Assembly (NCBI RefSeq): GCF_024171925.1 | Contig: NZ_JAMTCO010000003.1 | Span: forward strand, 124,001 to 188,000 | DNA from: Actinokineospora diospyrosa | GTDB lineage: Bacteria > Actinomycetota > Actinomycetes > Mycobacteriales > Pseudonocardiaceae | Direction of reading: 5' to 3' | DNA: 64,000 nucleotides | In this document: in pieces, positions 1 through 64,000 of the stretch | Numbering within the stretch: position 1 is the stretch's first letter | Layout of the letters: the number at the start of each line of letters is the position of its first letter | Position numbers and translations under genes: made by a program | The notes under the pieces: model-generated | The model's input: only the letters and a program-made list of their open reading frames with translations | Databases searched by the model: none | What the model was told of the DNA's origin: nothing

Positions 1-267
1 CCACGCGGCGTCGGTCCACTCGAACGCCCGGTGCTCGTAGCGCCGTGACGGCTCGTGCACCCCGTTCGGCTGCCACAGCGACCGCGGATCCGGCAGCGGC
101 TTGTCGTCGTCATCGAGCAGGAACGCGTAGTCGGTCCCCGGGCCCGCGCCGGGAACCTCCGTGTGCCACCACCCGCGGTCGTCGCGGGCCATCTCGTGCC
201 GCGCGCCCCCGACGGCCAACCGCACCCGGGAGCGGGACGGGGCCCACACGCTGAACGGCTCGGCCAT
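1..267 (-). CDS. treZ: Malto-oligosyltrehalose trehalohydrolase, N-terminal part (cut by window edge)
   Basis: The first 89 codons of TreZ, read leftwards off the edge. TreZ hydrolyses maltooligosyl-trehalose and releases free trehalose in the cytoplasm. The visible part begins MAEPFSVWAPSRSRVRLAVGG and continues through GWWHTEVPGAGPGTDYAFLLDD, which is the N-terminal CBM48-like beta-sandwich that precedes the GH13 barrel in this family. The barrel and its catalytic residues lie outside the window. The ATG shares one base with the treY stop codon (TGATG), so the two are translationally coupled. Its position as last gene of a glgX-treY-treZ operon supports the assignment. Confidence 0.9.
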   Translation of the reverse strand, partial: MAEPFSVWAPSRSRVRLAVGGARHEMARDDRGWWHTEVPGAGPGTDYAFLLDDDDKPLPDPRSLWQPNGVHEPSRRYEHRAFEWTDAAW

Positions 268-2494
268 CACGCGCGCACCAGCAGTGCGACCGGGTAGTCG
301 GCCAGCATCGCCGCGACCCCGCCGTCGGTCGGCCGGTCGGTCAGCTGGTCGACCCACTCGCCGTCGGGCAGCGGCAACACCGTGTCGCCCCATTCCCGCA
401 GTGCCACGGGCAACCGCGTCGCCACCGCGATCAACCCGGTCCGCTCGAACGCCACGACGTGCCGGGCGGCCTGCCCGTCCGCGTACACCGGTCGGTACCC
501 GGTGAACAGCGCGGGCCGCTCCCGTCGCAGCCGCAGCACCGTCCGCACCACGTGCAGCTTCACCGCGCCCGTCTCGTCGATCGGCGGCGGCCACCCGGAC
601 GCGAGCTTGCTCAGCAGGTCCGCCCGGTCCGCGAAGTCCACCGGGCGGCGGTTGTCCGGGTCCACGAGGGACAGGTCCCACAGCTCGGTGCCCTGGTACA
701 CGTCCGGCACGCCGGGACCCGCCAGCTGCAACAGCTTCTGCCCCAGCGAGTTCGACCACCCGTGCGGCGCGATCCGGGCGGCGAACGCCTCGACCTCGGC
801 CAGCAGCCCCGGGTCGCCGAGGACCGCGCGCGGCCACGCCCGCACGGTCTCCTCGAACTCCTCGTCGTGCTCGGTCCACGACGTGCGGACCTTGGCCTCC
901 TTGGCTGCCTTGTCCAGGTACGCCGCGAGCCGGTCCGGGTTGATCGGCCACGCGCCCAGCAACGTCTGCCACGCCAGCAGGTTCAGGCACGGCTCCGGCA
1001 GACCCCGGCGCTCGGTCCACCGCCGCACCGCGTCGGCGAACTCGTCCGGCAGCTCCGCCAGCACGGCCATCCGCGCCCGCACGTCCTCGGAGCGCTTGGT
1101 GTCGTGCGTGGACAGCGCGGTCATCGCGAGCGGGTGCGTGGCCTCGCGTTCCGCCTGCGCCGCGTGGAACTCGGCGACGCCCACCCCGAAGTGCGACGGG
1201 TCGCCGCCGACCTCGTTGAGCGCGGCGAACCGGGTGTAGCGGTAGAAGGTGGTGTCCTCGGTCCCCTTGGCCACCACCATGCCGGAGGTCTGCTGCAACC
1301 GCGTCGCCAGCTCGCCACCCGCGCGCACCTGCGCGTCGACGGCGTCCAGCGCCTGGCCGAGATCCGGCCGCTCGCGCCGGACCCGCCCGATCGCGGCGGC
1401 CAGGTACTCCGCGCCCTCCGGCAGGTACGACCGGTACACCGGGAACGCCACCATCAGCTCCGCCACGGCCTCCCGCGCGGCAGCGGGGTCCACATCGGAC
1501 ACATGGGAGGCGATCCTGCGCACCTCGGTGGCCAGCGAGGTGGTGGTGATCAACCGGCGGCACTCGGCGCGCACCGCGTCGAAGTCGGTCGGCACGCCCA
1601 GCGAGTCCGCCAGCGCCGTGAACGCCTCCTCGGCGCCCTGGTCGACGAACACCCCGCACACCTCGCGCAGGGCGTCGTACCCGGTCGTGCCCGCCACCGG
1701 CCAGGACCGGGGGAGCTCCTCGCCGGGTTCCAGGATCTTCTCCACCACGATCCAGCACCGCGCCCGCTCCGCGAGCCGCCGCGCGTACCCACCCGGGTCC
1801 GCGAGCCCGTCCGGGTGGTCGACCCGCAACCCCTGGACGTCGCCCTCGCCGACCCACCGCAGCACCTCGCCGTGCGTGGCGTCGAAGACCTCCTCGTCCT
1901 CCACGCGAACACCGGCGAGCGTTGTCACGTCGAAGAACCGCCGGTAGTTCAGTTCCGCGCCCGCCCGCCGCCAGTCGATCAGCCGGTAGTGCTGCTGGGC
2001 GAGTGCGTCCGGCGCGTCCGAGGTCCCCGGCGCGAGGGGGAACGCGTGGTCGTAGTACCGCAGCACGTCCCCGTCGACGGTCACCTTGTCGATGTCCTCA
2101 TCGGACCCGAGCACCGGCAGCAGCACCGGGAACGACTCGATGTCGAAGTACCGGGCGTAACGCGATCCGGGTCCGTGCGCCAGCACGTCCCACCACCACG
2201 CGTTCGCCGAGGGCACCTCGACCGACATGTGGTTCGGCACGATGTCGACCACCATGTCCAAGCCCGCCGCGCGCAACCGGTCCACCAGCGCCCGCCGACC
2301 GGTCTCCCCGCCCAGTTCCGGGTTGGCCCGGCTCGGGTCCACCACGTCGTACCCGTGCGAGGAGCCGGGGGTCGGCGTGAGGATCGGCGAGGTGTAGAGC
2401 GCCCCCACCCCGAGCTCGGCCAGGTAGTCGACGATCGCGGCGGCCTCGGCGAACCCGAAACCCGGCCGCAGCTGAACGCGGTAGGTCGACCGCA

Positions 2495-2495
<1 letters not shown>
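267..2495 (-). CDS. treY: Malto-oligosyltrehalose synthase (GH13)
   Basis: A 742-residue cytoplasmic GH13 enzyme that isomerises the reducing end of a maltodextrin to an alpha,alpha-1,1 trehalose unit, the step before TreZ. It begins MRSTYRVQLRPGFGF, typical of TreY. The expected acidic residues are visible: D226 in LRVDHPDG, E252 in IVVEKILEPGE and D465 in LSTHDTKRSED, spaced almost as in characterised TreY enzymes. The length fits the family (about 700-780). The ATG overlaps the glgX stop by one base (TGATG). The same frame stays open upstream into glgX, but that part is not TreY-like, so 2495 is the chosen start. Confidence 0.93.
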
Positions 2496-4615
<2,120 letters not shown>

Positions 4616-4773
4616 ACGTTCTCCTCGGTCATGCCCGGCCGCGGGTACGGCGCGAGGCGGTCACATCTCGGGGTGGCTGTCGCGCGCGTCCCAGCCTATG
4701 GGGATCAGGGGTGTGCCTGCAGGATGGCGTGCTGTGCCCGGCATCACCGCGCCCGGCAGTACCGCCGCCCCGC

Positions 4774-5958
4774 TCAGCCGCCGGAGCCCCAGTCCCAGCC
4801 GCCCGGGTAGGGCGGCCACGGGAAGCGGGGCCGCTGCTGCTCGCGGGTGATCGTGACGACCTTGGTCTGCACCGTGGGCACCTCGATGACCCCGGTCGCC
4901 GCGCGGACCGGCAGCGGCGCCATCCCCTGCGTGGTGGTCGGGGCCGCGGTGGTGGTCGGGGTGACGGCCACCGGCGAGGGGGACGGTTCGGCGCTCGAGG
5001 CACCGGTCGACAGCAGCGCGGCGACCCCGCCGATCAGCAGCGCCCCGGCCATCAGGCCCGCGTGCACCAGTCTCGACGGTCGAGGCTTCTCGGTCGGGAA
5101 GTCCACCGGCGCTTCGGTGGTCAGGTGGGCGACTTCATCGCGCGGCGCGGCTGTCGGCGCCGCCTGCGTGTCGGTAGTGAGCGCACTCAGGAGCCGGGCG
5201 CACTCGGCGGCGTCCGGGCGGTCGGCGGGGTCCCGCCGGGTCATCGCGGTGATCACCTCGGTCCACGCGGCGGGCAGCCAGTCGGGGATGTCCGGGTCCT
5301 TGGTGAGCCGGGCGACCGCGGCCTCGATGTCGGAACCCTCGTACGCCGTGGCCCCGGTGAGGCACTCCAGCAGCACCAGCCCGAGCGAGTAGATGTCGCC
5401 CGCGGGTCCGGCCAGTTGACCGCGCACCTGCTCGGGGGAGAGGTAGGCGGCCGTTCCCACGCAGTGCCCGGTCGAGGTGAGCCTGGCGCCGCCGAGCGCG
5501 CGGGCGATCCCGAAGTCGGCCAGGTAGACGCCCTCCTCGTCGACCAGCACGTTCGACGGTTTGACGTCGCGGTGCACGATGCCGCGCGAGTGCACGTACC
5601 CCAGGATGTCGGCCAGCCGCACGCCGAACCCGGCCACCTCACCGGCGGGCAGCGGGCCGTCGTTCAACCGGTCCCGCAACGTCCCGCCCCCGATGAGCTG
5701 CATGACCAGGTACGGGCGCTGGTTGTCGACCGCGACGTCGAACACGCGGACCACCCCCGGGTGCGACAACCCCGCCAGCAGCCGCGCCTCGGTGTCGAGC
5801 CGGTCCACGGTCGCGCCATCGGCCCTGGGGTGGAACAGCTTCACCGCGACCGGTCGCCCCAATCGGGTGTCGACCGCCCGGTGCACCTCAGCCATCCCAC
5901 CCGAACCGATGAGCTCGCCGACCAGATATCGGCCGTCGAGCAACGTCGGCGTCCCCAT
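4774..5958 (-). CDS. Membrane-anchored Ser/Thr protein kinase (PknB-like, no PASTA)
   Basis: A 394-residue Hanks-type kinase. The glycine loop IGSGGMAEV (about residues 18-26), K40 in VAVKLF, the catalytic loop HRDVKPSNVL with D131, and the LADFGIARAL activation segment are intact, so activity is expected. A single hydrophobic segment (about 297-317, LMAGALLIGGVAALLS) precedes a short Pro/Thr/Val-rich outer tail ending in WDWGSGG; no PASTA repeats are seen, so the tail is not an obvious muropeptide sensor. The ATG has GGGAGGT just upstream. It seems monocistronic, and nothing shows its substrate. Confidence 0.93.
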   Translation of the reverse strand: MGTPTLLDGRYLVGELIGSGGMAEVHRAVDTRLGRPVAVKLFHPRADGATVDRLDTEARLLAGLSHPGVVRVFDVAVDNQRPYLVMQLIGGGTLRDRLNDGPLPAGEVAGFGVRLADILGYVHSRGIVHRDVKPSNVLVDEEGVYLADFGIARALGGARLTSTGHCVGTAAYLSPEQVRGQLAGPAGDIYSLGLVLLECLTGATAYEGSDIEAAVARLTKDPDIPDWLPAAWTEVITAMTRRDPADRPDAAECARLLSALTTDTQAAPTAAPRDEVAHLTTEAPVDFPTEKPRPSRLVHAGLMAGALLIGGVAALLSTGASSAEPSPSPVAVTPTTTAAPTTTQGMAPLPVRAATGVIEVPTVQTKVVTITREQQRPRFPWPPYPGGWDWGSGG

Positions 5959-6146
5959 CGCACCTCCCGCGCGTCACGCCCTGAGTGGAGGTACCCAGCC
6001 CCTCAGCGGGCAAACGTGACGCTCGATGGGTGGACGACCCGCATGGTTTGACCCGATCGGGGGTACCAGAGCGGTGACTCCCACCACGAGCTGAGCCTCA
6101 CGAGAGTCCGGCCCCACGGGGCCGATCCCCAGGACGAGGAGGAGCC

Positions 6147-6419
6147 ATGTCTCTCGAAGACGACGACATCCGCAGCGGCCACACGGCCGGGTCCGACGGC
6201 GGCGCGGACGGCGGTGCCGACGGTGCGGCGGGCACCGCCGACCACGGCGCGTCCGGCGTGCCCGGCGGCCACGACGGTGGTGCCGATGGCGGTGCCGACG
6301 GAGGCGCTGACGGGGGCGCGGACGGCGGTGCCGACTCGGGTGCCGGGTCCGACCACGGTGCCGCCGACGGCGGGGGCGATGGGGGCGCGGACGGCGGTGC
6401 CGACGGCAGCGCCCGATGA
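6147..6419 (+). CDS. Gly/Ala/Asp-repeat peptide (candidate modified-peptide precursor)
   Basis: A 90-residue acidic, low-complexity peptide. After a non-repetitive leader-like start (MSLEDDDIRSGHTAG) it consists almost wholly of Gly, Ala and Asp, with many copies of GGAD and interspersed HG, SG and TAD. There is no signal peptide. A strong AGGAGG-type site precedes the ATG. Its stop overlaps the start of the JmjC gene (ATGA), so the two are translationally coupled. I infer that the peptide is the substrate of that oxygenase, either a ribosomally made modified product or a metal-binding peptide. Alternatively it could be a disordered partner protein. I know no family to assign it to. Confidence 0.7.
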   Translation: MSLEDDDIRSGHTAGSDGGADGGADGAAGTADHGASGVPGGHDGGADGGADGGADGGADGGADSGAGSDHGAADGGGDGGADGGADGSAR

Positions 6420-7660
6420 CAGCCGTCGTACCCCCGGCCGGGCGGTCCAGCACGGACCGCCCGGCCGTCCGGCGTTGCGTGGGTGTCGAGCCGGACGAGT
6501 TCGCCGCGCGGTACTGGGGAGCGCGGCCGCTGCTGACACCCAGCCTGCCCAAGGGCTTCGACGACCTGCTGACCCTCGACGACGTCGACGAGCTGCTGTC
6601 GCGCCGAGGTCTGCGCACCCCGTTCCTGCGGGTCGCGAAGAACGGCGCGGTCATGTCGTCCGACCAGTTCACCCGGGGCGGCGGGGTCGGCGCGGAGATC
6701 ACCGACCAGGTCGCCGACGACAAGGTCGCCCGGCTGTTCGACGACGGCGCGACCGTGGTGCTGCAGGGCCTGCACCGGTTGTGGCCGCCGCTGGTCGAGT
6801 TCGCCGGGCAGCTCGGCGTCGACCTCGGCCACCCGGTCCAGATCAACGCCTACATCACGCCACCCTCCTCGCAGGGGTTCTCCGCGCACTACGACGTGCA
6901 CGACGTGTTCGTCCTCCAAGTGGCGGGCCAGAAGTGCTGGCGGATCCACCCGCCGGTCCACCAGGACCCCCTGCGCAGCCAGACATGGGACCAGCACGAG
7001 GCCGCCGTGGCCGAGCGCGCGCGGGACACCCCGTTGATCGAGGAAACGCTCAACCCCGGTGACGCTCTTTATCTGCCGCGCGGCTACCTGCATTCCGCGA
7101 CCGCGCTCGGCGAGGTCTCGGCGCACCTGACCGTCGGCGTGCACGTGCTCACCCGCTACACCCTGGTCGAGGCCCTCCTCGCGTTGGCGGGCCGCGACAC
7201 CGACCTGCGGACCACGCTCCCGCTCGGCATCGACGCCGCCGACCCCGACCAGGTGGCGCCGCACCTGGCCGCCACGGTCGAGGCGCTGGGCCGGGTGCTG
7301 CGCGAGACCCCCGCCGCCGAGGTCGCCCGCCGGGTCCGCGACCGCGTGTGGCACGGCACCCGACCCGAGCCGCTGTCCCCGCTCGCCCAGGCCGCCGCGG
7401 TGCGTTCGGCCGCCACGGGATCGGTCGTGCGCAAGCGGACCGGGCTGCGCCACCGGCTGTGGACCGACGGCGACCGGGTGATCCTGGAGGTGCCCGGGGA
7501 CGAGCTGTCGCTGCCCGCCTCCACCGGTCCGGCGCTGCGCGCGCTGCTGTCCGGTGACCCCAAGGTGGTCGGTGAACTGCCGGACATCTCGGCGGCAGAT
7601 CAGGGGGTCCTCGTGCGCAGGCTGCTGCGTGAGGGGATCCTGGTCCCCTGTGACCGTTGA
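6416..7660 (+). CDS. JmjC-domain cupin Fe(II)/2-oxoglutarate oxygenase (RoxA/YcfD-like)
   Basis: A 414-residue protein of the JmjC/cupin_4 family, whose members hydroxylate ribosomal proteins or other peptides. The facial triad is visible as H158 and D160 in SAHYDVHD and H226 in PRGYLHSA. After the barrel comes a helical segment, then a C-terminal winged-helix-like region of about 70 residues (RVILEVPGDELSLPA to LLREGILVPCDR) whose pattern recalls both the RoxA C-terminal domain and PqqD-type peptide-recognition domains. The gene sits between the GAD-repeat peptide (4 bp overlap) and the ferredoxin-like gene (11 bp overlap). Oxygenase chemistry is well supported; the peptide as substrate is inference. 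Confidence 0.85.
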   Translation: MTAVVPPAGRSSTDRPAVRRCVGVEPDEFAARYWGARPLLTPSLPKGFDDLLTLDDVDELLSRRGLRTPFLRVAKNGAVMSSDQFTRGGGVGAEITDQVADDKVARLFDDGATVVLQGLHRLWPPLVEFAGQLGVDLGHPVQINAYITPPSSQGFSAHYDVHDVFVLQVAGQKCWRIHPPVHQDPLRSQTWDQHEAAVAERARDTPLIEETLNPGDALYLPRGYLHSATALGEVSAHLTVGVHVLTRYTLVEALLALAGRDTDLRTTLPLGIDAADPDQVAPHLAATVEALGRVLRETPAAEVARRVRDRVWHGTRPEPLSPLAQAAAVRSAATGSVVRKRTGLRHRLWTDGDRVILEVPGDELSLPASTGPALRALLSGDPKVVGELPDISAADQGVLVRRLLREGILVPCDR

Positions 7661-8522
7661 AGTGGAGCGCTGCGCCGAGGGGTGCCTGCGCCGGGGGGAC
7701 CCGCTGGGCGCCAGCGCGCCGCCGGTTCGGCACTGGGTCCTGATCGAGCAACCGGGGCCGTGGGGGCCGGACCCGTGGCGCGAGTCGTCGCTGCCGGGCG
7801 AGGTCGTGTCCAGCATCGCCGAGCAGGCTTCCGCTGTCCACGCCCGGGTTCTGCTCATCCGCCGACCTGGTCGGGCCCAGCCGGGGCCCCGCCGCTGGGC
7901 GTTCGTCGACTCGGCCCCCGGGCGCGAACGCGTGTGGTGGCACCGGTTCGACGACCCGAGTGAGTTGGTGGACCTCGGTCTGCCGGAACCGCGAGGAATC
8001 CCGTCGACCGACCCGGTGTACCTGGTGTGCGCGCACGGCCGCCACGACCCCTGCTGCGCGATCCGCGGCAGGCCACTCGCCGCCGCACTGGCCGCTGACC
8101 GTCCACAAGAGACCTGGGAGTGCACGCACGTCGGTGGCGACCGGTTCGCGGGGAACCTGCTCGCGCTGCCGCACGGGCTCTACTACGGCCAAGTCCCACC
8201 GGAACGCGGGATCGAGGTCGCCCAGCGCTACGAGTCCGGGCTCATCGACCCGGCGCACTTCCGCGGGCGGTCGGCGTTCACCGCGCCGGTCCAGGCTGCC
8301 CAGGAGCTGGCCCGGGCGCGGTCGGGGGAGTTCGGTGTCGATTCATTCCCGCCGGTGCGGGTCCAGCGCAGCGGCCACGAACTGTGGGATGTCGAGCTCG
8401 ATGGCGCCGCGTTGGCCGTGCGAGCCGTGTTCGCCCGCAGCGACAGCCCGCTGACCTGCTCGGCGACGGTGCCTGCTGCAGTGCGCCGGTTCGAACTCGT
8501 GCGGTGGCTCGACGATCACTGA
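7650..8522 (+). CDS. Sucrase/ferredoxin-like (Suc_Fer-like, Apd1-type) protein
   Basis: A 290-residue protein resembling the sucrase/ferredoxin-like family, a thioredoxin fold related to Fe-S Apd1 proteins. Key signature: VCAHGRHDPCCAIRGRPL with C127, H129, C135 and C136, then THVGGDRFAGNLLALPHGLYYG, typical of the family. A possible role is Fe-S electron transfer to, or maturation of, the neighbouring oxygenase (inference). The GTG start at 7650 lies inside the end of the JmjC gene. A longer frame from 7554 exists but would overlap the JmjC C-terminus. The 3' end overlaps the convergent SDR gene by 7 bp, leaving no room for a terminator. Confidence 0.8.
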   Translation: MTVEVERCAEGCLRRGDPLGASAPPVRHWVLIEQPGPWGPDPWRESSLPGEVVSSIAEQASAVHARVLLIRRPGRAQPGPRRWAFVDSAPGRERVWWHRFDDPSELVDLGLPEPRGIPSTDPVYLVCAHGRHDPCCAIRGRPLAAALAADRPQETWECTHVGGDRFAGNLLALPHGLYYGQVPPERGIEVAQRYESGLIDPAHFRGRSAFTAPVQAAQELARARSGEFGVDSFPPVRVQRSGHELWDVELDGAALAVRAVFARSDSPLTCSATVPAAVRRFELVRWLDDH

Positions 8523-9874
8523 GCCTGAGCGAGCGCGTGCGCCCTGGTGACCTGCTTGCGCGCCATCACCCGGAACACGACCAGGTGGATCGGGTACACC
8601 GCGCGCCAGTAGACCCAGCCCAGCAGGCCCTTCGCGCGCAACGCCCCGACCTGCTGCAGCGTCGTCCCGCTGATCCGGTAGCCGAGCCACGCCTCGCCGC
8701 AGAACCACTTCTCCGTGCGCAGGACGATGTGCCGGTCGCCGAACCCCTCGACCGTCCACCAGTCCACAGTGGAGCCGAGCTCGACCCGCCGCGGTCGGTG
8801 CAGGCCCAGCCGTTCGCCGAACAGCCTGCCGAGCACGATCCGCAGCCACCACGCCCACGCCCAGCCGTACCAGCGCAGCGAACCGCCGCACCGGCGCAGG
8901 TCGAGCCGGGCGGCCGGGGTGTCCGACGGCGGCAGGTCGACGGTGGTGGTCAGCGTGAACACGCCGTCGCGCACGCCATTGGTGAAGTCGAACGCCGCCG
9001 CCGCGATCGCGTCCCGCTGGTCGTCCAAAGTGGACCTGATGGCCGCGGCGACCGGCGTCGGCTCGATCCCGAACACCGGACTGGGCCGGGTGACCACGAC
9101 ATCGGTGGTGAGGCTGTCGATCAGCGACCGGCTGACCGCCCGGTCGACCGGCGTGACCAGGTTGACCCAGTGCGCGGACAGGCCGGGGGTGAGCAGCGGG
9201 ACCCGTACGATCCGCCGCCGGGGCAGCCCGCGCACGGACGCGTACAGCTGCATCAGGTCGTGGTAGGTCAAGACATCCGGACCGCCGATCTCGTGCACCC
9301 CGGCGGGGACGTCCGCGTCGGCGGCGCGCACCAGGTGTGCGACCAGGTCCGCCTCGCCGATGGGTTGCACCAGGGTGTCGACCCACCGCGGGCAGATCAT
9401 CACCGGCAGCCGCTCGGTGAGGTACCGCAGCATCTCGAACGAGATGCTCCCGGCGCCGATGATCACCGCCGCGCGCAGCTCCACCACCGGGACGCCCGCC
9501 TCGGCGAGGACCCGACCGACCTCCTGCCTGCTTGCCAGGTGCCGCGACAGCGGCTCCTCGCCGAGTCCACCCAGGTAGATGATCCGCCCGACCCCCGCCG
9601 CTTTGGCCGCTCGCGCGAACGAGGCGGCTGCCACCCGGTCGCGGTCGGCGAAGTCGGCTCCGGCCGCCATGCCGTGCACGAGGTAGTACGCGGTGTCGAC
9701 GCCGCCCAAGGCCTCGGTCAGCGCGGCCGTGTCGTTGACGTCGACGGCGACCTTGCGCACGTGCTCGCCGTCGGGCAGCGCGTCGGCCCGCCGCCCCAGG
9801 GCCAGCACCGGTCGGTCGAGCGCGGTGATCAGCTTGCGGCCGACGTACCCGCTCGCCCCGGCGACGGCGATCAT
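8516..9874 (-). CDS. NAD(P)-binding SDR/epimerase-type oxidoreductase with DUF2867-like C-terminus
   Basis: A 452-residue protein. The N-terminal Rossmann domain starts MIAVAGASGYVGRKL and resembles atypical SDR/NmrA-like epimerases (VDTAYYLVHGM, GRIIYLGGLG). The C-terminal part (about residues 290-445, GLHRPRRVELGSTVDWWTVEGF and VYWRAVYPIHLVVF) matches the DUF2867 extension found in this group; its substrate is unknown. The ATG overlaps the stop of the upstream 109-residue gene (ATGA), forming a two-gene operon. The frame stays open further upstream but is not protein-like there. Confidence 0.85.
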   Translation of the reverse strand: MIAVAGASGYVGRKLITALDRPVLALGRRADALPDGEHVRKVAVDVNDTAALTEALGGVDTAYYLVHGMAAGADFADRDRVAAASFARAAKAAGVGRIIYLGGLGEEPLSRHLASRQEVGRVLAEAGVPVVELRAAVIIGAGSISFEMLRYLTERLPVMICPRWVDTLVQPIGEADLVAHLVRAADADVPAGVHEIGGPDVLTYHDLMQLYASVRGLPRRRIVRVPLLTPGLSAHWVNLVTPVDRAVSRSLIDSLTTDVVVTRPSPVFGIEPTPVAAAIRSTLDDQRDAIAAAAFDFTNGVRDGVFTLTTTVDLPPSDTPAARLDLRRCGGSLRWYGWAWAWWLRIVLGRLFGERLGLHRPRRVELGSTVDWWTVEGFGDRHIVLRTEKWFCGEAWLGYRISGTTLQQVGALRAKGLLGWVYWRAVYPIHLVVFRVMARKQVTRAHALAQAQ

Positions 9875-10200
9875 GCCGGGACGGGCAGGTGCCGGGTGAA
9901 GCCGCGCACCGCGTCGACCAGGCTGTGCGGGTCGAACCCCGGGCGGCTCACCAGGTCGCGCCAGGCGGCGTGGCGCACCGCGTCGTGGATCGTCCAGGGG
10001 TCCGCGTACGGGGTCAGCGCCGCCACCACCCGCGCGACCACCCGGGACCGGGAGCGGTCGTCGTCGAGGTCGGGTTGGTCGAGCAGCGCGGCGACGAGGT
10101 CGACGGTCACCTCGCCCGCCAGCAGCCGGTCCGCGACGCAACCGCCGACGCAGCGGTAGGTGAACGTGAGCAGACGGTCGTGCCTAGGACCCCACTGCAC
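9871..10200 (-). CDS. Small conserved-looking protein of unknown function
   Basis: A 109-residue protein (MQWGPRHDRLLTFTYRCVGG to VRGFTRHLPVPA), predicted mostly helical, with no signal peptide or membrane segment and one close cysteine pair (CVGGC). I do not recognise the family. The gene is coupled to the downstream SDR gene by an ATGA overlap, so the two are probably co-expressed and may act together. Confidence 0.65.
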   Translation of the reverse strand: MQWGPRHDRLLTFTYRCVGGCVADRLLAGEVTVDLVAALLDQPDLDDDRSRSRVVARVVAALTPYADPWTIHDAVRHAAWRDLVSRPGFDPHSLVDAVRGFTRHLPVPA

Positions 10201-10263
10201 GCTGACAACTCCCTTGCCTACCCGGACGACCTGCGTGACGGTATCCCGGCGCCAGGGTGGCCG

Positions 10264-11292
10264 CTATTCGACGAAGCCGACGGCCACCAGGGCCTCGCAG
10301 GTCCGGGCGACCACCGCGGCCGCGCACCGCTGCGCGTGCGTGTGGTCGGGCGACTCGGTGAGCGCGTGCCAGCGCAGGTAGGCCTGGTAGGGCTCACCGC
10401 TGAGGGCCAGCCTGGTGGCGGGCGCCGTGCCGAGCCCGCCGAGCAGGTGCCGCGCCTCCCCGTCGCGCTCGCCGAAGGTGACCCGACCGGAGTCCAATTC
10501 CGCGAGCAGGCGCAGTTCGCGGGGTTCGTGCGCGCTGGTCAGGACCCGCTCGACCTCGGCGGCCAGCGGGTGCCCGCGCACCACCGGCAGCAGCGCGCCG
10601 AGCGCCGCGCGCGCCCGCAGGACCGCGGGGCGCGCCAGGAAGTGCGCGTCCACCGCGGCCAGCAGGTCGGGGACCCCGCTGAGCTGGATCAGCCCGGCGG
10701 GCACCGCGGCGCCCCGGCGCACCAGCTCGACCGCCGCCCGGACCCCGAACACGCCCAGCTTCGCTGGCAGCTCCGGCCCCACGTGCGCGGTGAGCCGGTC
10801 CACCGACAGCAGCGCCTCCGGCTTGCTGGCCAAAGTGGATAGTGCGGTGGCGTCCGCCCTGGTCAGCCGCAGGCCGCCGACGGCGGGCAACGCCGCCACG
10901 GCCACCACCGCCTGGCAGTGCTCGCCGACGTCGCCCCGGGCGTGCCTGGCCGCGACGGCCCGCGCCCCGTCCACCGCGCCGATCCGCCCGCCGCCCAGCT
11001 CGTCCGCCCGCGACAGCACGACGATGGTCGACACGGCGTCGCCGCCGCTCACCTCGTCCGGGCGCCGGACCAACCGCAGCCGCACGTCACCGCCGCTGCC
11101 GACGGTCTCGAACGGCGCGCCCGCCAAGGCCTCCACCAGCGTCGAGCGCCCCGAACCCGGTTCCCCGACCACCTCGACCCGCAACGGCCCGTCGAACCGC
11201 GCGGCCCACTCGGCCGCGACACCGGCGATCGGCTGGGCCTCGTGCGCGGCCCGCGCCAGCAGGTCCCACGCCGCGTCGGCGAGCGTGCTCAC
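10264..11292 (-). CDS. IniC-like dynamin-family GTPase-related protein
   Basis: A 342-residue protein with a P-loop GEPGSGRST (about residues 43-51) and a later SRADE segment in the place of the [NT]KxD motif, followed by helical sequence. It is the smaller and more divergent partner of the adjacent dynamin-like GTPase, as IniC is to IniA in mycobacteria. The GTG start at 11292 overlaps the stop of the upstream gene (GTGA). It is the last gene of the iniB-iniA-iniC-like operon. The lack of a clear DxxG motif makes nucleotide hydrolysis uncertain. Confidence 0.8.
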   Translation of the reverse strand: MSTLADAAWDLLARAAHEAQPIAGVAAEWAARFDGPLRVEVVGEPGSGRSTLVEALAGAPFETVGSGGDVRLRLVRRPDEVSGGDAVSTIVVLSRADELGGGRIGAVDGARAVAARHARGDVGEHCQAVVAVAALPAVGGLRLTRADATALSTLASKPEALLSVDRLTAHVGPELPAKLGVFGVRAAVELVRRGAAVPAGLIQLSGVPDLLAAVDAHFLARPAVLRARAALGALLPVVRGHPLAAEVERVLTSAHEPRELRLLAELDSGRVTFGERDGEARHLLGGLGTAPATRLALSGEPYQAYLRWHALTESPDHTHAQRCAAAVVARTCEALVAVGFVE

Positions 11293-12980
11293 CGGGCGGC
11301 TTCGATGCGGGTCCGCAGCGCCAGCAGGCGTTCCAGGTCCCGGCGGACCTCGGTGAGCCTGCTCGTGCGCCGGGCCGCCTCGGCCTCCAGTTCGGTCTTG
11401 ATCGTGCGCGCCGACTCGGCAGCCGCCTCGCGCAACGAGTGGGCCACCTCGATGCAGCGGTCGCGCAAGGTCCGGTGCACCACGCGGGTGGCGTCTTTGG
11501 CCTCCTTGCCGTAGCGCAGGAAGAAGTCGTCGACGTGGCGCTGCGCGGCGGTCTTCGCCACGGCTTGGCGGCGCTTGAGCCGGGCACCGCGCTCTTCGAA
11601 GACGCTGCGCGCACCGAACGCCGCGCCCGCGCCGAGGGAGATCGGGTTGATCAGCGGCAGCCCGGCCAGCGTCGTGGCCAGCCCGGACATCAGCAGACCG
11701 CTGTAGGAGCCGCGCAGGCCCACGAACACCTTCTGCGCCGGGGAGAACCGCTCGATGTTGGGCCGCCGCATGTCCTCTTGCCACCGCGCGCCCAATTCGC
11801 CCAGCAGCGCGGACCCGACCACGTCGGCGTCCGGCAGCGCCTTGCGGGCCACCCGGGCGGCGATCCACTCGAACCGCTGCACCAGCCACCCGGAGTTGAC
11901 CTCCGCGACCGAGGTGAGCGAGTCGTGCATCCAGTCGGTGAACTCCGGCCACACCTTGCCCGGGTCCGCGGCGTCGAAGTAGTCGTCGACCTCGCGCAGG
12001 ATCCGCCTGGTCCGCTCGCGCAGGTCGAAGTCCAGGTCCGACACCAGGTCGGCGACGTCGTCGGCCAGTTGGGTCTGCCAGCGCGCGCTCTCGCGCTGCA
12101 GCCGCTCCACCCGCCGCCCCGCCGCCTGCCACTCGGCGAGCGCCCGGGTGTCGGTCGGCGCGACCCCGGCGTCGAACTCCGCGCGCAGCGGCGTGATCAG
12201 CTGCTCCAGGGCCAGCCCGCTGGTCGCCGCCGCGGCCCTCGCCGCCACCCGGGCCGGGTCGGTCAGCACGTCGCGGCGCAGCACCCCGATCAGGTCGGCG
12301 AAGCCGGATTCCCGGTTCAGCTCGGTGTCCTCGGCCTCGACCGCGGCCGAGCGCAGCACCGAGGACACCGGGACCAGCGTCGCGCTGACCCCGACCTCGG
12401 CGAGCCTGCCCCGGTCGGCGTCGGCCACCCGGCGCCACCCGGGCACCAGGTCGATCTTGGTGAGCGCGACCAGCACGGTCGGGCACAGCCTGCTGACGTG
12501 GGTGAGCAGTTCCAGTTCCAGCGGGGTCAGCTCACCGGTGGCGTCGGTGACCACGAGCACCGCGTCCGCCTCGGCCAGCGCCGCGAGCGCCCGCGCGGTC
12601 CGCGGGCAGCCCGGCGCGCCGAAACCGGGGGAGTCGACCAGGACCAGCCCGGCGCCCAGCAGCGCGCGCGGCAGCCCGACGTCGCGGGGGGTCGTGCTGT
12701 CGGCGGCGGCCACCAGCGGCGTCGGTCTCTCCGCGTGCCGCACGACCGTGGCGACCTCGGTGGTCAGGTCGGTGCCGACCGGGCACACCTCGGCCCCGAC
12801 CAGCGCGTTCACCAGGTGGCTCTTGCCCTTGCCCGGGTACCCGGTGACCACCACGCGGCGGCCCGGCTCCAGCAGTCCAGCGCGCCGGTCGAGCAGGCGG
12901 TCGACCAGGTCGTGGCGCTGGTGGGCGGCGCAGGCCCGGATGGTGTCGTCCAACAGGCCCAACCAGGGCGGTGCGGTCAT
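11289..12980 (-). CDS. IniA-like dynamin-family GTPase
   Basis: A 563-residue bacterial dynamin-like protein. GTPase motifs: P-loop GYPGKGKSH (about residues 47-55), a switch threonine in GTDLTTEVATV, LVDSPGFG (DxxG) and LTKIDLVPG (TKxD). A long helical stalk follows, and the hydrophobic stretch LMSGLATTLAGLPLINPISLGAG (about 450-475) could be a membrane paddle. Mycobacterial IniA is a membrane-remodelling GTPase induced by cell-wall inhibitors, and I infer a similar envelope-stress role. I chose ATG 12980; in-frame starts up to 13058 are possible. Confidence 0.87.
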   Translation of the reverse strand: MTAPPWLGLLDDTIRACAAHQRHDLVDRLLDRRAGLLEPGRRVVVTGYPGKGKSHLVNALVGAEVCPVGTDLTTEVATVVRHAERPTPLVAAADSTTPRDVGLPRALLGAGLVLVDSPGFGAPGCPRTARALAALAEADAVLVVTDATGELTPLELELLTHVSRLCPTVLVALTKIDLVPGWRRVADADRGRLAEVGVSATLVPVSSVLRSAAVEAEDTELNRESGFADLIGVLRRDVLTDPARVAARAAAATSGLALEQLITPLRAEFDAGVAPTDTRALAEWQAAGRRVERLQRESARWQTQLADDVADLVSDLDFDLRERTRRILREVDDYFDAADPGKVWPEFTDWMHDSLTSVAEVNSGWLVQRFEWIAARVARKALPDADVVGSALLGELGARWQEDMRRPNIERFSPAQKVFVGLRGSYSGLLMSGLATTLAGLPLINPISLGAGAAFGARSVFEERGARLKRRQAVAKTAAQRHVDDFFLRYGKEAKDATRVVHRTLRDRCIEVAHSLREAAAESARTIKTELEAEAARRTSRLTEVRRDLERLLALRTRIEAAR

Positions 12981-13022
12981 CACCCTTTTGAGGATGCCGT
13001 GTTCCCCCGGATAGGTGAAGAA

Positions 13023-13053
13023 GGCGGGGCCCGTCCCGCGGACAGACCCCGCC
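13023..13053 (-). terminator. Short hairpin between iniB-like and iniA-like genes (attenuator candidate)
   Basis: Inverted repeat GGCGGGG (13023-13029) and CCCCGCC (13047-13053) in the 89 bp between the iniB-like stop and the iniA-like start. It has no U-tract. It could reduce read-through from the highly expressed first gene into the GTPase genes. Confidence 0.35.
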
Positions 13054-13069
13054 TCCACCGCGGGTCGGC

Positions 13070-14440
13070 TCAGTGGCCGAGGTCCAGGTCACCGGTGAGG
13101 CCGCCCACGTCGAGCAGCCCGTGGTCGCCGAGGCCGCCGTCGGTCAGGCCGCCCACGGAGTGGGACACCTGGCTCGCCACGTCGGGCAGCGGGTTGGCCA
13201 CCGGGAGGTCCGGCACCTCGACCGGGAGGTGCGGCAGGTGCGGCAGGTCGACCGGGAGCTCGGGCAGGTGCGGCAGGTCGGTGGGCAGGTGCGGGAGGCC
13301 GCCGGGCAGGTCGACCGGGAGGTGACCGGGCAGGCCGGGCAGACCGCCGGGCAGGTGCGGCAGGTCGGACAGCTCAGGCAGCTCGGGCAGCGCGCCGGTG
13401 TCGACCGGGAGGTGCTGCGCGGGCTCCGGCGCGGGGACCGGCTGCGGCAGCGTGGCCCGCAGGTGCTCGCTGATCTCCTCGACGTCCTCGAGCGGGGAGG
13501 CGCCGGTGAGGAAACCGCCCAGGTTCGCGGTGGCGCCGTTGAGCAGCTCGCCGCCCGCGCTGACGTAGTCGGCGACGGTGCCCGCGGCGAGGTCCGCGCC
13601 GCGCAGCGAGTCGGAGTCCAGCGAGTCGGAGTCCAGCGCGCCGGTCGGGTCCAGCTCGGGCAGGTGGAACTGGTCGGTCAGGCCAGCGGTGCTCAGCGCG
13701 CCCGCGCCTGCGGCGGAGACCTCGACCTCGGGCAGCGCGACGCCGTCGAGCAGCGCGGTCGGGTCCGAGAAGTCCACAGTGGACGCGAAGCCCGCCTCGG
13801 CCTGGAAGCCCGCCGCACCAGCGGCGACGGCCGCGCCGGAGGAGGTGGCCGCCGCGGCGACCGTGCCCAGGTCCGAGCCGGCCGCCGCGGCGAAGCGGTC
13901 TTCGGCGAACGCGACGTGGCCCTGGCTGGTGACCTGCTCGGACTCCAGCGCGTAGGCGGCGAGCAGGGAGTCGTCGCCCGCGGTGAGGTCGGCGGCGTAG
14001 CCGAGGTCGTTGGTGGCGCCCGCGGTCGCGCCGTGCAGGCCGTCGACCGCGTCGAGGGTGCTGGCGCTGGTGAACCAGTCGCTCCCGGTCTCCAGGTGAC
14101 CGGCCGTGGCGGCGGGGTTGAGGCCGCCGGTCACCTCGGTCGCCGAGGTCAGCGCCTCGGTCACCGCGCGCAGGTCGGCGGCGGGGGCGTAGTCGGCGAC
14201 GAACGGCAGCGCGTCCTGCAGGTCCTGCACCGAGAACTCACCCAGGCCCGCGGCGGTGAGCGAGCCGTGCGGGTCGGCGGCGAAGGCGGTGCGGGCGGCG
14301 TCGTCGGTGAGCAGCGAGAGGGCGAACTCGTGCAGGGTCTGGCCCTCGGCGGGCAGGTCGGTGCCGGTGGGGGCGGTGACCTGGGTGGGCTGAGCAGGCG
14401 CGGTGGCCTGGGTGGGCTGGCCGGAGCCGGAGCTGGACAA
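13070..14440 (-). CDS. IniB N-terminal-domain protein with Leu-Pro repeat tail
   Basis: A 456-residue protein. The segment LHEFALSLLTDDAARTAFAA and the following AGLGEFSVQDLQDALPFVADY (about residues 30-80) match the IniB N-terminal domain, which precedes the dynamin genes in mycobacterial iniBAC. The middle is Ala/Gly/Asp-rich and the last 90 residues are dense LPxLP/VDLP repeats (LPHLPELPVDLPHLPHLPVE). The best start is TTG at 14440, with GAGGAG six bases upstream; an open frame to 14632 lacks such a site. The function of IniB is unknown; the context suggests an envelope-stress partner of the two GTPases. Confidence 0.82.
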   Translation of the reverse strand: MSSSGSGQPTQATAPAQPTQVTAPTGTDLPAEGQTLHEFALSLLTDDAARTAFAADPHGSLTAAGLGEFSVQDLQDALPFVADYAPAADLRAVTEALTSATEVTGGLNPAATAGHLETGSDWFTSASTLDAVDGLHGATAGATNDLGYAADLTAGDDSLLAAYALESEQVTSQGHVAFAEDRFAAAAGSDLGTVAAAATSSGAAVAAGAAGFQAEAGFASTVDFSDPTALLDGVALPEVEVSAAGAGALSTAGLTDQFHLPELDPTGALDSDSLDSDSLRGADLAAGTVADYVSAGGELLNGATANLGGFLTGASPLEDVEEISEHLRATLPQPVPAPEPAQHLPVDTGALPELPELSDLPHLPGGLPGLPGHLPVDLPGGLPHLPTDLPHLPELPVDLPHLPHLPVEVPDLPVANPLPDVASQVSHSVGGLTDGGLGDHGLLDVGGLTGDLDLGH

Positions 14441-14712
14441 CGGGTTCTCCTCGGGGGGACTGGGGTGTTCGGCGCCGCTCGGGGACCGGGGGCATCGACC
14501 GGAGCGGATGATCAACAACGCTAGGCCGAGTGGCGCAGGCTGCCATCGGGGATCACTCCCTGTCTCAATCCCCCACCGAAAGCCTGACGGGTATTCACCT
14601 ATTAGGGGGTTAGGGAGTGTTGTGCGTACCACTCGGGGTTGCTGACGGGGGTTGGTCGCCTGGTACGAACAGGGGCACCCGTGATCACCCCGTGACCGAG
14701 AGGACCGCTCGC
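14441..14712. promoter_or_regulatory. Divergent control region, iniB-like operon / hsp70-luxR operon
   Basis: 272 bp between divergent start codons. It is AT-richer than its surroundings around 14585-14625 (gtattcacctattaggggg). An inverted pair CACTCCCT (14554-14561) and AGGGAGTG (14612-14619), 50 bp apart, could be a regulator site. The obvious candidate regulator is the LuxR-type protein encoded on the right. GAGAGGA lies eight bases before the ATG of the Hsp70-like gene. No mapped promoter boxes are claimed. Confidence 0.4.
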
Positions 14713-15975
14713 ATGCCCCCGTCGTACCTGCTCGGCGTCGACGTCGGCCGCACCCGGTGCGCCGCCGCCGTGCGCAGGCGGGTCGGTGCCGGGTTCGACC
14801 AGCCGGACGTGGTCGCGCTCGAGGGCTCCGCGCGCTGGCTGTCCTCGGCGATCTTCCTTGGCGCGCAAGGGGATCTGCTGGTCGGCGCGGCGGCCGAGCT
14901 GGCGGCCGCGCGGCAGCCGGAGCGGTTCGCCAGGGCGCTGCTCGACCGGGTCGGCGATGACGTCCCGGTGCTGCTCGCAGGCGAGCTGTACCCGGCGGAG
15001 AACCTGGTCGCCGCGCTCGTCGGGTGGGTCGTCGACGTGGTTGCCGAGGCCGAGGGCGGCGCGCCCGAGCGCATTGCCGTCACCCACCCACCGGAGTGGG
15101 GGACATACCGGCGTGGCTTGCTGCACGACGCGTTGGCCGACGCCGGTCTGCCCGGGGTGGTGCTGCTGCCGACGGTCGTCGCCGCGGCGGAGGCGCACCA
15201 CGCCGAGGTCCCGGTCGAGACCGGGACGCCGCTGGTGGTGACGCTGCTCGGCGGGCACCGCGCGGACCACGCGCTACTAATGCGTAACCCAATCGCGTTC
15301 GACGTCGTTGCACACCACGTGACCCCCCGAGCGGGCGCCGCGGTCGACGACGCCCTGTACCGCCACGTCGTGGCCGCCGTCGCGCCACCGCCGCCCTCGA
15401 TCGCGGGCTCCAGCGACCTCGAGACCACCGCCGTGCTGCCCGCGCAGCCGGATTGCGCGCTGCTGAGCGCCTTCCGCACCGCGTGCGCGACGGCCAAGGA
15501 GCGCCTCTCCTCGGCGGCCGAGGTCCGCGTCCCCGTCCCGCACCTGCGCACCGATGTCACCATCACCCGCGCGGTGTTCACAGAATTGGCCGCCCCCGTG
15601 CTGTTGCCCGCCCTGGCCACCACCCGCGCGCTGCTGGGCGGGGCGCCGACCGCCGTCATCGCGGGCGGCACCGCCAAGATCCCGCTGGTCGCCCACCTCG
15701 CCCCCGGTCCCGTGCTCGACGACCCGGCCGCCGCCGCGGCCCGCGGCGCGGTACTGGCGCTGGCGCCGATCGCGCGGCCCGCGCTGCCCCCGACGGCGGT
15801 GCCGGACCCGGAGAGCGCGCCGAGCCTGATGCCGGTCCTGCGGTCCGATGTGGACGGTCTGGAGGGCGTGGCTGGCGATGTGGTCGAGGAACCGCCGCCC
15901 AGACCGCCGGTCGAGGTCGTCGCGCTGGAGCCGCCGCCGCGCCGCTTCGCGCTGGCCCGCCGGGGCGCGCGGTGA
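14713..15975 (+). CDS. Truncated Hsp70-family (DnaK-like) ATPase
   Basis: A 420-residue actin-fold ATPase. Phosphate-1 motif LLGVDVGRTRCAAAV at the N-terminus, ITHPP-type motif AVTHPPEWG near residue 120, LLPTVVAAAEAHH, and adenosine motif AVIAGGTAKIPLVAHL near 320. There is no DnaK substrate-binding domain; the C-terminus is a short Pro/Arg-rich tail. Such stand-alone nucleotide-binding domains accompany iniBAC-like and LuxR genes in related actinomycetes, to my recollection. The gene is coupled to the downstream regulator by a GTGA overlap, which suggests the two proteins work together. Confidence 0.83.
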   Translation: MPPSYLLGVDVGRTRCAAAVRRRVGAGFDQPDVVALEGSARWLSSAIFLGAQGDLLVGAAAELAAARQPERFARALLDRVGDDVPVLLAGELYPAENLVAALVGWVVDVVAEAEGGAPERIAVTHPPEWGTYRRGLLHDALADAGLPGVVLLPTVVAAAEAHHAEVPVETGTPLVVTLLGGHRADHALLMRNPIAFDVVAHHVTPRAGAAVDDALYRHVVAAVAPPPPSIAGSSDLETTAVLPAQPDCALLSAFRTACATAKERLSSAAEVRVPVPHLRTDVTITRAVFTELAAPVLLPALATTRALLGGAPTAVIAGGTAKIPLVAHLAPGPVLDDPAAAAARGAVLALAPIARPALPPTAVPDPESAPSLMPVLRSDVDGLEGVAGDVVEEPPPRPPVEVVALEPPPRRFALARRGAR

Positions 15976-18332
15976 TCCCCGGGCACGCCAGTCCCGACGA
16001 ACTCGTGCTCGACGAGCCGACCAGCAGGCTGTGCGCCGCCATCACCGGCGGCGGGCTCACCCCGGTCCGGCTCGCCGTCATCGCTCCGGCAGGCTACGGC
16101 AAGAGCGCCCTGCTCGACCTGCTCGCCACCGCCGACGGCGCCAACCGCCGCGGCGGCTCGGGCGGCCTGCTGCTGGTCGACGACGCGCACCTGTTGTGCG
16201 ACGGGGACTTCGCCGAACTCGAGGCGCACCTCGCCGACGAGTCCGCCGGGTTGGTCATCGCCGCCCGCCCGCGCCCGCGACCCCCCGGCCTCACCGCCCT
16301 GCTCGGTCGCCTGCGCGGCCAGATCGTCCTGCGCGCCTTCGACGTCAACCGCACAGCCGCGTGCCTTTCGGCGCTGGGTGCTGATCCCCGGCAAGCCGCG
16401 TTCGTGCACGCCCAGACCGGTGGCGTCCCGGGGTTGGTCCACCGGCTCGCGCCGCACCTGTGCCCGGACCACGACGTCGTGCCGCCCGCGGCGGTCGAGG
16501 AGTTCCGGCTCGACCTCGACCGGCTGACCGGCGAGCAGGTGCAAGCCCTCCTCGCGGCCGAGGTCAACGCCGACACCACGTTGCTCGCCGACCTGCTGGA
16601 CAAGGCCCCGACCGCGACCGCCGCCCTGGTCGACGAGGCCCGCGCCACCGGGTTGCTCGCCGCCGACGGCACGCTGCTCCCGCTCGCCGCGACGGTGCTG
16701 CGCGCCATCGTCCCGGCCGACCAGCGCACCGCGGTGCTCGGCGGCCTGGCCCGGCTCCGGCTGGCCCGCACCGGACCGACCAGCGACTTCGCCGCCGCGC
16801 TGCTCGCCGCGGACGCCTCCGGTCCCGCCGCTGGTGCGGTCTACGCCGCCGCGGCCGCCGAGGCCGAACCCGACTTCGCCGTCCGCCTGCACCAGGCGGC
16901 GGAGAACGCGGGCCACCCCGTCGACGAGGTCGGCCGCGCCGAGGCCGAGGCCCGCGCCGGGGACCTCGACACCGCCCTGCGCCGCGCCGACGCCCTCCTG
17001 GTCGCGGGCGATCCCCGGGCCGCCCACGTCGCGGCGGCCGCCCTGGCCCACCGCGGTCAACCCACCCGCAGCGCGGAGCTCTACCACTGGGCCGGAGCGG
17101 GTGCCCTGGCCGCGATCGGGTTCGCCGCCACCGGCCGCCTCCCCGAGGCCCGCGCCGCATTGACCACTGTGGACAGTGTGGGTGGGTCAACCGAACCTCC
17201 CACGCTGTTCAGCACGGCCACCACCCTCGCCGCCCGCGGCGTCCTGGACTCCATCGCCGGTGACGCGGCTGCACTGTCCACAGTGGTCAGGGCGGCCGAG
17301 GTGCTGGAACCGGTCGGCCGCGCGGCCCTGCTCCCCGATTCCCCCGCTGCCCTCGGCGCGATCCTCGCCCTGCACACCGGCGCCACCGGCATCGCCGAAC
17401 CCCTGCTGGCCCGAGCGGCGACCGCGGGCACCGGGGGCGAACTCCTGCGCGCCAGGCACGCGCTCCTCGCCGCCTGGCCCGCCCTCCTGCGCGGTGAACC
17501 GGTCGAGATCCCCACCCCGCGGACCCCGCGCGACCACCTGTTCGCCATCGGCCTGGCCGTGGGCACCGCCCGTCGAGCGGGCGACCTGGCCGCGCTCCGC
17601 CGGGTGTGGGACCAGGCGCACGAAGCCGTTGTCCGCCACGAGGTCGACCTGTTCACCCTGCTCCCGTTGTGCGAGTTCGCCTTGGCCGCACCGCGCCTCG
17701 GCGACCAGGACCGATTCGCTCCCTTCCTCCGCCGCGCCTGGACCCTCCTGGACTCCCTGGGAAACCCGCCCGCGTGGACGGCTCTCCCGCACTGGTACGC
17801 CTTCCACGCCGAACTGGCGTCCGGCAACCCCAACCCGGCTGCGCACATCGAGGCCCTCGCCGCCTGCGCGGACCCCTTCCCCAGCGCGCTCGCCGAAGCC
17901 GCCCGCTGCTGGCTGGAGGTCCTGTCCGGCACCATCACCACCCTCAAGATCGAGTCGGCCGCCCGGGCCCTGCACGCCACCGGCCTGCACTGGGACGCCG
18001 CCCGGCTCGCGGGCCAGGCCGCCACCCGCACCACCGACCGCAAGCGGATGCTCGCCCTGCTCGACTGCGCCCGAACCCTGCAGGCCGGGTCGATCCGCGA
18101 GGAATCCGCCACCCCCACCGGGACTTCACCGCTCAGCGGCCGCGAACTGCAGGTCGCTGAACTGGTTCTGGCTGGCCTCACCTACAAACAGGTCGGCGAC
18201 CGCCTCTTCATCTCCTCGAAGACGGTCGAACACCACATGGCCCGCATGAGATCCCGTCTCGGCGCCACCAGCCGGGGCGACCTCCTGGCCCAACTCCGAG
18301 ACCTCCTGGCCACGGCTTCCCCTGGCTCCTAG
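15972..18332 (+). CDS. Large LuxR-family (STAND/MalT-type) transcriptional regulator
   Basis: A 786-residue regulator. Walker A APAGYGKSA (about residues 38-46), Walker B LLLVDDAHLL (about 66-75), long helical-repeat middle, and a C-terminal LuxR HTH (LSGRELQVAELVLAGLTYKQ then SKTVEHHMARMRSRLG). Start GTG 15972 overlaps the hsp70-like stop. Being divergent from the iniB-like operon it is the likely controller of that operon. In mycobacteria iniBAC is controlled by a signal-transduction ATPase (IniR) that responds to trehalose; equivalence here is inference. A trehalose operon lies 10 kb to the left. Confidence 0.87.
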   Translation: MIPGHASPDELVLDEPTSRLCAAITGGGLTPVRLAVIAPAGYGKSALLDLLATADGANRRGGSGGLLLVDDAHLLCDGDFAELEAHLADESAGLVIAARPRPRPPGLTALLGRLRGQIVLRAFDVNRTAACLSALGADPRQAAFVHAQTGGVPGLVHRLAPHLCPDHDVVPPAAVEEFRLDLDRLTGEQVQALLAAEVNADTTLLADLLDKAPTATAALVDEARATGLLAADGTLLPLAATVLRAIVPADQRTAVLGGLARLRLARTGPTSDFAAALLAADASGPAAGAVYAAAAAEAEPDFAVRLHQAAENAGHPVDEVGRAEAEARAGDLDTALRRADALLVAGDPRAAHVAAAALAHRGQPTRSAELYHWAGAGALAAIGFAATGRLPEARAALTTVDSVGGSTEPPTLFSTATTLAARGVLDSIAGDAAALSTVVRAAEVLEPVGRAALLPDSPAALGAILALHTGATGIAEPLLARAATAGTGGELLRARHALLAAWPALLRGEPVEIPTPRTPRDHLFAIGLAVGTARRAGDLAALRRVWDQAHEAVVRHEVDLFTLLPLCEFALAAPRLGDQDRFAPFLRRAWTLLDSLGNPPAWTALPHWYAFHAELASGNPNPAAHIEALAACADPFPSALAEAARCWLEVLSGTITTLKIESAARALHATGLHWDAARLAGQAATRTTDRKRMLALLDCARTLQAGSIREESATPTGTSPLSGRELQVAELVLAGLTYKQVGDRLFISSKTVEHHMARMRSRLGATSRGDLLAQLRDLLATASPGS

Positions 18333-18391
18333 CGCCCTGATCTTGGTGGTTACGCTGCCCGCGGTCGTGTTCCTCGTGCCAAGGGGATGGT

Positions 18392-19327
18392 GTGAACAGC
18401 TCGGGAGCTACGCCGGAGTCCGTGGCCGAGGCCGACCTCGGCGCGCTGGGAGCACAGCTCGGCAGCGGCGGCCACACGACTCTCCACGAGTTGGTCCACT
18501 ATGCGATTGCGGGCTGGAACGGGCCGCTGGTCTACAAGAAGTACCGCGGACCAGACGAAGATCCGCGACGGCTGGAGCAGATCGTTCAGCTGCGCGGGCA
18601 GTTGACCCCTGCCCGCCGCGCCGCCCTCGACCAGATCGCGGCGTGGCCGCGCCAGGTGGTCCACGACCGGGCGGGCGATGTCACCGGGGTGGTATTGCCA
18701 CGCATCCCGGACGAGTACATCGCGACGATCGTGAGCCCGACCGGCAGGCAGTTGGTCACACCGCGGGAGCTCCAGTACCTGCTCATTGATCCGAGCCGGT
18801 CGAAGCGCCTCGGGTGGCCAACTCCGAACCCGCAAGAGCGGCTTTTCCTGTGTCGCGATTTCGCCGGCGCCCTGTCGCTCCTGCACGACGACCTCGACGT
18901 GGTGTTCGGCGATATCAACCACGTCAACGAGCTGTTCAGATTGCGCCCCGAAACCGGCGTCTACCTCGTCGACTGCGATGCCGTCCGCCCGCGCGGGATC
19001 GAAACCCCGCACAAACAACTCAACACCCCCGACTGGGTACCCCCGGAGGGCGGCGAACTCTGCCTGGCGACAGACCGGTACAAATTGGCTCTATTCGTCC
19101 TGCGAACCCTTGTCCCCGGCGCGGCAACTCAAACCGATCCCGCTCTGGCGGCTCGCGCGCTCGACGGGGCCGGAATGGTCCTCCTGCGCCAAGCCTTGGC
19201 CAACGACCCCGCCGTCCGCCCCACAGCGGCCGAGTGGCACCGCTACTTCACCACCCTCCTCGGCGGACACGAACCACCACCGCCAAGCCCCGAAGACGCC
19301 TTCTTCCGCCGCCCGCCAATTCGCTGA
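18392..19327 (+). CDS. Atypical protein-kinase-like protein, copy 1 (TerY-P-type)
   Basis: A 311-residue kinase-fold protein. The usual motifs are altered: VAIK-like lysine in LVYKKYRGP, catalytic loop FGDINHVNELF instead of HRDxKxxN, and DFG replaced by VDCDAV. The key Asp, Asn and metal-binding Asp remain. It is a clear paralogue of the next gene (shared QLRGQL, PRIPDEY, NTPDWVPPEG). AAGGGGA precedes the GTG. It lacks the C-terminal extension of copy 2 and is separated from it by 282 bp in which I see no further gene. Kinase activity is plausible but not certain. Confidence 0.8.
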   Translation: MNSSGATPESVAEADLGALGAQLGSGGHTTLHELVHYAIAGWNGPLVYKKYRGPDEDPRRLEQIVQLRGQLTPARRAALDQIAAWPRQVVHDRAGDVTGVVLPRIPDEYIATIVSPTGRQLVTPRELQYLLIDPSRSKRLGWPTPNPQERLFLCRDFAGALSLLHDDLDVVFGDINHVNELFRLRPETGVYLVDCDAVRPRGIETPHKQLNTPDWVPPEGGELCLATDRYKLALFVLRTLVPGAATQTDPALAARALDGAGMVLLRQALANDPAVRPTAAEWHRYFTTLLGGHEPPPPSPEDAFFRRPPIR

Positions 19328-19609
19328 CCGCGCTCAACGGTGCGTCAAGCGTCCAGAAGGGACTGACGGATCGGATGGCGAAAATCCGCGACTCGTGAGC
19401 GATGTTCAGGTGTGTCACCTTTTTGGCAGATGATTTCCGGGCGCTTTCCTGCCAGATGGCGTAACGATCGCCCGCTGTCCTCGATACCCTCGACAGTCGT
19501 GCGCGCGGCGGCCGGGAAGTGCGAGCCGCGTGGCGGTGGTCGACGTAGGTGAATGATGTCGTGTCTGGCGGACGCGGTTGTTTGCCGTACACGAAAAAGG
19601 GGATACCGG

Positions 19610-21013
19610 GTGACTCCGTCGGGGATGACGCCAGTGTCGGTCGCCGAGTCCGATCTCGGCACTCCGGGGCGGGAGTTGGGCAAGGGCGGCGAAGCGGCCG
19701 TGTACGAGTTGCCGCACTACACGCTCCCGGACCGGCGCGGGCCGCTGGTCTACAAGAAGTACCGCAAACCGCACGAGGACGCGCAACGGTTGCGGCGGAT
19801 CGTCCGGCTGCGCGGGCAATTGGCGCCGCCGCGGCGCGCTGAGCTCGACCAGATCGCGGCGTGGCCGTGCAGGCTGGTCGAGGACGTGAACGGCGATGTC
19901 ATCGGGCTCGTGCTGCCGCGCATCCCCGACGAGTACATGACGACCGTGGTGAGCCCGACCGGTACCCGGTCGACCAACCCGTGCGAGGTCCAGTACCTGT
20001 TCGTCGACCCGAGCCGGGCGAAGCGCCTCGCACTGCCCACTCCGACCGCCGACGAGCGGCTCACCCTGTGCCGGGATTTCGCTGGCGCGCTCGCGTTCCT
20101 GCACGACGAGCTCGACGTGGCGTTCGGCGACATCAACCACGCCAACGAGCTGTTCAAAGTGCACCCCAAGACCGGCGTCTACTTCATCGACTGCGACGGC
20201 GTCCGCCTGCGCGGGACCATCACCACGCACCAGCAGCTCAACACGCCCGACTGGGTCCCCCCGGAGGGGAACGCGCTCAGCCCGGAGACCGACCGCTACA
20301 AGCTGGGCCTGTTCGTGCTGCGCTGCCTCACCCCGGGCGCGTCGACCTCCGGGCGGATCGATCCCTCCGCCGCGGCCAGCGTGCTCGACCAGACCGGGTT
20401 GGACCTCCTGCGCCAAGCCGTGGACGACGTCCCCGCGGCGCGACCGACGGCGGTGCGGTGGCGCCGCTACCTCAACGCCGTGCTCGGCCAGTTCGAGGAC
20501 CCGCCGCGGATCACCCGCGCCGAGGTGACCCGGCCGTTCGTGCTGCTCGGTCAACCGGTCGAGATCGCCTGGGCCGCCGACCACACCACCCGGATCGAGG
20601 TGTCGGCAGGCGGGCGCACGGTCACCGCCGACGGCGGCCTCGGCCACGGCACGGTCGCGATCGACCTGCCCGCCTCCGGCTTCGTGCAGGTGCGCGCCAC
20701 CAGCACCCTCGGCGCCGACGTGGTGCAGGTCGGCCCGGTCCCGGTGATCGAGCCGCCCAAGCAGGTCACCATGCCGATCCTGATGCCGCCGGTGGTGTTC
20801 CCGCAGCTGGACCACCTCATCCCGGTGGTGGACCTGCCCGAGCCGCCCCGGCTCGCCGGGGTGCCCGCACCCGAGGTCACGGTGGCGAGCCCGCCGCCGG
20901 GCGATCCCCTGCGACTGCACGTCGCGATGGCCCCACCGATCGCCCTCGACGAGGTCATCGGCGCGGGCCCTGTCTTCTCCTTCGACCGATCCACCCCAGC
21001 GGAAGAGGCCTGA
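19610..21013 (+). CDS. Atypical protein-kinase-like protein, copy 2, with C-terminal beta-rich extension
   Basis: A 467-residue protein. Residues about 1-300 mirror copy 1: LVYKKYRKP, FGDINHANELF, FIDCDGV. Residues about 300-467 are new: a beta-rich segment (PFVLLGQPVEIAWAADHTTR, GFVQVRATSTLGADVVQVG) resembling an Ig-like sandwich, then a Pro-rich tail. GTG 19610 is six bases after AAGGGGA. The stop overlaps the ATG of the DUF4407 gene (TGATG), so this kinase is the first gene of the coupled six-gene run to 26632. Confidence 0.8.
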   Translation: MTPSGMTPVSVAESDLGTPGRELGKGGEAAVYELPHYTLPDRRGPLVYKKYRKPHEDAQRLRRIVRLRGQLAPPRRAELDQIAAWPCRLVEDVNGDVIGLVLPRIPDEYMTTVVSPTGTRSTNPCEVQYLFVDPSRAKRLALPTPTADERLTLCRDFAGALAFLHDELDVAFGDINHANELFKVHPKTGVYFIDCDGVRLRGTITTHQQLNTPDWVPPEGNALSPETDRYKLGLFVLRCLTPGASTSGRIDPSAAASVLDQTGLDLLRQAVDDVPAARPTAVRWRRYLNAVLGQFEDPPRITRAEVTRPFVLLGQPVEIAWAADHTTRIEVSAGGRTVTADGGLGHGTVAIDLPASGFVQVRATSTLGADVVQVGPVPVIEPPKQVTMPILMPPVVFPQLDHLIPVVDLPEPPRLAGVPAPEVTVASPPPGDPLRLHVAMAPPIALDEVIGAGPVFSFDRSTPAEEA

Positions 21014-23304
21014 TGCGCGTCGCGCTCCTGCTCGCCCGGTTGGCGGGCGCCCGTCCCCCCGTCCTGCGCAAAGCCCCCGGCGACCTGATCCGGCACGCCG
21101 CGATGGGCGGCGTCCTGCTCACCACGGCCGGACTGGCCGGGGTGTCGGCCTTCTTCGCGCTGCACTCGGCGCTGGGGCTGTCGATCGCCGCGAGCGTGGC
21201 GGCCGGTGCTGGCTGGTCGGTCATCGTGCTCAACCTGGACCGGATGCTGGTCATCGGCATGGGCTCGGTTTCCGGCGGCTGGCAGCGGTTCCTGCTCGCC
21301 CTGCCCAGGATCGCCCTCGCCCTGGTGATCGGCGCGGTCGTGTCCACCCCGCTGGTCCTGCGTATCTTCCAACCGGAGATCACCGCGGAGCTGATGAGCA
21401 TGCGGGCCGAGGCGCTGGAGGAGGGCAACCGCAAGCTCGACGACGCGTTCAAGGCGATCGATGAGCTGACCAAGCAGGAGAGCGGGCTGCGGGCGGTCAT
21501 CGAGGGCCGCGAACTGCCCGCCGCCTCGCAGGACGCGGACGTGATCAGGGCCCAGCAGCGCTACGACGCCGCCGAGGCCACCTACCGCAAGGCCCAGGCC
21601 GAGGCCGAGTGCGAGCTGGACGGCACCTGCGGCACCGGCAGGCCGGGCGTCGGCGACTCGCAGCGGCAGAAGCAGCGCGAGGCCGACGAGGCCAAGGCCG
21701 ACCGGGACCGGGCGCTCGCCGAGCTGAACCGGACCATCGAGGAGGCCGAGCAGCGCATCCGCGACGGCCAGGCCAGCGCGGTGGAGGCGGCGAAGGCGAA
21801 GCTCCCCGGCGTCCAGCGGGACCTGCAGGTCGCCCAGGAGCGCAAGCGGATCGCCGAGACCGAGACCGCGGACGCCGAGAACGGCAACACCGGCCTGATG
21901 GCCAGGATGACCGCGCTGGACCGGCTCAGCGACAAGAACGCCGCCGCCGCGCAGGCGCAGCTGTTCCTCTTCCTGCTGTTCCTGTGCATCGAGATCCTCC
22001 CGGTGCTGGTCAAGCTGATCACCTCGGTCGGCGCCAAGTCCCTCTACGACCGCATGGTCGAGCGCGCCGACGACGACGCGGACAACGTCGACGAGCGGCA
22101 GGTCGCGAGCGAGCGGGCGGTGCGGGACATGGAGGACAAGGCCAAGACCGACCTGGCCCAGCAGCGCGTCGACGCCCAACTCGAGGTCGGCAAGCGCGCC
22201 ACCGACGAACTGGTCGCCCGCCAGACCGACATCGCCCTGCGCTCGGTCACCGTCTGGGCCGAACTGGCGATGCTGCGCACCGACGAGCAGCTGCAGGAGT
22301 GGTACCAGCGCAACGTCACCCACCTCAACGGCTTCGGCCCCACCGGCCCCCGCCCCAGCTCCTCGACCGGCCTGCCCACCCGCCCCAACCCCCTAACCGG
22401 CCCACCCACCCCCGCGGCACTGCGCCCCGGCACCTCCCCAACCGCCGCCCTCCCACCCTTTGGCCCCCAAGCCGCCTTGCCCGCCTCCCCGCTCCCACCC
22501 ACCGCCACCTCAACCCCCAACGGTCAGCCCGCCACCCCACCGAACCCAGCTGGCCAGGCAGCCACAACCGTCGCGATGAACGCCATCTCGCCCGCCGCCC
22601 GCCCGAACTCGAACGGCCAGGCCACGCCGCCCGCTTCGCCGACTTCGGCTGGCCAGGCGTCCGCGATGAACGCGGTCTCGCCGAACTCGAACGGCCAAGC
22701 CACTCCGCCCGCCGCCTCGCCGAACCCGGCTGGTCAGGCGACTGCGACCGCCGCGATGAACGCGGTGTCGCCGCTGGCCCCGCCCGTCGCCCTGTCCACC
22801 CCCAATGGCCAGGCCACCCCGCCCGCTTCCCCGGCCCAGACCGGGGCAGCGCCCCTTCCGTCCGGCACCGCGCCGAACCCGGCCACGTCCTGGCAGACCC
22901 CGTCGACCCCGGCGGTGGCCCCGTCGCCCGCAGCAGGCACCGCACCCAAGCCGACCGCGTACCTGCCGGACCCGAACGGCCCGCTCACCGCCGCGTCGAG
23001 CCCGGCGCCGCTGCCCAGCACCACCCCAAAGCCCACTGCACCAAAGCCCACTGCACCGAAGCCGACCGCACCGAAGCCGACCGCGCCGAAGCCGACCGCG
23101 GCGATGCCGAACATGTACGCCCCGCCGACCCCGGCGCCCACCGCCGTCCAGCCCGAGCCTGCCGCGTTCGACCCGACCGCCACCGTGCCGAACCTGACCG
23201 CGGTGTTGCCCGCGGCCGCTCGGGCGCGGCGGGGTGCGAATGGCGAGTCGACCACCCCCATGCGGCCCGTGAACGGTGCCGCCAGCCCGAAGTCCCACCC
23301 CTAG
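21013..23304 (+). CDS. DUF4407 integral membrane protein with coiled coil and long Pro/Thr/Ala tail
   Basis: A 763-residue protein. Hydrophobic segments near residues 30-50, 53-75 (IAASVAAGAGWSVIVLNLDR) and 92-115, then an acidic/basic coiled coil (about 125-310, many KAxAExE and RIAETE heptads), and a fourth membrane segment LFLFLLFLCIEILPVLVKL near 317-336: the DUF4407 arrangement. A second coiled region follows, then about 320 residues of Pro/Ala/Thr/Asn-rich tail with repeats such as NGQATPPAS and KPTAPKPTAPKPTA. It is probably the membrane scaffold of the surrounding kinase/VWA/PP2C system. AAGGAG near its end serves the next gene. Confidence 0.85.
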   Translation: MRVALLLARLAGARPPVLRKAPGDLIRHAAMGGVLLTTAGLAGVSAFFALHSALGLSIAASVAAGAGWSVIVLNLDRMLVIGMGSVSGGWQRFLLALPRIALALVIGAVVSTPLVLRIFQPEITAELMSMRAEALEEGNRKLDDAFKAIDELTKQESGLRAVIEGRELPAASQDADVIRAQQRYDAAEATYRKAQAEAECELDGTCGTGRPGVGDSQRQKQREADEAKADRDRALAELNRTIEEAEQRIRDGQASAVEAAKAKLPGVQRDLQVAQERKRIAETETADAENGNTGLMARMTALDRLSDKNAAAAQAQLFLFLLFLCIEILPVLVKLITSVGAKSLYDRMVERADDDADNVDERQVASERAVRDMEDKAKTDLAQQRVDAQLEVGKRATDELVARQTDIALRSVTVWAELAMLRTDEQLQEWYQRNVTHLNGFGPTGPRPSSSTGLPTRPNPLTGPPTPAALRPGTSPTAALPPFGPQAALPASPLPPTATSTPNGQPATPPNPAGQAATTVAMNAISPAARPNSNGQATPPASPTSAGQASAMNAVSPNSNGQATPPAASPNPAGQATATAAMNAVSPLAPPVALSTPNGQATPPASPAQTGAAPLPSGTAPNPATSWQTPSTPAVAPSPAAGTAPKPTAYLPDPNGPLTAASSPAPLPSTTPKPTAPKPTAPKPTAPKPTAPKPTAAMPNMYAPPTPAPTAVQPEPAAFDPTATVPNLTAVLPAAARARRGANGESTTPMRPVNGAASPKSHP

Positions 23305-23314
23305 AAGGAGCGAC

Positions 23315-24049
23315 ATGGAGTCCGAACGCGGGAAACTGCTCCCGTTCTACCTGGTCGTCGACGTCTCGTACTCGATGCAGGGCAAGAAGCTCGACGCGGT
23401 CGGGCGGATCATCCCGACCATTGTGGACGCGCTCGCGAAGGCGCCCATCCTGTCCGACAAGGTGCGCTTCGCGATGATCGACTTCGCCGATGACGCCCAG
23501 GTCCGGTTGCCGTTGTGCGACCTGCTCGACGAGCACATCGTGTTGCCGTCGCTGGCTACCCGGGGTGGGACCGCGTTCGGCGCGCCGCTGCGGCTGTTGC
23601 GCACCGAGATCGAGTCCAACATCAAGCAGCTCAAGGCCGACGGGTTCGCCGTGCACCGGCCCGCGGTGTTCTTCCTCAGCGACGGCGAGCCCACCGACCC
23701 CGGTGCCTGGGAGTCCGCCTTCACCGACCTGACCTACTACGACAAGGAGAAGCGGCAGGGCTTCCCCATGTACCCCAACGTGATCCCGTTCGGCGTCGAG
23801 GGCGCGGTCCCGACGACCCTGCAGCGGATGATCCACCCGGCCACCGGGTCCAAGCCGATGCGCATGTACCTCGCCGACCACAACCAGGACCCGGCGGCGG
23901 CGATCACCACCATGGCCGAGATCCTGATCTCCAGCATCCTCAAGTCCGGCCAGAGCATGGCGATGGGCAACTCGGGCATCCTGCTTCCACCGGACGAGGA
24001 CCTCCCCGGTGGGGTCAAGTCCTTCGGCGCCGATGACGACTTCGTGTGA
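23315..24049 (+). CDS. VWA-domain protein (TerY-like)
   Basis: A 244-residue von Willebrand A domain. The MIDAS metal site is complete at the start: D16-x-S18-x-S20 in VVDVSYSMQG, a threonine in RGGTAFGAPL, and FFLSDGEPTDPG. The sequence resembles TerY of tellurite-type stress loci. It lies 10 bp after the DUF4407 gene, with AAGGAG four bases before the ATG. TerY, a PP2C phosphatase and a kinase define the TerY-P triad described from comparative genomics; all three are adjacent here. The VWA domain is expected to act as a metal-dependent assembly module. Confidence 0.9.
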   Translation: MESERGKLLPFYLVVDVSYSMQGKKLDAVGRIIPTIVDALAKAPILSDKVRFAMIDFADDAQVRLPLCDLLDEHIVLPSLATRGGTAFGAPLRLLRTEIESNIKQLKADGFAVHRPAVFFLSDGEPTDPGAWESAFTDLTYYDKEKRQGFPMYPNVIPFGVEGAVPTTLQRMIHPATGSKPMRMYLADHNQDPAAAITTMAEILISSILKSGQSMAMGNSGILLPPDEDLPGGVKSFGADDDFV

Positions 24050-24987
24050 CCGGGATGTCTGCAGAGGACATGACGCAGCAGTGCGTCCCGCGCTACGTCA
24101 TCGGTGAGCCCGGTCGCGCGGCGGCGCTGGTGGTGCCCCGGCCGAGCGCCGACCTGTGGGGCCGCAAGGACACCGTGCTCGACGGGTTCCAAGTGGACAG
24201 CCCGAACGGCGCCGCGCTGGCATACGTGCGGGCTGCGAGCGTGCGCGGGTTGTCGCACCGCGCGTACGCCAAGGTCCGCCAGGACGCCTACGGCGTGCGG
24301 GTCACCGGCGACGGCCGCTACCTCGTCGTCGCCGTCGCCGACGGGCTGTCCGCCGGGGCGCTGTCGCACGTCGCCGCCGACACCGCCGTCAACCGGGGGA
24401 TCAGGCGGCTGAACGCGCTGCTCACCGGCGCGGACCAAGCCGCGGTCGAGTGGGCCCCGTTCTTCCGCGACCTGGCCGCCGACGTCGAGCGCGACTGCCG
24501 CGACGACCTGTTCGACCGCGGGGTCGCCGACGCCAACTCCCGGACGCTGCCCGAGATCGCCGCGACCATGGCCACGACGGTGTCGTTCGCGGTGCTCGAC
24601 CTCATCCCGTTCGACAGCGGGCACCGGGTGGTCATGGGCACCGTCGGCGACACCTCCGTCTGGGTGCTCGGCGACGGCGGTTGGCAGCCCACCCAACCGG
24701 TGAAGAACGACGGCGCCGACCTGCACAGCTCCGCGACGCACGCGCTCCCACTGCCCGCCGAACCGGTGCGGGCGGCGGGGTGGGTCCGCCCCGGTGAGGC
24801 GCTGGTCGTGATGACCGACGGCGTGGGGGACCCGCTCGGCCACGGCACCGGCGAGGTCGGGGCCCGGCTCGCGCAGCTGTGGCGGACACCCCCGCACGAG
24901 CTGGAGTTCACCGCCCAGGTCGGGTTCGCCCGCAAGACCTACGACGACGACCGGACGGTCGTCGCCGTGTGGCCCGCGCGAGGATGA
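24046..24987 (+). CDS. PP2C-family protein phosphatase (TerY-P triad)
   Basis: A 313-residue PP2C-like phosphatase. Metal-binding motifs: RQDAYGVRV, VAVADGLSAGALS and VMTDGVGDPLG, with a final DDRTVVAVW. About 60 residues precede the catalytic core. The GTG at 24046 overlaps the VWA stop (GTGA); ATG 24055 is an alternative. It presumably reverses phosphorylation by the neighbouring kinases. Confidence 0.88.
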   Translation: MTGMSAEDMTQQCVPRYVIGEPGRAAALVVPRPSADLWGRKDTVLDGFQVDSPNGAALAYVRAASVRGLSHRAYAKVRQDAYGVRVTGDGRYLVVAVADGLSAGALSHVAADTAVNRGIRRLNALLTGADQAAVEWAPFFRDLAADVERDCRDDLFDRGVADANSRTLPEIAATMATTVSFAVLDLIPFDSGHRVVMGTVGDTSVWVLGDGGWQPTQPVKNDGADLHSSATHALPLPAEPVRAAGWVRPGEALVVMTDGVGDPLGHGTGEVGARLAQLWRTPPHELEFTAQVGFARKTYDDDRTVVAVWPARG

Positions 24988-25916
24988 GCACCACGGTCTC
25001 ACCGTCGTCGCTCGGGCGGCTCGGCCCGATGATCGGCAAGGGGGGCCAGGCGCAGGTCTACCTCGCCCCCGCGGTGGGGTTCCCGGACGTGCCGTCGGTC
25101 GTCTACAAGAAGTACCGCCCCGGCCACAGCCCGCCCGGCGGGCTGGACCAGCTCGTCGCCCGCAGGCTGCGGCTCGACCCGGCCACCCGCGCCCGGCTGG
25201 ACAGCCTCACCGCCTGGCCGCTGCGGGTCGTCGCCGACGACGCGGGGGTGCACGGCGTCCTCGTGCGGCTCATCCCGGACTCCTTCTTCCAGGACCGGGT
25301 GCTGCCCGGCGGGGACGCCGTGCGCTCGCTGCGGGAGCTGCAGTTCCTGCTGATCGACCCGGCGCGGGCCAGCAGGCTGGGCATGCCCGCGCCGACCACG
25401 GCGCAGCGGGCGCTGGTGTGCCGCGACTTCGCCGCCGCGGTGCACCTGCTGCACAAGCTGGACATCGTCATCGGCGACATCAACCCGACCAACGCGGTGT
25501 TCCGGCTCGACCAGCGGCCGACCGCGATGCTGGTCGACTGCGACGCGGTGCGGGTGCGCGGCTCGGCGGCCGTGGTCGCCCAGCTCGACATGCCCGACTG
25601 GGAGGCACCGGAGCGGCTGCCCAGCCAGGCGACCGACCTGTACAAGCTCGGCCTGGTCGTGCTGCGCTGCCTCGCCCCCGGCGCGGGCGGGTCGGTCTCG
25701 CGCGACCTCAGCAGGGCGGCGGATGTGCTGGACCGCGAGGGGCGCGGCCTGCTCGCCGCCGCGCTGGGCCGCGACGCGGCAGCGCGGCCCTCCGCCCAGA
25801 CCTGGGGCCGCTATTTTGACCGGGTCCTGGCCGGGGTCTCCGCGCCCGTGCCGGGGTCGACCACCTCGGCGTGGCGGCGTGGACCCGGCGGAACGTGGAT
25901 CGAGGTGGCCAGGTGA
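24984..25916 (+). CDS. Atypical protein-kinase-like protein, copy 3 (TerY-P triad kinase)
   Basis: A 310-residue kinase-fold protein, more distant from copies 1 and 2. Glycine-rich IGKGGQAQVYLA, lysine in VVYKKYRPG, catalytic loop IGDINPTNAVF, and LVDCDAV in place of DFG. It overlaps the PP2C gene at its start (ATGA) and the peptidase gene at its end (GTGA). A candidate partner is the VWA protein; the Lys, Asp, Asn and Asp needed for catalysis are present. Confidence 0.85.
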   Translation: MSTTVSPSSLGRLGPMIGKGGQAQVYLAPAVGFPDVPSVVYKKYRPGHSPPGGLDQLVARRLRLDPATRARLDSLTAWPLRVVADDAGVHGVLVRLIPDSFFQDRVLPGGDAVRSLRELQFLLIDPARASRLGMPAPTTAQRALVCRDFAAAVHLLHKLDIVIGDINPTNAVFRLDQRPTAMLVDCDAVRVRGSAAVVAQLDMPDWEAPERLPSQATDLYKLGLVVLRCLAPGAGGSVSRDLSRAADVLDREGRGLLAAALGRDAAARPSAQTWGRYFDRVLAGVSAPVPGSTTSAWRRGPGGTWIEVAR

Positions 25917-26632
25917 CGCTTGCCTGCACGGTGTGCGGTGGTGAGCCGTTAGGCACGTACGAGTTGTCCATGCACGAGGAGGCGACCTGCGCGTCCCACC
26001 CGGTCGCGGCCCGGTGCACCCTCTGCGGCAGGCCGGCGCCCGACCCGCGCGCGCCCGGGTGGAGCAGGTGGGGAGCCGCCGCGCGGTGCCCGCGCTGCGC
26101 ACTCGGCGCGATCGAGACCCAAGAGGACGCCCGCGGCCAGATCCCCGAGGTCCGCGCCGCCATGGCCGCACTCGGCATCGAGCTGACCCGCCGCGTGCGG
26201 GTCACCCTCGCGGGCCACGGACCGCTGTCAGTGGAGACCACCGGCCGTGACGGCGTCCTCGGCATCACCCACCAGCAGTGGGGCCCCGCGGGCTACGCCG
26301 CGGTGTCCATCGAGATCGCGGCGGGCCTGACCCCCATCCACTTCGGCGCGACCCTGGCCCACGAACTCGGCCACGCCTGGCTCGCCGAGCGCAAGTCGGG
26401 CCCGCTCCCGCTGCCGCTGGAGGAAGGCGTGTGCGAGGTGTTCGCGGGCGCCTGGCTGAAGAAACAAGGCACCCCCATGGCCACCCGCCTACGAGCCTCC
26501 ATGGAAGCCAACCGCGACCCCATCTACGGCGACGGCTACCGCATGGTCCGCGCCGCGATCCTGCACACCGGCATAGAGTCAGTCCTGACCAGCGTCATCA
26601 AAACCGGCGCCCTCCCCCGCCCCGGCGGCTGA
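25913..26632 (+). CDS. LIM-like zinc ribbon plus DA1-like metallopeptidase
   Basis: A 239-residue protein. N-terminal CxxC pairs CTVC, CTLC and CPRC with intervening His/Cys (about residues 4-62) look like a LIM-type treble-clef zinc module. The C-terminal half has the zinc-peptidase signature AHELGHAWL followed by a third-ligand segment LPLEEGVCEVFAG, as in the DA1-like peptidase family (LIM plus DA1 in plant DA1). No signal peptide, so it is cytoplasmic. It is the last gene of the TerY-like operon, and I infer regulated proteolysis of a signalling partner. Hairpin element A lies 96 bp downstream. Confidence 0.82.
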   Translation: MTLACTVCGGEPLGTYELSMHEEATCASHPVAARCTLCGRPAPDPRAPGWSRWGAAARCPRCALGAIETQEDARGQIPEVRAAMAALGIELTRRVRVTLAGHGPLSVETTGRDGVLGITHQQWGPAGYAAVSIEIAAGLTPIHFGATLAHELGHAWLAERKSGPLPLPLEEGVCEVFAGAWLKKQGTPMATRLRASMEANRDPIYGDGYRMVRAAILHTGIESVLTSVIKTGALPRPGG

Positions 26633-27065
26633 AGGCATCCGCTGGCCCGTTGGTGCCTCGGCCGCCCATCCGCGCGAAGCGCGACATTGTCGTTGAGCTG
26701 ACCTCCAACAACACCAACCCACTAACTCTGCTCGATGCGGTGGATTTGTTTTGCGCGGGGGGACAACACCCGTAGCCTCGTTCGGCGGCTGCTGGGCCGT
26801 CCCTTGGCCCCCAGCTTTGAGCCCAGCACGGGTGTTGTAGGGGCCCCGCGCAAAACAAATCCACCGCATCGAGCACCCCCACCCGAAACCACGTCAAGCG
26901 GGCCTCTCAAGCCCCACCCACCCAGCCGCACCTAACTTGTGGAGCCCACCCAACCGGCACCTGAAACAGTCCCCGCTCAACCGCACTTCAAGCAGGCCCC
27001 GCACACCTCACCCCAACCGCACGTCAAGTCAGCCCCCAGGCAAGACCCGCGTCGACCACACTCCC
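26633..27065. other. Convergent intergenic region with hairpin element A and degenerate short repeats
   Basis: 433 bp without a gene I can support, between the DA1-like peptidase gene (+) and the polyprenyl synthase gene (-). It holds hairpin element A. To the right are several degenerate copies of a motif like AACCGCACxTCAAG followed by GGCCCC or AGCCCC (about 26890-27030). Short open frames here follow the hairpin arms and are not credible genes. Confidence 0.7.
26729..26875. repeat. 147-bp hairpin element, copy A
   Basis: A 32-bp perfect terminal inverted repeat: left arm 26729-26760 beginning TGCTCGATGCGGTGGATTTG, right arm 26844-26875 its exact complement. Inside are a second pairing (CAACACCCGT with ACGGGTGTTG) and a GC-rich inner loop with GCTGGG/CCCAGC pairing. 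The element is exactly as long as copies B (32550-32696) and C (60607-60753). It differs from B at arm positions 10, 17 and 18, always with the compensating change in the other arm. It lies in a convergent gap, so it could act as a two-way terminator; a non-autonomous mobile element is the alternative. Confidence 0.85.
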
Positions 27066-28130
27066 TCAGTGATCACGCAAGATGATCAAGTCCGCGATGG
27101 CCCGCAGCTCCGCCTCCGCGCGTTCCCCCGGCAACGCCGCCGCCAGGTGGTCCACCGCGTCCCCCAACAGCTCACCCGCGCGCGTCCTGGCCCAAGCCCG
27201 GCCCCCCGCCGACTCGACCAGGTCTGCGGCGCGCACCAGCTCCGCGGCCGTCAGCGCCTCGGTCCCCGCGTACAGCTCCCGCAACTCCCGCGCCGCCGGG
27301 GTGTCCGTGGTCAGCGCGGCCACCACCGGCAGCGACTTCTTGCGGTTCTCCAGGTCCGAGTACACCGGCTTCCCGGTGGCCGTCGGGTTTCCCCAGATCC
27401 CCAGCAGGTCGTCCACCAACTGGAACGCCACCCCCAGCCGCTCCCCGAACGACCGGAACTGGTCCACCTGACTCGGCGCCGCGCCCCCCAAGAGCGCACC
27501 GAGCGTCGTGGAGCAGGCCAGCAGTGCCCCGGTCTTGCCCTCGGCCATCCGCAGGCACTCCGCCAGCGTCACGTCCGCGCGCTGCTCGAAAGCCAGGTCC
27601 GCGGCCTGCCCCTCCTGCACCGCGAGGACACCGGCGGACAGCACGCGGGCGGCGGGCTGTGCGCGCGGGTGGTCGCTCGCGGCCAGCACGTCGAAGGCGA
27701 GGGTCAGCAGGGCGTCGCCTGCGAGGATCGCGGGGCCCAGACCGAAGACCGTCCACGCGGTCGGGCGGTGGCGGCGGGTGCGGTCACCGTCCATCACGTC
27801 GTCGTGCAGGAGGGTGAAGTTGTGCACCAGTTCGACGGCGACGGCCGCGGGCAGGGCCTCGGTGGGTGACCCGCCAACGGCCTCGGCGGCGGTCAGGACC
27901 AGGGCGGGGCGGATCGCCTTGCCCGCGTCGGCCTCGGTCGGCCTGCCGAGCTCGTCCCACCAGCCGAAGTGGTAGCCGGAGATGTGCCGCATCGCCTCGG
28001 GCAGCGAGTCCACCGCGGCGCGCAGGGCCGGGGCCAGCACGGCGCGGCTGTGCGACAGGACCTCCCTGGCCGACCGGTGACCGGCGGGGCGGCGGGTGCC
28101 TGGGACGTGGACGGTGGGGTTGGTGGACAC
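27066..28130 (-). CDS. Polyprenyl (geranylgeranyl-type) diphosphate synthase, likely encapsulin cargo
   Basis: A 354-residue all-trans prenyl diphosphate synthase. First Asp-rich motif in LLHDDVMDGDRTRRHRPTAW, second in FQLVDDLLGIWG, followed by TGKPVYSDLENRKKSLPV, typical of actinobacterial GGPP synthases. The N-terminus (MSTNPTVHVPGTRRPAGHR) is polar and probably disordered, as expected for a loading segment. The gene lies 96 bp downstream of two family 2B encapsulin genes, and polyprenyl synthases are known cargo types of that family. The start is GTG 28130. Chain length of the product cannot be read reliably. Confidence 0.9.
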   Translation of the reverse strand: MSTNPTVHVPGTRRPAGHRSAREVLSHSRAVLAPALRAAVDSLPEAMRHISGYHFGWWDELGRPTEADAGKAIRPALVLTAAEAVGGSPTEALPAAVAVELVHNFTLLHDDVMDGDRTRRHRPTAWTVFGLGPAILAGDALLTLAFDVLAASDHPRAQPAARVLSAGVLAVQEGQAADLAFEQRADVTLAECLRMAEGKTGALLACSTTLGALLGGAAPSQVDQFRSFGERLGVAFQLVDDLLGIWGNPTATGKPVYSDLENRKKSLPVVAALTTDTPAARELRELYAGTEALTAAELVRAADLVESAGGRAWARTRAGELLGDAVDHLAAALPGERAEAELRAIADLIILRDH

Positions 28131-28187
28131 GGGCCGGTCCTCGATTCAACGGGAGGGGACGGGCGGTCGTGCCCGCGGGGGAGCAAG

Positions 28188-28218
28188 CGGTGGCCCGCGC
28201 GCGGAGCACGGGCCACCG
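28188..28218 (-). terminator. Hairpin between encapsulin and prenyl synthase genes
   Basis: CGGTGGCCCG (28188-28197) and CGGGCCACCG (28209-28218) form a perfect 10-bp stem with an 11-nt loop, just after the encapsulin stop. No U-tract. Probably partial termination, which would set the shell-to-cargo ratio. Confidence 0.5.
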
Positions 28219-28226
28219 GGTTCATC

Positions 28227-29621
28227 TCACAGTCCGATTTGGACGTTCTCCAGCACGCCGAGCGCGTCCGGGACCAGCACCGCGGCGCTGTAGTAGGTGC
28301 TGACCAGGTACGACATGATCGCCTTGTCGTTGATCCCGGTGAACCGCACCGACAGGCCCGGCTCGTACTCGTCCGGGATCCCGGTCTGGTGCAGGCCGAT
28401 CACGCCCTGGTCGGACTCGCCGGTGCGCAGCACGATGATCGAGGTGATCCCGGTGTCGCTCACCGGGATCTTGTCGCACGGCAGCAGCGGCACCCCGCGC
28501 CAGGACTGCACCTGCTTGCCGTGCACCTCGGTCGTCGGCGGGTACAGGCCGCGCTTGGTGCACTCGCGGCCGAACGCGGCGATCGCCCTGGGGTGGGCCA
28601 GGAAGAAGTTCGACCTGCGCCGCCGCGCCAGCAGCTCGTCGAGGTCGTCCGGGGTCGGCGCGCCCTCGCGGGTGTGCAGCCGCTGGCGCAGGTCGGCGTT
28701 GTGCAGGAAGCCGAAGTCCCGGTTGTTGATGAGCTCGTGCTCCTGGCGCTCGCGCAGCGCGTGGATGGTCAGCCGCAGCTGCTGCTCGACCTGGTCCATC
28801 GGCTGGTTGTAGAGGTCGGCCACCCGGGTGTGGATCTTGAGCATGGTCTGCGCGACGGACAGCTCGTACTCGCGCGGGCTGCCCTCGTAGTCGACGAAGG
28901 TGCCGGGCAGCTCGTGCTCGCCGGAGTGCCCGGAGGACATGGCGATCTCGGCCTCGCCGTGCTTGTTCGTCCGGTTGGGCGGGCTCGCCCGGAACTCGTC
29001 CACGTGCTGGCGCAACGCGGCCGAGCGCTCCTGCAGTGACAGGAACTCCGAGCGCGACAGCGACATCACGATGCACGCGGTGCTGGCCTTGGCGGTGAAG
29101 TCCCAGGTGGCGTCGGCGTCGATGAGCCCGCGGTCGCCGAAGAACTCGCCGTCGGCCAGGACCGCGAGCACGGCCTCGTCGCCGAAGTGGCCCTCGGTGT
29201 AGGTGGTGACCTTGCCGTGCGCGATCAGGTGCACCGCGTCGGCCGGGCGCCCGCGCTCGACGATCGTGTCGCCCGCGCTGAACTCGCGCTGGGTGAACCG
29301 GTTCGCCAGCTCGGTGAGCGCGCCGACGTCGGCGAGGCCGCGCAGCAGGGCCAGCTCGCGCAGCTCGGTCGGCACGATGTCGACGTCGGCGCCGGTGTTG
29401 GTGAAGGTGACCCGGCCGTCGCCCAGGGTGTAGCTGAGCCTGCGGTTGACCCGGTACACCGCGCCCTGGGCCTCGACCCACGGCAGCATCCGCAGCAGCC
29501 AGCGCGGGCTGATCTCCTGCATCTGCGGGACGGACTTGGTGGTGGTCGCGAGGTTGCGCGCCGCCTTGGTGCTCAGGCTCTGCTGGTCCTGCTCGGAAGC
29601 GGTGTCGAGTAGCTCGGTCAC
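28227..29621 (-). CDS. Family 2B encapsulin nanocompartment shell protein, copy 1
   Basis: A 464-residue HK97-fold shell protein. It opens with the typical [20 protein letters not shown], continues [24 protein letters not shown], and carries an inserted cyclic-nucleotide-binding-like domain (about residues 75-200: [26 protein letters not shown]). The E-loop and A-domain follow ([40 protein letters not shown]) and the C-terminus is [12 protein letters not shown]. It is a paralogue of the upstream gene, with long near-identical DNA at a 1500-bp offset (28741-28830 and 30241-30330). It probably forms a mixed or alternative shell around the prenyl synthase. Confidence 0.93.
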
Positions 29622-29686
29622 GCCGATGACCCCCGGTGGTGGGTGGAACTTTGTGGGTGAAGGAGTGGGTGAAGGAGTGGGTGGAC

Positions 29687-29716
29687 GTGGTGCCCCGCGC
29701 GGACGCGGGGCACCAC
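29687..29716 (-). terminator. Strong hairpin between the two encapsulin genes
   Basis: GTGGTGCCCCGCG (29687-29699) and CGCGGGGCACCAC (29704-29716) form a perfect 13-bp stem with a 4-nt loop, directly after the stop of the upstream encapsulin. To its left (29642-29682) are direct repeats of GTGGGTGAAGGA. It probably limits read-through between the shell genes. Confidence 0.65.
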
Positions 29717-29723
29717 GAGGGGG

Positions 29724-31151
29724 TTAGAGACCGATCTGGACGTCGTCGAGCACGGCCAGCGCGTCGGGCACCAGCACCGCGGCCGAGTAGTACGCGGTGA
29801 CCAGGTAGGACAGGATCGCCTTGTCGTTGATCCCCATGAACCGCACCGACAGGCCCGGCTCGTACTCGTCGGGCAGCCCGGTCTGGTGCAGGCCGATGAC
29901 GCCCTGGTTGTCCTCACCGGTGCGCAGCACGATGATCGAGGTGGTCCGGGTGTCGCTGATCGGGATCTTGCTGCACGGCAGCACCGGGACCCCGCGCCAG
30001 GACGGCACGTGGTGCCCGCCGATCTCCACCGAGGCCGGGTAGATCCCGCGCTTGCTGCACTCGCGGCCGAACGCGGCGATCGCCTTGGGGTGGGCGAGGA
30101 TGACCGAGGGGTCCTTCCACACCTTCGCCAGCAGCTCGTCGAGGTCGTCGGGGGTGGGCGCGCCGGTGCGCGCGTGCACCCGCTGGCGCGGGTCGGCGTT
30201 GTGCAGCAGGCCGAACTCGCGGTTGTTGATGAGCTCGTGCTCCTGGCGCTCGCGCAGCGCCTCGATGGTCAGCCGCAGCTGCTGCTCGACCTGGTCCATC
30301 GGCTGGTTGTAGAGGTCGGCCACCCGGGTGTGCACCTTGAGCACGGTCTGCGCGACCGAGAGCTCGTACTCGCGCGGCGAGACCTCGTAGTCCACAAAGG
30401 TCTCCGGCAGCTCGACCTCGCCGGTGTGGCCCGCGGCGAGGTTGATCGGGACCTCGCCGTCCTGCTCGTGCGCGCCGCTGGCCAGGTACGCCTCGACGTG
30501 CGCGCGCAGCGTCGGCACCCGCTCGAGGAGGTCCTGGAACTCGTTGCGGCGCAGGGAGAGCACGGTGACCGCGGTGGCGGCCTTGGCGGTGAAGTCCCAG
30601 ATCTTCTCCTGCAGCAGGCCCCACTGGTCGAAGTACTCGCCGTCGGTGACCACGCCGACCACGGTCTCGTCGCCGTACTGGCCCTCGGCGCGCTGCTCGA
30701 CCCGGCCGTGCGCGATGACCAGGAACCGGTCGGCCGCGTGCCCCCACTCGACGAGCGTGTCGCCCGCGGCGTAGTCCTCCTGCCGGAACAGCCCGGCCAG
30801 CGCGGTCAGCGCCTCCTCGTCGTCGAAGTCGCGCAGGAAGGACAGTTCGCGCAGGTCCCCGGAGACCACCCGGGGCTGGGCGTCGGCCCGGTTGACGGTG
30901 ATCCGCCCGTCCCCGACGACGTAGTCGATCGCGATCCGCCCGTCGCCGACGACGTAGCTGCGGCGCTGGTTGACCCGGTAGGTGCCGCCCCCGACGTGGG
31001 TCCACGGCAGGACCCGCAGCAGCCAGCGGGAGGTGATCTCCTGCATCTGCGGGACGGACTTGGTGGTGGTCGCGAGGTTGCGCGCCGCCTCGGTGGTGAG
31101 GCTCTGCTGCGGGGGCGCTTCGCCGCCGACAGGGCGCAGGGTCTCGGTCAC
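29724..31151 (-). CDS. Family 2B encapsulin nanocompartment shell protein, copy 2
   Basis: A 475-residue paralogue of copy 1 with the same order: [20 protein letters not shown], shell N-arm, inserted cNMP-binding-like domain ([20 protein letters not shown]), then [18 protein letters not shown] and the C-terminus [12 protein letters not shown]. It carries an 11-residue internal duplication at the domain entry ([11 protein letters not shown] then [14 protein letters not shown] 30901-30924 and 30934-30957), absent from copy 1. It is the first gene of the encapsulin group, with a 362-bp promoter region upstream. Start GTG 31151. Confidence 0.93.
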
Positions 31152-31513
31152 GGTGCTACCGCCAATCGCTCATCCTGGAAAGGGAAGGTCGCGTGGGACA
31201 ATGCGGGCGACACCGAAAAACCGCGATGGCGGAAAGCACCTCACTTTCATGTTCGCACTGGTGAGGGCCCCGGTGTCCGCCTCGAACGTCGCTTCGCCAT
31301 TGTCGACGGCGTTGAAGCTAGCACCGCGAATTCGTGACAGTACAGTCCCCGAATCGGCTGGTTATAACCCAAGAGAACCGACCGGATTCAGCGATAAGGC
31401 AGACCGCGAGTAGTCATGTCGGGGCTCGATCACTCGATCTTGCGCCCGATTGGGCCGGACGTGACGCAGGGATACCTCGGATGGACGTAGCGTGAGCGCG
31501 GCACACTGGTGGG
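31152..31513. promoter_or_regulatory. Divergent upstream region, encapsulin group / dprE2-like gene
   Basis: 362 bp between divergent start codons. It is AT-richer than the rest of the window, especially 31195-31400 (for example gttataacccaagag), as expected of promoter DNA. I see no open frame worth calling and no clear operator palindrome. Confidence 0.45.
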
Positions 31514-32251
31514 ATGAGCGGTGTGGTGGTCGTCCTCGGCGGGCGCAGCGAGATCGGACTAGAGGTGGCGCGCCTGCTCGCGCCCGGCCGAACCCTGGTC
31601 CTGGCCGCCAGGAGGTCCGGTGATCTTGATCACCAACGCGCCGCCCTGACCGCCGTGGGCGCCACCGCCGTCCACCCCCTCGAGTTCGACGCGGACGACC
31701 TCACCACCCACCAGTCGTTCGTTCAGGGCATCGTCGACACCCACGGTCCGATCGACACGGTCATCGTGTCCTTCGGCATCCTCGGCGACCAATCCCGCGC
31801 CGAGACCGACGCGGCCCACGCCCTCTCCATAATCCACACCGACTACGTCGCCCACGTATCCGTCTTGACACACCTGGCGACCCTGCTCCGAGCCCAGAAC
31901 TCCGGCACCCTCATCGTCTTCTCCTCCGTGGCGGGAGTCCGAGTCCGCCGAGCCAACTACGTATACGGCTCAGCCAAAGCAGGCCTGGACGGCTTCGCCA
32001 GCGGCCTGTCCGACGCCCTAGCAGGCTCCGGCGCCCGCCTACTCCTGGTCCGCCCCGGCTTCGTAATCGGCCGCATGACCGACGGCATGCCCCCCGCCCC
32101 GTTCTCCTCAACCCCACCCCAAGTCGCCGCCGCCACAGTCCGGGCGCTGCGCAAGGGACGAGGAGAGGTCTGGGTCCCCGCAATCCTGCGCCCCGTCTTC
32201 TTCTGCATGCGCCTTCTCCCTCGCCGGCTATGGCGCAAGCTCCCCCGCTAA
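31514..32251 (+). CDS. SDR oxidoreductase, DprE2-like (decaprenylphosphoryl-2-keto-erythro-pentose reductase)
   Basis: A 245-residue short-chain dehydrogenase. Cofactor site VVVLGGRSEIGLEVA, FSSVAGVRVRRANYVYGSAK with Ser, Tyr and Lys in catalytic spacing, and VRPGFVIGRMTDGM. The variant glycine motif (GGRSEIG) and the C-terminal hydrophobic/basic end (VFFCMRLLPRRLWRKLPR) resemble DprE2, which completes epimerisation of decaprenylphosphoryl ribose to arabinose for arabinan synthesis. No dprE1 lies next to it in this window, so the specific name is moderately supported; the SDR fold is certain. Confidence 0.8.
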   Translation: MSGVVVVLGGRSEIGLEVARLLAPGRTLVLAARRSGDLDHQRAALTAVGATAVHPLEFDADDLTTHQSFVQGIVDTHGPIDTVIVSFGILGDQSRAETDAAHALSIIHTDYVAHVSVLTHLATLLRAQNSGTLIVFSSVAGVRVRRANYVYGSAKAGLDGFASGLSDALAGSGARLLLVRPGFVIGRMTDGMPPAPFSSTPPQVAAATVRALRKGRGEVWVPAILRPVFFCMRLLPRRLWRKLPR

Positions 32252-32389
32252 GGGGAGTGAGAAGCAGAGCAGAAGACAGACGGGCGACTTGATGCGTATC
32301 GAGTTGATATGTATGCAGTCGAGTCTGCGGGCATATGTGTTTCGATAACGCGCGATCTCGCGTAGCTGCCCTATTTCACCTGGTCAACC

Positions 32390-32549
32390 CTGGACAGTCG
32401 GACCCGGCGGTGCCAGCCCAGCTGCCGTCAGGACCGGCCCCAGCCCACCTACCCAGCCCCTGGACACTCGGAACGGCCGGTGCCATCCCAGCCCGCTCTC
32501 GTCAGCCCACCTTCCCAGCGCCTGGACAGTCGGACTCGCTGGTGCCAAC
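32390..32549. repeat. Three 62-70 bp tandem units left of hairpin B
   Basis: Units starting CTGGACAxTCGG at 32390, 32460 and 32522, each followed by a conserved GGTGCCA segment and CCAGCCCACC-like sequence. The last unit ends 28 bp before hairpin B. The same unit, in eight copies and the same position, precedes hairpin C. The surrounding 32252-32840 region (589 bp, convergent genes) holds no other gene I can support. Confidence 0.75.
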
Positions 32550-32696
32550 TGCTCGATGGGGTGGACCTGTTTTGTGTGGGGGGGACGGCACCCGTAGCGT
32601 TTCCGCGCGGCAGGGCCTGCTTTTGGGCCCCTGCTTTGCGGTTCTGCCACGGGTGTCGTAGGGGCCCCGCGCAAAACAGGTCCACCCCATCGAGCA
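32550..32696. repeat. 147-bp hairpin element, copy B
   Basis: Arms 32550-32581 (TGCTCGATGGGGTGGACCTG...) and 32665-32696 pair over 32 bp. The only deviations are two T opposite G positions (GTGT against GCGC), which are wobble pairs in RNA. An inner stem CGGCACCCGT with ACGGGTGTCG also holds a G-U. The element lies in the convergent gap between the dprE2-like and AMP-ligase genes. The length equals copies A and C exactly. Confidence 0.85.
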
Positions 32697-32826
32697 AAGC
32701 TCGAAAATCGCGGATCGGGCCCGATGTTGCCGCCAGGCAACGAGGCGTCCGATCCGGTGGCCGAGGTCGCCGCTAGGCGACGAGGCCGACCGTTCTGGGT
32801 CGCGACGCCGCAGGCGAGCCGACCCC
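32697..32826. repeat. Right flank shared by hairpins B and C
   Basis: The first 64 bp after hairpin B (AAAGCTCGAAAATCGCGGAT... to GAGGCGTCCGATCC) recur almost unchanged after hairpin C (from 60754). It contains a small palindrome TTGCC-GCCA-GGCAA. Copy B then has a diverged repeat of the same module (GTCGCCGCTAGGCGACGAGG), absent at C, before both end in AGGCGAGCCGACCC. Confidence 0.75.
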
Positions 32827-32840
32827 AGCCCCCGCCTACA

Positions 32841-34430
32841 TCAAGTCCACCGACCACTGCCAAACGTATCCTGCCCCGCCCTCAACACCGCCCTCAACTC
32901 CATCCGCCGGACCTTCCCCGTCCCCGTCCGCGGAATCTGCTCCCACGCCAACACCACCGGCTCCGCCAACGCAGGCAGATCACGCAGCGCACTACGCCAC
33001 AACACCGGGTCCAGGACCCCGTCCCGCGTCACCACCACCGGCTGCGGCAACTTCCCCGGCGTCCCCAGCACCACGCACTCCACCACGTTGGGTACCCGTT
33101 CCTCGAGCACGTCCTCCAGCTCCACACAACTGGCCCCGGGAAGGACATCCACCTCCCGGTCCAGCATCAAGTACGCCCCCCACCGGGTGCGCATCCCGAC
33201 GTCCCCGGTGTTCCACCACTCGCCATCGGTCTTCGCCGACCACCGCGAGTGCTCACCCACGTAATCAACGCACTGGGTCGCGGAATCAACCAGTACCAGC
33301 CCGGGAGTTCCCCGCGGCACCGGCAAGAACGTGTTCGGGTCGACCACGCGCAGGCGCGTCCGTCCCGGTGCCGGGCGGCCGAGGTTGCGGGTGGTGGGGT
33401 GGCGGGCGTCGCGGCGGGACAGGGAGCGGCGGGTGAGGAAGCGGAAGGTGAGCGGGCCGGTCTCGCTCTGGCCCCAGACCTGCACCCACAGCGGGCGCCT
33501 GCGGGTGCCGTGCAGGAACGCGCGGACCGTCGGCGGGTGGACCGCGTCGAAGGTGCTGACGAACACCCGGACGTCGCGCAGCGGGTGGTCGGGGCGTTCG
33601 AGCAGGGGGCGCCAGCGGACGAACGTGGACGGCAGCGCCTCCAGGGTCGTCGGCGGGTGGGCGCGCAGCAGGGGCTCGGCTTCGTCGGCGGTGTCGACGA
33701 TCAGGATTTCGCGCGGGGCCAGCCACAGGGCGCTGACCGTCCACGGCACCGCGCGCCCGTGGCTGAACGCGATCGCCGAGCAGACCGTGTCCCGCTTGCG
33801 GGCCGACACGATCGGCAGCCGGGTGCACTCGCCGCCCGCCAGGCCCAGCACCAGCGTGCGGTTGGTGTGCACCACCAGCTTCGGCACGCCCGTGGTGCCC
33901 GAGGTGTGCACGATCAGCAGCGGCTCGTCGTCGTCGCGGGTGACCGGGGCGGGCGGCTCGTGCCCGGTGAGCCGCTCCAGGTTGATGGTGTCCGGGTAGC
34001 GGCCCTCCAGGGTGACCGTGCGCGCCGCCCGCGAGATCAGCGTGATGCCGTGCGCGCGGGCCGTGTCCAGCACCGCGCGGGTGGTGATCAGCAGGGCCGG
34101 GTCGAGCCGCTCGAGCAGGACCTCCAGCGCGTGCGGTGCCAGCTGGTCCGACAGCAGCGCTGGCACGGCCCCGATCCGGACCGCGGCGCAGGCCAGCAGC
34201 ACGTAGTCCCAGTGGTTGCGCTTGACGATCGCCACCCGCTCGCCGGGGCGCACCCCGGCGGTGTGCAGCCACCCGGCCGCGTTGCGCACCAGGGCGGCCA
34301 GCGCCGCGACGTCGTAGCTGGTGCCGAAGTCGGGCGCGATGTCCAGCGGCCGGGCGAGCCGGACCACGGTGCGGGTCCGGCGGGTCACCAGCTCGTCGAA
34401 CAGGGTGCCCAGGTCACGCGGCTTGCTCAT
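32841..34430 (-). CDS. Acyl-CoA-synthetase-like AMP-forming ligase
   Basis: A 529-residue class I adenylate-forming enzyme. AMP-binding P-loop VHTSGTTGVPKLV (about residues 175-187), VWGQSETGP (A5-like), WWNTGDVG (A7), and terminal IPRTGTGKVRRMELR with the A10 catalytic Lys. It would activate a carboxylic acid as acyl-AMP and pass it to CoA or an amine; the substrate is unknown. It is last in the six-gene leftward operon and overlaps the methyltransferase by 17 bp. No carrier-protein gene is visible nearby, so direct amide or CoA-ester formation is likelier than carrier loading. Confidence 0.87.
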   Translation of the reverse strand: MSKPRDLGTLFDELVTRRTRTVVRLARPLDIAPDFGTSYDVAALAALVRNAAGWLHTAGVRPGERVAIVKRNHWDYVLLACAAVRIGAVPALLSDQLAPHALEVLLERLDPALLITTRAVLDTARAHGITLISRAARTVTLEGRYPDTINLERLTGHEPPAPVTRDDDEPLLIVHTSGTTGVPKLVVHTNRTLVLGLAGGECTRLPIVSARKRDTVCSAIAFSHGRAVPWTVSALWLAPREILIVDTADEAEPLLRAHPPTTLEALPSTFVRWRPLLERPDHPLRDVRVFVSTFDAVHPPTVRAFLHGTRRRPLWVQVWGQSETGPLTFRFLTRRSLSRRDARHPTTRNLGRPAPGRTRLRVVDPNTFLPVPRGTPGLVLVDSATQCVDYVGEHSRWSAKTDGEWWNTGDVGMRTRWGAYLMLDREVDVLPGASCVELEDVLEERVPNVVECVVLGTPGKLPQPVVVTRDGVLDPVLWRSALRDLPALAEPVVLAWEQIPRTGTGKVRRMELRAVLRAGQDTFGSGRWT

Positions 34431-35226
34431 CGCCGCCCTTCCGGCCGGTCACCGCGATCATCACCTGGGACAGCCAGCGCACCCCGGGGTCGGCGAGGTC
34501 GGCCAGCGCGGCGGCCACCTCGGCGTCGGAGACCAGGCCGCGGCCCACCATCGCCGGGCGCAGGTGCTCCAGCCACAGCGCGAACCAGCGCCCCTGCGGG
34601 GTCCCGCCGGTCACCACCTCGGCCCGCCCCTCGGCGCGCACGTCGAGCAGCCCGGCCGCCAGCGCGAGGTCGACGTCGAGCAGGCCGCAGCGCGGGTGGT
34701 AGCCGGACTCGGCCATCACCGCGTACGCCGCGTCGCGCACCCTGGGCCGCAGCACCCCGTCCGCGGTGGCCAACGTCGTCGCCGTATCGGTGTCCTCGAG
34801 CACGAGGTGCCCGCCGGGGCGCAGCGCGGCGACCATCCGCCGCACGGCGGACTCGCGGTCCGCCAGGTGCTGCACCACCAGCCGCGCGTGCACCACGTCG
34901 TAGCCCGCGCCGGGGAGCCCGTCGCGCAGGATGTCGGCCTCGTGCAAGGCGATCCCGTGCTGGCGCAGCCACAACGCGCGCGAGATGTCGATGTCCACCG
35001 CCGTGACGCAAGCGCCCTGCTCGGCGAGCCACCCCGCGATCGAACCGTGCCCGGCGCCGACCTCCAGGCACCGCGTCCCCAGCCCGATCCCCAGCGCCGC
35101 CAAGCGACTGCGCGTGCCCGGGTCCCAGAGCCGCTCGCCGACCGAGAGCCGCTCCTGCTCGCGGGCGAAGGAGGTGCCGAAGACGTAGCTGATCGCCGGG
35201 CGGCCGGAGACAACCTGCTCAGCCAC
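34414..35226 (-). CDS. SAM-dependent class I methyltransferase
   Basis: A 270-residue methyltransferase. Motif I CLEVGAGHGSIAGWLAE, acidic motif II VDIDISRALWL, and DVVHARLVVQHLADRESAVR followed by LRPGGHLVLEDTD. No membrane segment. It overlaps genes on both sides (8 and 17 bp), so it is an integral part of the leftward operon. Whether it methylates O, N or C cannot be told. Start GTG 35226. Confidence 0.88.
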   Translation of the reverse strand: MAEQVVSGRPAISYVFGTSFAREQERLSVGERLWDPGTRSRLAALGIGLGTRCLEVGAGHGSIAGWLAEQGACVTAVDIDISRALWLRQHGIALHEADILRDGLPGAGYDVVHARLVVQHLADRESAVRRMVAALRPGGHLVLEDTDTATTLATADGVLRPRVRDAAYAVMAESGYHPRCGLLDVDLALAAGLLDVRAEGRAEVVTGGTPQGRWFALWLEHLRPAMVGRGLVSDAEVAAALADLADPGVRWLSQVMIAVTGRKGGDEQAA

Positions 35227-36529
35227 GGGCCACCGCCGGGGAGTCCGCGGTCGACAGCCGCTCGGCCACCAGCTCGGCCGACCGGACCGCGGCCTCGCTG
35301 CTGGGGCGCAGGGTGTACCAGTCGCCCACGTACTCGACGGCCGCGGGCGCGCGGTCGGCGAACTCGGCGCGGGCGGCGAGCGCGGCGGCGGTGGGCATCG
35401 GCAGGCCGTGCTCGAACCGGGTGACCGCGGTGTCGCGCAACGCGTGCGCGAGGCCGGGCAGGTACTGCTCGGCGTGCGCGACCAGGGTCCGGCTGATCTC
35501 GTCGTCGCTCGCGCCGATCAGGTCCCGCACCGCGCCGGGGCTCACCACCAGGCTGACCATGCCCCGGCCCGCGGGGACCCGCCCGAGGTGCTTGCGGTCG
35601 TCGAACACCACACCCGCGAGGACCTCGTTCTCCACCTCGGGCACGGCGAGCGCGAACGAGCCGGGCAGCGCGTCCAGCGGCCGCGACAGCGGGCAGACCA
35701 CCTTGATCATCGGGCGGTACCGGCACAGCCGCACGTACTCCGGGGCGCCCGGGTGCAGGTCGGCGGCGACCGGGGCGGGCACGGCGAGCACGACGGTCCG
35801 CGCGGTCAGCGGGGTGCGGTCGGCGACCAGACGGGCGCCGGTGCCGGTGGTGGCGACCTCGCGGACCGGCACCCCGGTGCTGACCTCGACCTGCTCGGCC
35901 AGCCGCCGCGCCAGGGTGTCCATGCCCTCGCGGTAGGTGCGGAAGGTCTTGGTCGCGCCGACGGCGAGCAGGTGGCTGACGAACGGGCCCGCGCACGCTT
36001 CGGCCGTGTCCCAACCGAAGTAGCCACCCGCCAGCGGTTGCAGCAGGTAGTCGTGCAGGTCGCCGTGGCTGATCTCGGCGATGGTGCGGGTGCCCAGCGG
36101 GGTCGCCTCGGGGGCGTCCACGTCGTAGGCCCTGCGCCGGGCCGCCGCGCCACCGAGCAGGGCGATCAGGTCGAGCCGGGCCGCGACGCCGAGCCCGGCG
36201 CCGGTGAGCAGCGCGCGCGGGTCGCCGACGTGCCGGTGCGCCCGGTCGTCGCGCCACATGGCCAGGTCCGCGCCGATCAGCGGGATGTCGTCGTGGCACA
36301 GCCGCAGGTCGTCGATCAGCCGCCAGGTCGCCGGGTAGCCGGTGGTGCCGATCATCTCGGCGCCGGTGTCGGCGATGAACCCGTCGCGGTGCACGGTGCG
36401 CATGCGGCCGCCGATGTCCTCGGCCGCCTCGAAGACGTGCACGGACCTGCCTTGCGCGCGCAGGCGGAACGCGGTGGCCAGGCCGGCGATCCCGGCTCCG
36501 ACGACGGCGACATCCAGATCTGGGCTCAC
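35219..36529 (-). CDS. FAD-dependent amine oxidase/desaturase-like flavoprotein
   Basis: A 436-residue flavoprotein of the amine-oxidase/protoporphyrinogen-oxidase superfamily. FAD Rossmann motif VVGAGIAGLATAFRL, GGRMRTVHRDGFIADTGAEM typical of the family, and a C-terminal FAD segment VEYVGDWYTLRPSSEAAVRSAEL. It may oxidise an amine made by the aminotransferases upstream, or desaturate a prenylated product (inference). GTG 36529 overlaps the ubiA-like stop (GTGA). A longer frame reaches into the ubiA-like gene but is not coding there. Confidence 0.87.
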   Translation of the reverse strand: MSPDLDVAVVGAGIAGLATAFRLRAQGRSVHVFEAAEDIGGRMRTVHRDGFIADTGAEMIGTTGYPATWRLIDDLRLCHDDIPLIGADLAMWRDDRAHRHVGDPRALLTGAGLGVAARLDLIALLGGAAARRRAYDVDAPEATPLGTRTIAEISHGDLHDYLLQPLAGGYFGWDTAEACAGPFVSHLLAVGATKTFRTYREGMDTLARRLAEQVEVSTGVPVREVATTGTGARLVADRTPLTARTVVLAVPAPVAADLHPGAPEYVRLCRYRPMIKVVCPLSRPLDALPGSFALAVPEVENEVLAGVVFDDRKHLGRVPAGRGMVSLVVSPGAVRDLIGASDDEISRTLVAHAEQYLPGLAHALRDTAVTRFEHGLPMPTAAALAARAEFADRAPAAVEYVGDWYTLRPSSEAAVRSAELVAERLSTADSPAVARG

Positions 36530-37482
36530 GAACCGGCTCCAACCAGGAGGATCAGGTTGACCGCGATCAGCGTCGCGGTGGTGCTGCGGTGGGCGCGCAG
36601 GCCGAAGGACCGGGCGGCGAGCAGGTCGCCGAGGCCGACACCGCGGCGCAGTTGCGCGACCCGCACGCCCATGGCGGGCAGCATCGCCAGCCCGAACCAC
36701 CAGGGCGCGGGGCCGAGACCGGCCGCGGTGACCACGAGGGACACCTCGGCGACGGTGAGACCGGCGATGAACGCCTTGTTCCCCAGGGGACCAAGGACCG
36801 CGGCGACCGTGGGGCGCCCGACGGCGGCGTCGCCCTCGGCGTCGCGGGTGTTGGAGTACACGCCGAACAGCAGCGGCCCGAGTCCGAAGAGGACAGCTTG
36901 GACCGCGCCGAACCCGGTGACCCCGCCGGTGCTCAAGCCGGTGCCGACGAGGACGAGCCCGGCGCCGAAGCCCACCAGGAACACCTCCTGCCAGCCGCGG
37001 TAGCTGATCTTGAGACCCCAGGAGTACTGGACCGAGGAGGCCAGGCACACCGCGGCGACCAAAATAGTCCACAGTGGAGCGAACGGCGCCACCGCGAAGG
37101 CGAGCACCCACAGCCCGGCTCCGGCACCCGCGGTCAGCCAACCGAACCGGATGGCCTCCGCCTCGCTCAGTTCCCCGGTGAGCAACGGCTTCCTGGCCAA
37201 CTTGCGGGCGGGCGCGTCCGGGCCGTAGTTGGCGGCGTCGCTGCCGTCGCGGTAGCCGGTGACGTCGTCGAAGGCGACCGACCCGGCCACGACCAGGACC
37301 GTGCCGAGGCCGAAGACCAGCAGCGGGACCAGGGCCGACGGGCGGAACCCGGCCAGCGACCAGGCCAGCGGCAGCGCCAGGTAGTAGTCCCAGACGTCGA
37401 GCTTGGCCAGTCTGGCGTAGGCGCCCAGCCGCAGCCGGATGTCGACCGGGGCGAGCGGCCCTTGGGAGAGCGGCATGGTCAT
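36526..37482 (-). CDS. UbiA-family membrane prenyltransferase
   Basis: A 318-residue polytopic membrane protein, about eight hydrophobic helices. Both Asp-rich motifs are present: DDVTGYRDGSD (about residues 76-86) and SNTRDAEGDAAVGRP (about 220-234). UbiA enzymes transfer a prenyl chain from a diphosphate donor to an aromatic or sugar-phosphate acceptor. The prenyl diphosphate synthase at 27-28 kb could be a donor source, but it is in another operon. The ATG overlaps the upstream aminotransferase stop (ATGA). Confidence 0.9.
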   Translation of the reverse strand: MTMPLSQGPLAPVDIRLRLGAYARLAKLDVWDYYLALPLAWSLAGFRPSALVPLLVFGLGTVLVVAGSVAFDDVTGYRDGSDAANYGPDAPARKLARKPLLTGELSEAEAIRFGWLTAGAGAGLWVLAFAVAPFAPLWTILVAAVCLASSVQYSWGLKISYRGWQEVFLVGFGAGLVLVGTGLSTGGVTGFGAVQAVLFGLGPLLFGVYSNTRDAEGDAAVGRPTVAAVLGPLGNKAFIAGLTVAEVSLVVTAAGLGPAPWWFGLAMLPAMGVRVAQLRRGVGLGDLLAARSFGLRAHRSTTATLIAVNLILLVGAGS

Positions 37483-38603
37483 CGGGGACTCCCGGGGAAG
37501 TCGCAGACCGCGTCGGCGATGTGTTCGACCTGGGCGTCGGTCAGGTGCGGGTAGATGGGCAGGGCGAGGGTGCGGGCGCTGGCCAGTTCCGCGTGCGGCC
37601 AGTACTGCCCGGGGCGGGCGTAGGGGGCGAACGCGGGCTGGGCGGGCAGCGGGGCCGGGTAGTAGACGTGGCTGCCGACCCCGCGGGTGGCCAGGTGCCG
37701 CTTGAGGTCGTCGCGGCGGTCGGCGAGCAGCGAGTACACGTAGAAGCAGCGGCCGTCGCGCCCCGGCGGCGGTGGCTGCACGCCGCGCTCGACCAGCGGG
37801 GCGAACCGCTCGGTGTAGTAGTCGGCGATCTCGGCGCGGCGGCGCAACCGCGCGCCGAGGCCGGGCATCCGGTGCAGTTGGAAGTCGGCCATGACCTCGT
37901 CGAACCGGCTGTTGTGGCCTACCACGTGGTGCACGAACCGGGTGTGCCCGTCCTGGCCGTGGTTGCGCAGCATCCGCACCATCCGCCCGAGTTCGGGGTC
38001 GTCGGTGACCACCGCCCCGCCCTCGCCGATCGTGCCGAACGTCTTGACCTGCACGAAGGAGAACACGCCAGCGTCGCCCCAGCGGCCAGCGGGCAGACCG
38101 GCGAGCACACCGCCCTGCGCCACCGCGGAGTCCTCGACCAGCCGCACCCCGTGCCGGATCGCCAACTCGCGCATCGTGGGCATGTCGGCCATCACGGAGA
38201 ACATGTGCGCGGGCATGATCGCCGCGGTCCGGCCGGACATGGCGGCCTCGACCTCGTAGGGCTCCACGACCATCGTCCACGGGTGCACGTCGGCGAACAC
38301 CGGGGTCGCCCCGACCGAGATCACCGACGACGCCAGCGGCGCGCAGCCGAACGCGGGGACCACCACCTCGTCGCCCGGCCCGACCCCCATCGCCCGCAGC
38401 ACCAACGTCAGCGCCGTCGTCCCGCTACCGCAGGCGACGACGTCCGCCGCGCCGATCTGCAACCGCAGCGCCTGCTCGAAAGCCGCCGTGCGGTCGCCGA
38501 GGATGAACCGCTGCCCCGGCGCGGTCCCGATGCGGAACACCGTCTCCAGGACCACATCCCGCTCGTGGTCGAACAGGTCCGGCGGGAAGAACGGGAGCGT
38601 CAC
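37479..38603 (-). CDS. DegT/DnrJ/EryC1-family PLP aminotransferase, copy 1
   Basis: A 374-residue fold-type I aminotransferase. ACGSGTTALTLVLRA near the N-terminus, LVEDSAVAQGG with the pyridoxal-contacting Asp, and the Schiff-base Lys in SFVQVKTFGTIGEGGAV (an unusual replacement of the common SFFPTK). The family aminates keto-sugars, inososes or makes 3-amino-5-hydroxybenzoate. GTG 38603 overlaps the stop of the other DegT gene (GTGA). Two DegT enzymes side by side suggest two amino groups or an amine donor/acceptor pair. Confidence 0.92.
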   Translation of the reverse strand: MTLPFFPPDLFDHERDVVLETVFRIGTAPGQRFILGDRTAAFEQALRLQIGAADVVACGSGTTALTLVLRAMGVGPGDEVVVPAFGCAPLASSVISVGATPVFADVHPWTMVVEPYEVEAAMSGRTAAIMPAHMFSVMADMPTMRELAIRHGVRLVEDSAVAQGGVLAGLPAGRWGDAGVFSFVQVKTFGTIGEGGAVVTDDPELGRMVRMLRNHGQDGHTRFVHHVVGHNSRFDEVMADFQLHRMPGLGARLRRRAEIADYYTERFAPLVERGVQPPPPGRDGRCFYVYSLLADRRDDLKRHLATRGVGSHVYYPAPLPAQPAFAPYARPGQYWPHAELASARTLALPIYPHLTDAQVEHIADAVCDFPGSPR

Positions 38604-39793
38604 GCGCCACCCCCGCCGTAGAAGGCGCGGACCAGCGAGCACACCCGGTCCACTTGGGTCTCGGTGAGGTCGGGGTAGAGCGGTAGCGCCAAAGCGTTCG
38701 CGCAGGCGGCCTCGGCGTTCGGGAACTGGCCGCGGCGGTAGCCCAGGTGGGCGAAGCAGGGCTGCAGGTGCAGCGGCACCGGGTAGTACGTCTCGGTGCC
38801 GACGGAGTGCGCGGCCAGGTACGCCGCCAGTGCGTCGCGGTGGTCGACCTCGACCAGGTAGACGTAGAACACCGGGTTCGTGTCCACCTCCCGCTCGACG
38901 ACCGTCGGCAGGCGGCGCACGCCGGGGCACCCGCGCAGGCCGTCGGTGTAGAGCGCGGCGAGGCGGCCGCGCCGCGCGATGTCGGCGTCCAGGGTGCCCA
39001 GCTTGGCCAGCAGGACGGCCGCCTGGATGTCGTCCATCTTGCTGTTGAGGCCGGGCAGCGTGGTCTCGGTGGAGATGCCGGGGAAGTTGTCCAGGGTGCG
39101 CCCGAACCGGCCGTGGTGGCGCAACGCGGCGGCGGTCTCGGCGATCCGGTCGTCGTCGGTGATCACCGCGCCCGCGTCGCCGAGCGCGCCGAGGGTCTTG
39201 GTGGGGAAGAACGAGAGCACCCCGCCCGCGCCGTGCAGACCGGCGTGCCTGCCGTCCCAGCGCATCCCGATGGCCTCCGCGCTGTCCTCGACCACGGTGA
39301 GCGCGTGCCGCTGGGCGAACGCGGCCACCGCGCCGAGGTCGGCGAGTTGGCAGAACAGGTGCACCGGCATCACCATCCGGGTCGCCACGGTGACCGCCGC
39401 GCTGGACAGGTCGACGCCGTAGCTCACCGGGTCGATGTCGGCGAAGGTCGGCGTCCCACCCGCGAGCACCACCGACGAGGCCGAGGCGACGAAGCTGAAC
39501 GCGGGCACCACCACCTCGTCGCCCGGCTGCAACCCGGCCGCGCGCAGCAGCAGCACCAGCGCGTCGGTGCCGGAGTTGACCCCGATCACGTGCCCGGCGC
39601 CCAGGTGCTCGGCCAGCGCCCGCTCGAAGCGCTCGACCAGCGGGCCGTGCGAGTACTTGCCCCGGTCGACCACCGCGTCCAGGTTGTCCTTGATCGACGG
39701 CCACAGCGCGGTGAACGACGCCGCCTGGGTGAAGAAGGGGACCGCGGGCGCGGCCGCCGTCCCCCGGTCCGCGACTACCGCGGCGTGCTCCAT
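38600..39793 (-). CDS. DegT/DnrJ/EryC1-family PLP aminotransferase, copy 2
   Basis: A 397-residue paralogue with canonical motifs: GVNSGTDALVLLLRA, VVEDSAEAIG, SFFPTKTLGALGDAGAV with the PLP lysine, and LNSKMDDIQAAVLLAKL. It is closest in style to nucleotide-sugar or amino-sugar aminotransferases. First gene of the leftward operon; ATG 39793 preceded by GCGGGGA. An in-frame upstream start at 39868 is less likely. Confidence 0.92.
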   Translation of the reverse strand: MEHAAVVADRGTAAAPAVPFFTQAASFTALWPSIKDNLDAVVDRGKYSHGPLVERFERALAEHLGAGHVIGVNSGTDALVLLLRAAGLQPGDEVVVPAFSFVASASSVVLAGGTPTFADIDPVSYGVDLSSAAVTVATRMVMPVHLFCQLADLGAVAAFAQRHALTVVEDSAEAIGMRWDGRHAGLHGAGGVLSFFPTKTLGALGDAGAVITDDDRIAETAAALRHHGRFGRTLDNFPGISTETTLPGLNSKMDDIQAAVLLAKLGTLDADIARRGRLAALYTDGLRGCPGVRRLPTVVEREVDTNPVFYVYLVEVDHRDALAAYLAAHSVGTETYYPVPLHLQPCFAHLGYRRGQFPNAEAACANALALPLYPDLTETQVDRVCSLVRAFYGGGGA

Positions 39794-40051
39794 GCCTGTC
39801 CCCGCTACTTGTCCCTGCGCGGCGTACCCGCGTCCGCTGGTCCGCCGCCGACCCGCGCCAGACTCCACTGGCGACCCGACACCCGCCCCAGGCCCGGCAT
39901 CGGGTCCAAACTAGGCGGTCGACATCCTTTGCGCGGCAACACAAACAAAAGATCACACGGTCGTGTGGCGGTCGGGGGTCCGCGTTGACACACCCGCGTG
40001 GGGGACACCAGGGTTGGCGCGTTCCAGGAGCCAGGAGGAGGCACGCCACCC
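39794..40051. promoter_or_regulatory. Divergent promoter region of the biosynthetic cluster
   Basis: 258 bp between the two divergent operons. An AT-richer core (39918-39965, for example cggcaacacaaacaaaagatcacacggtcg) includes ACACGGTCGTGT (39955-39966), an inverted repeat that could be an operator. An AGGAGG-like site lies 12 bp before ATG 40052. No regulator gene lies within the cluster itself. Confidence 0.45.
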
Positions 40052-41071
40052 ATGCTGGGCACGCTCGTGGTCGGGCTCGGCCGGGCAGGCGCGGGCCTGC
40101 ACCTGCCGGTGCTGCGCAAACTCGGGCACGGCGGCGGCAGGCCGTTCGGCCGTCCCCCGATCACCGTCTACGACCCGGGGCGCGCGCCAACCGACGGCGC
40201 CGACGGGACCGACCTCGGTGACGTCGCGGTGGCGCACTCGCTGGCGCACGCGGCCACGCTGCTCGACCCGGCGCGGACCGTGGTGCACCTGTGCACCGGT
40301 CCCAGCGCCCGGTTGCGGCCGCTGACCGAGCTGGCCGACCTGGGGTTCCGCCGGTTCCTGGTGGAGAAGCCGCTGGCCGCCGACGAGGTGGAGCTGCGCG
40401 AGATCCTGCGGCTGCGCGACCACGGTGGCCTCGACCTGCTGCCGGTCGCGCAGTGGCGCTGCAGCGAGCTCACCGCCCGGATCCGGGGCGTGCTGACCGG
40501 GGGGCGCCTCGGGCACCTCAAGTCGATCGAGTTCACCCAGTCCAAGCCCCGCTTCGCCCGCACCCTCGCCGGTGACGACCACCCGAGCGCCTTCGACGTC
40601 GAGGTGCCGCACTCCCTCGCGGTGGCGCTGTCGCTCGCCGGTCGGGCCGAGGTCGTCGGCGCGGGGTGCGCGGACATGCTGCTCGGCGACGCGGTGTTCC
40701 CGGCGATGGGCAGTGCCTGGCTGCGGCTGCGGCACGCCGACGGGGTGCACACCGACATCCGCGCCGACCTGACCTCCCCGGTGCGCGAGCGGCGGGTCAC
40801 CGTTGAGCTCGAGGGCGGCACGCTGGTCGGGCACTACCCGATCAGCGCGGCGGACGAGTACGCGCAGCTGTCGGTGCGGACCCGCGGCGGCAAGGTCGAC
40901 TCGGTGTTCCGCGACGACTCGCTCGCCGCCTTCCTGGCCATGGCGTACCGGCACTTCGACGGCGCCGAGCCGATCGCCGACGAGCCAGCCACCGGCGCCG
41001 CCGTGGTGACCATCCTGTCCGAGGCGAAGCGGTGGGCCGGGTTGCGCGCGCCGGTGGGGGCGCAGCGGTGA
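40052..41071 (+). CDS. Gfo/Idh/MocA-family NAD(P)-dependent oxidoreductase, copy 1
   Basis: A 339-residue dehydrogenase. N-terminal Rossmann LVVGLGRAGAGLHLPVLRKL, the family lysine in FLVEKPLAADE, and a C-terminal alpha/beta domain with HSLAVALSLAG, where a His is usual. Members oxidise inositols, sugars or nucleotide sugars at a secondary alcohol, often giving the ketone for a DegT transaminase. First gene of the rightward operon; its stop overlaps the next start (GTGA). Confidence 0.87.
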   Translation: MLGTLVVGLGRAGAGLHLPVLRKLGHGGGRPFGRPPITVYDPGRAPTDGADGTDLGDVAVAHSLAHAATLLDPARTVVHLCTGPSARLRPLTELADLGFRRFLVEKPLAADEVELREILRLRDHGGLDLLPVAQWRCSELTARIRGVLTGGRLGHLKSIEFTQSKPRFARTLAGDDHPSAFDVEVPHSLAVALSLAGRAEVVGAGCADMLLGDAVFPAMGSAWLRLRHADGVHTDIRADLTSPVRERRVTVELEGGTLVGHYPISAADEYAQLSVRTRGGKVDSVFRDDSLAAFLAMAYRHFDGAEPIADEPATGAAVVTILSEAKRWAGLRAPVGAQR

Positions 41072-41898
41072 CCGTGCTGGCCGGGATCGGCGACGAGGCG
41101 GGGACCGGGCTCGCCGAGCAGGTGGCGGCGATCGCGGCGCTGGGGTGGTCGGCCATCGAGCTGCGCACCGTGGACGGGGTCGCGCTGGCGGAGCTGACCG
41201 ACGAGGCGTTCGACCGGGTCGCGGGCACCCTCGCGGAGTTGGGGCTGCGCACGGTCTGCGTCGACTCGCGCATCGGCGACTGGTCGACCGCGATCACCCG
41301 CGACTTCGGGCTCGACCTTGCGGAGTTGCGGGTGCTCGCCGACCGCTGCGGGCGATTGGGCACCCGGTACGTGCGGGTGATGTCGTACCCGAACGACGGG
41401 CTGCACCCCGACGAGTGGGAACACCGGGCGCTGCGCCGGATGCGGGAGCTGGCCGCGCGCGCCGAACAGGCGGATCTGGTGCTGCTGCACGAGAACTGCG
41501 CCGGGTGGGCCGGGTCGGACGCCATGCGCGCGGTGCGGATGCTGGAGGAGGCCGACAGCCCGGCGCTGCGGCTGCTGTTCGACACCGGCAACGGGATCGC
41601 TTACGGCTACCCCGCCGTGGACTACTTGCGGCCGCTGGTCGAGCACGTCGCGCACGTGCACATCAAGGACGGCGTCGCCACCCCGAACGGTCCTGAGTGG
41701 ACTCTCCCGGGCGCGGGCAACGCCGATGTGGCCGGATGCCTGGCGATGCTCACCGAGCACGGCTACCAGGGCGCGCTCTCGATCGAGCCGCACCTGGCGC
41801 TGCGCCCGCACGAGCAGGAGCGCGGCACCGGCTCGGCGGACGGGTTCATCGCGGCCGGGCGCGCGCTGGAGGCCCTGCTGGCCCCAGCGGGCCGGTGA
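41068..41898 (+). CDS. Sugar-phosphate isomerase/epimerase-like TIM-barrel protein
   Basis: A 276-residue xylose-isomerase-like TIM barrel (AP endonuclease 2 family). Metal ligands are suggested by LLHENCAGW (Glu), FDTGNGIAYG (Asp), HVHIKDG (His, Asp) and LSIEPHL (Glu). Members include inosose isomerases/dehydratases (IolI/IolE-type) and hydroxypyruvate isomerase. With Gfo/Idh and DegT enzymes around it, a cyclitol or keto-sugar isomerisation is plausible. GTG 41068 overlaps the previous stop. Confidence 0.85.
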   Translation: MTVLAGIGDEAGTGLAEQVAAIAALGWSAIELRTVDGVALAELTDEAFDRVAGTLAELGLRTVCVDSRIGDWSTAITRDFGLDLAELRVLADRCGRLGTRYVRVMSYPNDGLHPDEWEHRALRRMRELAARAEQADLVLLHENCAGWAGSDAMRAVRMLEEADSPALRLLFDTGNGIAYGYPAVDYLRPLVEHVAHVHIKDGVATPNGPEWTLPGAGNADVAGCLAMLTEHGYQGALSIEPHLALRPHEQERGTGSADGFIAAGRALEALLAPAGR

Positions 41899-41899
41899 C

Positions 41900-43234
41900 G
41901 TGACCGCGTTCACCGACGCCGACGCGGCCCTGCTGCTGCGGCTGATCAACCTGCCGACGGCGGGCCCGTTGGAGGGGGTCGAGCCCGCGTTGCTGCGGGA
42001 GGCGCAGTACCTCTACGCGGACGCCGCCGGTGACTTCTCCGTCGAGCACCACGCGCCAGCGGATCAGTCCGATATGGACCTACCGGGGGTCCCGCAGGTG
42101 GTCCGGACCGCCGCGCGGGTACCGAGTTTCCTCGCCGGACAACCGAACCTGGTACTGCGCCTCGGGCCGCGGGACGCCCCGACGGTCATGTTCAACGTGC
42201 ACCTGGACACCGTCGCCGGGCACGAGCGCGGCCGCTACGACGGGACCGCGGTCCACGGCCGGGGCGCGGTCGACGCGAAAGGGCCCGCGGTGGCGCTGCT
42301 GGCCGGGGTGCGCGCGGCCCGGCGGCTGGATACCAGGGTGGGTACCGAGATCGCGGTGCTCATCCAGGCCGTGTCCGGCGAGGAGGGCGGCGCGATGGGC
42401 ACCTTCGGCACCCGCCCGCTGGTCCGGGCCGGGTACTACGGCGCCCTGAACATCTTCTGCGAACCGACCGGCGGCCGGTACCTGCCGAGGGCCACGGCGT
42501 CGGCGACCGCGCGGGTCCGGGTCACCGGGACCGGGTCGATCGACGACCGCCCCGGCGACGGGCACAACGCGACCGTGCTGCTGGGCTTCCTCGCCCAGCA
42601 CCTGGCCGGGCAGTTGGCAGGCGAGCAGGCGTGCATCGCCGGGCTGCACACCGGGACCAGGCACAACCGCGTCTACGGCAGCGGCGACCTGCTGGTCAAC
42701 CTCGCCTACGCCGACGACGGGGCGGCGCTGACCACCGCGCTGGACCGGGCCGTCGCCGACGGGGTCGCCCGCTTCGGCGAGACCTTCGCCCGGGTCCCCG
42801 AGCTGGCCCGCACCGCGGCCGACGCGCACCGGGTGACCACAGTGGACTGGCTCAAGCGCGGCCTGCCCGCGCTCGCCGGCGCCGACCCGTGGCTGGACGC
42901 GGTGATGGCCGCCGCCGCGGTGCCCGAGTGGCCGCCGACCGAGCCCGCGTTCACCTGCGACGCCATCTGGATGGCCGGGGTCCCCGGCGCCGCCACGGCC
43001 GTGCTCGGCCCCGGTGACCTCGCCGCCAACAACGCGCACGCCGAGGGCGAGTTCGTCGCCGTCGCGGACCTGTCCGCCTTCGCCGAGCAGGTCTCCCGCG
43101 TGCTGCGCGCGTTCGCCGACGCCCCGAGAAGCACCCCGCCACCCGCCCGGCAACCCGCTCAGCAACCCGCCCCGCCACTCACCCAGTCACCCGCCCCGCC
43201 ACCCACCCCACCGACCAGAACGGCACGGCAATGA
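41900..43234 (+). CDS. M20-family metallohydrolase (ArgE/DapE/carboxypeptidase-like)
   Basis: A 444-residue M20 peptidase-family protein. Zinc ligands and catalytic residues: MFNVHLDTVAG, GRGAVDAKGP (bridging Asp), ISGEEGG-like VSGEEGGAMG, and a late ligand in NNAHAEGEFVAVADL. The family deacylates N-acyl amino acids or cleaves dipeptides; here it might remove an amine-protecting acyl group (inference). Odd feature: the last 35 residues are a Pro/Gln-rich low-complexity tail (PPPARQPAQQPAPPLTQSPA). GTG 41900 begins one base after the previous stop. Confidence 0.85.
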   Translation: MTAFTDADAALLLRLINLPTAGPLEGVEPALLREAQYLYADAAGDFSVEHHAPADQSDMDLPGVPQVVRTAARVPSFLAGQPNLVLRLGPRDAPTVMFNVHLDTVAGHERGRYDGTAVHGRGAVDAKGPAVALLAGVRAARRLDTRVGTEIAVLIQAVSGEEGGAMGTFGTRPLVRAGYYGALNIFCEPTGGRYLPRATASATARVRVTGTGSIDDRPGDGHNATVLLGFLAQHLAGQLAGEQACIAGLHTGTRHNRVYGSGDLLVNLAYADDGAALTTALDRAVADGVARFGETFARVPELARTAADAHRVTTVDWLKRGLPALAGADPWLDAVMAAAAVPEWPPTEPAFTCDAIWMAGVPGAATAVLGPGDLAANNAHAEGEFVAVADLSAFAEQVSRVLRAFADAPRSTPPPARQPAQQPAPPLTQSPAPPPTPPTRTARQ

Positions 43235-44355
43235 CCGAACTGGCCCCACCCCCCACCGCCAGCCCGTCCGCGCACGGCGTGCGCGTCGCCCACGACGACC
43301 TGCTGCGGTTCACCGCGGCGGTCTTCACCGCGCACGGCATCCCGCCGGAGCGCGCCAAGGCCGCCGCGACCGCCCTGTGCCACGGGGACATCACCGGTAC
43401 GACCTCGCACGGCCTGGTCAACCTGACCCGGATCTACCTGCCGCTGCTGACCACCGGCCGCGCGCGGGCCGACGCCGAACCCAGGGTGCTGGCCGACCGG
43501 GGTGCCACGGTCCTGCTCGACGGGCAGGGCGCGCTCGGCCTGTGGCTGGCCGGTGAGGCGATGGACCTGGCCACCCGGCGGGCGGCGGAGTACGGGATCG
43601 GCCTGGTGTCGGTGCGCGGCGGCACCCACTTCGGCTGTGCCGGACCGCACGCGCTGCGGGCCGTGGCGCACGGCATGGTCGGTGTGGTGGCGGCCAACTG
43701 CGGGCACCAGCGGATCGCGCGCCCGCCGGGCGGCCGGGTGCCGATGCTGGGCACGAACCCGCTCAGCGTGGCCGCGCCCGCGGGCGCGAACCCGCCGTTC
43801 CTGCTGGACATGAGCACCACGACCGTCCCGACCGGCAAGGTCAGGGCCGCGGCGCGGGCGGGGGACCCGGTCCCCGAGGGCTGGCTCGCCGACGACGCGG
43901 GCGCGCCGGTCACCGACCCGGCCAGGTTCGACGACGGCGAGGCCCACCTGACCTGGCTCGGCGGGGCGGGACCGGGGCAGTACAAGGGTTTCGGGCTCGG
44001 GTTGATGGTCGAGGTGCTGGCCGCGCTGGTGCCCGGCGCGGGCCTGGGCCCCTCGCCCGCCGCGCTGTCGGTGGACGGGGCGCCGGACGACGACATCGGC
44101 TACCTCGTCCTGGCCATCGCGCCCGCGGCGTTGCGGCAGCCGGGCATCTACCAGCGCGAGGCCGGGTCGCTGTTCGGGGCGCTGCTGGCGTGCCCGCCGA
44201 TCGAGCCGGGCGGCGAGGTGTCCTACCCCGGTGTCCCGGAGGCCCGGCACGCGGAGCGGTCCCGCCGCGACGGTGTCCCGGTGGGCCGCGAGCTGTTCAC
44301 CGAGTTGTCCGCGCTGGGCGAGCGGCTGGGCGTGGCGCCACCGGGGGTGTGCTGA
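43231..44355 (+). CDS. Malate/L-lactate dehydrogenase-type (Ldh_2) oxidoreductase
   Basis: A 374-residue member of the Ldh_2 family (malate/ureidoglycolate/2,3-diketogulonate or delta-1-piperideine-2-carboxylate reductases). Signature segments: GDITGTTSHGLVNLTRIYLP with the conserved His, RGGTHFGCAG, MLGTNPLSVAAPAG, FLLDMSTTTVPTGKV and QYKGFGLGLMVEVLAALVPGAG split around the family Gly motif. It uses NAD(P)H on a 2-keto or cyclic imine acid. The ATG overlaps the M20 stop, and its own stop overlaps the next gene (TGATG). Confidence 0.9.
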   Translation: MTELAPPPTASPSAHGVRVAHDDLLRFTAAVFTAHGIPPERAKAAATALCHGDITGTTSHGLVNLTRIYLPLLTTGRARADAEPRVLADRGATVLLDGQGALGLWLAGEAMDLATRRAAEYGIGLVSVRGGTHFGCAGPHALRAVAHGMVGVVAANCGHQRIARPPGGRVPMLGTNPLSVAAPAGANPPFLLDMSTTTVPTGKVRAAARAGDPVPEGWLADDAGAPVTDPARFDDGEAHLTWLGGAGPGQYKGFGLGLMVEVLAALVPGAGLGPSPAALSVDGAPDDDIGYLVLAIAPAALRQPGIYQREAGSLFGALLACPPIEPGGEVSYPGVPEARHAERSRRDGVPVGRELFTELSALGERLGVAPPGVC

Positions 44356-45281
44356 TGCGCATCGGCGTGATCGGCCTCGGGGTGATCTCCCGGTACTACC
44401 TGGCCGCGCTCGGTGAAGGCGGCCCGCTGCGCCTGGCCGCGGTGTGCGACGTGCGCCCGGAGGCGCTGGCGCCCTACCGCGACGAGGTCCCGTGCTGGCG
44501 CGACCACCGGGACATGATCGCCGCGGGTGGCCTCGACGGGGTCGTGGTGACCGTGCCGAACGACCAGCACGCGCCGGTCTGCGCCGACCTCCTGGACGCG
44601 GGACTGCCGGTGTGCGTGGAGAAACCCCTGGCGACCCGGCTGCGCGACGGCGTGGCGCTGGCCGAGTTGGCCGCCACCCGCGGCGCGGTGCTGTTCACCT
44701 CGTTCCACCGCCGCTACAACGCCCGGGTCGGCGCCCTGCTGGAGGGCCTGCCGCGCGGGGTGCCGGTGGAATCGGTCCGGGTCCGCTACCTGGAGCGCAT
44801 CGAGGACCACGTCGGCACCGACGGCTGGTACCTCGACCCGACCCGCTGCGGCGGCGGTTGCGTGGCCGACAACGGCCCCAACGCCTTCGACCTGGTCCGG
44901 ATGCTGCTCGGCGCGCTCAAGGTGTCCGATGTGGACATAGTCAGGGACTCCCTCGGCGTCGACCGCCGCGCCCTGGTGGAGCTGTCCGCGGAAGGCGGCG
45001 CCTCGGCGACCGTGGAACTGGACTGGGACCACCCGGGCGAGACCAAGGACATCGAGGTCCGCCTGGCCGACGGCACCGTCCACCGGACCGACATGCTGGC
45101 GGGCTTCGCGGGCTTCAAGCAGTCCCTGTGGCACGAGTACGCCGGGGTCCTGCGCGCCTTCACCCTGGCCATCCACACCGGCGGCGTCGACCGCGACGGC
45201 CTGGCGGCACTCGCGCTGGTGGACGCGGCCTACCGGGCTGAGCAGTGGTCGCGGCCCGCATTGATCGGCGAGGCAACGTGA
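44355..45281 (+). CDS. Gfo/Idh/MocA-family NAD(P)-dependent oxidoreductase, copy 2
   Basis: A 308-residue dehydrogenase: IGVIGLGVISRYYLAAL, VTVPNDQHAPVCADLL, VCVEKPLATRLRDGV (family Lys), SFHRRYNARVGALL and GGGCVADNGPNAFDLVRMLLG. It is distinct from copy 1, so two different secondary alcohols or ketones are probably handled. Its last 70 bp are partly duplicated just downstream (see repeat at 45211-45405), marking a recent rearrangement at the operon's 3' side. Confidence 0.87.
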   Translation: MRIGVIGLGVISRYYLAALGEGGPLRLAAVCDVRPEALAPYRDEVPCWRDHRDMIAAGGLDGVVVTVPNDQHAPVCADLLDAGLPVCVEKPLATRLRDGVALAELAATRGAVLFTSFHRRYNARVGALLEGLPRGVPVESVRVRYLERIEDHVGTDGWYLDPTRCGGGCVADNGPNAFDLVRMLLGALKVSDVDIVRDSLGVDRRALVELSAEGGASATVELDWDHPGETKDIEVRLADGTVHRTDMLAGFAGFKQSLWHEYAGVLRAFTLAIHTGGVDRDGLAALALVDAAYRAEQWSRPALIGEAT

Positions 45282-45405
45282 TCGGGTGGCTGTGTGATCG
45301 GGGACGGCTGTGTGATCGGGGACGCGGCAGTCGCGTTGGTGGGCGCGGCGTACCGGGCTGAGCAGTGGTCGCGGTCCGCGCTGATCGGGGAGTCGGCGTG
45401 ATCGG
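45211..45405 (+). repeat. Duplicated gene tail and GTGATCGGGG repeats
   Basis: The 3' end of the second Gfo/Idh gene (45211-45285, including VDAAYRAEQWSRPALIGE) recurs 120 bp later (45331-45405) as a diverged copy with no gene body. Between and after the copies, GTGATCGGGG-like words recur about seven times up to 45440. Looks like slippage or a degenerating tandem duplication. No separate gene in 45282-45448. Confidence 0.8.
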
Positions 45406-45448
45406 GGTAGCGGTGTGATCGGGGAGCCAAGGTGATCGGGGATGCGCT

Positions 45449-45847
45449 GTGATCGAGGACGGTAGCAAGCGGACGGTGTCCGGGGTGCTGGTGAAGGTGC
45501 TGGTGCACCGGCGCGAGGACCGGGGGATGCGGTTGGAGGAGTTCGCCAGCCGGTGCGTGCGGCAGGGGGAGGTGCACGAGCTGGTGACCACCGACCACGG
45601 TGTCGGGGACGGCAGCATCGACCGGGTCGGGTTCCTCGGGTTCGCCGAGATCCGCGACGGCGGGGTGATCGACCGCGGTGACGAGGTGCGCATCGGCGGG
45701 CAGGTGGTCGGCACCGTGCTCGGGTTCGACGCGTGCCACTTCCCGAACCACTACAACATCCTGATCAGCCGGGAGGTACCGGTGACCGGCGAGCAGATCG
45801 CGCTGTCGCCGGAGTCGACCGTCCACTTCGTCCAGTCCGCCTCGTGA
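45449..45847 (+). CDS. Conserved small protein of unknown function in the biosynthetic operon
   Basis: A 132-residue, probably beta-rich, cytoplasmic protein (VSGVLVKVLVHRREDRGMRL, DEVRIGGQVVGTVLGFDACH, FPNHYNILI). I do not recognise the family with certainty. The compact beta pattern and the conserved-looking DACHFPNHYNI stretch suggest a real ligand-binding domain. The GTG start follows the tail-repeat region; its stop overlaps the FAD monooxygenase start (GTGA), so the two are coupled. Confidence 0.7.
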   Translation: MIEDGSKRTVSGVLVKVLVHRREDRGMRLEEFASRCVRQGEVHELVTTDHGVGDGSIDRVGFLGFAEIRDGGVIDRGDEVRIGGQVVGTVLGFDACHFPNHYNILISREVPVTGEQIALSPESTVHFVQSAS

Positions 45848-47130
45848 AGCGGGCGGTCGTCGCGGGCGGCAGCGTCGCCGGGTTGCTCGCGGCCCGGGTG
45901 CTGCGCGAGTGGGCCGACGAGGTCGTGCTCGTCGAGCCGGACCTGTTGCCCACCGGCCCGTTCTCCCGGCCGGGGACCGCGCACGCCGAGCAGTTCCACG
46001 TGCTGCTGGGGCTCGGCCAGGAACTGCTGGCGCACTGGTTCCCCGGCCTGCTCGACGACTTGGTGGCCGCCGGGGTGGTGGTGTGCACACCCGGCCGGGA
46101 CGGGCGGATGTTCGTCGACGGGCAGCCCCGGCCGGTGGTGGCGGGCGATGTGCTGGTGCCGTTCTACCGGCCGTTGCTGGACTGGCACATCCGCGAGGCG
46201 GTGCTCCCCACCGTCCGGCTGCTGCCCGACCGGGTGGTGGGACTGCTCGGCGGGTCGCGGGTCCAGGGCGTCCGGTTGGCCTCGGGGTCCGTTGTGGACG
46301 GTGCGGACCTGGTGGTGGACGCCACCGGTCGCGGGAGCCGGTTGGGCACGTGGTTGGCCGACGAGGGTTTCCCCGGCCCACCGCGCACCCGGGTCGAGCT
46401 GGACCTCGGGTACGCCACCGCGCTCTACCACCGCACCCCCGACCAGCGCCTCGACGACCTGCTCGCCGTGCACTCGCTGCGCTCGCCCGTCTCGGCCCGA
46501 CCGGGGGTCAGTTGCATCGCGCCGCTGGGCCCGGACCGCTGGATGTGCACCATCTCCGGCTACGGCGACGACCGCCCCACCCGCGACCCGGACGAGTTCA
46601 CCGCCCGCTGCCTGCTCGAACCCGCCGACGCGTTCGCCGCCCTCGCCCGCACCTGCGAACCCGCGGGCCCCGTGCGCACCCACCGCTTCCCGCACAGCCT
46701 GCGCCGCGACTTCCACCTGGTCGCCGACTTCCCCGAAGGCTTGGTCCCGGTCGGCGACGCGGTAGCCTCTTTCAACCCGATCTACGGCCAGGGCGTCCCC
46801 TCCGCCGCCCTGCACGCCTCAGCCCTGTCCGCCTGGCTGGCCACCGGCGAACCGACCACCGGCTACTTCCGCCGCCTCAAGGTCATCGTCGACGCCGCCT
46901 GGCAGACCAGCACCACCGAAGACCTCCGCCTCCCGCACGTGACCGCGGCCCGCCCGCTCACCTACCCGTTCCAGCGCGCCATCTCCAGCGCGATCGACCA
47001 CGCCGCCATGACCGACCCCCTGGTCGCACAGCGGTTCGCCGAGGTGATCAACATGCGCATCCGCCCGGTCGACATGCTGACCCCGGCCGTCCTCGGCCGC
47101 ACCCTGCTCGCGACCCTGCGCAAGCCCTAG
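45844..47130 (+). CDS. FAD-dependent monooxygenase/oxidoreductase (PHBH/geranylgeranyl-reductase-like)
   Basis: A 428-residue flavoprotein. FAD-binding AVVAGGSVAGLLAARVL at the N-terminus, DGADLVVDATGRGSRLGTWL (DG-type motif) near residue 150, and PVGDAVASFNPIYGQGVPSAA (GD motif) near 300: the group A flavin monooxygenase pattern. Probably hydroxylates an aromatic or prenylated intermediate of the cluster. The last gene of the rightward series; it ends at a TAG that is part of a 14-bp triplet repeat. Confidence 0.85.
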   Translation: MKRAVVAGGSVAGLLAARVLREWADEVVLVEPDLLPTGPFSRPGTAHAEQFHVLLGLGQELLAHWFPGLLDDLVAAGVVVCTPGRDGRMFVDGQPRPVVAGDVLVPFYRPLLDWHIREAVLPTVRLLPDRVVGLLGGSRVQGVRLASGSVVDGADLVVDATGRGSRLGTWLADEGFPGPPRTRVELDLGYATALYHRTPDQRLDDLLAVHSLRSPVSARPGVSCIAPLGPDRWMCTISGYGDDRPTRDPDEFTARCLLEPADAFAALARTCEPAGPVRTHRFPHSLRRDFHLVADFPEGLVPVGDAVASFNPIYGQGVPSAALHASALSAWLATGEPTTGYFRRLKVIVDAAWQTSTTEDLRLPHVTAARPLTYPFQRAISSAIDHAAMTDPLVAQRFAEVINMRIRPVDMLTPAVLGRTLLATLRKP

Positions 47131-47169
47131 AGGCGCTCCACTAGAGGCGCTCCACTAGAGGCGCTCCAC
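47128..47169. repeat. Three perfect 14-bp tandem repeats at converging gene ends
   Basis: TAGAGGCGCTCCAC at 47128, 47142 and 47156. The first copy supplies the stop of the FAD monooxygenase (+) and the boundary of the second and third supplies the stop of the NDP-sugar dehydrogenase (-). On the minus strand each unit reads GTG GAG CGC CTC TAG, so the C-terminal codons and stop of the dehydrogenase are duplicated. Confidence 0.9.
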
Positions 47170-48399
47170 GTTGTCGCCGTCCATGATGCCGCGGGTGTCG
47201 AGGACGGCCTTCGCGGTGCGGGCGATGTGGGCGAGGTCGTAGTCGCGGTGGGCCTGGAGGAGGACGACCAGGTCGGTGCCGGGGTCCACACCGGACGACG
47301 CGGGGACCGGGTCGCCGTCGACGGTGAAGGTGGGGGCGTGCGGGTCGTGGTAGCTGACCTCGGCGCCGAGGGCGCGCAGTTGGCGGACGACCCCGGTGGC
47401 CGGGGACTGGCGCAGGTCGGCGACGTCGGCCTTGTAGGTGACGCCGAGCAGCAGGACGCGGGCGCCGAAGACGCGGCCGCCGTCGCGGGCGAGGATGTCG
47501 CGGGCGCGGCGCACGACGTAGCCGGGCATGCCGGTGTTGACCTCGTGCGCGGTGGTGACCACCGAGCAGGGCAGGCCCTCGGCGCGCGCCCGGTTGGCCA
47601 GGTACCTCGGGTCGACCGGGATGCAGTGCCCGCCGACGCCGGGGCCGGGGGAGAAGGGCTGGAAGCCGAAGGGTTTGGTGGCCGAGCAGCGCAGCACGTC
47701 CCACACGTCGATGCCGAGCCGGTCGCAGAACACCGCGAGTTCGTTGACCAGGGCGATGTTCACCAGGCGGTAGCTGTTCTCCAGCAGCTTCGAGGTCTCC
47801 GCCTCGCGCAGCCCGGCCGCCACCACCACCGAGTCCACCAGCAGCTCGTAGAACGCCGCGCACCGCTTGGCGCACACCGGGGTCAGCCCGGCCACGACCT
47901 TGGGCGTGTTCTCCAGCACGTACTCGCCGTTGCCCGGGTCGATCCGCTCGGGCGAGTAGCCCAGGTTGAAGTCCACCCCGGCCACCAGGCCGCCGGATTC
48001 CAGCAGCGGCAGCAGGACCTCCTCGGTGGTGCCCGGGTAGCTGGTCGACTCCAGCACCACCAGGCTCCCCGGCCGCAGCCGCGCCCCCACCGCGCGCCCG
48101 GCCGCGAGCACCGCGCGCAGGTCCGGTTCGCCGTCGACCAGCCCGGTCGGCACGCAGATCACCACGGTGTCCGCTGTGGACACCGCGGCGAAGTCCGCGG
48201 TCGCGGTGAACCCGGCGGCGAGCATCCCGGCGATGGCCGCGGCGCCGATGTCCTGCACGTGCGAGCGCCCCGCGGCCAACCCGGCGACCACCTCGGCGTC
48301 GGTGTCGACACCGACCACCGCGAGTCCCGCCGCCGCGGCCCGCCTGGCCAGCGGCAGTCCGACGTAGCCGAGTCCGACCACCACGAGATCCGCAGACAC
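47155..48399 (-). CDS. Nucleotide-sugar dehydrogenase (UDP-glucose/UDP-N-acetylhexosamine 6-dehydrogenase family)
   Basis: A 414-residue UDP-sugar dehydrogenase, WecC/WbpA/TviB-like. NAD motif VVGLGYVGLPLARRAA, LESTSYPGTTEEVLLP, YSPERIDPGN, KLLENSYRLVNIALVNELAV, catalytic Cys in GPGVGGHCIPVDPRYL, and LGVTYKADVADLRQSPA. It oxidises C6 of the sugar in two steps to the uronate. Convergent with the biosynthetic cluster; may supply a uronate or belong to surface glycan synthesis. GTG start 48399. Confidence 0.92.
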   Translation of the reverse strand: MSADLVVVGLGYVGLPLARRAAAAGLAVVGVDTDAEVVAGLAAGRSHVQDIGAAAIAGMLAAGFTATADFAAVSTADTVVICVPTGLVDGEPDLRAVLAAGRAVGARLRPGSLVVLESTSYPGTTEEVLLPLLESGGLVAGVDFNLGYSPERIDPGNGEYVLENTPKVVAGLTPVCAKRCAAFYELLVDSVVVAAGLREAETSKLLENSYRLVNIALVNELAVFCDRLGIDVWDVLRCSATKPFGFQPFSPGPGVGGHCIPVDPRYLANRARAEGLPCSVVTTAHEVNTGMPGYVVRRARDILARDGGRVFGARVLLLGVTYKADVADLRQSPATGVVRQLRALGAEVSYHDPHAPTFTVDGDPVPASSGVDPGTDLVVLLQAHRDYDLAHIARTAKAVLDTRGIMDGDNVERL

Positions 48400-48433
48400 G
48401 GGATCGGTGTTCCTTCCTCCGGGGGCCGGTCGC

Positions 48434-48760
48434 TCAGACGCTGAAGCTGCCGACCGGGCTGACGTGCGTGCCGTTGCCCGGGGCGAGCTCGTGCACCGGG
48501 AAGATCGGGAAGACGCACAGCGGGTCGTGGTAGATGGTCACCACCCGGTCGGTCTGGTTGATCATCACGTGCGAGGCGAGCGGCAGCGTGTAGCACCCGC
48601 TCGGCGCGCGGAAGACGGTGACCGGCTTGAACTCGAACTGGAACACCACGATCTGGTTCGGCTGGGGCGGCGGCTCGGCCGCGGCGGCGGTGGGCGCGAG
48701 CGCGAGTGCGGCCAGCGCCGCGCAGGACAGGGTGGCCAGAGCCGAGCGGGCGAACCGCAT
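48434..48760 (-). CDS. Small secreted protein of unknown function
   Basis: A 108-residue protein with a Sec signal peptide (MRFARSALATLSCAALAALA, cleavage likely after TAAAA near 29). The mature part (about 80 residues) has two cysteines (PSGCYTLP and PLCVFPIF) that could form one disulfide, and a beta-rich pattern. Family not recognised. Located 34 bp upstream of the nucleotide-sugar dehydrogenase and co-directional with it, so possibly co-transcribed. Confidence 0.75.
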   Translation of the reverse strand: MRFARSALATLSCAALAALALAPTAAAAEPPPQPNQIVVFQFEFKPVTVFRAPSGCYTLPLASHVMINQTDRVVTIYHDPLCVFPIFPVHELAPGNGTHVSPVGSFSV

Positions 48761-48927
48761 CGCGGGGTCCTTCCTCGGTGATCGGGTGCGTGCTGCCCAT
48801 GCTGGTCATTTCCCCACCCACCCGCAGTCGCCGATTCGGGTACGGGTTTTCACCTCATTGATAAGTGGCGCGTGACGGCCGGTGTCCTTAGCGTCCGCTA
48901 GAACAGGCTGGACCGGCGAAGGGCAAG

Positions 48928-49725
48928 GTGGAGATGACCCGCTACGACTGGGTGCGGTCACACCCCGGTGTCGACTGCGTCGTGGCGGGCGCCGAACCCG
49001 TGCTCGCCGAGGCCGCCGCGCACCCGCTCTACCGGCGGATCAGCACCCCGGCCGAGGTCGCGGTGTTCATGTCGCACCACGTGTTCGCGGTGTGGGACCA
49101 CATGTCCCTGCTCAAGAGCCTGCAGAACGAGCTGACCTGCGTGCGCGTCCCGTGGGTGCCGACCGGGGCGCCGCTGTGCCGCAGGCTCGTCAACGACATC
49201 GTGCTGGTCGAGGAGAGCGACCAGTTCGGCGAGGGGTTCGTCAGCCACTACGAGCTGTACCGGCACGCGATGACCGAGGCGGGCGCGGACACCCTCGCCA
49301 TCGACACCTTCCTCGACCTGCTGCGCGCCGGGTCACCGGTCTCCGACGCGCTCGTCGACGCCGCGGTGCCCGGCCCGGCCGCGGACTACTTGCGGTCCAC
49401 TTGGGAACTGGTGGGCGGAGCGCCGGTGCACTGCCGGGCCGCCGCGTACGCGTTCGGCCGCGACGACCTGCTGCCGGGGATGTTCCACCGGGTGCCGCGC
49501 GAGCACGAGCCGCTGCCCCTGTTGCGCGCCTACATGCGCAGGCACCTGGAGATCGACGCGCAGCAGCACCTCCCGATGCCGATGCAGATGGTGGCCGACC
49601 TCTGTGGACCGAACGAGGCGAAGTGGGCCGAGTGCGTCAGCACCGTGGTGGGGGTGCTGCGCGCGCGGATCCGGTTGTGGGACGGCATCACCGCGGCGAT
49701 GGACCGGGAACTGGCGACGACGTGA
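48928..49725 (+). CDS. DUF3050 protein (heme-oxygenase-like fold)
   Basis: A 265-residue helical protein resembling DUF3050: [60 protein letters not shown] and [21 protein letters not shown]. His/Glu/Asp-rich helices ([20 protein letters not shown]) fit the heme-oxygenase-like di-metal superfamily, several members of which act in natural-product pathways. That it serves the neighbouring cluster is inference. Start GTG 48928 or ATG 48934. Confidence 0.85.
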
Positions 49726-49936
49726 CCGGGTGGCGGGACCCGGCGTGATCGGTAATGGCATGGCGGCCATGACTACCGGTGTCCCGATCGGAGGATGCCG
49801 AATACGCCCGATTTGGGGACGCTTGAACCGGGCCCAGTCCTGCCAGCGTTGCTAGTGTCGCTGTCGTGGGGCCCGGGAAGTCCACTGTGGCTTGGCCCCG
49901 CGTTCAGACAGCCTAGGCACACGAAGGAGCATGGTC

Positions 49937-50473
49937 GTGACCGCTAGCGTCCAGGACAGCAGGCTGAAGCGTCGTTTCGAACTCTGGGACAGCAACGGGG
50001 ACGGGACGATCGACAGGTCCGACTACGAGAGCGAGGCGCGTCGGATCCTGCAGGGCTTCGGCGAGCAGGAGAACTCCCCCAAGGGGCGGGCGCTGCTCTC
50101 GGCGTACACCTCGATGTGGGAGACGCTGGCCGACAAGGCAGGCTCGAGCCCGCAGGGCGAGGTCACGCTGCAGCAGTTCATCCAGATCACCGAGCGCGAG
50201 ATCGTGCAGGCGGGTGACGCGGGCTTCGACCGCAACCTGCGCCCCTCGATCGAGGCCATCGTGGACATCGCCGACACCGACGGCGACGGCGAGGTCAGCT
50301 CGGCGGAGTTCAAGCGCTGGATGCGCGCCGCTGGCGTCGACGAGCGCCAGGCCGAGCAGTCCTTCCAGCAGCTCGACACCAACCACAGCGGCACGTTGTC
50401 GGTCGAGGAACTCGTCGACGCGGTCCGCGACTACCACCAGGGCAAGCACGACATCAACCTGCTCGGCAAGTAG
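49937..50473 (+). CDS. Calerythrin-like EF-hand calcium-binding protein
   Basis: A 178-residue protein, the length of calerythrin from Saccharopolyspora. Three canonical EF loops: [12 protein letters not shown] (18-29), [12 protein letters not shown] and [12 protein letters not shown]; the second site of the four ([12 protein letters not shown]) is degenerate. Cytoplasmic calcium buffer or sensor. GTG 49937 is seven bases after AAGGAG; the earlier ATG 49931 lies too close to that site. Confidence 0.9.
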
Positions 50474-50492
50474 TGGCGTAGCACGCACCCCG

Positions 50493-50529
50493 CATCGCCC
50501 CGGAACCCACGAGGTCTTCCGGGGCGATG
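50493..50529. terminator. Bidirectional terminator hairpin
   Basis: CATCGCCCCGGAA (50493-50505) and TTCCGGGGCGATG (50517-50529), a perfect 13-bp stem with an 11-nt loop, in the convergent gap between the EF-hand and Ada-AlkA genes. Confidence 0.7.
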
Positions 50530-50619
50530 TCGCGTCCAGGGACGCCGAAGTCCTCTGTGGAGTGCCGTGCGCGGCGCGGGGTGCGCGGTCCGAGCCGAGT
50601 CGACCTCCACAGTGGACTC

Positions 50620-52068
50620 CTAGAGGCGCTGCTCGCCCAGGGCCCACAGGTACTGCACGGCGTAGGCGCGCCACGGCCGCCACGCCGAGGCGTGCGCGGT
50701 CAGCGCGGTCGGGGTGTGCGGTAAGCCGAGCGACCGGGCGGCCGCGCGGACGGTCAGGTCACCGGGCAGGAACGCGTCCGGGTCGCCGAGGGCGCGCATC
50801 GCGATGGTCTCCACCGTCCACGGCCCGAAGCCGGGCAGGGTGCCCAGCCGCGCCCGCGCCCGCTCCCGGTCCGCCCCGACCCCGAGGTCCAGCGCGCCGT
50901 TGGCCAGCGCGGTCACCAGGGCCACGATGGTGTCGCGGCGGGCGCGGGGCAGCGCGAAGCGCTCCGGGTCGAGCTCGGCGAGCGTCGCGGGCGTCGGGAA
51001 CAGGTGGGTCAGCCCGCCGCCCGGGTCGTGCACGGGGTCGCCGTGGTCCTGTACCAGGCGCGCCAGGTGCGCCTTGGCCGCGGCCATGGACACCTGCTGC
51101 CCGAGCACGGCGCGCACGGCCAGTTCCGCCCCGTCGACGGTGCGCGGCACCCGGCGGCCGGGGTCGCGGCGGACCATGGGGGTCAGCACCGGGTCGGCGG
51201 CGAGCAGGTCGTCCACCGCGATCGGGTCGGCGTCGAGGTCGAGCAGCCTGCGGCAGCGGCTGATCGCCCGCGCCAGGTCGCGCAGGTCGGTCAGCGCGAG
51301 CTGGCAGGCGATGTGGTCGACGGTCGGGCGCAGCGTGGCGATCCCGGTGCCGTGCGGCAACCGCAGGGTGCGCCGGTAGGCCCCGTCGCGCAGCTCCTCG
51401 ACACCGGGGATGGCGGTGGCGGCGAGGAAGCCGAACAGGTTGTCCGGGCACAGCGGCTGGCGGAACGGCAGGCGCAGTGAGATCACCCCGGGGCTGGCGA
51501 CCTGTCGGCCCGCGCGCAGCCGCAGCTCCGTCGGCGGCAGCGCGAACACCTCGCGCACGGTGTCGTTGAACGTGCGGATGCTGCCGAACCCGGCCGCCGC
51601 GGCGACCTCGCTCATCGGCAGCGCCGTCGTCTCGATCAGCAACCGGGCGGTCTGCGCGCGCTGCGCCCTGGCCAGCGCGAGCGGTCCGGCGCCGAACTCG
51701 GCGAGCAGCTGGCGCTCGACCTGGCGGACGCTGTAGCCGAGCCGGGCGGCCAGGCCGGGCACCCCGGCGCGGTCGACCACCCCGTCGGCGATCAGCCGCA
51801 TGGCCCGGGCGGCCAGATCGGCCCGCTCGTTCCACTGCGGCGATCCGGGGCTCGCGTCCGGGCGGCAGCGTTTGCACGCCCGGTACCCCGCTTGCTGCGC
51901 CGCGGCGGCACTGGGAAAGAAAGTCATGTTCTCGGCTTTGGGCGGCATCCCGGGACAGCTTGGCCTGCAGTAGATGCGGGTGGTCCTGACGGCGGTGTAG
52001 AACCACCCGTCGAAGCGCGCGTCCCTGGACCGCACCGCACGTACGCAGCGGTCGAAATCCTCATGCAC
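50620..52068 (-). CDS. Ada-AlkA fusion: DNA methylphosphotriester sensor/HTH regulator plus 3-methyladenine glycosylase
   Basis: A 482-residue fusion. Residues about 1-75: Ada metal-binding domain with the four cysteines (IYCRPSCPG, ACKRCRPD), one of which accepts methyl groups from phosphotriesters. About 80-180: AraC-type HTH (VRQVERQLLAEFGAGPLALA). About 190-482: AlkA N-domain, then HhH-GPD glycosylase (LGTLPGFGPWTVETIAMRAL) with catalytic Asp in FLPGDLTV. Adaptive response to alkylation and base excision in one chain, a known actinobacterial architecture. No ogt-type domain is present. Probably autoregulated. Confidence 0.93.
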   Translation of the reverse strand: MHEDFDRCVRAVRSRDARFDGWFYTAVRTTRIYCRPSCPGMPPKAENMTFFPSAAAAQQAGYRACKRCRPDASPGSPQWNERADLAARAMRLIADGVVDRAGVPGLAARLGYSVRQVERQLLAEFGAGPLALARAQRAQTARLLIETTALPMSEVAAAAGFGSIRTFNDTVREVFALPPTELRLRAGRQVASPGVISLRLPFRQPLCPDNLFGFLAATAIPGVEELRDGAYRRTLRLPHGTGIATLRPTVDHIACQLALTDLRDLARAISRCRRLLDLDADPIAVDDLLAADPVLTPMVRRDPGRRVPRTVDGAELAVRAVLGQQVSMAAAKAHLARLVQDHGDPVHDPGGGLTHLFPTPATLAELDPERFALPRARRDTIVALVTALANGALDLGVGADRERARARLGTLPGFGPWTVETIAMRALGDPDAFLPGDLTVRAAARSLGLPHTPTALTAHASAWRPWRAYAVQYLWALGEQRL

Positions 52069-52364
52069 CCGGACAGGATGATGGTCGGCCGTACAGCGTC
52101 ATTGGCGGTAAAACGACTTGACAGTCCAGAAAGCAGTGGCGTCGGATTTCGGCCAGCCGCCGTGCGCGCCCGGCCCGCCCGCTCGCCCGCCGACTTCCCA
52201 ACAGGACCGAGCGCCCGCCCGCGCCGCCGCGCACACCGGTGGCGCGCCGTTGTTGCAGGCCAACGCCCGGCACGCGGTAGGCGCCCGGGGCGTCAGTGGC
52301 ATCGGGGATCTCGGCTCCGATGACCACTCGCGCGGCCGGAGTGGCCCGACCGGGGTGGTCGGGA
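52069..52364. other. Non-coding gap between Ada-AlkA and TetR genes
   Basis: About 300 bp with no supportable gene. It must contain the ada-alkA promoter (read leftwards). A hairpin CCCGACC (52345-52351)/GGTCGGG (52357-52363) directly follows the TetR gene's stop and may be its terminator. A TTGACA at 52110-52115 on the plus strand has no convincing partner box or gene. Confidence 0.5.
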
Positions 52365-52958
52365 TCAGCCCGGGACCGGCGTGACGCCGTCGAGGAGGCA
52401 GGCGAGGCCGTAGGTGTAGATGTCGACCGCGGCCGCCGCGCTGTCCGAATCGGACCCTCCGGGGTCCTGGTCGAGCTTGGCCCGGTCGTCCTCGGTGGCG
52501 ATGCACTGCCAGGCGTGGGTGACCAGCAGGGTGTAGACCACCGCGGCGCGCTCGCCGAAGCCCGCGCGCTCCAGCACCGCGCGGCCGGTGTCGATCACGC
52601 CGTGCAGCGCGGGCACCCGCTCGCCGCGCACGGCCAGTCTGCGCGCGACACCGGGGTAGCGGCGCAGCACCGGGCGGGCGTCGGTCAGCAGTCGCTCGAA
52701 CCACCCGCGCCAGGGCAGCTCGTCCGGCGGCAGGGGTAACTCGGCCACGACCCGCTCGAGCACGGCGGCGACGACGGCCTCGCGGTCGCCGACGTGGTGG
52801 TAGATGACCGCCGGGTAGGCGCCGATCTCACCCGCGAGCTGCCGCAGCGTCCAGTCCTCCAGGCCGTGCCGCGCGGTCAGGCCCAACGCCGCGGCCACGA
52901 CCCGCGCCGGGGTGACGGCGCCCTGCCGCTTGCCGCTGACTGATGCATACGTGGCCAT
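52365..52958 (-). CDS. TetR-family transcriptional repressor
   Basis: A 197-residue regulator. N-terminal HTH: VVAAALGLTARHGLEDWTLR followed by QLAGEIGAYPAVIYHHVGDR; the C-terminal ligand domain (AELPLPPDELPWRGWFERLL) resembles TetR_C type. No adjacent transporter; the divergent neighbour is the small antitoxin-like gene, whose promoter shares the 103-bp gap. The target is unknown. Confidence 0.9.
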   Translation of the reverse strand: MATYASVSGKRQGAVTPARVVAAALGLTARHGLEDWTLRQLAGEIGAYPAVIYHHVGDREAVVAAVLERVVAELPLPPDELPWRGWFERLLTDARPVLRRYPGVARRLAVRGERVPALHGVIDTGRAVLERAGFGERAAVVYTLLVTHAWQCIATEDDRAKLDQDPGGSDSDSAAAAVDIYTYGLACLLDGVTPVPG

Positions 52959-53061
52959 ACGTGCACAGTAATGGGTCGGTCATCACGCGTGGTCAGGAAC
53001 CAATCGGGGTACTTGACCCGTTGAGACGGGTAAGGCACCTGGAGATGGGAAGGAGCCCGAG

Positions 53062-53265
53062 ATGCCACTGCTGAAGAAGCTCACGGCGTTGGCGGGGGCC
53101 GCCGCGGCGGCGACCAAGTACGCCAAGAAGAACCCCGAGAAGGTCAACCGGATGGCCGCCAAGGCGGGCCATTTCGTGAACCAGAAGACCAAGGGCAAGT
53201 ACAGTCGCCAGATCGATGGCGCGGTCCGCCGCGTGCACACGGCGACCGGCAAGCCGCCCCGCTGA
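53062..53265 (+). CDS. Rv0909/MT0933-like antitoxin-family protein (no toxin partner)
   Basis: A 67-residue basic, helical protein: KYAKKNPEKVNRMAAKAGHF then KTKGKYSRQIDGAVRRVHTA, matching the small MT0933-type antitoxin family of actinobacteria (KVNxxxxKAxxxxxxKTxGKYxxQID pattern). The usual Rv0910-like (SRPBCC) toxin gene is not next to it. Either solitary with another role, or its partner lies elsewhere. AAGGAG precedes the ATG. Confidence 0.8.
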   Translation: MPLLKKLTALAGAAAAATKYAKKNPEKVNRMAAKAGHFVNQKTKGKYSRQIDGAVRRVHTATGKPPR

Positions 53266-53271
53266 GCCAAG

Positions 53272-53300
53272 GCTGGGCCGCCCGCCACGGGCGGCCCAGC
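53272..53300. terminator. Bidirectional terminator hairpin
   Basis: GCTGGGCCGCCCG (53272-53284) and CGGGCGGCCCAGC (53288-53300): a perfect 13-bp stem with a 3-nt loop between the convergent antitoxin-like and ABC-F genes. Confidence 0.75.
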
Positions 53301-53304
53301 GCGC

Positions 53305-54936
53305 TCAGTCCTCGGTCACCTTGCCCGCCTCGACGCGCAGCCGCCGGGTCGTGGCCACCGCGTCGAGCATGCGGCGGTCGTGGGTGACCAGCAGCAGGGT
53401 GCCCGGGTACTCGGCGATCGCCGACTCCAACTGCTCGATCGCGGGCAGGTCGAGGTGGTTCGTCGGCTCATCGAGCACGAGCAGGTTGACCCCGCGGGCC
53501 TGGAGCAGGGCCAGGGCCGCGCGGGTCCGCTCGCCGGGCGAGAGCGTCACCGCGGGCCGCATGACGTGCGCGGCGCGCAGGCCGAACTTGGCCAGCAGGG
53601 TGCGCACCTCGGCGGTCGGCAGGTCCGGGACCTGGCGGCCGAAGGCGTCGAACAGCTCCTCCTCGCCCAGGAACAGGCCGCGCGCCTGGTCGACCTCGCC
53701 GACGACCACGCCGGGACCCAGGTACGCGGTGCCCGAGGTCAGCTCGGCGCGACCGAGCAGGGCCGCCAGCAGGGTCGACTTGCCCGCCCCGTTCGCGCCG
53801 GTGATGGCGACCTTGTCGGCCCAGCCGATCTCCAGGCTGACCGGGCCGAGGACGAACTCGCCCCGGCTGAGCACGGCGTCGGTCAGCGCGGCGACGACCG
53901 CGCCACCGCGCGGGGCGGCGGCGATCTCCATCCGCAGCTCCCACTCCTTGCGCGGCTCCTCGACCACCTCCAGCCGCTCGATCATCCGCTCGGTCTGCCG
54001 CGCCTTGGCCGCCTGCTTCTCGGTCGACTCCGCGCGCAGCTTGCGGCCGATCTTGTCGTTGTCGGTCGACTTGCGCCGGGCGTTGCGCACGCCCTTCTCC
54101 ATCCAGTTGCGCTGCAACCGGGCCCTGGCCTCCAGCGACGCCTTGGTGTCGGCGAAGTCCTCGAACGCCTCGCGGGCGTGCCTGCGGGCGAGCTCGCGCT
54201 CCTCCAGGTAGGCGTCGTACCCGCCGCCGTACTCGTGGATCTGCTGCTGGTGCAGGTCGAGCTCCAGCACGCTGGTGACGGTCCTGGTGAGGAACTCGCG
54301 GTCGTGGCTGACCACGACCGCGCCGGTGCGCAGGCCGGACACGAACTCCTCCAACCTGGCCAACCCGTCGAGGTCCAGGTCGTTGGTCGGCTCGTCGAGC
54401 AGGAACACGTCGTAGCGGCTCAGCAGCAGCGAGGTGAGCCCGGCGCGCGCGGCCTGGCCACCGGAGAGCGACACCATCTCCTGGTCGAGCCGCACCCCGA
54501 GACCGATGTCGGCGGCCGCGATCACCGCGCGCTCGTCGAAGTCGGCACCGCCGAGGGCGAGCCAGCGCTCCAGGGCGACGGTGTACTCGTCGCCGTCGCC
54601 GCCCGTCGCCAACTCCTCCGCGGCGGCGTCCATGACCCGCTGCGCCTCGGCGACACCGGTGCGGCGGGCCAGGAACTGCACCACCGTCTCACCCGGACGC
54701 CGCTCCGGCTCCTGCGGCAGGTAGCCGACCGTCGCGGTCGGCGGGTTGAGCCGGACCTCGCCCTGCTCGGCGGGCAGCAGCCCGGCCAGCGTGCGCAGCA
54801 GGGTCGACTTGCCCGCGCCGTTGACGCCGACCAGCCCGATCACGTCACCGGGGGCGACGACCAGTTCCAGCTCGGCGAACAGCACCCGGTCACCGTGCCC
54901 GGCGGCCAGTCCTTTGGCGACGAGTGTGGCGCTCAT
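53305..54936 (-). CDS. ABC-F family ATPase (ribosome-associated)
   Basis: A 543-residue tandem ABC ATPase without membrane segments. First Walker A GVNGAGKSTLLRTLAG and signature SLSGGQAARAGLTSLL with DEPTNDLDL; second Walker A GANGAGKSTLLAALLG and LSPGERTRAALALL with DEPTNHLDL. A charged linker between the cassettes (about 240-320, RRHAREAFEDFADTKASLEA) would reach into the ribosome. Members give target protection from antibiotics or act in translation. Preceded by a coupled 28-codon ORF that may control it. Confidence 0.92.
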   Translation of the reverse strand: MSATLVAKGLAAGHGDRVLFAELELVVAPGDVIGLVGVNGAGKSTLLRTLAGLLPAEQGEVRLNPPTATVGYLPQEPERRPGETVVQFLARRTGVAEAQRVMDAAAEELATGGDGDEYTVALERWLALGGADFDERAVIAAADIGLGVRLDQEMVSLSGGQAARAGLTSLLLSRYDVFLLDEPTNDLDLDGLARLEEFVSGLRTGAVVVSHDREFLTRTVTSVLELDLHQQQIHEYGGGYDAYLEERELARRHAREAFEDFADTKASLEARARLQRNWMEKGVRNARRKSTDNDKIGRKLRAESTEKQAAKARQTERMIERLEVVEEPRKEWELRMEIAAAPRGGAVVAALTDAVLSRGEFVLGPVSLEIGWADKVAITGANGAGKSTLLAALLGRAELTSGTAYLGPGVVVGEVDQARGLFLGEEELFDAFGRQVPDLPTAEVRTLLAKFGLRAAHVMRPAVTLSPGERTRAALALLQARGVNLLVLDEPTNHLDLPAIEQLESAIAEYPGTLLLVTHDRRMLDAVATTRRLRVEAGKVTED

Positions 54937-55019
54937 GCGGGTTCCGCCCAGGGGTCGGCCGCGAACCGGGTGCCTGCTCCGCGGGTGGTTGGCAGGTGGT
55001 GTTCGGCGGGCGCGCTCAT
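54933..55019 (-). CDS. 28-residue mini-ORF coupled to the ABC-F gene (leader-peptide candidate)
   Basis: ATG at 55019 overlaps the stop of the esterase gene (ATGA) and its TGA at 54933-54935 overlaps the ABC-F start (ATGA). The peptide runs MSAPAEHHLPTTRGAGTRFA then ADPWAEPA. The double coupling makes chance less likely. ABC-F resistance genes are often controlled by leader peptides whose stalled translation unmasks the gene; that use here is inference. Confidence 0.5.
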   Translation of the reverse strand: MSAPAEHHLPTTRGAGTRFAADPWAEPA

Positions 55020-55906
55020 GACAGCTCCGCCCGCAGGTTCGCCGCGACCTGGGCGACCGCTTGGCGCGCGGCGTCGAACCGGGCCAGGCGGCGGAAGAAG
55101 CCGTGGATCATGCCCTGGTAGCAGACGCTGACGGCCGGGACGCCCGCCTCGGCCAGCGCCAGCGCGTAGGACTCGCCGGACCCGCGCAGGATGTCGTACT
55201 CGGCGGTGACCACCAGCGTCGGCGGCATGCCGGTGAGGTCGGCGGCCGTGGGCGCGAGGTCGGGCTGGTCGCGGTCCACCCCGGCGGGGGCGTAGGCGTC
55301 CCAGCAGAAGGCCAGGCCCTGCTCGAGCAGCCCCGGGCTGTCCACATCGGACAGCTCGGCGGTGTGGTCGGTGATCGGGCAGATCAGCACCTGCGCGGCG
55401 AAGGGCTGCCCCCGGTCGCGCCAGCGGCGCGCGGCGACGGTCGCCAGGTGCGCGCCCGCGGAGTCGCCCGCGATCGCGATCCGGGTCGTGTCGAGCCCGA
55501 GCGCCTCGCCCTCGCGGCGGATCCACGCGATGGCGGTGTCGACGTCGTCGCTCGCGGCCGGGAAGGGGTGCTCGGGCGCCAGGCGGTAGTCGACGGCGAC
55601 CACGGCGGCGCCGGAGAGCGCGGCCAGGTAGCGGCACAGCGGGTCGTGGGTGTCCAGGTCGCCCATGGCCCAGCCGCCGCCGTGCAGGTAGAACACGACC
55701 GGCGCGCCGGGGGCGGGCCGGTAGATCCGCACCGGCACCCCGTAGGCGTCCACATCGGACACCTCGCCCAGCGGCGTGCCGGGGCCCGCCTCGGCGAGCG
55801 TGGTCGCCACGAGCGCGGCCCGCGCCGCGGGCAGGGTTTCCGCGGTCAGCGGTGGCGGGACGCCACCGGCCTTGGCGACGGCGCGCACCTGGGGGTGCAG
55901 CGGCAC
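55016..55906 (-). CDS. Alpha/beta-hydrolase (HSL-type esterase)
   Basis: A 296-residue esterase of the hormone-sensitive-lipase group. Oxyanion motif FYLHGGGWAMGDL, nucleophile Ser in AIAGDSAGAHLA, Asp in VVTAEYDILRGSG and His in GMIHGFFRRL. No signal peptide. GTG 55906 is six bases after GGAGG. The first gene of a coupled chain with the mini-ORF and ABC-F gene, so it might modify a drug that ABC-F protects against (speculative). Confidence 0.9.
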   Translation of the reverse strand: MPLHPQVRAVAKAGGVPPPLTAETLPAARAALVATTLAEAGPGTPLGEVSDVDAYGVPVRIYRPAPGAPVVFYLHGGGWAMGDLDTHDPLCRYLAALSGAAVVAVDYRLAPEHPFPAASDDVDTAIAWIRREGEALGLDTTRIAIAGDSAGAHLATVAARRWRDRGQPFAAQVLICPITDHTAELSDVDSPGLLEQGLAFCWDAYAPAGVDRDQPDLAPTAADLTGMPPTLVVTAEYDILRGSGESYALALAEAGVPAVSVCYQGMIHGFFRRLARFDAARQAVAQVAANLRAELS

Positions 55907-55931
55907 GGCACACCTCCGAACTCCGACACGG

Positions 55932-56213
55932 TCACCACCCCGGCGGCGGCACCGCGTCAATGATGTCCGACAGCGCCACCCAATCGGGGACTGGCCTGTG
56001 CTCGGGCCCGAGCGGGCGGACCGGCAGCCGGTACTGGTTGAGGTGCGGGTGCGGCTCGGGGTGGCCGTCGACGATGCCGATGCCGATGAACCTGGCCCGG
56101 CCGCGCTGCAGGTCGAACATGCCGAAGGTGATCACCCAGCCCGGCGGTGGCCAGTCCATCGCGGCCTCCCCGAGGTCCCCCGAAATCGTCACAACCCCCG
56201 CATCGTCCTTCAC
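55932..56213 (-). CDS. Small protein of unknown function
   Basis: A 93-residue protein (MKDDAGVVTISGDLGEAAMD ... PVPDWVALSDIIDAVPPPGW), no signal peptide or membrane segment, Pro/Trp-rich ends. Codon use is less extreme than in neighbours but the sequence is protein-like. It lies 25 bp upstream of the esterase gene and co-directional with it. Family not recognised. Confidence 0.6.
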   Translation of the reverse strand: MKDDAGVVTISGDLGEAAMDWPPPGWVITFGMFDLQRGRARFIGIGIVDGHPEPHPHLNQYRLPVRPLGPEHRPVPDWVALSDIIDAVPPPGW

Positions 56214-56479
56214 TCGTTTGATGTAACCAGATGAGACGTTCGGGCTTGTCGATTTCGCTCACGGTTGGTAACCGATTTGCCGCTCAATGGGTGAAGAGTT
56301 CACTGAACCGACTTTCGTAGGGTGCACGACCTGCGGTTGAGCGAACTAGCGTCGCTCCATCGCCCCGGCGGGCTCGTCCCGATCGGCGGTCACTGATCCG
56401 GGTGAGGTCGGGGCGGTCGACCCGGGACCTGTCAACCCTGACCCCGGCAACCCTGCGAGCAAGGAAGAGGACCATCCCC

Positions 56480-57613
56480 ATGCGCAGCAGCACCACCAGC
56501 AGCAGAAAACGGGCCCTCGTCGCGCTGGGCGCCATCGGACTGGCCGCGGGCGCGGCCGTGGCGCTCACCCCGGCGGCCACCGCGGCACCGGCCGCCCTCG
56601 TCCCGGCGTTGCAGCGCGACCTCGGCCTCAGCGCCGAGCAGGTGCACCAGCGGGTCGCGGCGGAGAACGACGCGCGGGCGTTACTGCCCACCGCCCGCGA
56701 CGCGGCGGGTGCCGCGTTCGGCGGCTCGTGGCTCGACGGGGGCGCGCTCGTGGTCGGCGTGGCCGACCCGGGCAAAGCGGACGCGGTCCGCGCCACCGGG
56801 GCGCGCCCGGCCGTCGTGGCGCGCACCGCGGCGGACCTGGACGCCACCAAGACCGCCATCGACCGGCAGGCCGCTGGCGGCGCGCCCACCGCGGTCACCG
56901 GGTGGTACGTCGACGCGCCGTCCAACTCGGTGGTGCTCACCGTCACCCGCGGCGCGACCGGCGCCGACGTCACGTCCTTCGTGGACCGGGCCAAGAGCGC
57001 GGGGGCGGTCCGAGTCGCCGAGACCACCGAGGCGCCCCAGCTGTTCGCCGGGTCGATCGTGGGCGGGAACGCCTACTACATCAACGGTTCCAGCCGCTGC
57101 TCGGTCGGGTTCTCGGTCGAGGGCGGGTTCGTCACCGCGGGCCACTGCGGCACCACCGGCTCCAGCGCGACCGGCGCCGACCAGAGCGCGCTCGGCACGT
57201 TCCGCGGTTCGTCCTTCCCCGGCAACGACTACGCCTGGGTCGCGTCGAACTCGTCGTGGACGCCCTCGCCCACGGTGAACGGCTACGGCAACGGGAACGT
57301 GACCGTCGGCGGTTCGTCCGAGGCGGGCGTGGGCCAGAGCGTGTGCCGCTCCGGGTCGACCACCGGCTGGCACTGCGGCACCATCCAGGCCACCAACGCC
57401 TCGGTGAACTACCCGCAGGGCACCGTGTCCGGGCTGACCAAGACCAACGCCTGCGCCGAGCCGGGTGACTCGGGCGGCTCGTGGGTCAGCGGCGACCAGG
57501 CCCAGGGCGTGACCTCCGGCGGGTCGGGCAACTGCTCCTCCGGTGGCACCACGTACTTCCAGCCGGTCAACGAGATCCTCTCCGTGTACGGGCTCACGCT
57601 CGCCACGGGCTGA
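56480..57613 (+). CDS. Secreted S1-family serine protease, streptogrisin/alpha-lytic type
   Basis: A 377-residue preproprotease. Basic N-terminus and hydrophobic stretch (KRALVALGAIGLAAGAAVAL) ending ATAAPA form the signal peptide. A pro-region of about 155 residues (LQRDLGLSAEQVHQRVAAEN, DAVRATGARPAVVARTAADL) acts as a folding chaperone in this family. The mature enzyme begins near SIVGGNAYYI, with His in TAGHCG, Asp in GNDYAWV and Ser in EPGDSGGSW, and three likely disulfides. Strong hairpin terminator follows. Confidence 0.93.
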   Translation: MRSSTTSSRKRALVALGAIGLAAGAAVALTPAATAAPAALVPALQRDLGLSAEQVHQRVAAENDARALLPTARDAAGAAFGGSWLDGGALVVGVADPGKADAVRATGARPAVVARTAADLDATKTAIDRQAAGGAPTAVTGWYVDAPSNSVVLTVTRGATGADVTSFVDRAKSAGAVRVAETTEAPQLFAGSIVGGNAYYINGSSRCSVGFSVEGGFVTAGHCGTTGSSATGADQSALGTFRGSSFPGNDYAWVASNSSWTPSPTVNGYGNGNVTVGGSSEAGVGQSVCRSGSTTGWHCGTIQATNASVNYPQGTVSGLTKTNACAEPGDSGGSWVSGDQAQGVTSGGSGNCSSGGTTYFQPVNEILSVYGLTLATG

Positions 57614-57631
57614 CCGCGGGGTGGTGGAACA

Positions 57632-57665
57632 GAGGCCCTACCCGGGGTGCGCCGGGTAGGGCCTC
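57632..57665. terminator. Bidirectional terminator hairpin
   Basis: GAGGCCCTACCCGG (57632-57645) and CCGGGTAGGGCCTC (57652-57665): perfect 14-bp stem, 6-nt loop, between the protease gene and the convergent cysteine-desulfurase-like gene. Confidence 0.8.
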
Positions 57666-57679
57666 GCCCTGTCCCGCCG

Positions 57680-58897
57680 CTACGCGGTGAGGTCGACCAC
57701 GGCGGTGAGCAATCGGTCCACATCGGACTCGTTGGTGTACGGCGCGATCCCCGCGCGGACCGCTCCCGCGTCACCGAGTCCCAGGTGCCTGGCGCACTCG
57801 ATGGCGTAGAAGTGGCTGGCGGGCGCGTTGACCCCGGCGAGTCCTAGGCGCTCGTAGACGTCTTTAGGTTCAATTCCGTCCACTGTGAACAGGACGGTGG
57901 ACGTCCTCGCGCGCTCGGGATCTCCGTAGACGGTGACGCCGGGGAGTCCGCGCAGGCCGGTTTCGAGTCGTCGCAAGAGGACGGTCTCGTGCTCGTGCAG
58001 CGCGGTCAGCGAGTTCGTCAAGCGTTCGCGGCGGGTTCCCTCACCGGGGACCAAGTTCGCCAGGAACTCGACCGCCGCGGTGCTGCCCGCCAGGGACTCG
58101 TACGGCAGGGTCCCGAGCTCGAACCGCTCGGGCACCGCGTCGGAGGACGGCAGCAGCTTGTCCGGCCGCAGGGTCTCCAGCAGCTCCGGGTCCGCGACGA
58201 CCGTGCCCAGGTGCGGGCCGAGGAACTTGTACTGGGAGCAGGCGTAGAAGTCCGCGCCGAACGCCTTGACGTCGACCAGCGCGTGCGCGGTGTGGTGCAC
58301 GCCGTCGACGTAGGCGAGCGCGCCGACCGCGTGCGCCGCCGCCGTGATGGCGGGGATGTCGGGCTGGGTGCCGAGCAGGTTGGACGCGGCGGTCACGGCG
58401 ACCAGCCTGGTCTGCGGGGTGAGCAGGTCGGTGATGGCCGAGGTGGCCAGCACCCCGGTCGCCGGGTCGAAGTCGGCCCAGCGCACCGTCGCGCCCACCG
58501 CGGCCGCGGCCTGCACCCAGGGCCGGATGTTCGCGTCGTGGTCGAGCCGGGTCACCACGACCTCGTCGCCGGGGCCCCAGCCCTTGGCCAGCGCCCGGGA
58601 CAGGTCGTAGGTGAGCTGGGTCATGCTGCGGCCGAACACCACCCCGCGCGGATCGGCGCCGAGCAGGTCGGCCATGGCCCGTCTGGCCTCGGTCACGACC
58701 AGGTCGGCCCGCCGCTCCGCCGCCGTCACCCGCCCCCGGTTGGCCACCGCGGCGAGCATCACCGCGGTCACCGCCTCGGCGACCTCCACCGGCACCTGCG
58801 AGCCACCCGGCCCGTCGAAGTGCGCGGCACCCTCGGCGAGCGCGGGGAACCTGGCCCGCACCGCCGCCACGTCGTATGTCATCCCAGGAGTGAGCAC
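57680..58897 (-). CDS. Cysteine-desulfurase-like PLP enzyme
   Basis: A 405-residue class V aminotransferase-fold protein. RGVVFGRSMTQLTYDLSRAL, TRLDHDANIRPWVQAA with the PLP-stacking His, AYVDGVHHTAHALVDVKAFG with the Asp, and the Schiff-base Lys in ACSQYKFLGPHLG. It matches the cysteine-desulfurase-like group that lacks the usual catalytic Cys loop; true desulfurase activity is doubtful. Start GTG 58897; ATG 58882 is an alternative. Monocistronic. Confidence 0.88.
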   Translation of the reverse strand: MLTPGMTYDVAAVRARFPALAEGAAHFDGPGGSQVPVEVAEAVTAVMLAAVANRGRVTAAERRADLVVTEARRAMADLLGADPRGVVFGRSMTQLTYDLSRALAKGWGPGDEVVVTRLDHDANIRPWVQAAAAVGATVRWADFDPATGVLATSAITDLLTPQTRLVAVTAASNLLGTQPDIPAITAAAHAVGALAYVDGVHHTAHALVDVKAFGADFYACSQYKFLGPHLGTVVADPELLETLRPDKLLPSSDAVPERFELGTLPYESLAGSTAAVEFLANLVPGEGTRRERLTNSLTALHEHETVLLRRLETGLRGLPGVTVYGDPERARTSTVLFTVDGIEPKDVYERLGLAGVNAPASHFYAIECARHLGLGDAGAVRAGIAPYTNESDVDRLLTAVVDLTA

Positions 58898-59006
58898 ACC
58901 CCGAGCCTAGGTGGTCCGACGTCCCGGTACGCGGGAGTCTTTGACGCGGATTGTCACGGGTGCCACCTTGTGCGTGTCAGCAGATTGAGGACAAGGGAGC
59001 ACGCCC

Positions 59007-59567
59007 GTGACCACCGCCATCCGGATCCCCGGCTACCTCGCCGGGACCTGGGACATCGACCCCATCCACTCGGACGTGTCCTTCGTGGTGCGCCACCTGG
59101 GCCTGACCCGCTACCGGCGCAGCTTCGAGCGCTTCTCCGGCGTCATCGTCACCGCCGAGGACCCGTACAACTCGACCGTCACCGCCGAGATCGACACGTC
59201 CTCCTTCGACACCGGCCTGGACGTCTTCACCAAACACCTCCTCGGCGCCGACTTCTTCAACGTCGAGGTCCACCCCACCGCCACCCTGACCTCGACCGGC
59301 CTGCGCCCCAACGGCGACAACTACCTGCTCGACGCCGAGCTGACCCTGCTCGGCACCACCCGCTCCCTCACCCTCGACGTCGAGGCCCTCGGCTTCGGCG
59401 TGGGCATCGACGGTGGGCAGAAGACCGCGTTCTCGGCCTCCACCACCCTCAGCCGCGCCGACTTCGGCCTCACCTACCAGTCGACCCTCACCAACGGCAA
59501 CCTCGTCATCAGCGACGACGTGCGGGTACTGGTCGAGATCGAAGCTGTACTGCGCAAGGACGCCTGA
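59007..59567 (+). CDS. YceI-family lipid-binding protein
   Basis: A 186-residue lipocalin-like beta-barrel. Typical segments: GTWDIDPIHSDVSFVVRHLG, FSGVIVTAEDPYNSTVTAEI, FNVEVHPTATLTSTGL and TLLGTTRSLTLDVEALGFG. Family members bind isoprenoid chains. No signal peptide, unlike E. coli YceI, so it is cytoplasmic. GTG start. 21 bp before the DUF1707 gene, likely co-transcribed. Confidence 0.92.
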   Translation: MTTAIRIPGYLAGTWDIDPIHSDVSFVVRHLGLTRYRRSFERFSGVIVTAEDPYNSTVTAEIDTSSFDTGLDVFTKHLLGADFFNVEVHPTATLTSTGLRPNGDNYLLDAELTLLGTTRSLTLDVEALGFGVGIDGGQKTAFSASTTLSRADFGLTYQSTLTNGNLVISDDVRVLVEIEAVLRKDA

Positions 59568-59588
59568 CCCGGGCGTAAAGTGGGGCCC

Positions 59589-59993
59589 ATGGGGACGGGT
59601 CGCGAGGCCAACATCAGGGTGGGTACCGCCGAGCGCGAAGAGGCCATCTCCGCCCTCGCCGACCACCTGGCCAACGGCCGGATCGACGTGGCCGAGTACG
59701 AACAGCGCGTAACCCAGGCAACAGCGGCCCGAACCCGCGCCGACCTGACCACCCTGTTCGACGACCTCCCCACCCCCCACCCGTCGTTCGACCCACCGCA
59801 GGTCGAGACAAAGGTGGTAATCCCCCAAGCCCCCCTCTGGGAACGACCAGCCCCCCGCCGCAACAACCGGGGGCTGGTCGCCTTCCTAGGCGTCGCCGCC
59901 CTAAGCACCGTGGCCGTCGTGGCAATCACCTCAACCTGGTGGGCCCTAGCCCCCCTCGCCATCCTGGCCATAATCCTGGTCTTCGCCTCTTAG
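59589..59993 (+). CDS. DUF1707 (SHOCT-like) membrane protein
   Basis: A 134-residue protein. N-terminal DUF1707 segment (REANIRVGTAEREEAISALA, NGRIDVAEYEQRVTQATAAR), Pro-rich linker, and a C-terminal membrane hairpin (LVAFLGVAALSTVAVVAITS, then ALAPLAILAIILVFAS). Common actinobacterial arrangement, function unknown. ATG 59589 chosen; GTG 59580 possible. The gene's 3' half has more A/T wobble codons than its neighbours. Confidence 0.85.
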   Translation: MGTGREANIRVGTAEREEAISALADHLANGRIDVAEYEQRVTQATAARTRADLTTLFDDLPTPHPSFDPPQVETKVVIPQAPLWERPAPRRNNRGLVAFLGVAALSTVAVVAITSTWWALAPLAILAIILVFAS

Positions 59994-60101
59994 CCCTCCT
60001 TCTTGCGGCGAATTGTTGATCTTGAGGCCGCCTCCGCACCCTCGCGCGCGAGCCCCTCTCCGCCCTCCCAGCCCCGCCAACCCGGCCCTGCCACTTGGCC
60101 C

Positions 60102-60606
60102 CTGGACTCTCGGGCGTCACTGGTGCCATCTCAGCCTCCGTCAGGCCTGCCCCAACCCACCTGCTCAGCGCCTGGACACTCGGACCCTGCGGTGCCGTCC
60201 CGCCTGCCGTCAGGTCCGCCCCAGCCCACCTGCTCAGCGCCTGGACACTCGGACCCTGCGGTGCCGTCCCGCCTGCCGTCAGGTCTGCCCCAGCCCACCT
60301 GCTCAGCGCCTGGACACTCGGACCCTGCGGTGCCGTCCCGCCTGCCGTCAGGTCTGCCCCAGCCCACCTGCTCAGCGCCTGGACACTCGGACCCTGCGGT
60401 GCCGTCCCGCCTGCCGTCAGGTCCGCCTCAACCCACCTGCTCAGCCCTGGACACTCGGAACGGCCGGTGTCATCCCAGCCCGCCCTCGTCAGCCCTGCCA
60501 ACCCAGCGCCTGGACAGTCGGACCTGTCGGTGCCATCCCAGCTGCCGTCAGGTCCGCCCCAGCCCACTTTCCCAGCGCCTGGACAGTCGGACTCGCTGGT
60601 GCCAAG
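60102..60606. repeat. Eight-unit tandem array (about 69 bp) left of hairpin C
   Basis: Units beginning CTGGACxxTCGG at 60102, 60172, 60241, 60310, 60379, 60447, 60510 and 60579 (periods 70, 69, 69, 69, 68, 63, 69). The central copies are nearly identical, so expansion is recent. The last unit begins 28 bp before hairpin C, exactly as at hairpin B. The units are contiguous, without unique spacers. Confidence 0.9.
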
Positions 60607-60753
60607 TGCTCGATGGGGTGGACCTGTTTTGTGTGGGGGGACGGCACCCGTAGCGTCGCCTCGCGGCAGGGCCAGTCTTTTCGGCCCCTGCTTTGCGGTC
60701 CTGCCACGGGTGTCGTAGGGGCCCCGCGCAAAACAGGTCCACCGCATCGAGCA
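60607..60753. repeat. 147-bp hairpin element, copy C
   Basis: Arms 60607-60638 and 60722-60753. The left arm is identical to that of B; the right arm carries C at the position matching A, giving one G-G mismatch at pair 10, so C looks intermediate between A and B. T opposite G wobbles as in B. Convergent gap; same length as A and B. Confidence 0.85.
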
Positions 60754-60845
60754 AAGCTCGGAAATCGCGGATCGGGCCCGATGTTGCCGCCAGGCAACGA
60801 GGCGTCCGATCCCGGGTCGCGATGCCGAAGGCGAGCCGACCCGAA
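60754..60845. repeat. Right flank of hairpin C
   Basis: Copy of the sequence that follows hairpin B (AAAGCTCGGAAATCGCGGAT... to GAGGCGTCCGATCC, ending AGGCGAGCCGACCC), lacking the extra module found at B. It contains TTGCC-GCCA-GGCAA. Confidence 0.75.
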
Positions 60846-60968
60846 GCCGCCGAACCCCTTGCCCCGCATCCCCAGCCCGGGCATGCGTCAAGATCAACCT
60901 GATCGAAAGCCCCCAAATACACAGCTTACCGCGCAGCACCGACAAACCAGGAGCAGCGACCGGAGTCC

Positions 60969-61245
60969 TGTGGACAACCGCAGCCATTGTGGACAACCCA
61001 GCACCCACACAAGATCATCCACCACAAGACCCCCCAATACACAGCCTACCGAGGAGGCCCGACAAAGCCGCAGCAGCAACCAACGCCTGTGGACAACAGA
61101 AGCCGTTGTGGACAACTCACGCCCACAACCCAGCTCCCGCAAGATCATCCGCCACGAGAGCCCCCGATATACAGCCTACCAACGGGACCCGACAGAACGA
61201 GAGCAGCAACCGGCGCCTGTGGACAGACAACCAGCTTGTGGACAC
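60969..61245 (-). promoter_or_regulatory. Cluster of six DnaA-box-like sites in three pairs
   Basis: TGTGGACAA (complement of the high-GC DnaA box TTGTCCACA) at 60969-60977, 60988-60996, 61088-61096 and 61107-61115, plus one-mismatch copies at 61218-61226 and 61237-61245. In each pair the starts are exactly 19 bp apart and all point the same way. The pairs sit in three diverged tandem units of about 120-130 bp that also share ATACACAGCCTACC and AAGATCATCC. The DNA here is AT-richer than its surroundings. No dnaA or dnaN lies nearby. A DnaA-titrating or accessory initiation locus is the favoured reading. Confidence 0.7.
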
Positions 61246-61453
61246 CCCCCCAGCGCAGCCATCACCCACTCAGCAAGTACCCACCTAAGCCAGCACCCGC
61301 AAAGCCCGGCAACCTGGCCAAGCACCTACCAGGCACAGCCAAGCCCACTAAGCACGACAAGCGCCCCTAAGCAGCAAGCACCCTTAAGCACAGCAAGCGG
61401 CGCCAAGCAGCAAGCGCCCCTAAGCGCAGCAAGCCCGGCAAGCGCAGCAAGCG
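61246..61453. repeat. Low-complexity AGCAAGCG-rich stretch
   Basis: About 200 bp of short imperfect repeats (CCTAAGCA, AGCAAGCG, CCCGGCAAGCG) just beyond the 3' end of the luxR-like gene. No gene or clear hairpin seen. Confidence 0.5.
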
Positions 61454-64000
61454 CTACCGCTCCTCCACCGCCCCCAACAACTGTCGAGGCAGCCCCGCAG
61501 GCAGGTCCGTCCGCCGACTCACGTTCAGCTTCCGGTAGACCCGCGTCAGATGCTGCTCCACCGTACTAACCGTGATGTACAGCTTCCCGCCGATTTCCCG
61601 ATTCGTATGCCCTAACGCCGCCAGCACGGCCACTCGCCGCTCGGCCTCGCTCAACGCGTCCATTCCCGTGGGCTCCCGATGACGGCCAGTCTGCTCCGGT
61701 ACCTCAGGCTCTCGCCCGGGCAACAACTCCCGGCTCAACGGCTCCGCGTGGCATCCCTTGGCCATCTGCAATGCCCGCCGTGCAACAGTTCGGGCCTTTT
61801 CGCACTCCCCGGCGGCGCTGTGCGCATGGCTCAGGTCGAGCAACGCTCGGGCTAGCTCGAACCGATCCCCGCCCGTGTGCAACAACTCCACGGCCTCGGT
61901 CAGCAACGCTACCCGTCGATCAGCGGTCGATGCCGTGGCCAAGATTCGCAGCGTCGTGCCCCGCGTGCGGGCACCCTCGCAGCCGGGCCGGGTCAACTGG
62001 TCCGCCATCAAAGCGCGAGCGGTCTCCCGGTTCCCCAGTGCCAACTGCGCTTGGGCCGCGCCTGCTCGCCAGGGGACGAGGGCCGGAAGGTCTACGTCCC
62101 AACCGGACATCAGTTCGCCGCAGCGCTGGAAGTCGGCGAGTGCCGCATGTGGACGGTCGGTCGCCAGGTAGTGCGAACCGCGGGCGTACAGGTACTGCAG
62201 GCCGAACTGCGTCTGGTACATCGCTTCGGGAACCGGGACCCGCAGCAGGGCGGCGGCCTCTTCGTGCTTGCCCATCGCGGTCGCGGCGGCTACTCCGGTG
62301 GAGAGCGGTACCCCGATCGCGACGCCCCATCCCTGGGGGGAGAGCTTGTCGAAGGCCGCGGTGGCGAACTCGGCCGCGGCGGGTAGGTCTCCTTGTCGCA
62401 GCGCCACTTCCGCGCGCATGGCGCCGATCACGGCCTGCCAGGTCAGCGCGCCGCGGGCGGTCGCGTCGGCCAGCAGGGCGTCGCACCAGTGCGCGGCGCG
62501 GTCGTTGCGGTCGGCGTGGACCAGGGCCGCCAGGGCGGAGAGCTGGGAGCCGAGGGTCTGCTCGCCGAGCCTGCAGCTCTGCAGGATGTGTTCGGCGGCG
62601 ACCACGATCTCCTCGCGGGGACCGCCGAAGCGCACCCGGTCGAGCATCGCCGACGCCCGGGTCCACGGGTTGGCGAGCAGGGCGGGGGCCGGGCCGCTCT
62701 CCGGGGCGGGCACACCTGCGACGACCGGGGGATAGAGGAAGGCGAGCCAGTGGAACACCAGGCTCAGCTGCCCGGCCATCGGCGCGTCCCGGTTGGCCGC
62801 GGCGGCGGCCAGGTCGGACAGCGTGCCCGAGAGCTCGTCGGTGTGGCCGTACCAGAGCAAGAACTTGGCCAGGTGCACGGCGTTGCGGTCCGACAGCTTG
62901 CCCTGGGCCCGCGCCGCGCGCAGCGACGGCAGGTGCCGGGCGGCCGCGCTCGGGTTGCGGCGCCACTCGACCCGCAGCAGCTGGGTGGTGATGTCGGCGC
63001 GCTCGTCGGCGTCCTGGCTGGTGCGCGCGGCCAGTTCCAGCCTGCGCACGGCGAGGTCCATCCGGTCGGCGACCAGGTCCTCCTGCGCCGCGTGCCGCAG
63101 CACCTCGACCGCCCACGCCGCGTCGGCGGGGTCGTCGGCGTGCTCGGCCGCGGTCAGGTGCCGGGCGACCTCGTCGGCGGGGGCGCCGTCGCGGTAGAGC
63201 AGGCGGGCGGCCCTGGCGTGCAGCGCGTGGCGGTCCGCGGGGGCGATGCTGTCGAGCACGGCGGCCTTGGCGACGGGGTGCCGGAACCGGCCGCCGTCGA
63301 GCAGGCCCGCCAGCTCCAGGACGTCGAGCACCTGGGCGGCCGCGTCGGAGGTGATGTCGAGCAGGGCGCCGAGCAGCACCGGCGAACCGGCGGCGCCGAG
63401 CAGCGCGAGCCCGCGCGCGACCTGCAGCATCGCGGGTTCCCAGCGGTGCAGGCAGGCGAGCACCGCGGTGCCGAACTCCTGGCCGACCACGACCGCGCCG
63501 TCGCCGGGGCGCTGGCCTGCGCGGGCCGCCGCGTTGTGGTCGTTGACCAGCGCGGTGACCAGCAGCGGGTTGCCGCCGCTGACCGCGTGGTGCACCGGGG
63601 CGAGCACCTGCGCGGTGGCCGGGTCGAGCCTGCCCGCGAGCAGCTCGGCGACCCCGGCGCGGCTGAGCGGGGCCAGCCGCAGGTGGGTGGTGTTGGGCTG
63701 GCGGGTGACCTCGGCGCGGAACACCGCCTGGGTCGGCCGGGGCAGCGCCCACTCGGTCAGCAGCACCAGCACCCGGGCGAACCGCATCCTGCGGCGCAGG
63801 TAGAGCAGCGCCTGCAGCGACTCGGCGTCGGCGAACTGGACGTCGTCGACGGTGATCACGACGGTCCGGTCGCGGGCCAGCTCCAGCAGCGCCGCGCACA
63901 CCTCGTCGAGCACCCGCGCGCCCGCCCGGCCGATCGCGGTCGGATCGCTCAGGTCGGCGGGGTTGGCCCGTTCGGCCGCGGCACCGGTCCCGCCGAGCAG
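61454..64000 (-). CDS. LuxR-family ATP-binding transcriptional regulator (N-terminus beyond window)
   Basis: At least 848 residues, open at the right edge, so Walker A is not visible. The Walker B region TVVITVDDVQFADAESLQAL follows about 50 residues in, then AAA/STAND helical domains, a long TPR-like region, and a C-terminal LuxR HTH (LSEAERRVAVLAALGHTNRE then VSTVEQHLTRVYRKLNVSRR). LAL/AfsR-type regulators of this size often control antibiotic or catabolic clusters; the target is unknown. Distinct from the regulator at 16-18 kb. Confidence 0.9.
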   Translation of the reverse strand: MLGGTGAAAERANPADLSDPTAIGRAGARVLDEVCAALLELARDRTVVITVDDVQFADAESLQALLYLRRRMRFARVLVLLTEWALPRPTQAVFRAEVTRQPNTTHLRLAPLSRAGVAELLAGRLDPATAQVLAPVHHAVSGGNPLLVTALVNDHNAAARAGQRPGDGAVVVGQEFGTAVLACLHRWEPAMLQVARGLALLGAAGSPVLLGALLDITSDAAAQVLDVLELAGLLDGGRFRHPVAKAAVLDSIAPADRHALHARAARLLYRDGAPADEVARHLTAAEHADDPADAAWAVEVLRHAAQEDLVADRMDLAVRRLELAARTSQDADERADITTQLLRVEWRRNPSAAARHLPSLRAARAQGKLSDRNAVHLAKFLLWYGHTDELSGTLSDLAAAAANRDAPMAGQLSLVFHWLAFLYPPVVAGVPAPESGPAPALLANPWTRASAMLDRVRFGGPREEIVVAAEHILQSCRLGEQTLGSQLSALAALVHADRNDRAAHWCDALLADATARGALTWQAVIGAMRAEVALRQGDLPAAAEFATAAFDKLSPQGWGVAIGVPLSTGVAAATAMGKHEEAAALLRVPVPEAMYQTQFGLQYLYARGSHYLATDRPHAALADFQRCGELMSGWDVDLPALVPWRAGAAQAQLALGNRETARALMADQLTRPGCEGARTRGTTLRILATASTADRRVALLTEAVELLHTGGDRFELARALLDLSHAHSAAGECEKARTVARRALQMAKGCHAEPLSRELLPGREPEVPEQTGRHREPTGMDALSEAERRVAVLAALGHTNREIGGKLYITVSTVEQHLTRVYRKLNVSRRTDLPAGLPRQLLGAVEER

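Follow-up and report, generated by a model that had tools for sequence, protein, structure and literature searches.

A dispersed hairpin repeat of Actinokineospora with a conserved shape and largely free helix sequence, possibly propagated through a folded single strand

Dispersed hairpin repeats have been described before, and it is usually a RAYT together with a fixed tag that accounts for their spread. MITEs are short repeats without coding capacity, bounded by terminal inverted repeats, and integron attC sites combine a conserved folded shape with a variable sequence, extrahelical bases and one active strand. Excerpts of two reports describe REPs and REPINs as inverted arms that form a long hairpin with compensatory changes and G-T pairs, in intergenic and convergent positions (PMC3116915, PMC3733652). 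According to the excerpts of the latter, REPs are 20‒40 bp long with a tag at one end, and its authors regard CGTC-tagged REPs as apparently lacking a dedicated transposase (PMC3733652).

The window, i.e. the whole 64,000-nucleotide stretch of this Actinokineospora genome that was analysed, contains three hairpins (Table 1). The three copies listed in the first-pass annotation, each of 147 bp with 32-nt inverted arms, were all found again at the same coordinates, and the ORFs and a separate gene caller agree with its description of all three gaps as convergent. Copy A lies between genes for a DA1-like protein and a polyprenyl synthetase, copy B between those for a short-chain dehydrogenase and an AMP-binding enzyme, and copy C between a small plus-strand ORF (59580‒59993) and a LuxR-type regulator gene. 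On both strands, the three copies fold far better than their dinucleotide-shuffled counterparts (z = −8.5 to −12.9), and none of 200 shuffles did as well. Arm positions 10, 17 and 18 distinguish copies A and B, each with the matching change in the opposite arm, as had been reported; the accompanying claim that the other differences are G-U compatible fails in copy C, at arm position 10. Flanks of several hundred bp, overlooked in that annotation, are common to B and C and are not present at A.

Table 1 Features of the three hairpin copies in the window.
Feature	Position	Strand	Description
Copy A hairpin	26729..26875	+	147 bp; convergent gap 26633-27065; without common flanks
Copy A 5' outer arm	26729..26760	+	32 nt, ending in GGGG
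Copy A 3' outer arm	26844..26875	+	starts with CCCC; unpaired TAGGGG just before
Copy B hairpin	32550..32696	+	147 bp; convergent gap 32252-32840
Copy B left module	32380..32549	+	~70-bp tandem repeats common to most other units; left limit approximate
Copy B right module	32697..32840	+	starts AAGCTCGAAAATCGCGGATC; common to other units; ended by next gene; DnaA box absent
Copy C hairpin	60607..60753	+	147 bp; unpaired G-G at arm position 10; convergent gap 59994-61453
Copy C left module	60053..60606	+	69-bp tandem repeats; limits approximate
Copy C right module	60754..61250	+	~127-bp repeats in tandem; right limit approximate
Four exact DnaA boxes TTGTCCACA in copy C right module	60969..61115	-	starts 60969, 60988, 61088, 61107

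The whole genome holds approximately 190‒210 copies, among them A, B and C, and arm matches number 187 + 190 genome-wide; the total of about 200 had been missed in the earlier annotation. A portion of 1.596 Mb (about one fifth of the genome) contains 41 intact copies, three decayed matches and two copies cut by contig ends. A covariance model search found relatives in 15 of the 16 genomes of the genus, which comprises copy-rich species, copy-poor species and one genome (G013) without any match. Amplification is species-specific or lineage-specific. A second covariance model matched 21 of 233 other Pseudonocardiaceae genomes and none of the other 392 genomes in a class-wide draw. No matching relatives were found in phages with copy A as the query, in plasmids with copy B and its flanks, or in viruses by a scan for the exact arm pattern. 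At the gathering score, Rfam 15 matched no hairpin in the window; seven hairpin loci gave three sub-threshold matches, of which one overlies a hairpin and belongs to the plant microRNA family MIR851 (locus L274; 28.7 bits vs a cut-off of 90).

The architecture is constant: the outer helix ends in GGGG/CCCC and is followed by an asymmetric loop, which contains UAGGGG in 37 of 44 copies, and further in come the inner helix and a terminal stem-loop. The element ends are mostly TGC...GC(A/C/T). Between species, the arm sequence varies at most positions while the inner helix and the unpaired loop are retained. Among 44 copies from 15 genomes, 27 of the 33 modelled outer-helix pairs carry double changes, so that most pairs are altered on both sides between species, and the covariation score is 0.537 (0.179 when shuffled, at most 0.103 when slid). 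In 73 copies from three genomes, 15 of 47 pairs show double changes. Further copies therefore do covary, and both sets strongly support the conserved structured element that had been proposed from the three copies. Within this genome (68 copies), pairing is lost in 8 of the 10 pair states private to one copy and in 2 of the 14 minority states found in at least two copies (Fisher p = 0.003). Since private changes mostly break pairing and multi-copy ones mostly keep it, selection seems to act on multiplying lineages. An additional closing helix beyond the hairpin scored barely better than shuffles of its partner did, 8 of 200 of which were as low, and the idea was dropped.

Among non-Watson-Crick appositions, G.U is far commoner than A.C on one strand. 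Arm positions 2‒32 contain 130 G.U and 6 A.C in 77 copies, 123 of the G.U being at positions 15, 26 and 28 and common by descent; 37 distinct arm pairs contain 60 and 6 over the same positions, the 44 copies from 15 genomes contain 55 and 3, and counted by arm position, 7 positions carry G.U vs 5 with A.C. The pairing-constrained strand is sense in 15 and antisense in 13 of 28 codirectional cases, and in convergent gaps it is divided 23/24 between the two orientations. This random orientation to genes indicates that the folded strand is independent of the host gene's transcript.

The copies are non-randomly placed relative to genes. In this genome, 38 of 40 are located in convergent (27) or codirectional (11) gaps and 2 in divergent ones, against a background of 882 gaps with 159 convergent (18%), 530 codirectional and 193 divergent (p = 8e-12). 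On these two points, covariation and placement, the structural reading of the first-pass annotation passed the refutation test that it had set. Other Actinokineospora loci are similar (32 of 43 convergent, 9 codirectional, 2 without an assigned gap type), and in some species the hairpin is squeezed between genes, for example at −5 and 15 bp at locus L244 of G007. Among the best 150 matches of G006, all 12 opposed neighbours are arranged minus then plus, and same-orientation neighbours are spaced 237‒278 bp apart, with a few wider; no replichore bias was evident among these matches by octants, which were not anchored on the origin. Clustering of 282 neighbour proteins gave eight clusters of at least three members. 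Labelled by sight or from the gene identities given above, they include LuxR-type, PKS and ABC-type proteins, the AMP-binding gene and two of its neighbours, and a glycosyltransferase-like protein that adjoins hairpins of four species and probably represents one orthologous site. The remaining cluster, DUF222-HNH genes in three genomes of another genus (g8), is a mere lead. Among the genes next to the hairpins read in the genus, none for mobility turns up repeatedly.

Larger repeat units of roughly 0.4‒1.2 kb hold 34 of the 40 copies of this genome, including B and C, and the other six, including A, are lone hairpins without common flanks. The modules around the hairpin are tandem and variable, and most of the larger units carry DnaA boxes; the window contains four exact boxes, compared with 0.12 expected from shuffles.

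Empty orthologous gaps occur in relatives. The inserts are often 500‒740 bp and exceed the hairpin, so the mobile unit may not be the hairpin alone. Comparison with G005 shows five internal breakpoints, three of which correspond to the B gap, the C gap and an 8.7-kb interval holding A. The repeats were rejected as the cause of rearrangement because G006, in which the genes follow the same order, has merely 31 bp between them at B and lacks a copy there, and copy B thus postdates the break. The search for a mobiliser covered the RAYT, RVT_1 and TnpB families. This genome and G006 contain no Y1_Tnp (PF01797), RVT_1 (PF00078) or TnpB gene (PF07282 only), and these were matched in two (G007 and G015), three (G003, G007 and G012) and five of the 16 genus genomes, respectively.

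We consider that the element is a non-autonomous, REPIN-like dispersed mobile repeat propagated via a folded single strand by a putative enzyme (probability about 0.55). The propagating form would be one folded strand, either RNA or single-stranded DNA, and a trans-acting enzyme would read the shape and a few constant unpaired bases, above all on the UAGGGG loop side. Recognition of shape rather than arm sequence would let the arms drift while staying paired, and the loss of copies landing in genes, promoters or operons would leave the survivors piled up between convergent gene ends. In this genome, the hairpin may travel with, or have been amplified with, the flanking tandem and DnaA-box repeats. 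Among the three options of the first-pass annotation, the "MITE/REPIN-like mobile repeat" fits best with the empty sites, the species-specific amplification and the few decayed copies, but the known REPIN mobiliser was not found. This reading is weakened by the concentration of the G.U excess at three arm positions common by descent, by inserts larger than the hairpin, by fast-diverging gap flanks in which no target duplication could be shown, and by the lack of a recurring mobility gene beside the hairpins. The scarcity of decayed copies could instead be caused by host selection.

Another reading takes the hairpin as a host-functional structured RNA of 3' regions, acting as a terminator, mRNA stabiliser or antisense read-through barrier. 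The convergent-gap bias, the G.U excess and stable folds, the few decayed copies, the tight fit between genes as at L244 and a TTTTT about 8‒12 nt downstream of the hairpin in three G010 copies are consistent with this rather unlikely explanation. However, the constrained strand shows no preferred orientation to transcription, 132 of the 159 convergent gaps of this genome are copy-free, relatives have empty sites, private changes mostly disrupt pairing, and the order of opposed pairs differs (minus then plus in G006 and two G002 pairs, plus then minus in five pairs of G010, G003 and G001). Nor was a run of at least four T found within 20 nt on either side of the hairpin in 53 copies from G000, G006 and G005. 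The two-way terminator suggested earlier is not supported and was rejected as the main role on the random orientation and the missing T-run, and copies also occur in codirectional gaps. Scans of the window placed no terminator-like site at the ends of A, B or C; they gave one chance-level site inside the copy B 5' arm and three on the minus strand of the copy C right module (1.5 expected).

An origin as a classical MITE, derived by deletion from a DNA transposon and recognised by its transposase at double-stranded terminal inverted repeats, is unlikely. It would suit the many copies, the 30‒32-bp terminal inverted repeats, the intergenic location and the lineage-specific amplification, but across species it is the arms that vary, with the inner helix and unpaired loop preserved, and double-stranded recognition would not predict a strand-specific G.U excess. 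Moreover, no unpaired 5' arm followed within 8 kb by an unpaired 3' arm, as would bound a parent transposon, occurs in 1.596 Mb, and no target-site duplication is discernible between flanks and empty gaps that are strongly diverged between relatives. We think it quite improbable that the copies arose by recombination and local duplication, i.e. gene conversion and tandem growth in tolerant gaps. The close same-orientation neighbours in G006, the variable tandem modules and species-typical sequence at some orthologous sites point in this direction, whereas the lone hairpins do not, and since the element reaches gaps empty in relatives, a transfer step is needed. Mobilisation as a REP/REPIN in the strict sense, by a RAYT (Y1 tyrosine) transposase, is very improbable and largely refuted, despite the inverted arms, long hairpin, compensatory changes, G-T pairs and intergenic and convergent placement that match the excerpted descriptions (PMC3116915, PMC3733652). 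Y1_Tnp is missing from 14 of the 16 genomes, its two bearers have only 21 (G007) and 11 (G015) matches to model R1, and the internal GTAG of this genome is TAAGC, TAAAC or TACCC in other species and hence not conserved family-wide. A RAYT too diverged to match PF01797 would bring this explanation back into play.

Recognition by shape would mean that the arms can be rewritten almost wholly between species. Roughly 200 copies are maintained per genome with none of RAYT, RVT_1 and TnpB, and the helix sequence is largely free and the shape fixed. We tentatively raise the possibility of a new single-strand-hairpin class, a Pseudonocardiaceae mobile element recognised by shape and unpaired bases whose putative enzyme lies outside these three families. 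What copies bacterial palindromic repeats without a transposase thereby becomes a testable question, and the copy-rich, copy-poor and match-free (G013) species of the genus offer a natural comparison.

Like MITEs, the element is short and non-coding with terminal inverted repeats; unlike them, it has a largely free arm sequence and a G.U excess on one strand, and no parent transposon or target duplication was demonstrated here. It may resemble attC sites in combining a conserved folded shape with variable sequence and extrahelical bases and in having one active strand, but its copies are scattered, alone or a few together and for the most part in convergent gaps, and do not form cassette arrays. 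CGTC-tagged REPs, as the excerpts present them, are likewise palindromic repeats and apparently lack a dedicated transposase, whereas this element is ~147 bp long without a CGTC tag (PMC3733652). With RAYT-associated REPs and REPINs, as far as the excerpts describe them, it shares dispersed, intergenic, non-autonomous inverted-repeat hairpins with compensatory changes and G-T pairs, mostly in convergent or codirectional gaps with opposed copies clustered (PMC3116915, PMC3733652). Like REPINs, it is an inverted doublet that folds as one hairpin with compensatory changes. It differs from REPs in having no conserved GTAG or CGTC end tag, and from both in that no RAYT was found in this genome, in forming larger composite units that include tandem repeats and DnaA-box repeats, and in its arms of 30‒32 bp, which have little constant sequence family-wide and enclose a conserved asymmetric UAGGGG loop.

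The three hairpins of the window (A, B and C) have the positions and size claimed by the first-pass annotation, 147 bp each with 32-nt arms, and fold far beyond dinucleotide shuffles on both strands (z -8.5 to -12.9). The compensatory arm changes that it described are real as paired A/B differences at positions 10, 17 and 18, but C carries a G-G mismatch at position 10. ORFs, Pfam hits and a codon-usage gene caller agree with it that all three gaps are convergent; since the genome is without annotation here, the gene contexts rest on this caller. Elsewhere in the window, the Rfam family Sernc350 (Saccharopolyspora sRNA 350) has two matches, antisense to a tandemly duplicated pair of ~1.4-kb ORFs of the - strand, and imperfect 12-bp tandem repeats of the GACGGCGGTGCC type overlap long ORFs.

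Features of the window and their positions
Feature	Position	Strand	Remark
Imperfect 12-bp tandem repeats	6180-6416		
Breakpoint interval	18333-27065		8.7 kb, ends at the gap of A
Hairpin A	26729-26875		
Sernc350 match	29089-29596	+	
Sernc350 match	30583-31113	+	
Gap of B	32252-32840		3' of an AMP-binding gene
Hairpin B	32550-32696		
Gap of C	59994-61453		
Hairpin C	60607-60753		
Exact DnaA boxes	60969-61115		four, in the flank of C

The shape of the element is conserved while its sequence varies. A set of 73 distinct copies was collected in three genomes without a structural model, by sequence alone, allowing up to 5 substitutions per arm relative to a pattern; in this set 15 of 47 consensus pairs showed double-sided changes. 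A model built from these copies found the family in 15 of the 16 genus genomes at E 0.001 (up to 150 candidates scored per genome), with one match in G011 and none in G013. In 44 copies from the 15 genomes, 27 of 33 pairs were changed on both sides and 97.2% of cells were paired. The covariation score was 0.537, versus 0.179 for shuffles and at most 0.103 for slid structures, in a set where related copies are counted more than once. Copies from outside the close group came via a structural model, which biases them toward pairing; the range of pair types is not a product of this bias, as position 7 occurs as A-U, U-A, G-C and C-G. The constant parts are the outer helix end (GGGG/CCCC) and an asymmetric loop, which has UAGGGG on its 3' side in 37 of the 44 copies. 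The genus belongs to the Pseudonocardiaceae. A second model matched 21 of 233 genomes of this family outside the genus at E 1e-6 (12 candidates scored per genome) and none of the other 392 genomes drawn from the class (8 candidates scored per genome). Those non-genus copies that were folded have a similar architecture with different arms, and the fit is looser in two other genera, g8 and g23.

The 25-base arm pattern (up to 3 mismatches) has 187 forward and 190 reverse matches in the 8.11-Mb, 29-contig host genome and none for the reversed control, which puts the copy number at ~190; extrapolating from the 41 that are intact in 1.596 Mb gives ~208. Among 120 relatives' genomes searched, this one included, 10 of the genus's 16 carry the pattern; apart from this one, seven of them exceed 40 matches per strand. 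Among named genomes, the arms match exactly in Actinokineospora terrae and A. globicatena. Outside the genus, 9 of 104 genomes had a single match (with 2 and 3 mismatches in the two that were listed), about what chance would give, as the reversed pattern is found in 6 genomes. Four contigs of the host genome start within a copy (C1:31, C2:9, C4:9 and C14:43, contig:position), which would follow if the assembly broke at these repeats.

The copies lie between genes. None of 40 arm-pattern copies in the 1.596 Mb overlapped a called gene. Their gaps were convergent in 27 cases, codirectional in 11 and divergent in 2, versus 159, 530 and 193 among all gaps there (convergent excess p 8e-12); this count excludes a 41st intact copy, which came from the covariance model. 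The 43 further loci of the genus (32 convergent, 9 codirectional, 0 divergent, 2 at a locus end) and 15 loci of other genera (7, 6 and 1, with 1 at an end) are best hits and a non-random sample, omitting second loci of counted sites and the contig-end locus L065. The gap 3' of the AMP-binding gene (loci L100, L101 and L109) bears hairpins with differing arm sequence in this genome, G002, G003 and G010; none was found beyond this 3' end in G006 or the other loci searched, in a comparison that excludes G012. In three g8 genomes (L282, L287 and L288), related hairpins have DUF222 genes beside them, and an HNH domain was recognised in two of these genes.

A two-way terminator or a structured RNA had been proposed beside a mobile repeat, and the strand asymmetry of the arms bears on this choice. 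At arm positions 2-32 of 77 copies in the orientation of A, 130 G.U, 6 A.C and 25 other mismatches (17 at position 10) were counted; the figures were 60, 6 and 14 for 37 distinct arm pairs and 55, 3 and 8 across the genus. The G.U pairs are mostly at positions 15, 26 and 28 and common by descent (by position, 7 with G.U versus 5 with A.C), and p-values for the G.U excess, from older counts, overstate the evidence because the positions are few and shared by descent. What the counts do show is that G.U states have become frequent, unlike A.C states, each of which is limited to one copy or two. Relative to the genes, the G.U-tolerant strand has a random orientation: in codirectional gaps it is sense 15 times and antisense 13 times, and in convergent gaps it is in line with the nearer gene 23 times and with the farther one 24 times; the constraint thus does not come from membership in a neighbour's transcript. 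Across 68 copies from this genome, the minority pair states found in a single copy comprised 5 mismatches, 3 A.C, 1 G.U and 1 Watson-Crick, versus 9 Watson-Crick, 3 G.U and 2 mismatches for those in at least two copies (Fisher p 0.003), although the counts are low and some of the single-copy changes may be assembly errors. This contrast points to selection acting on those copies that multiply, which is what a mobile element should show.

Turnover was followed in G006, which has its gene order in common with this genome, and in G005, which shares it less fully. The gaps at C3:64457, B and C3:359480 measure 518, 592 and 740 bp between matching flanks here versus 10, 34 and 39 bp in G006, and several gaps bear a copy in one species and are short and empty in another. 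Some sites (e.g. C3:194958) are occupied in two or three species, each with its own copy type and non-matching immediate flanks; at one site the copy is decayed here and intact in G006. The 150 best hits in G006 form 113 clusters, 28 with at least two copies, where all 12 opposed pairs of neighbours read - then + and same-orientation neighbours are mostly spaced by 237-278 bp. Over ~375 kb, three of five internal gene-order breakpoints relative to G005 correspond to B's gap, C's gap and the interval ending at A's gap; the order at the breakpoints is common to this genome and G006, which is without a copy at B.

In this genome, 34 of the 40 copies are within larger units with shared flanks: ~70-bp repeats of varying number on the left, and on the right about 100 bp followed by ~127-bp repeats that contain TGTGGACAACC motifs. 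The remaining six, A among them, are hairpins without such flanks. The actinobacterial consensus DnaA box, TTGTCCACA, occurs in exact form 137 times in the 1.596 Mb, 87 of them in the 42 kb of element gaps, while eight other 9-mers occur 1-11 times each. At least one box is found in the gaps of 32 of the 34 units (B has none), concentrated in the right modules, and none in those of the six lone hairpins. Since element gaps hold few of the boxes in G006 (1 of 8, 400 kb) and G005 (6 of 18), the enrichment is not general; this species possibly has hundreds of dispersed putative DnaA sites.

The literature consulted includes PMC3733652, PMC3116915 and PMC1525189; among the top-listed results in full-text-searchable literature, as distinct from subscription journals and preprints, no title or abstract treats these elements. 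Profile matches in this genome included neither RVT_1 nor a TnpB domain. A RAYT transposase (the Y1 tyrosine transposase that mobilises REPINs) and an end tag are features of REPINs; both were sought and neither was found here, and the element is therefore not classed as a REPIN. RNA and single-stranded DNA are candidates for the propagating intermediate. By analogy, the element would nevertheless work most like a REPIN, as a non-autonomous palindrome whose own propagation keeps it foldable and whose presence between gene ends is tolerated.
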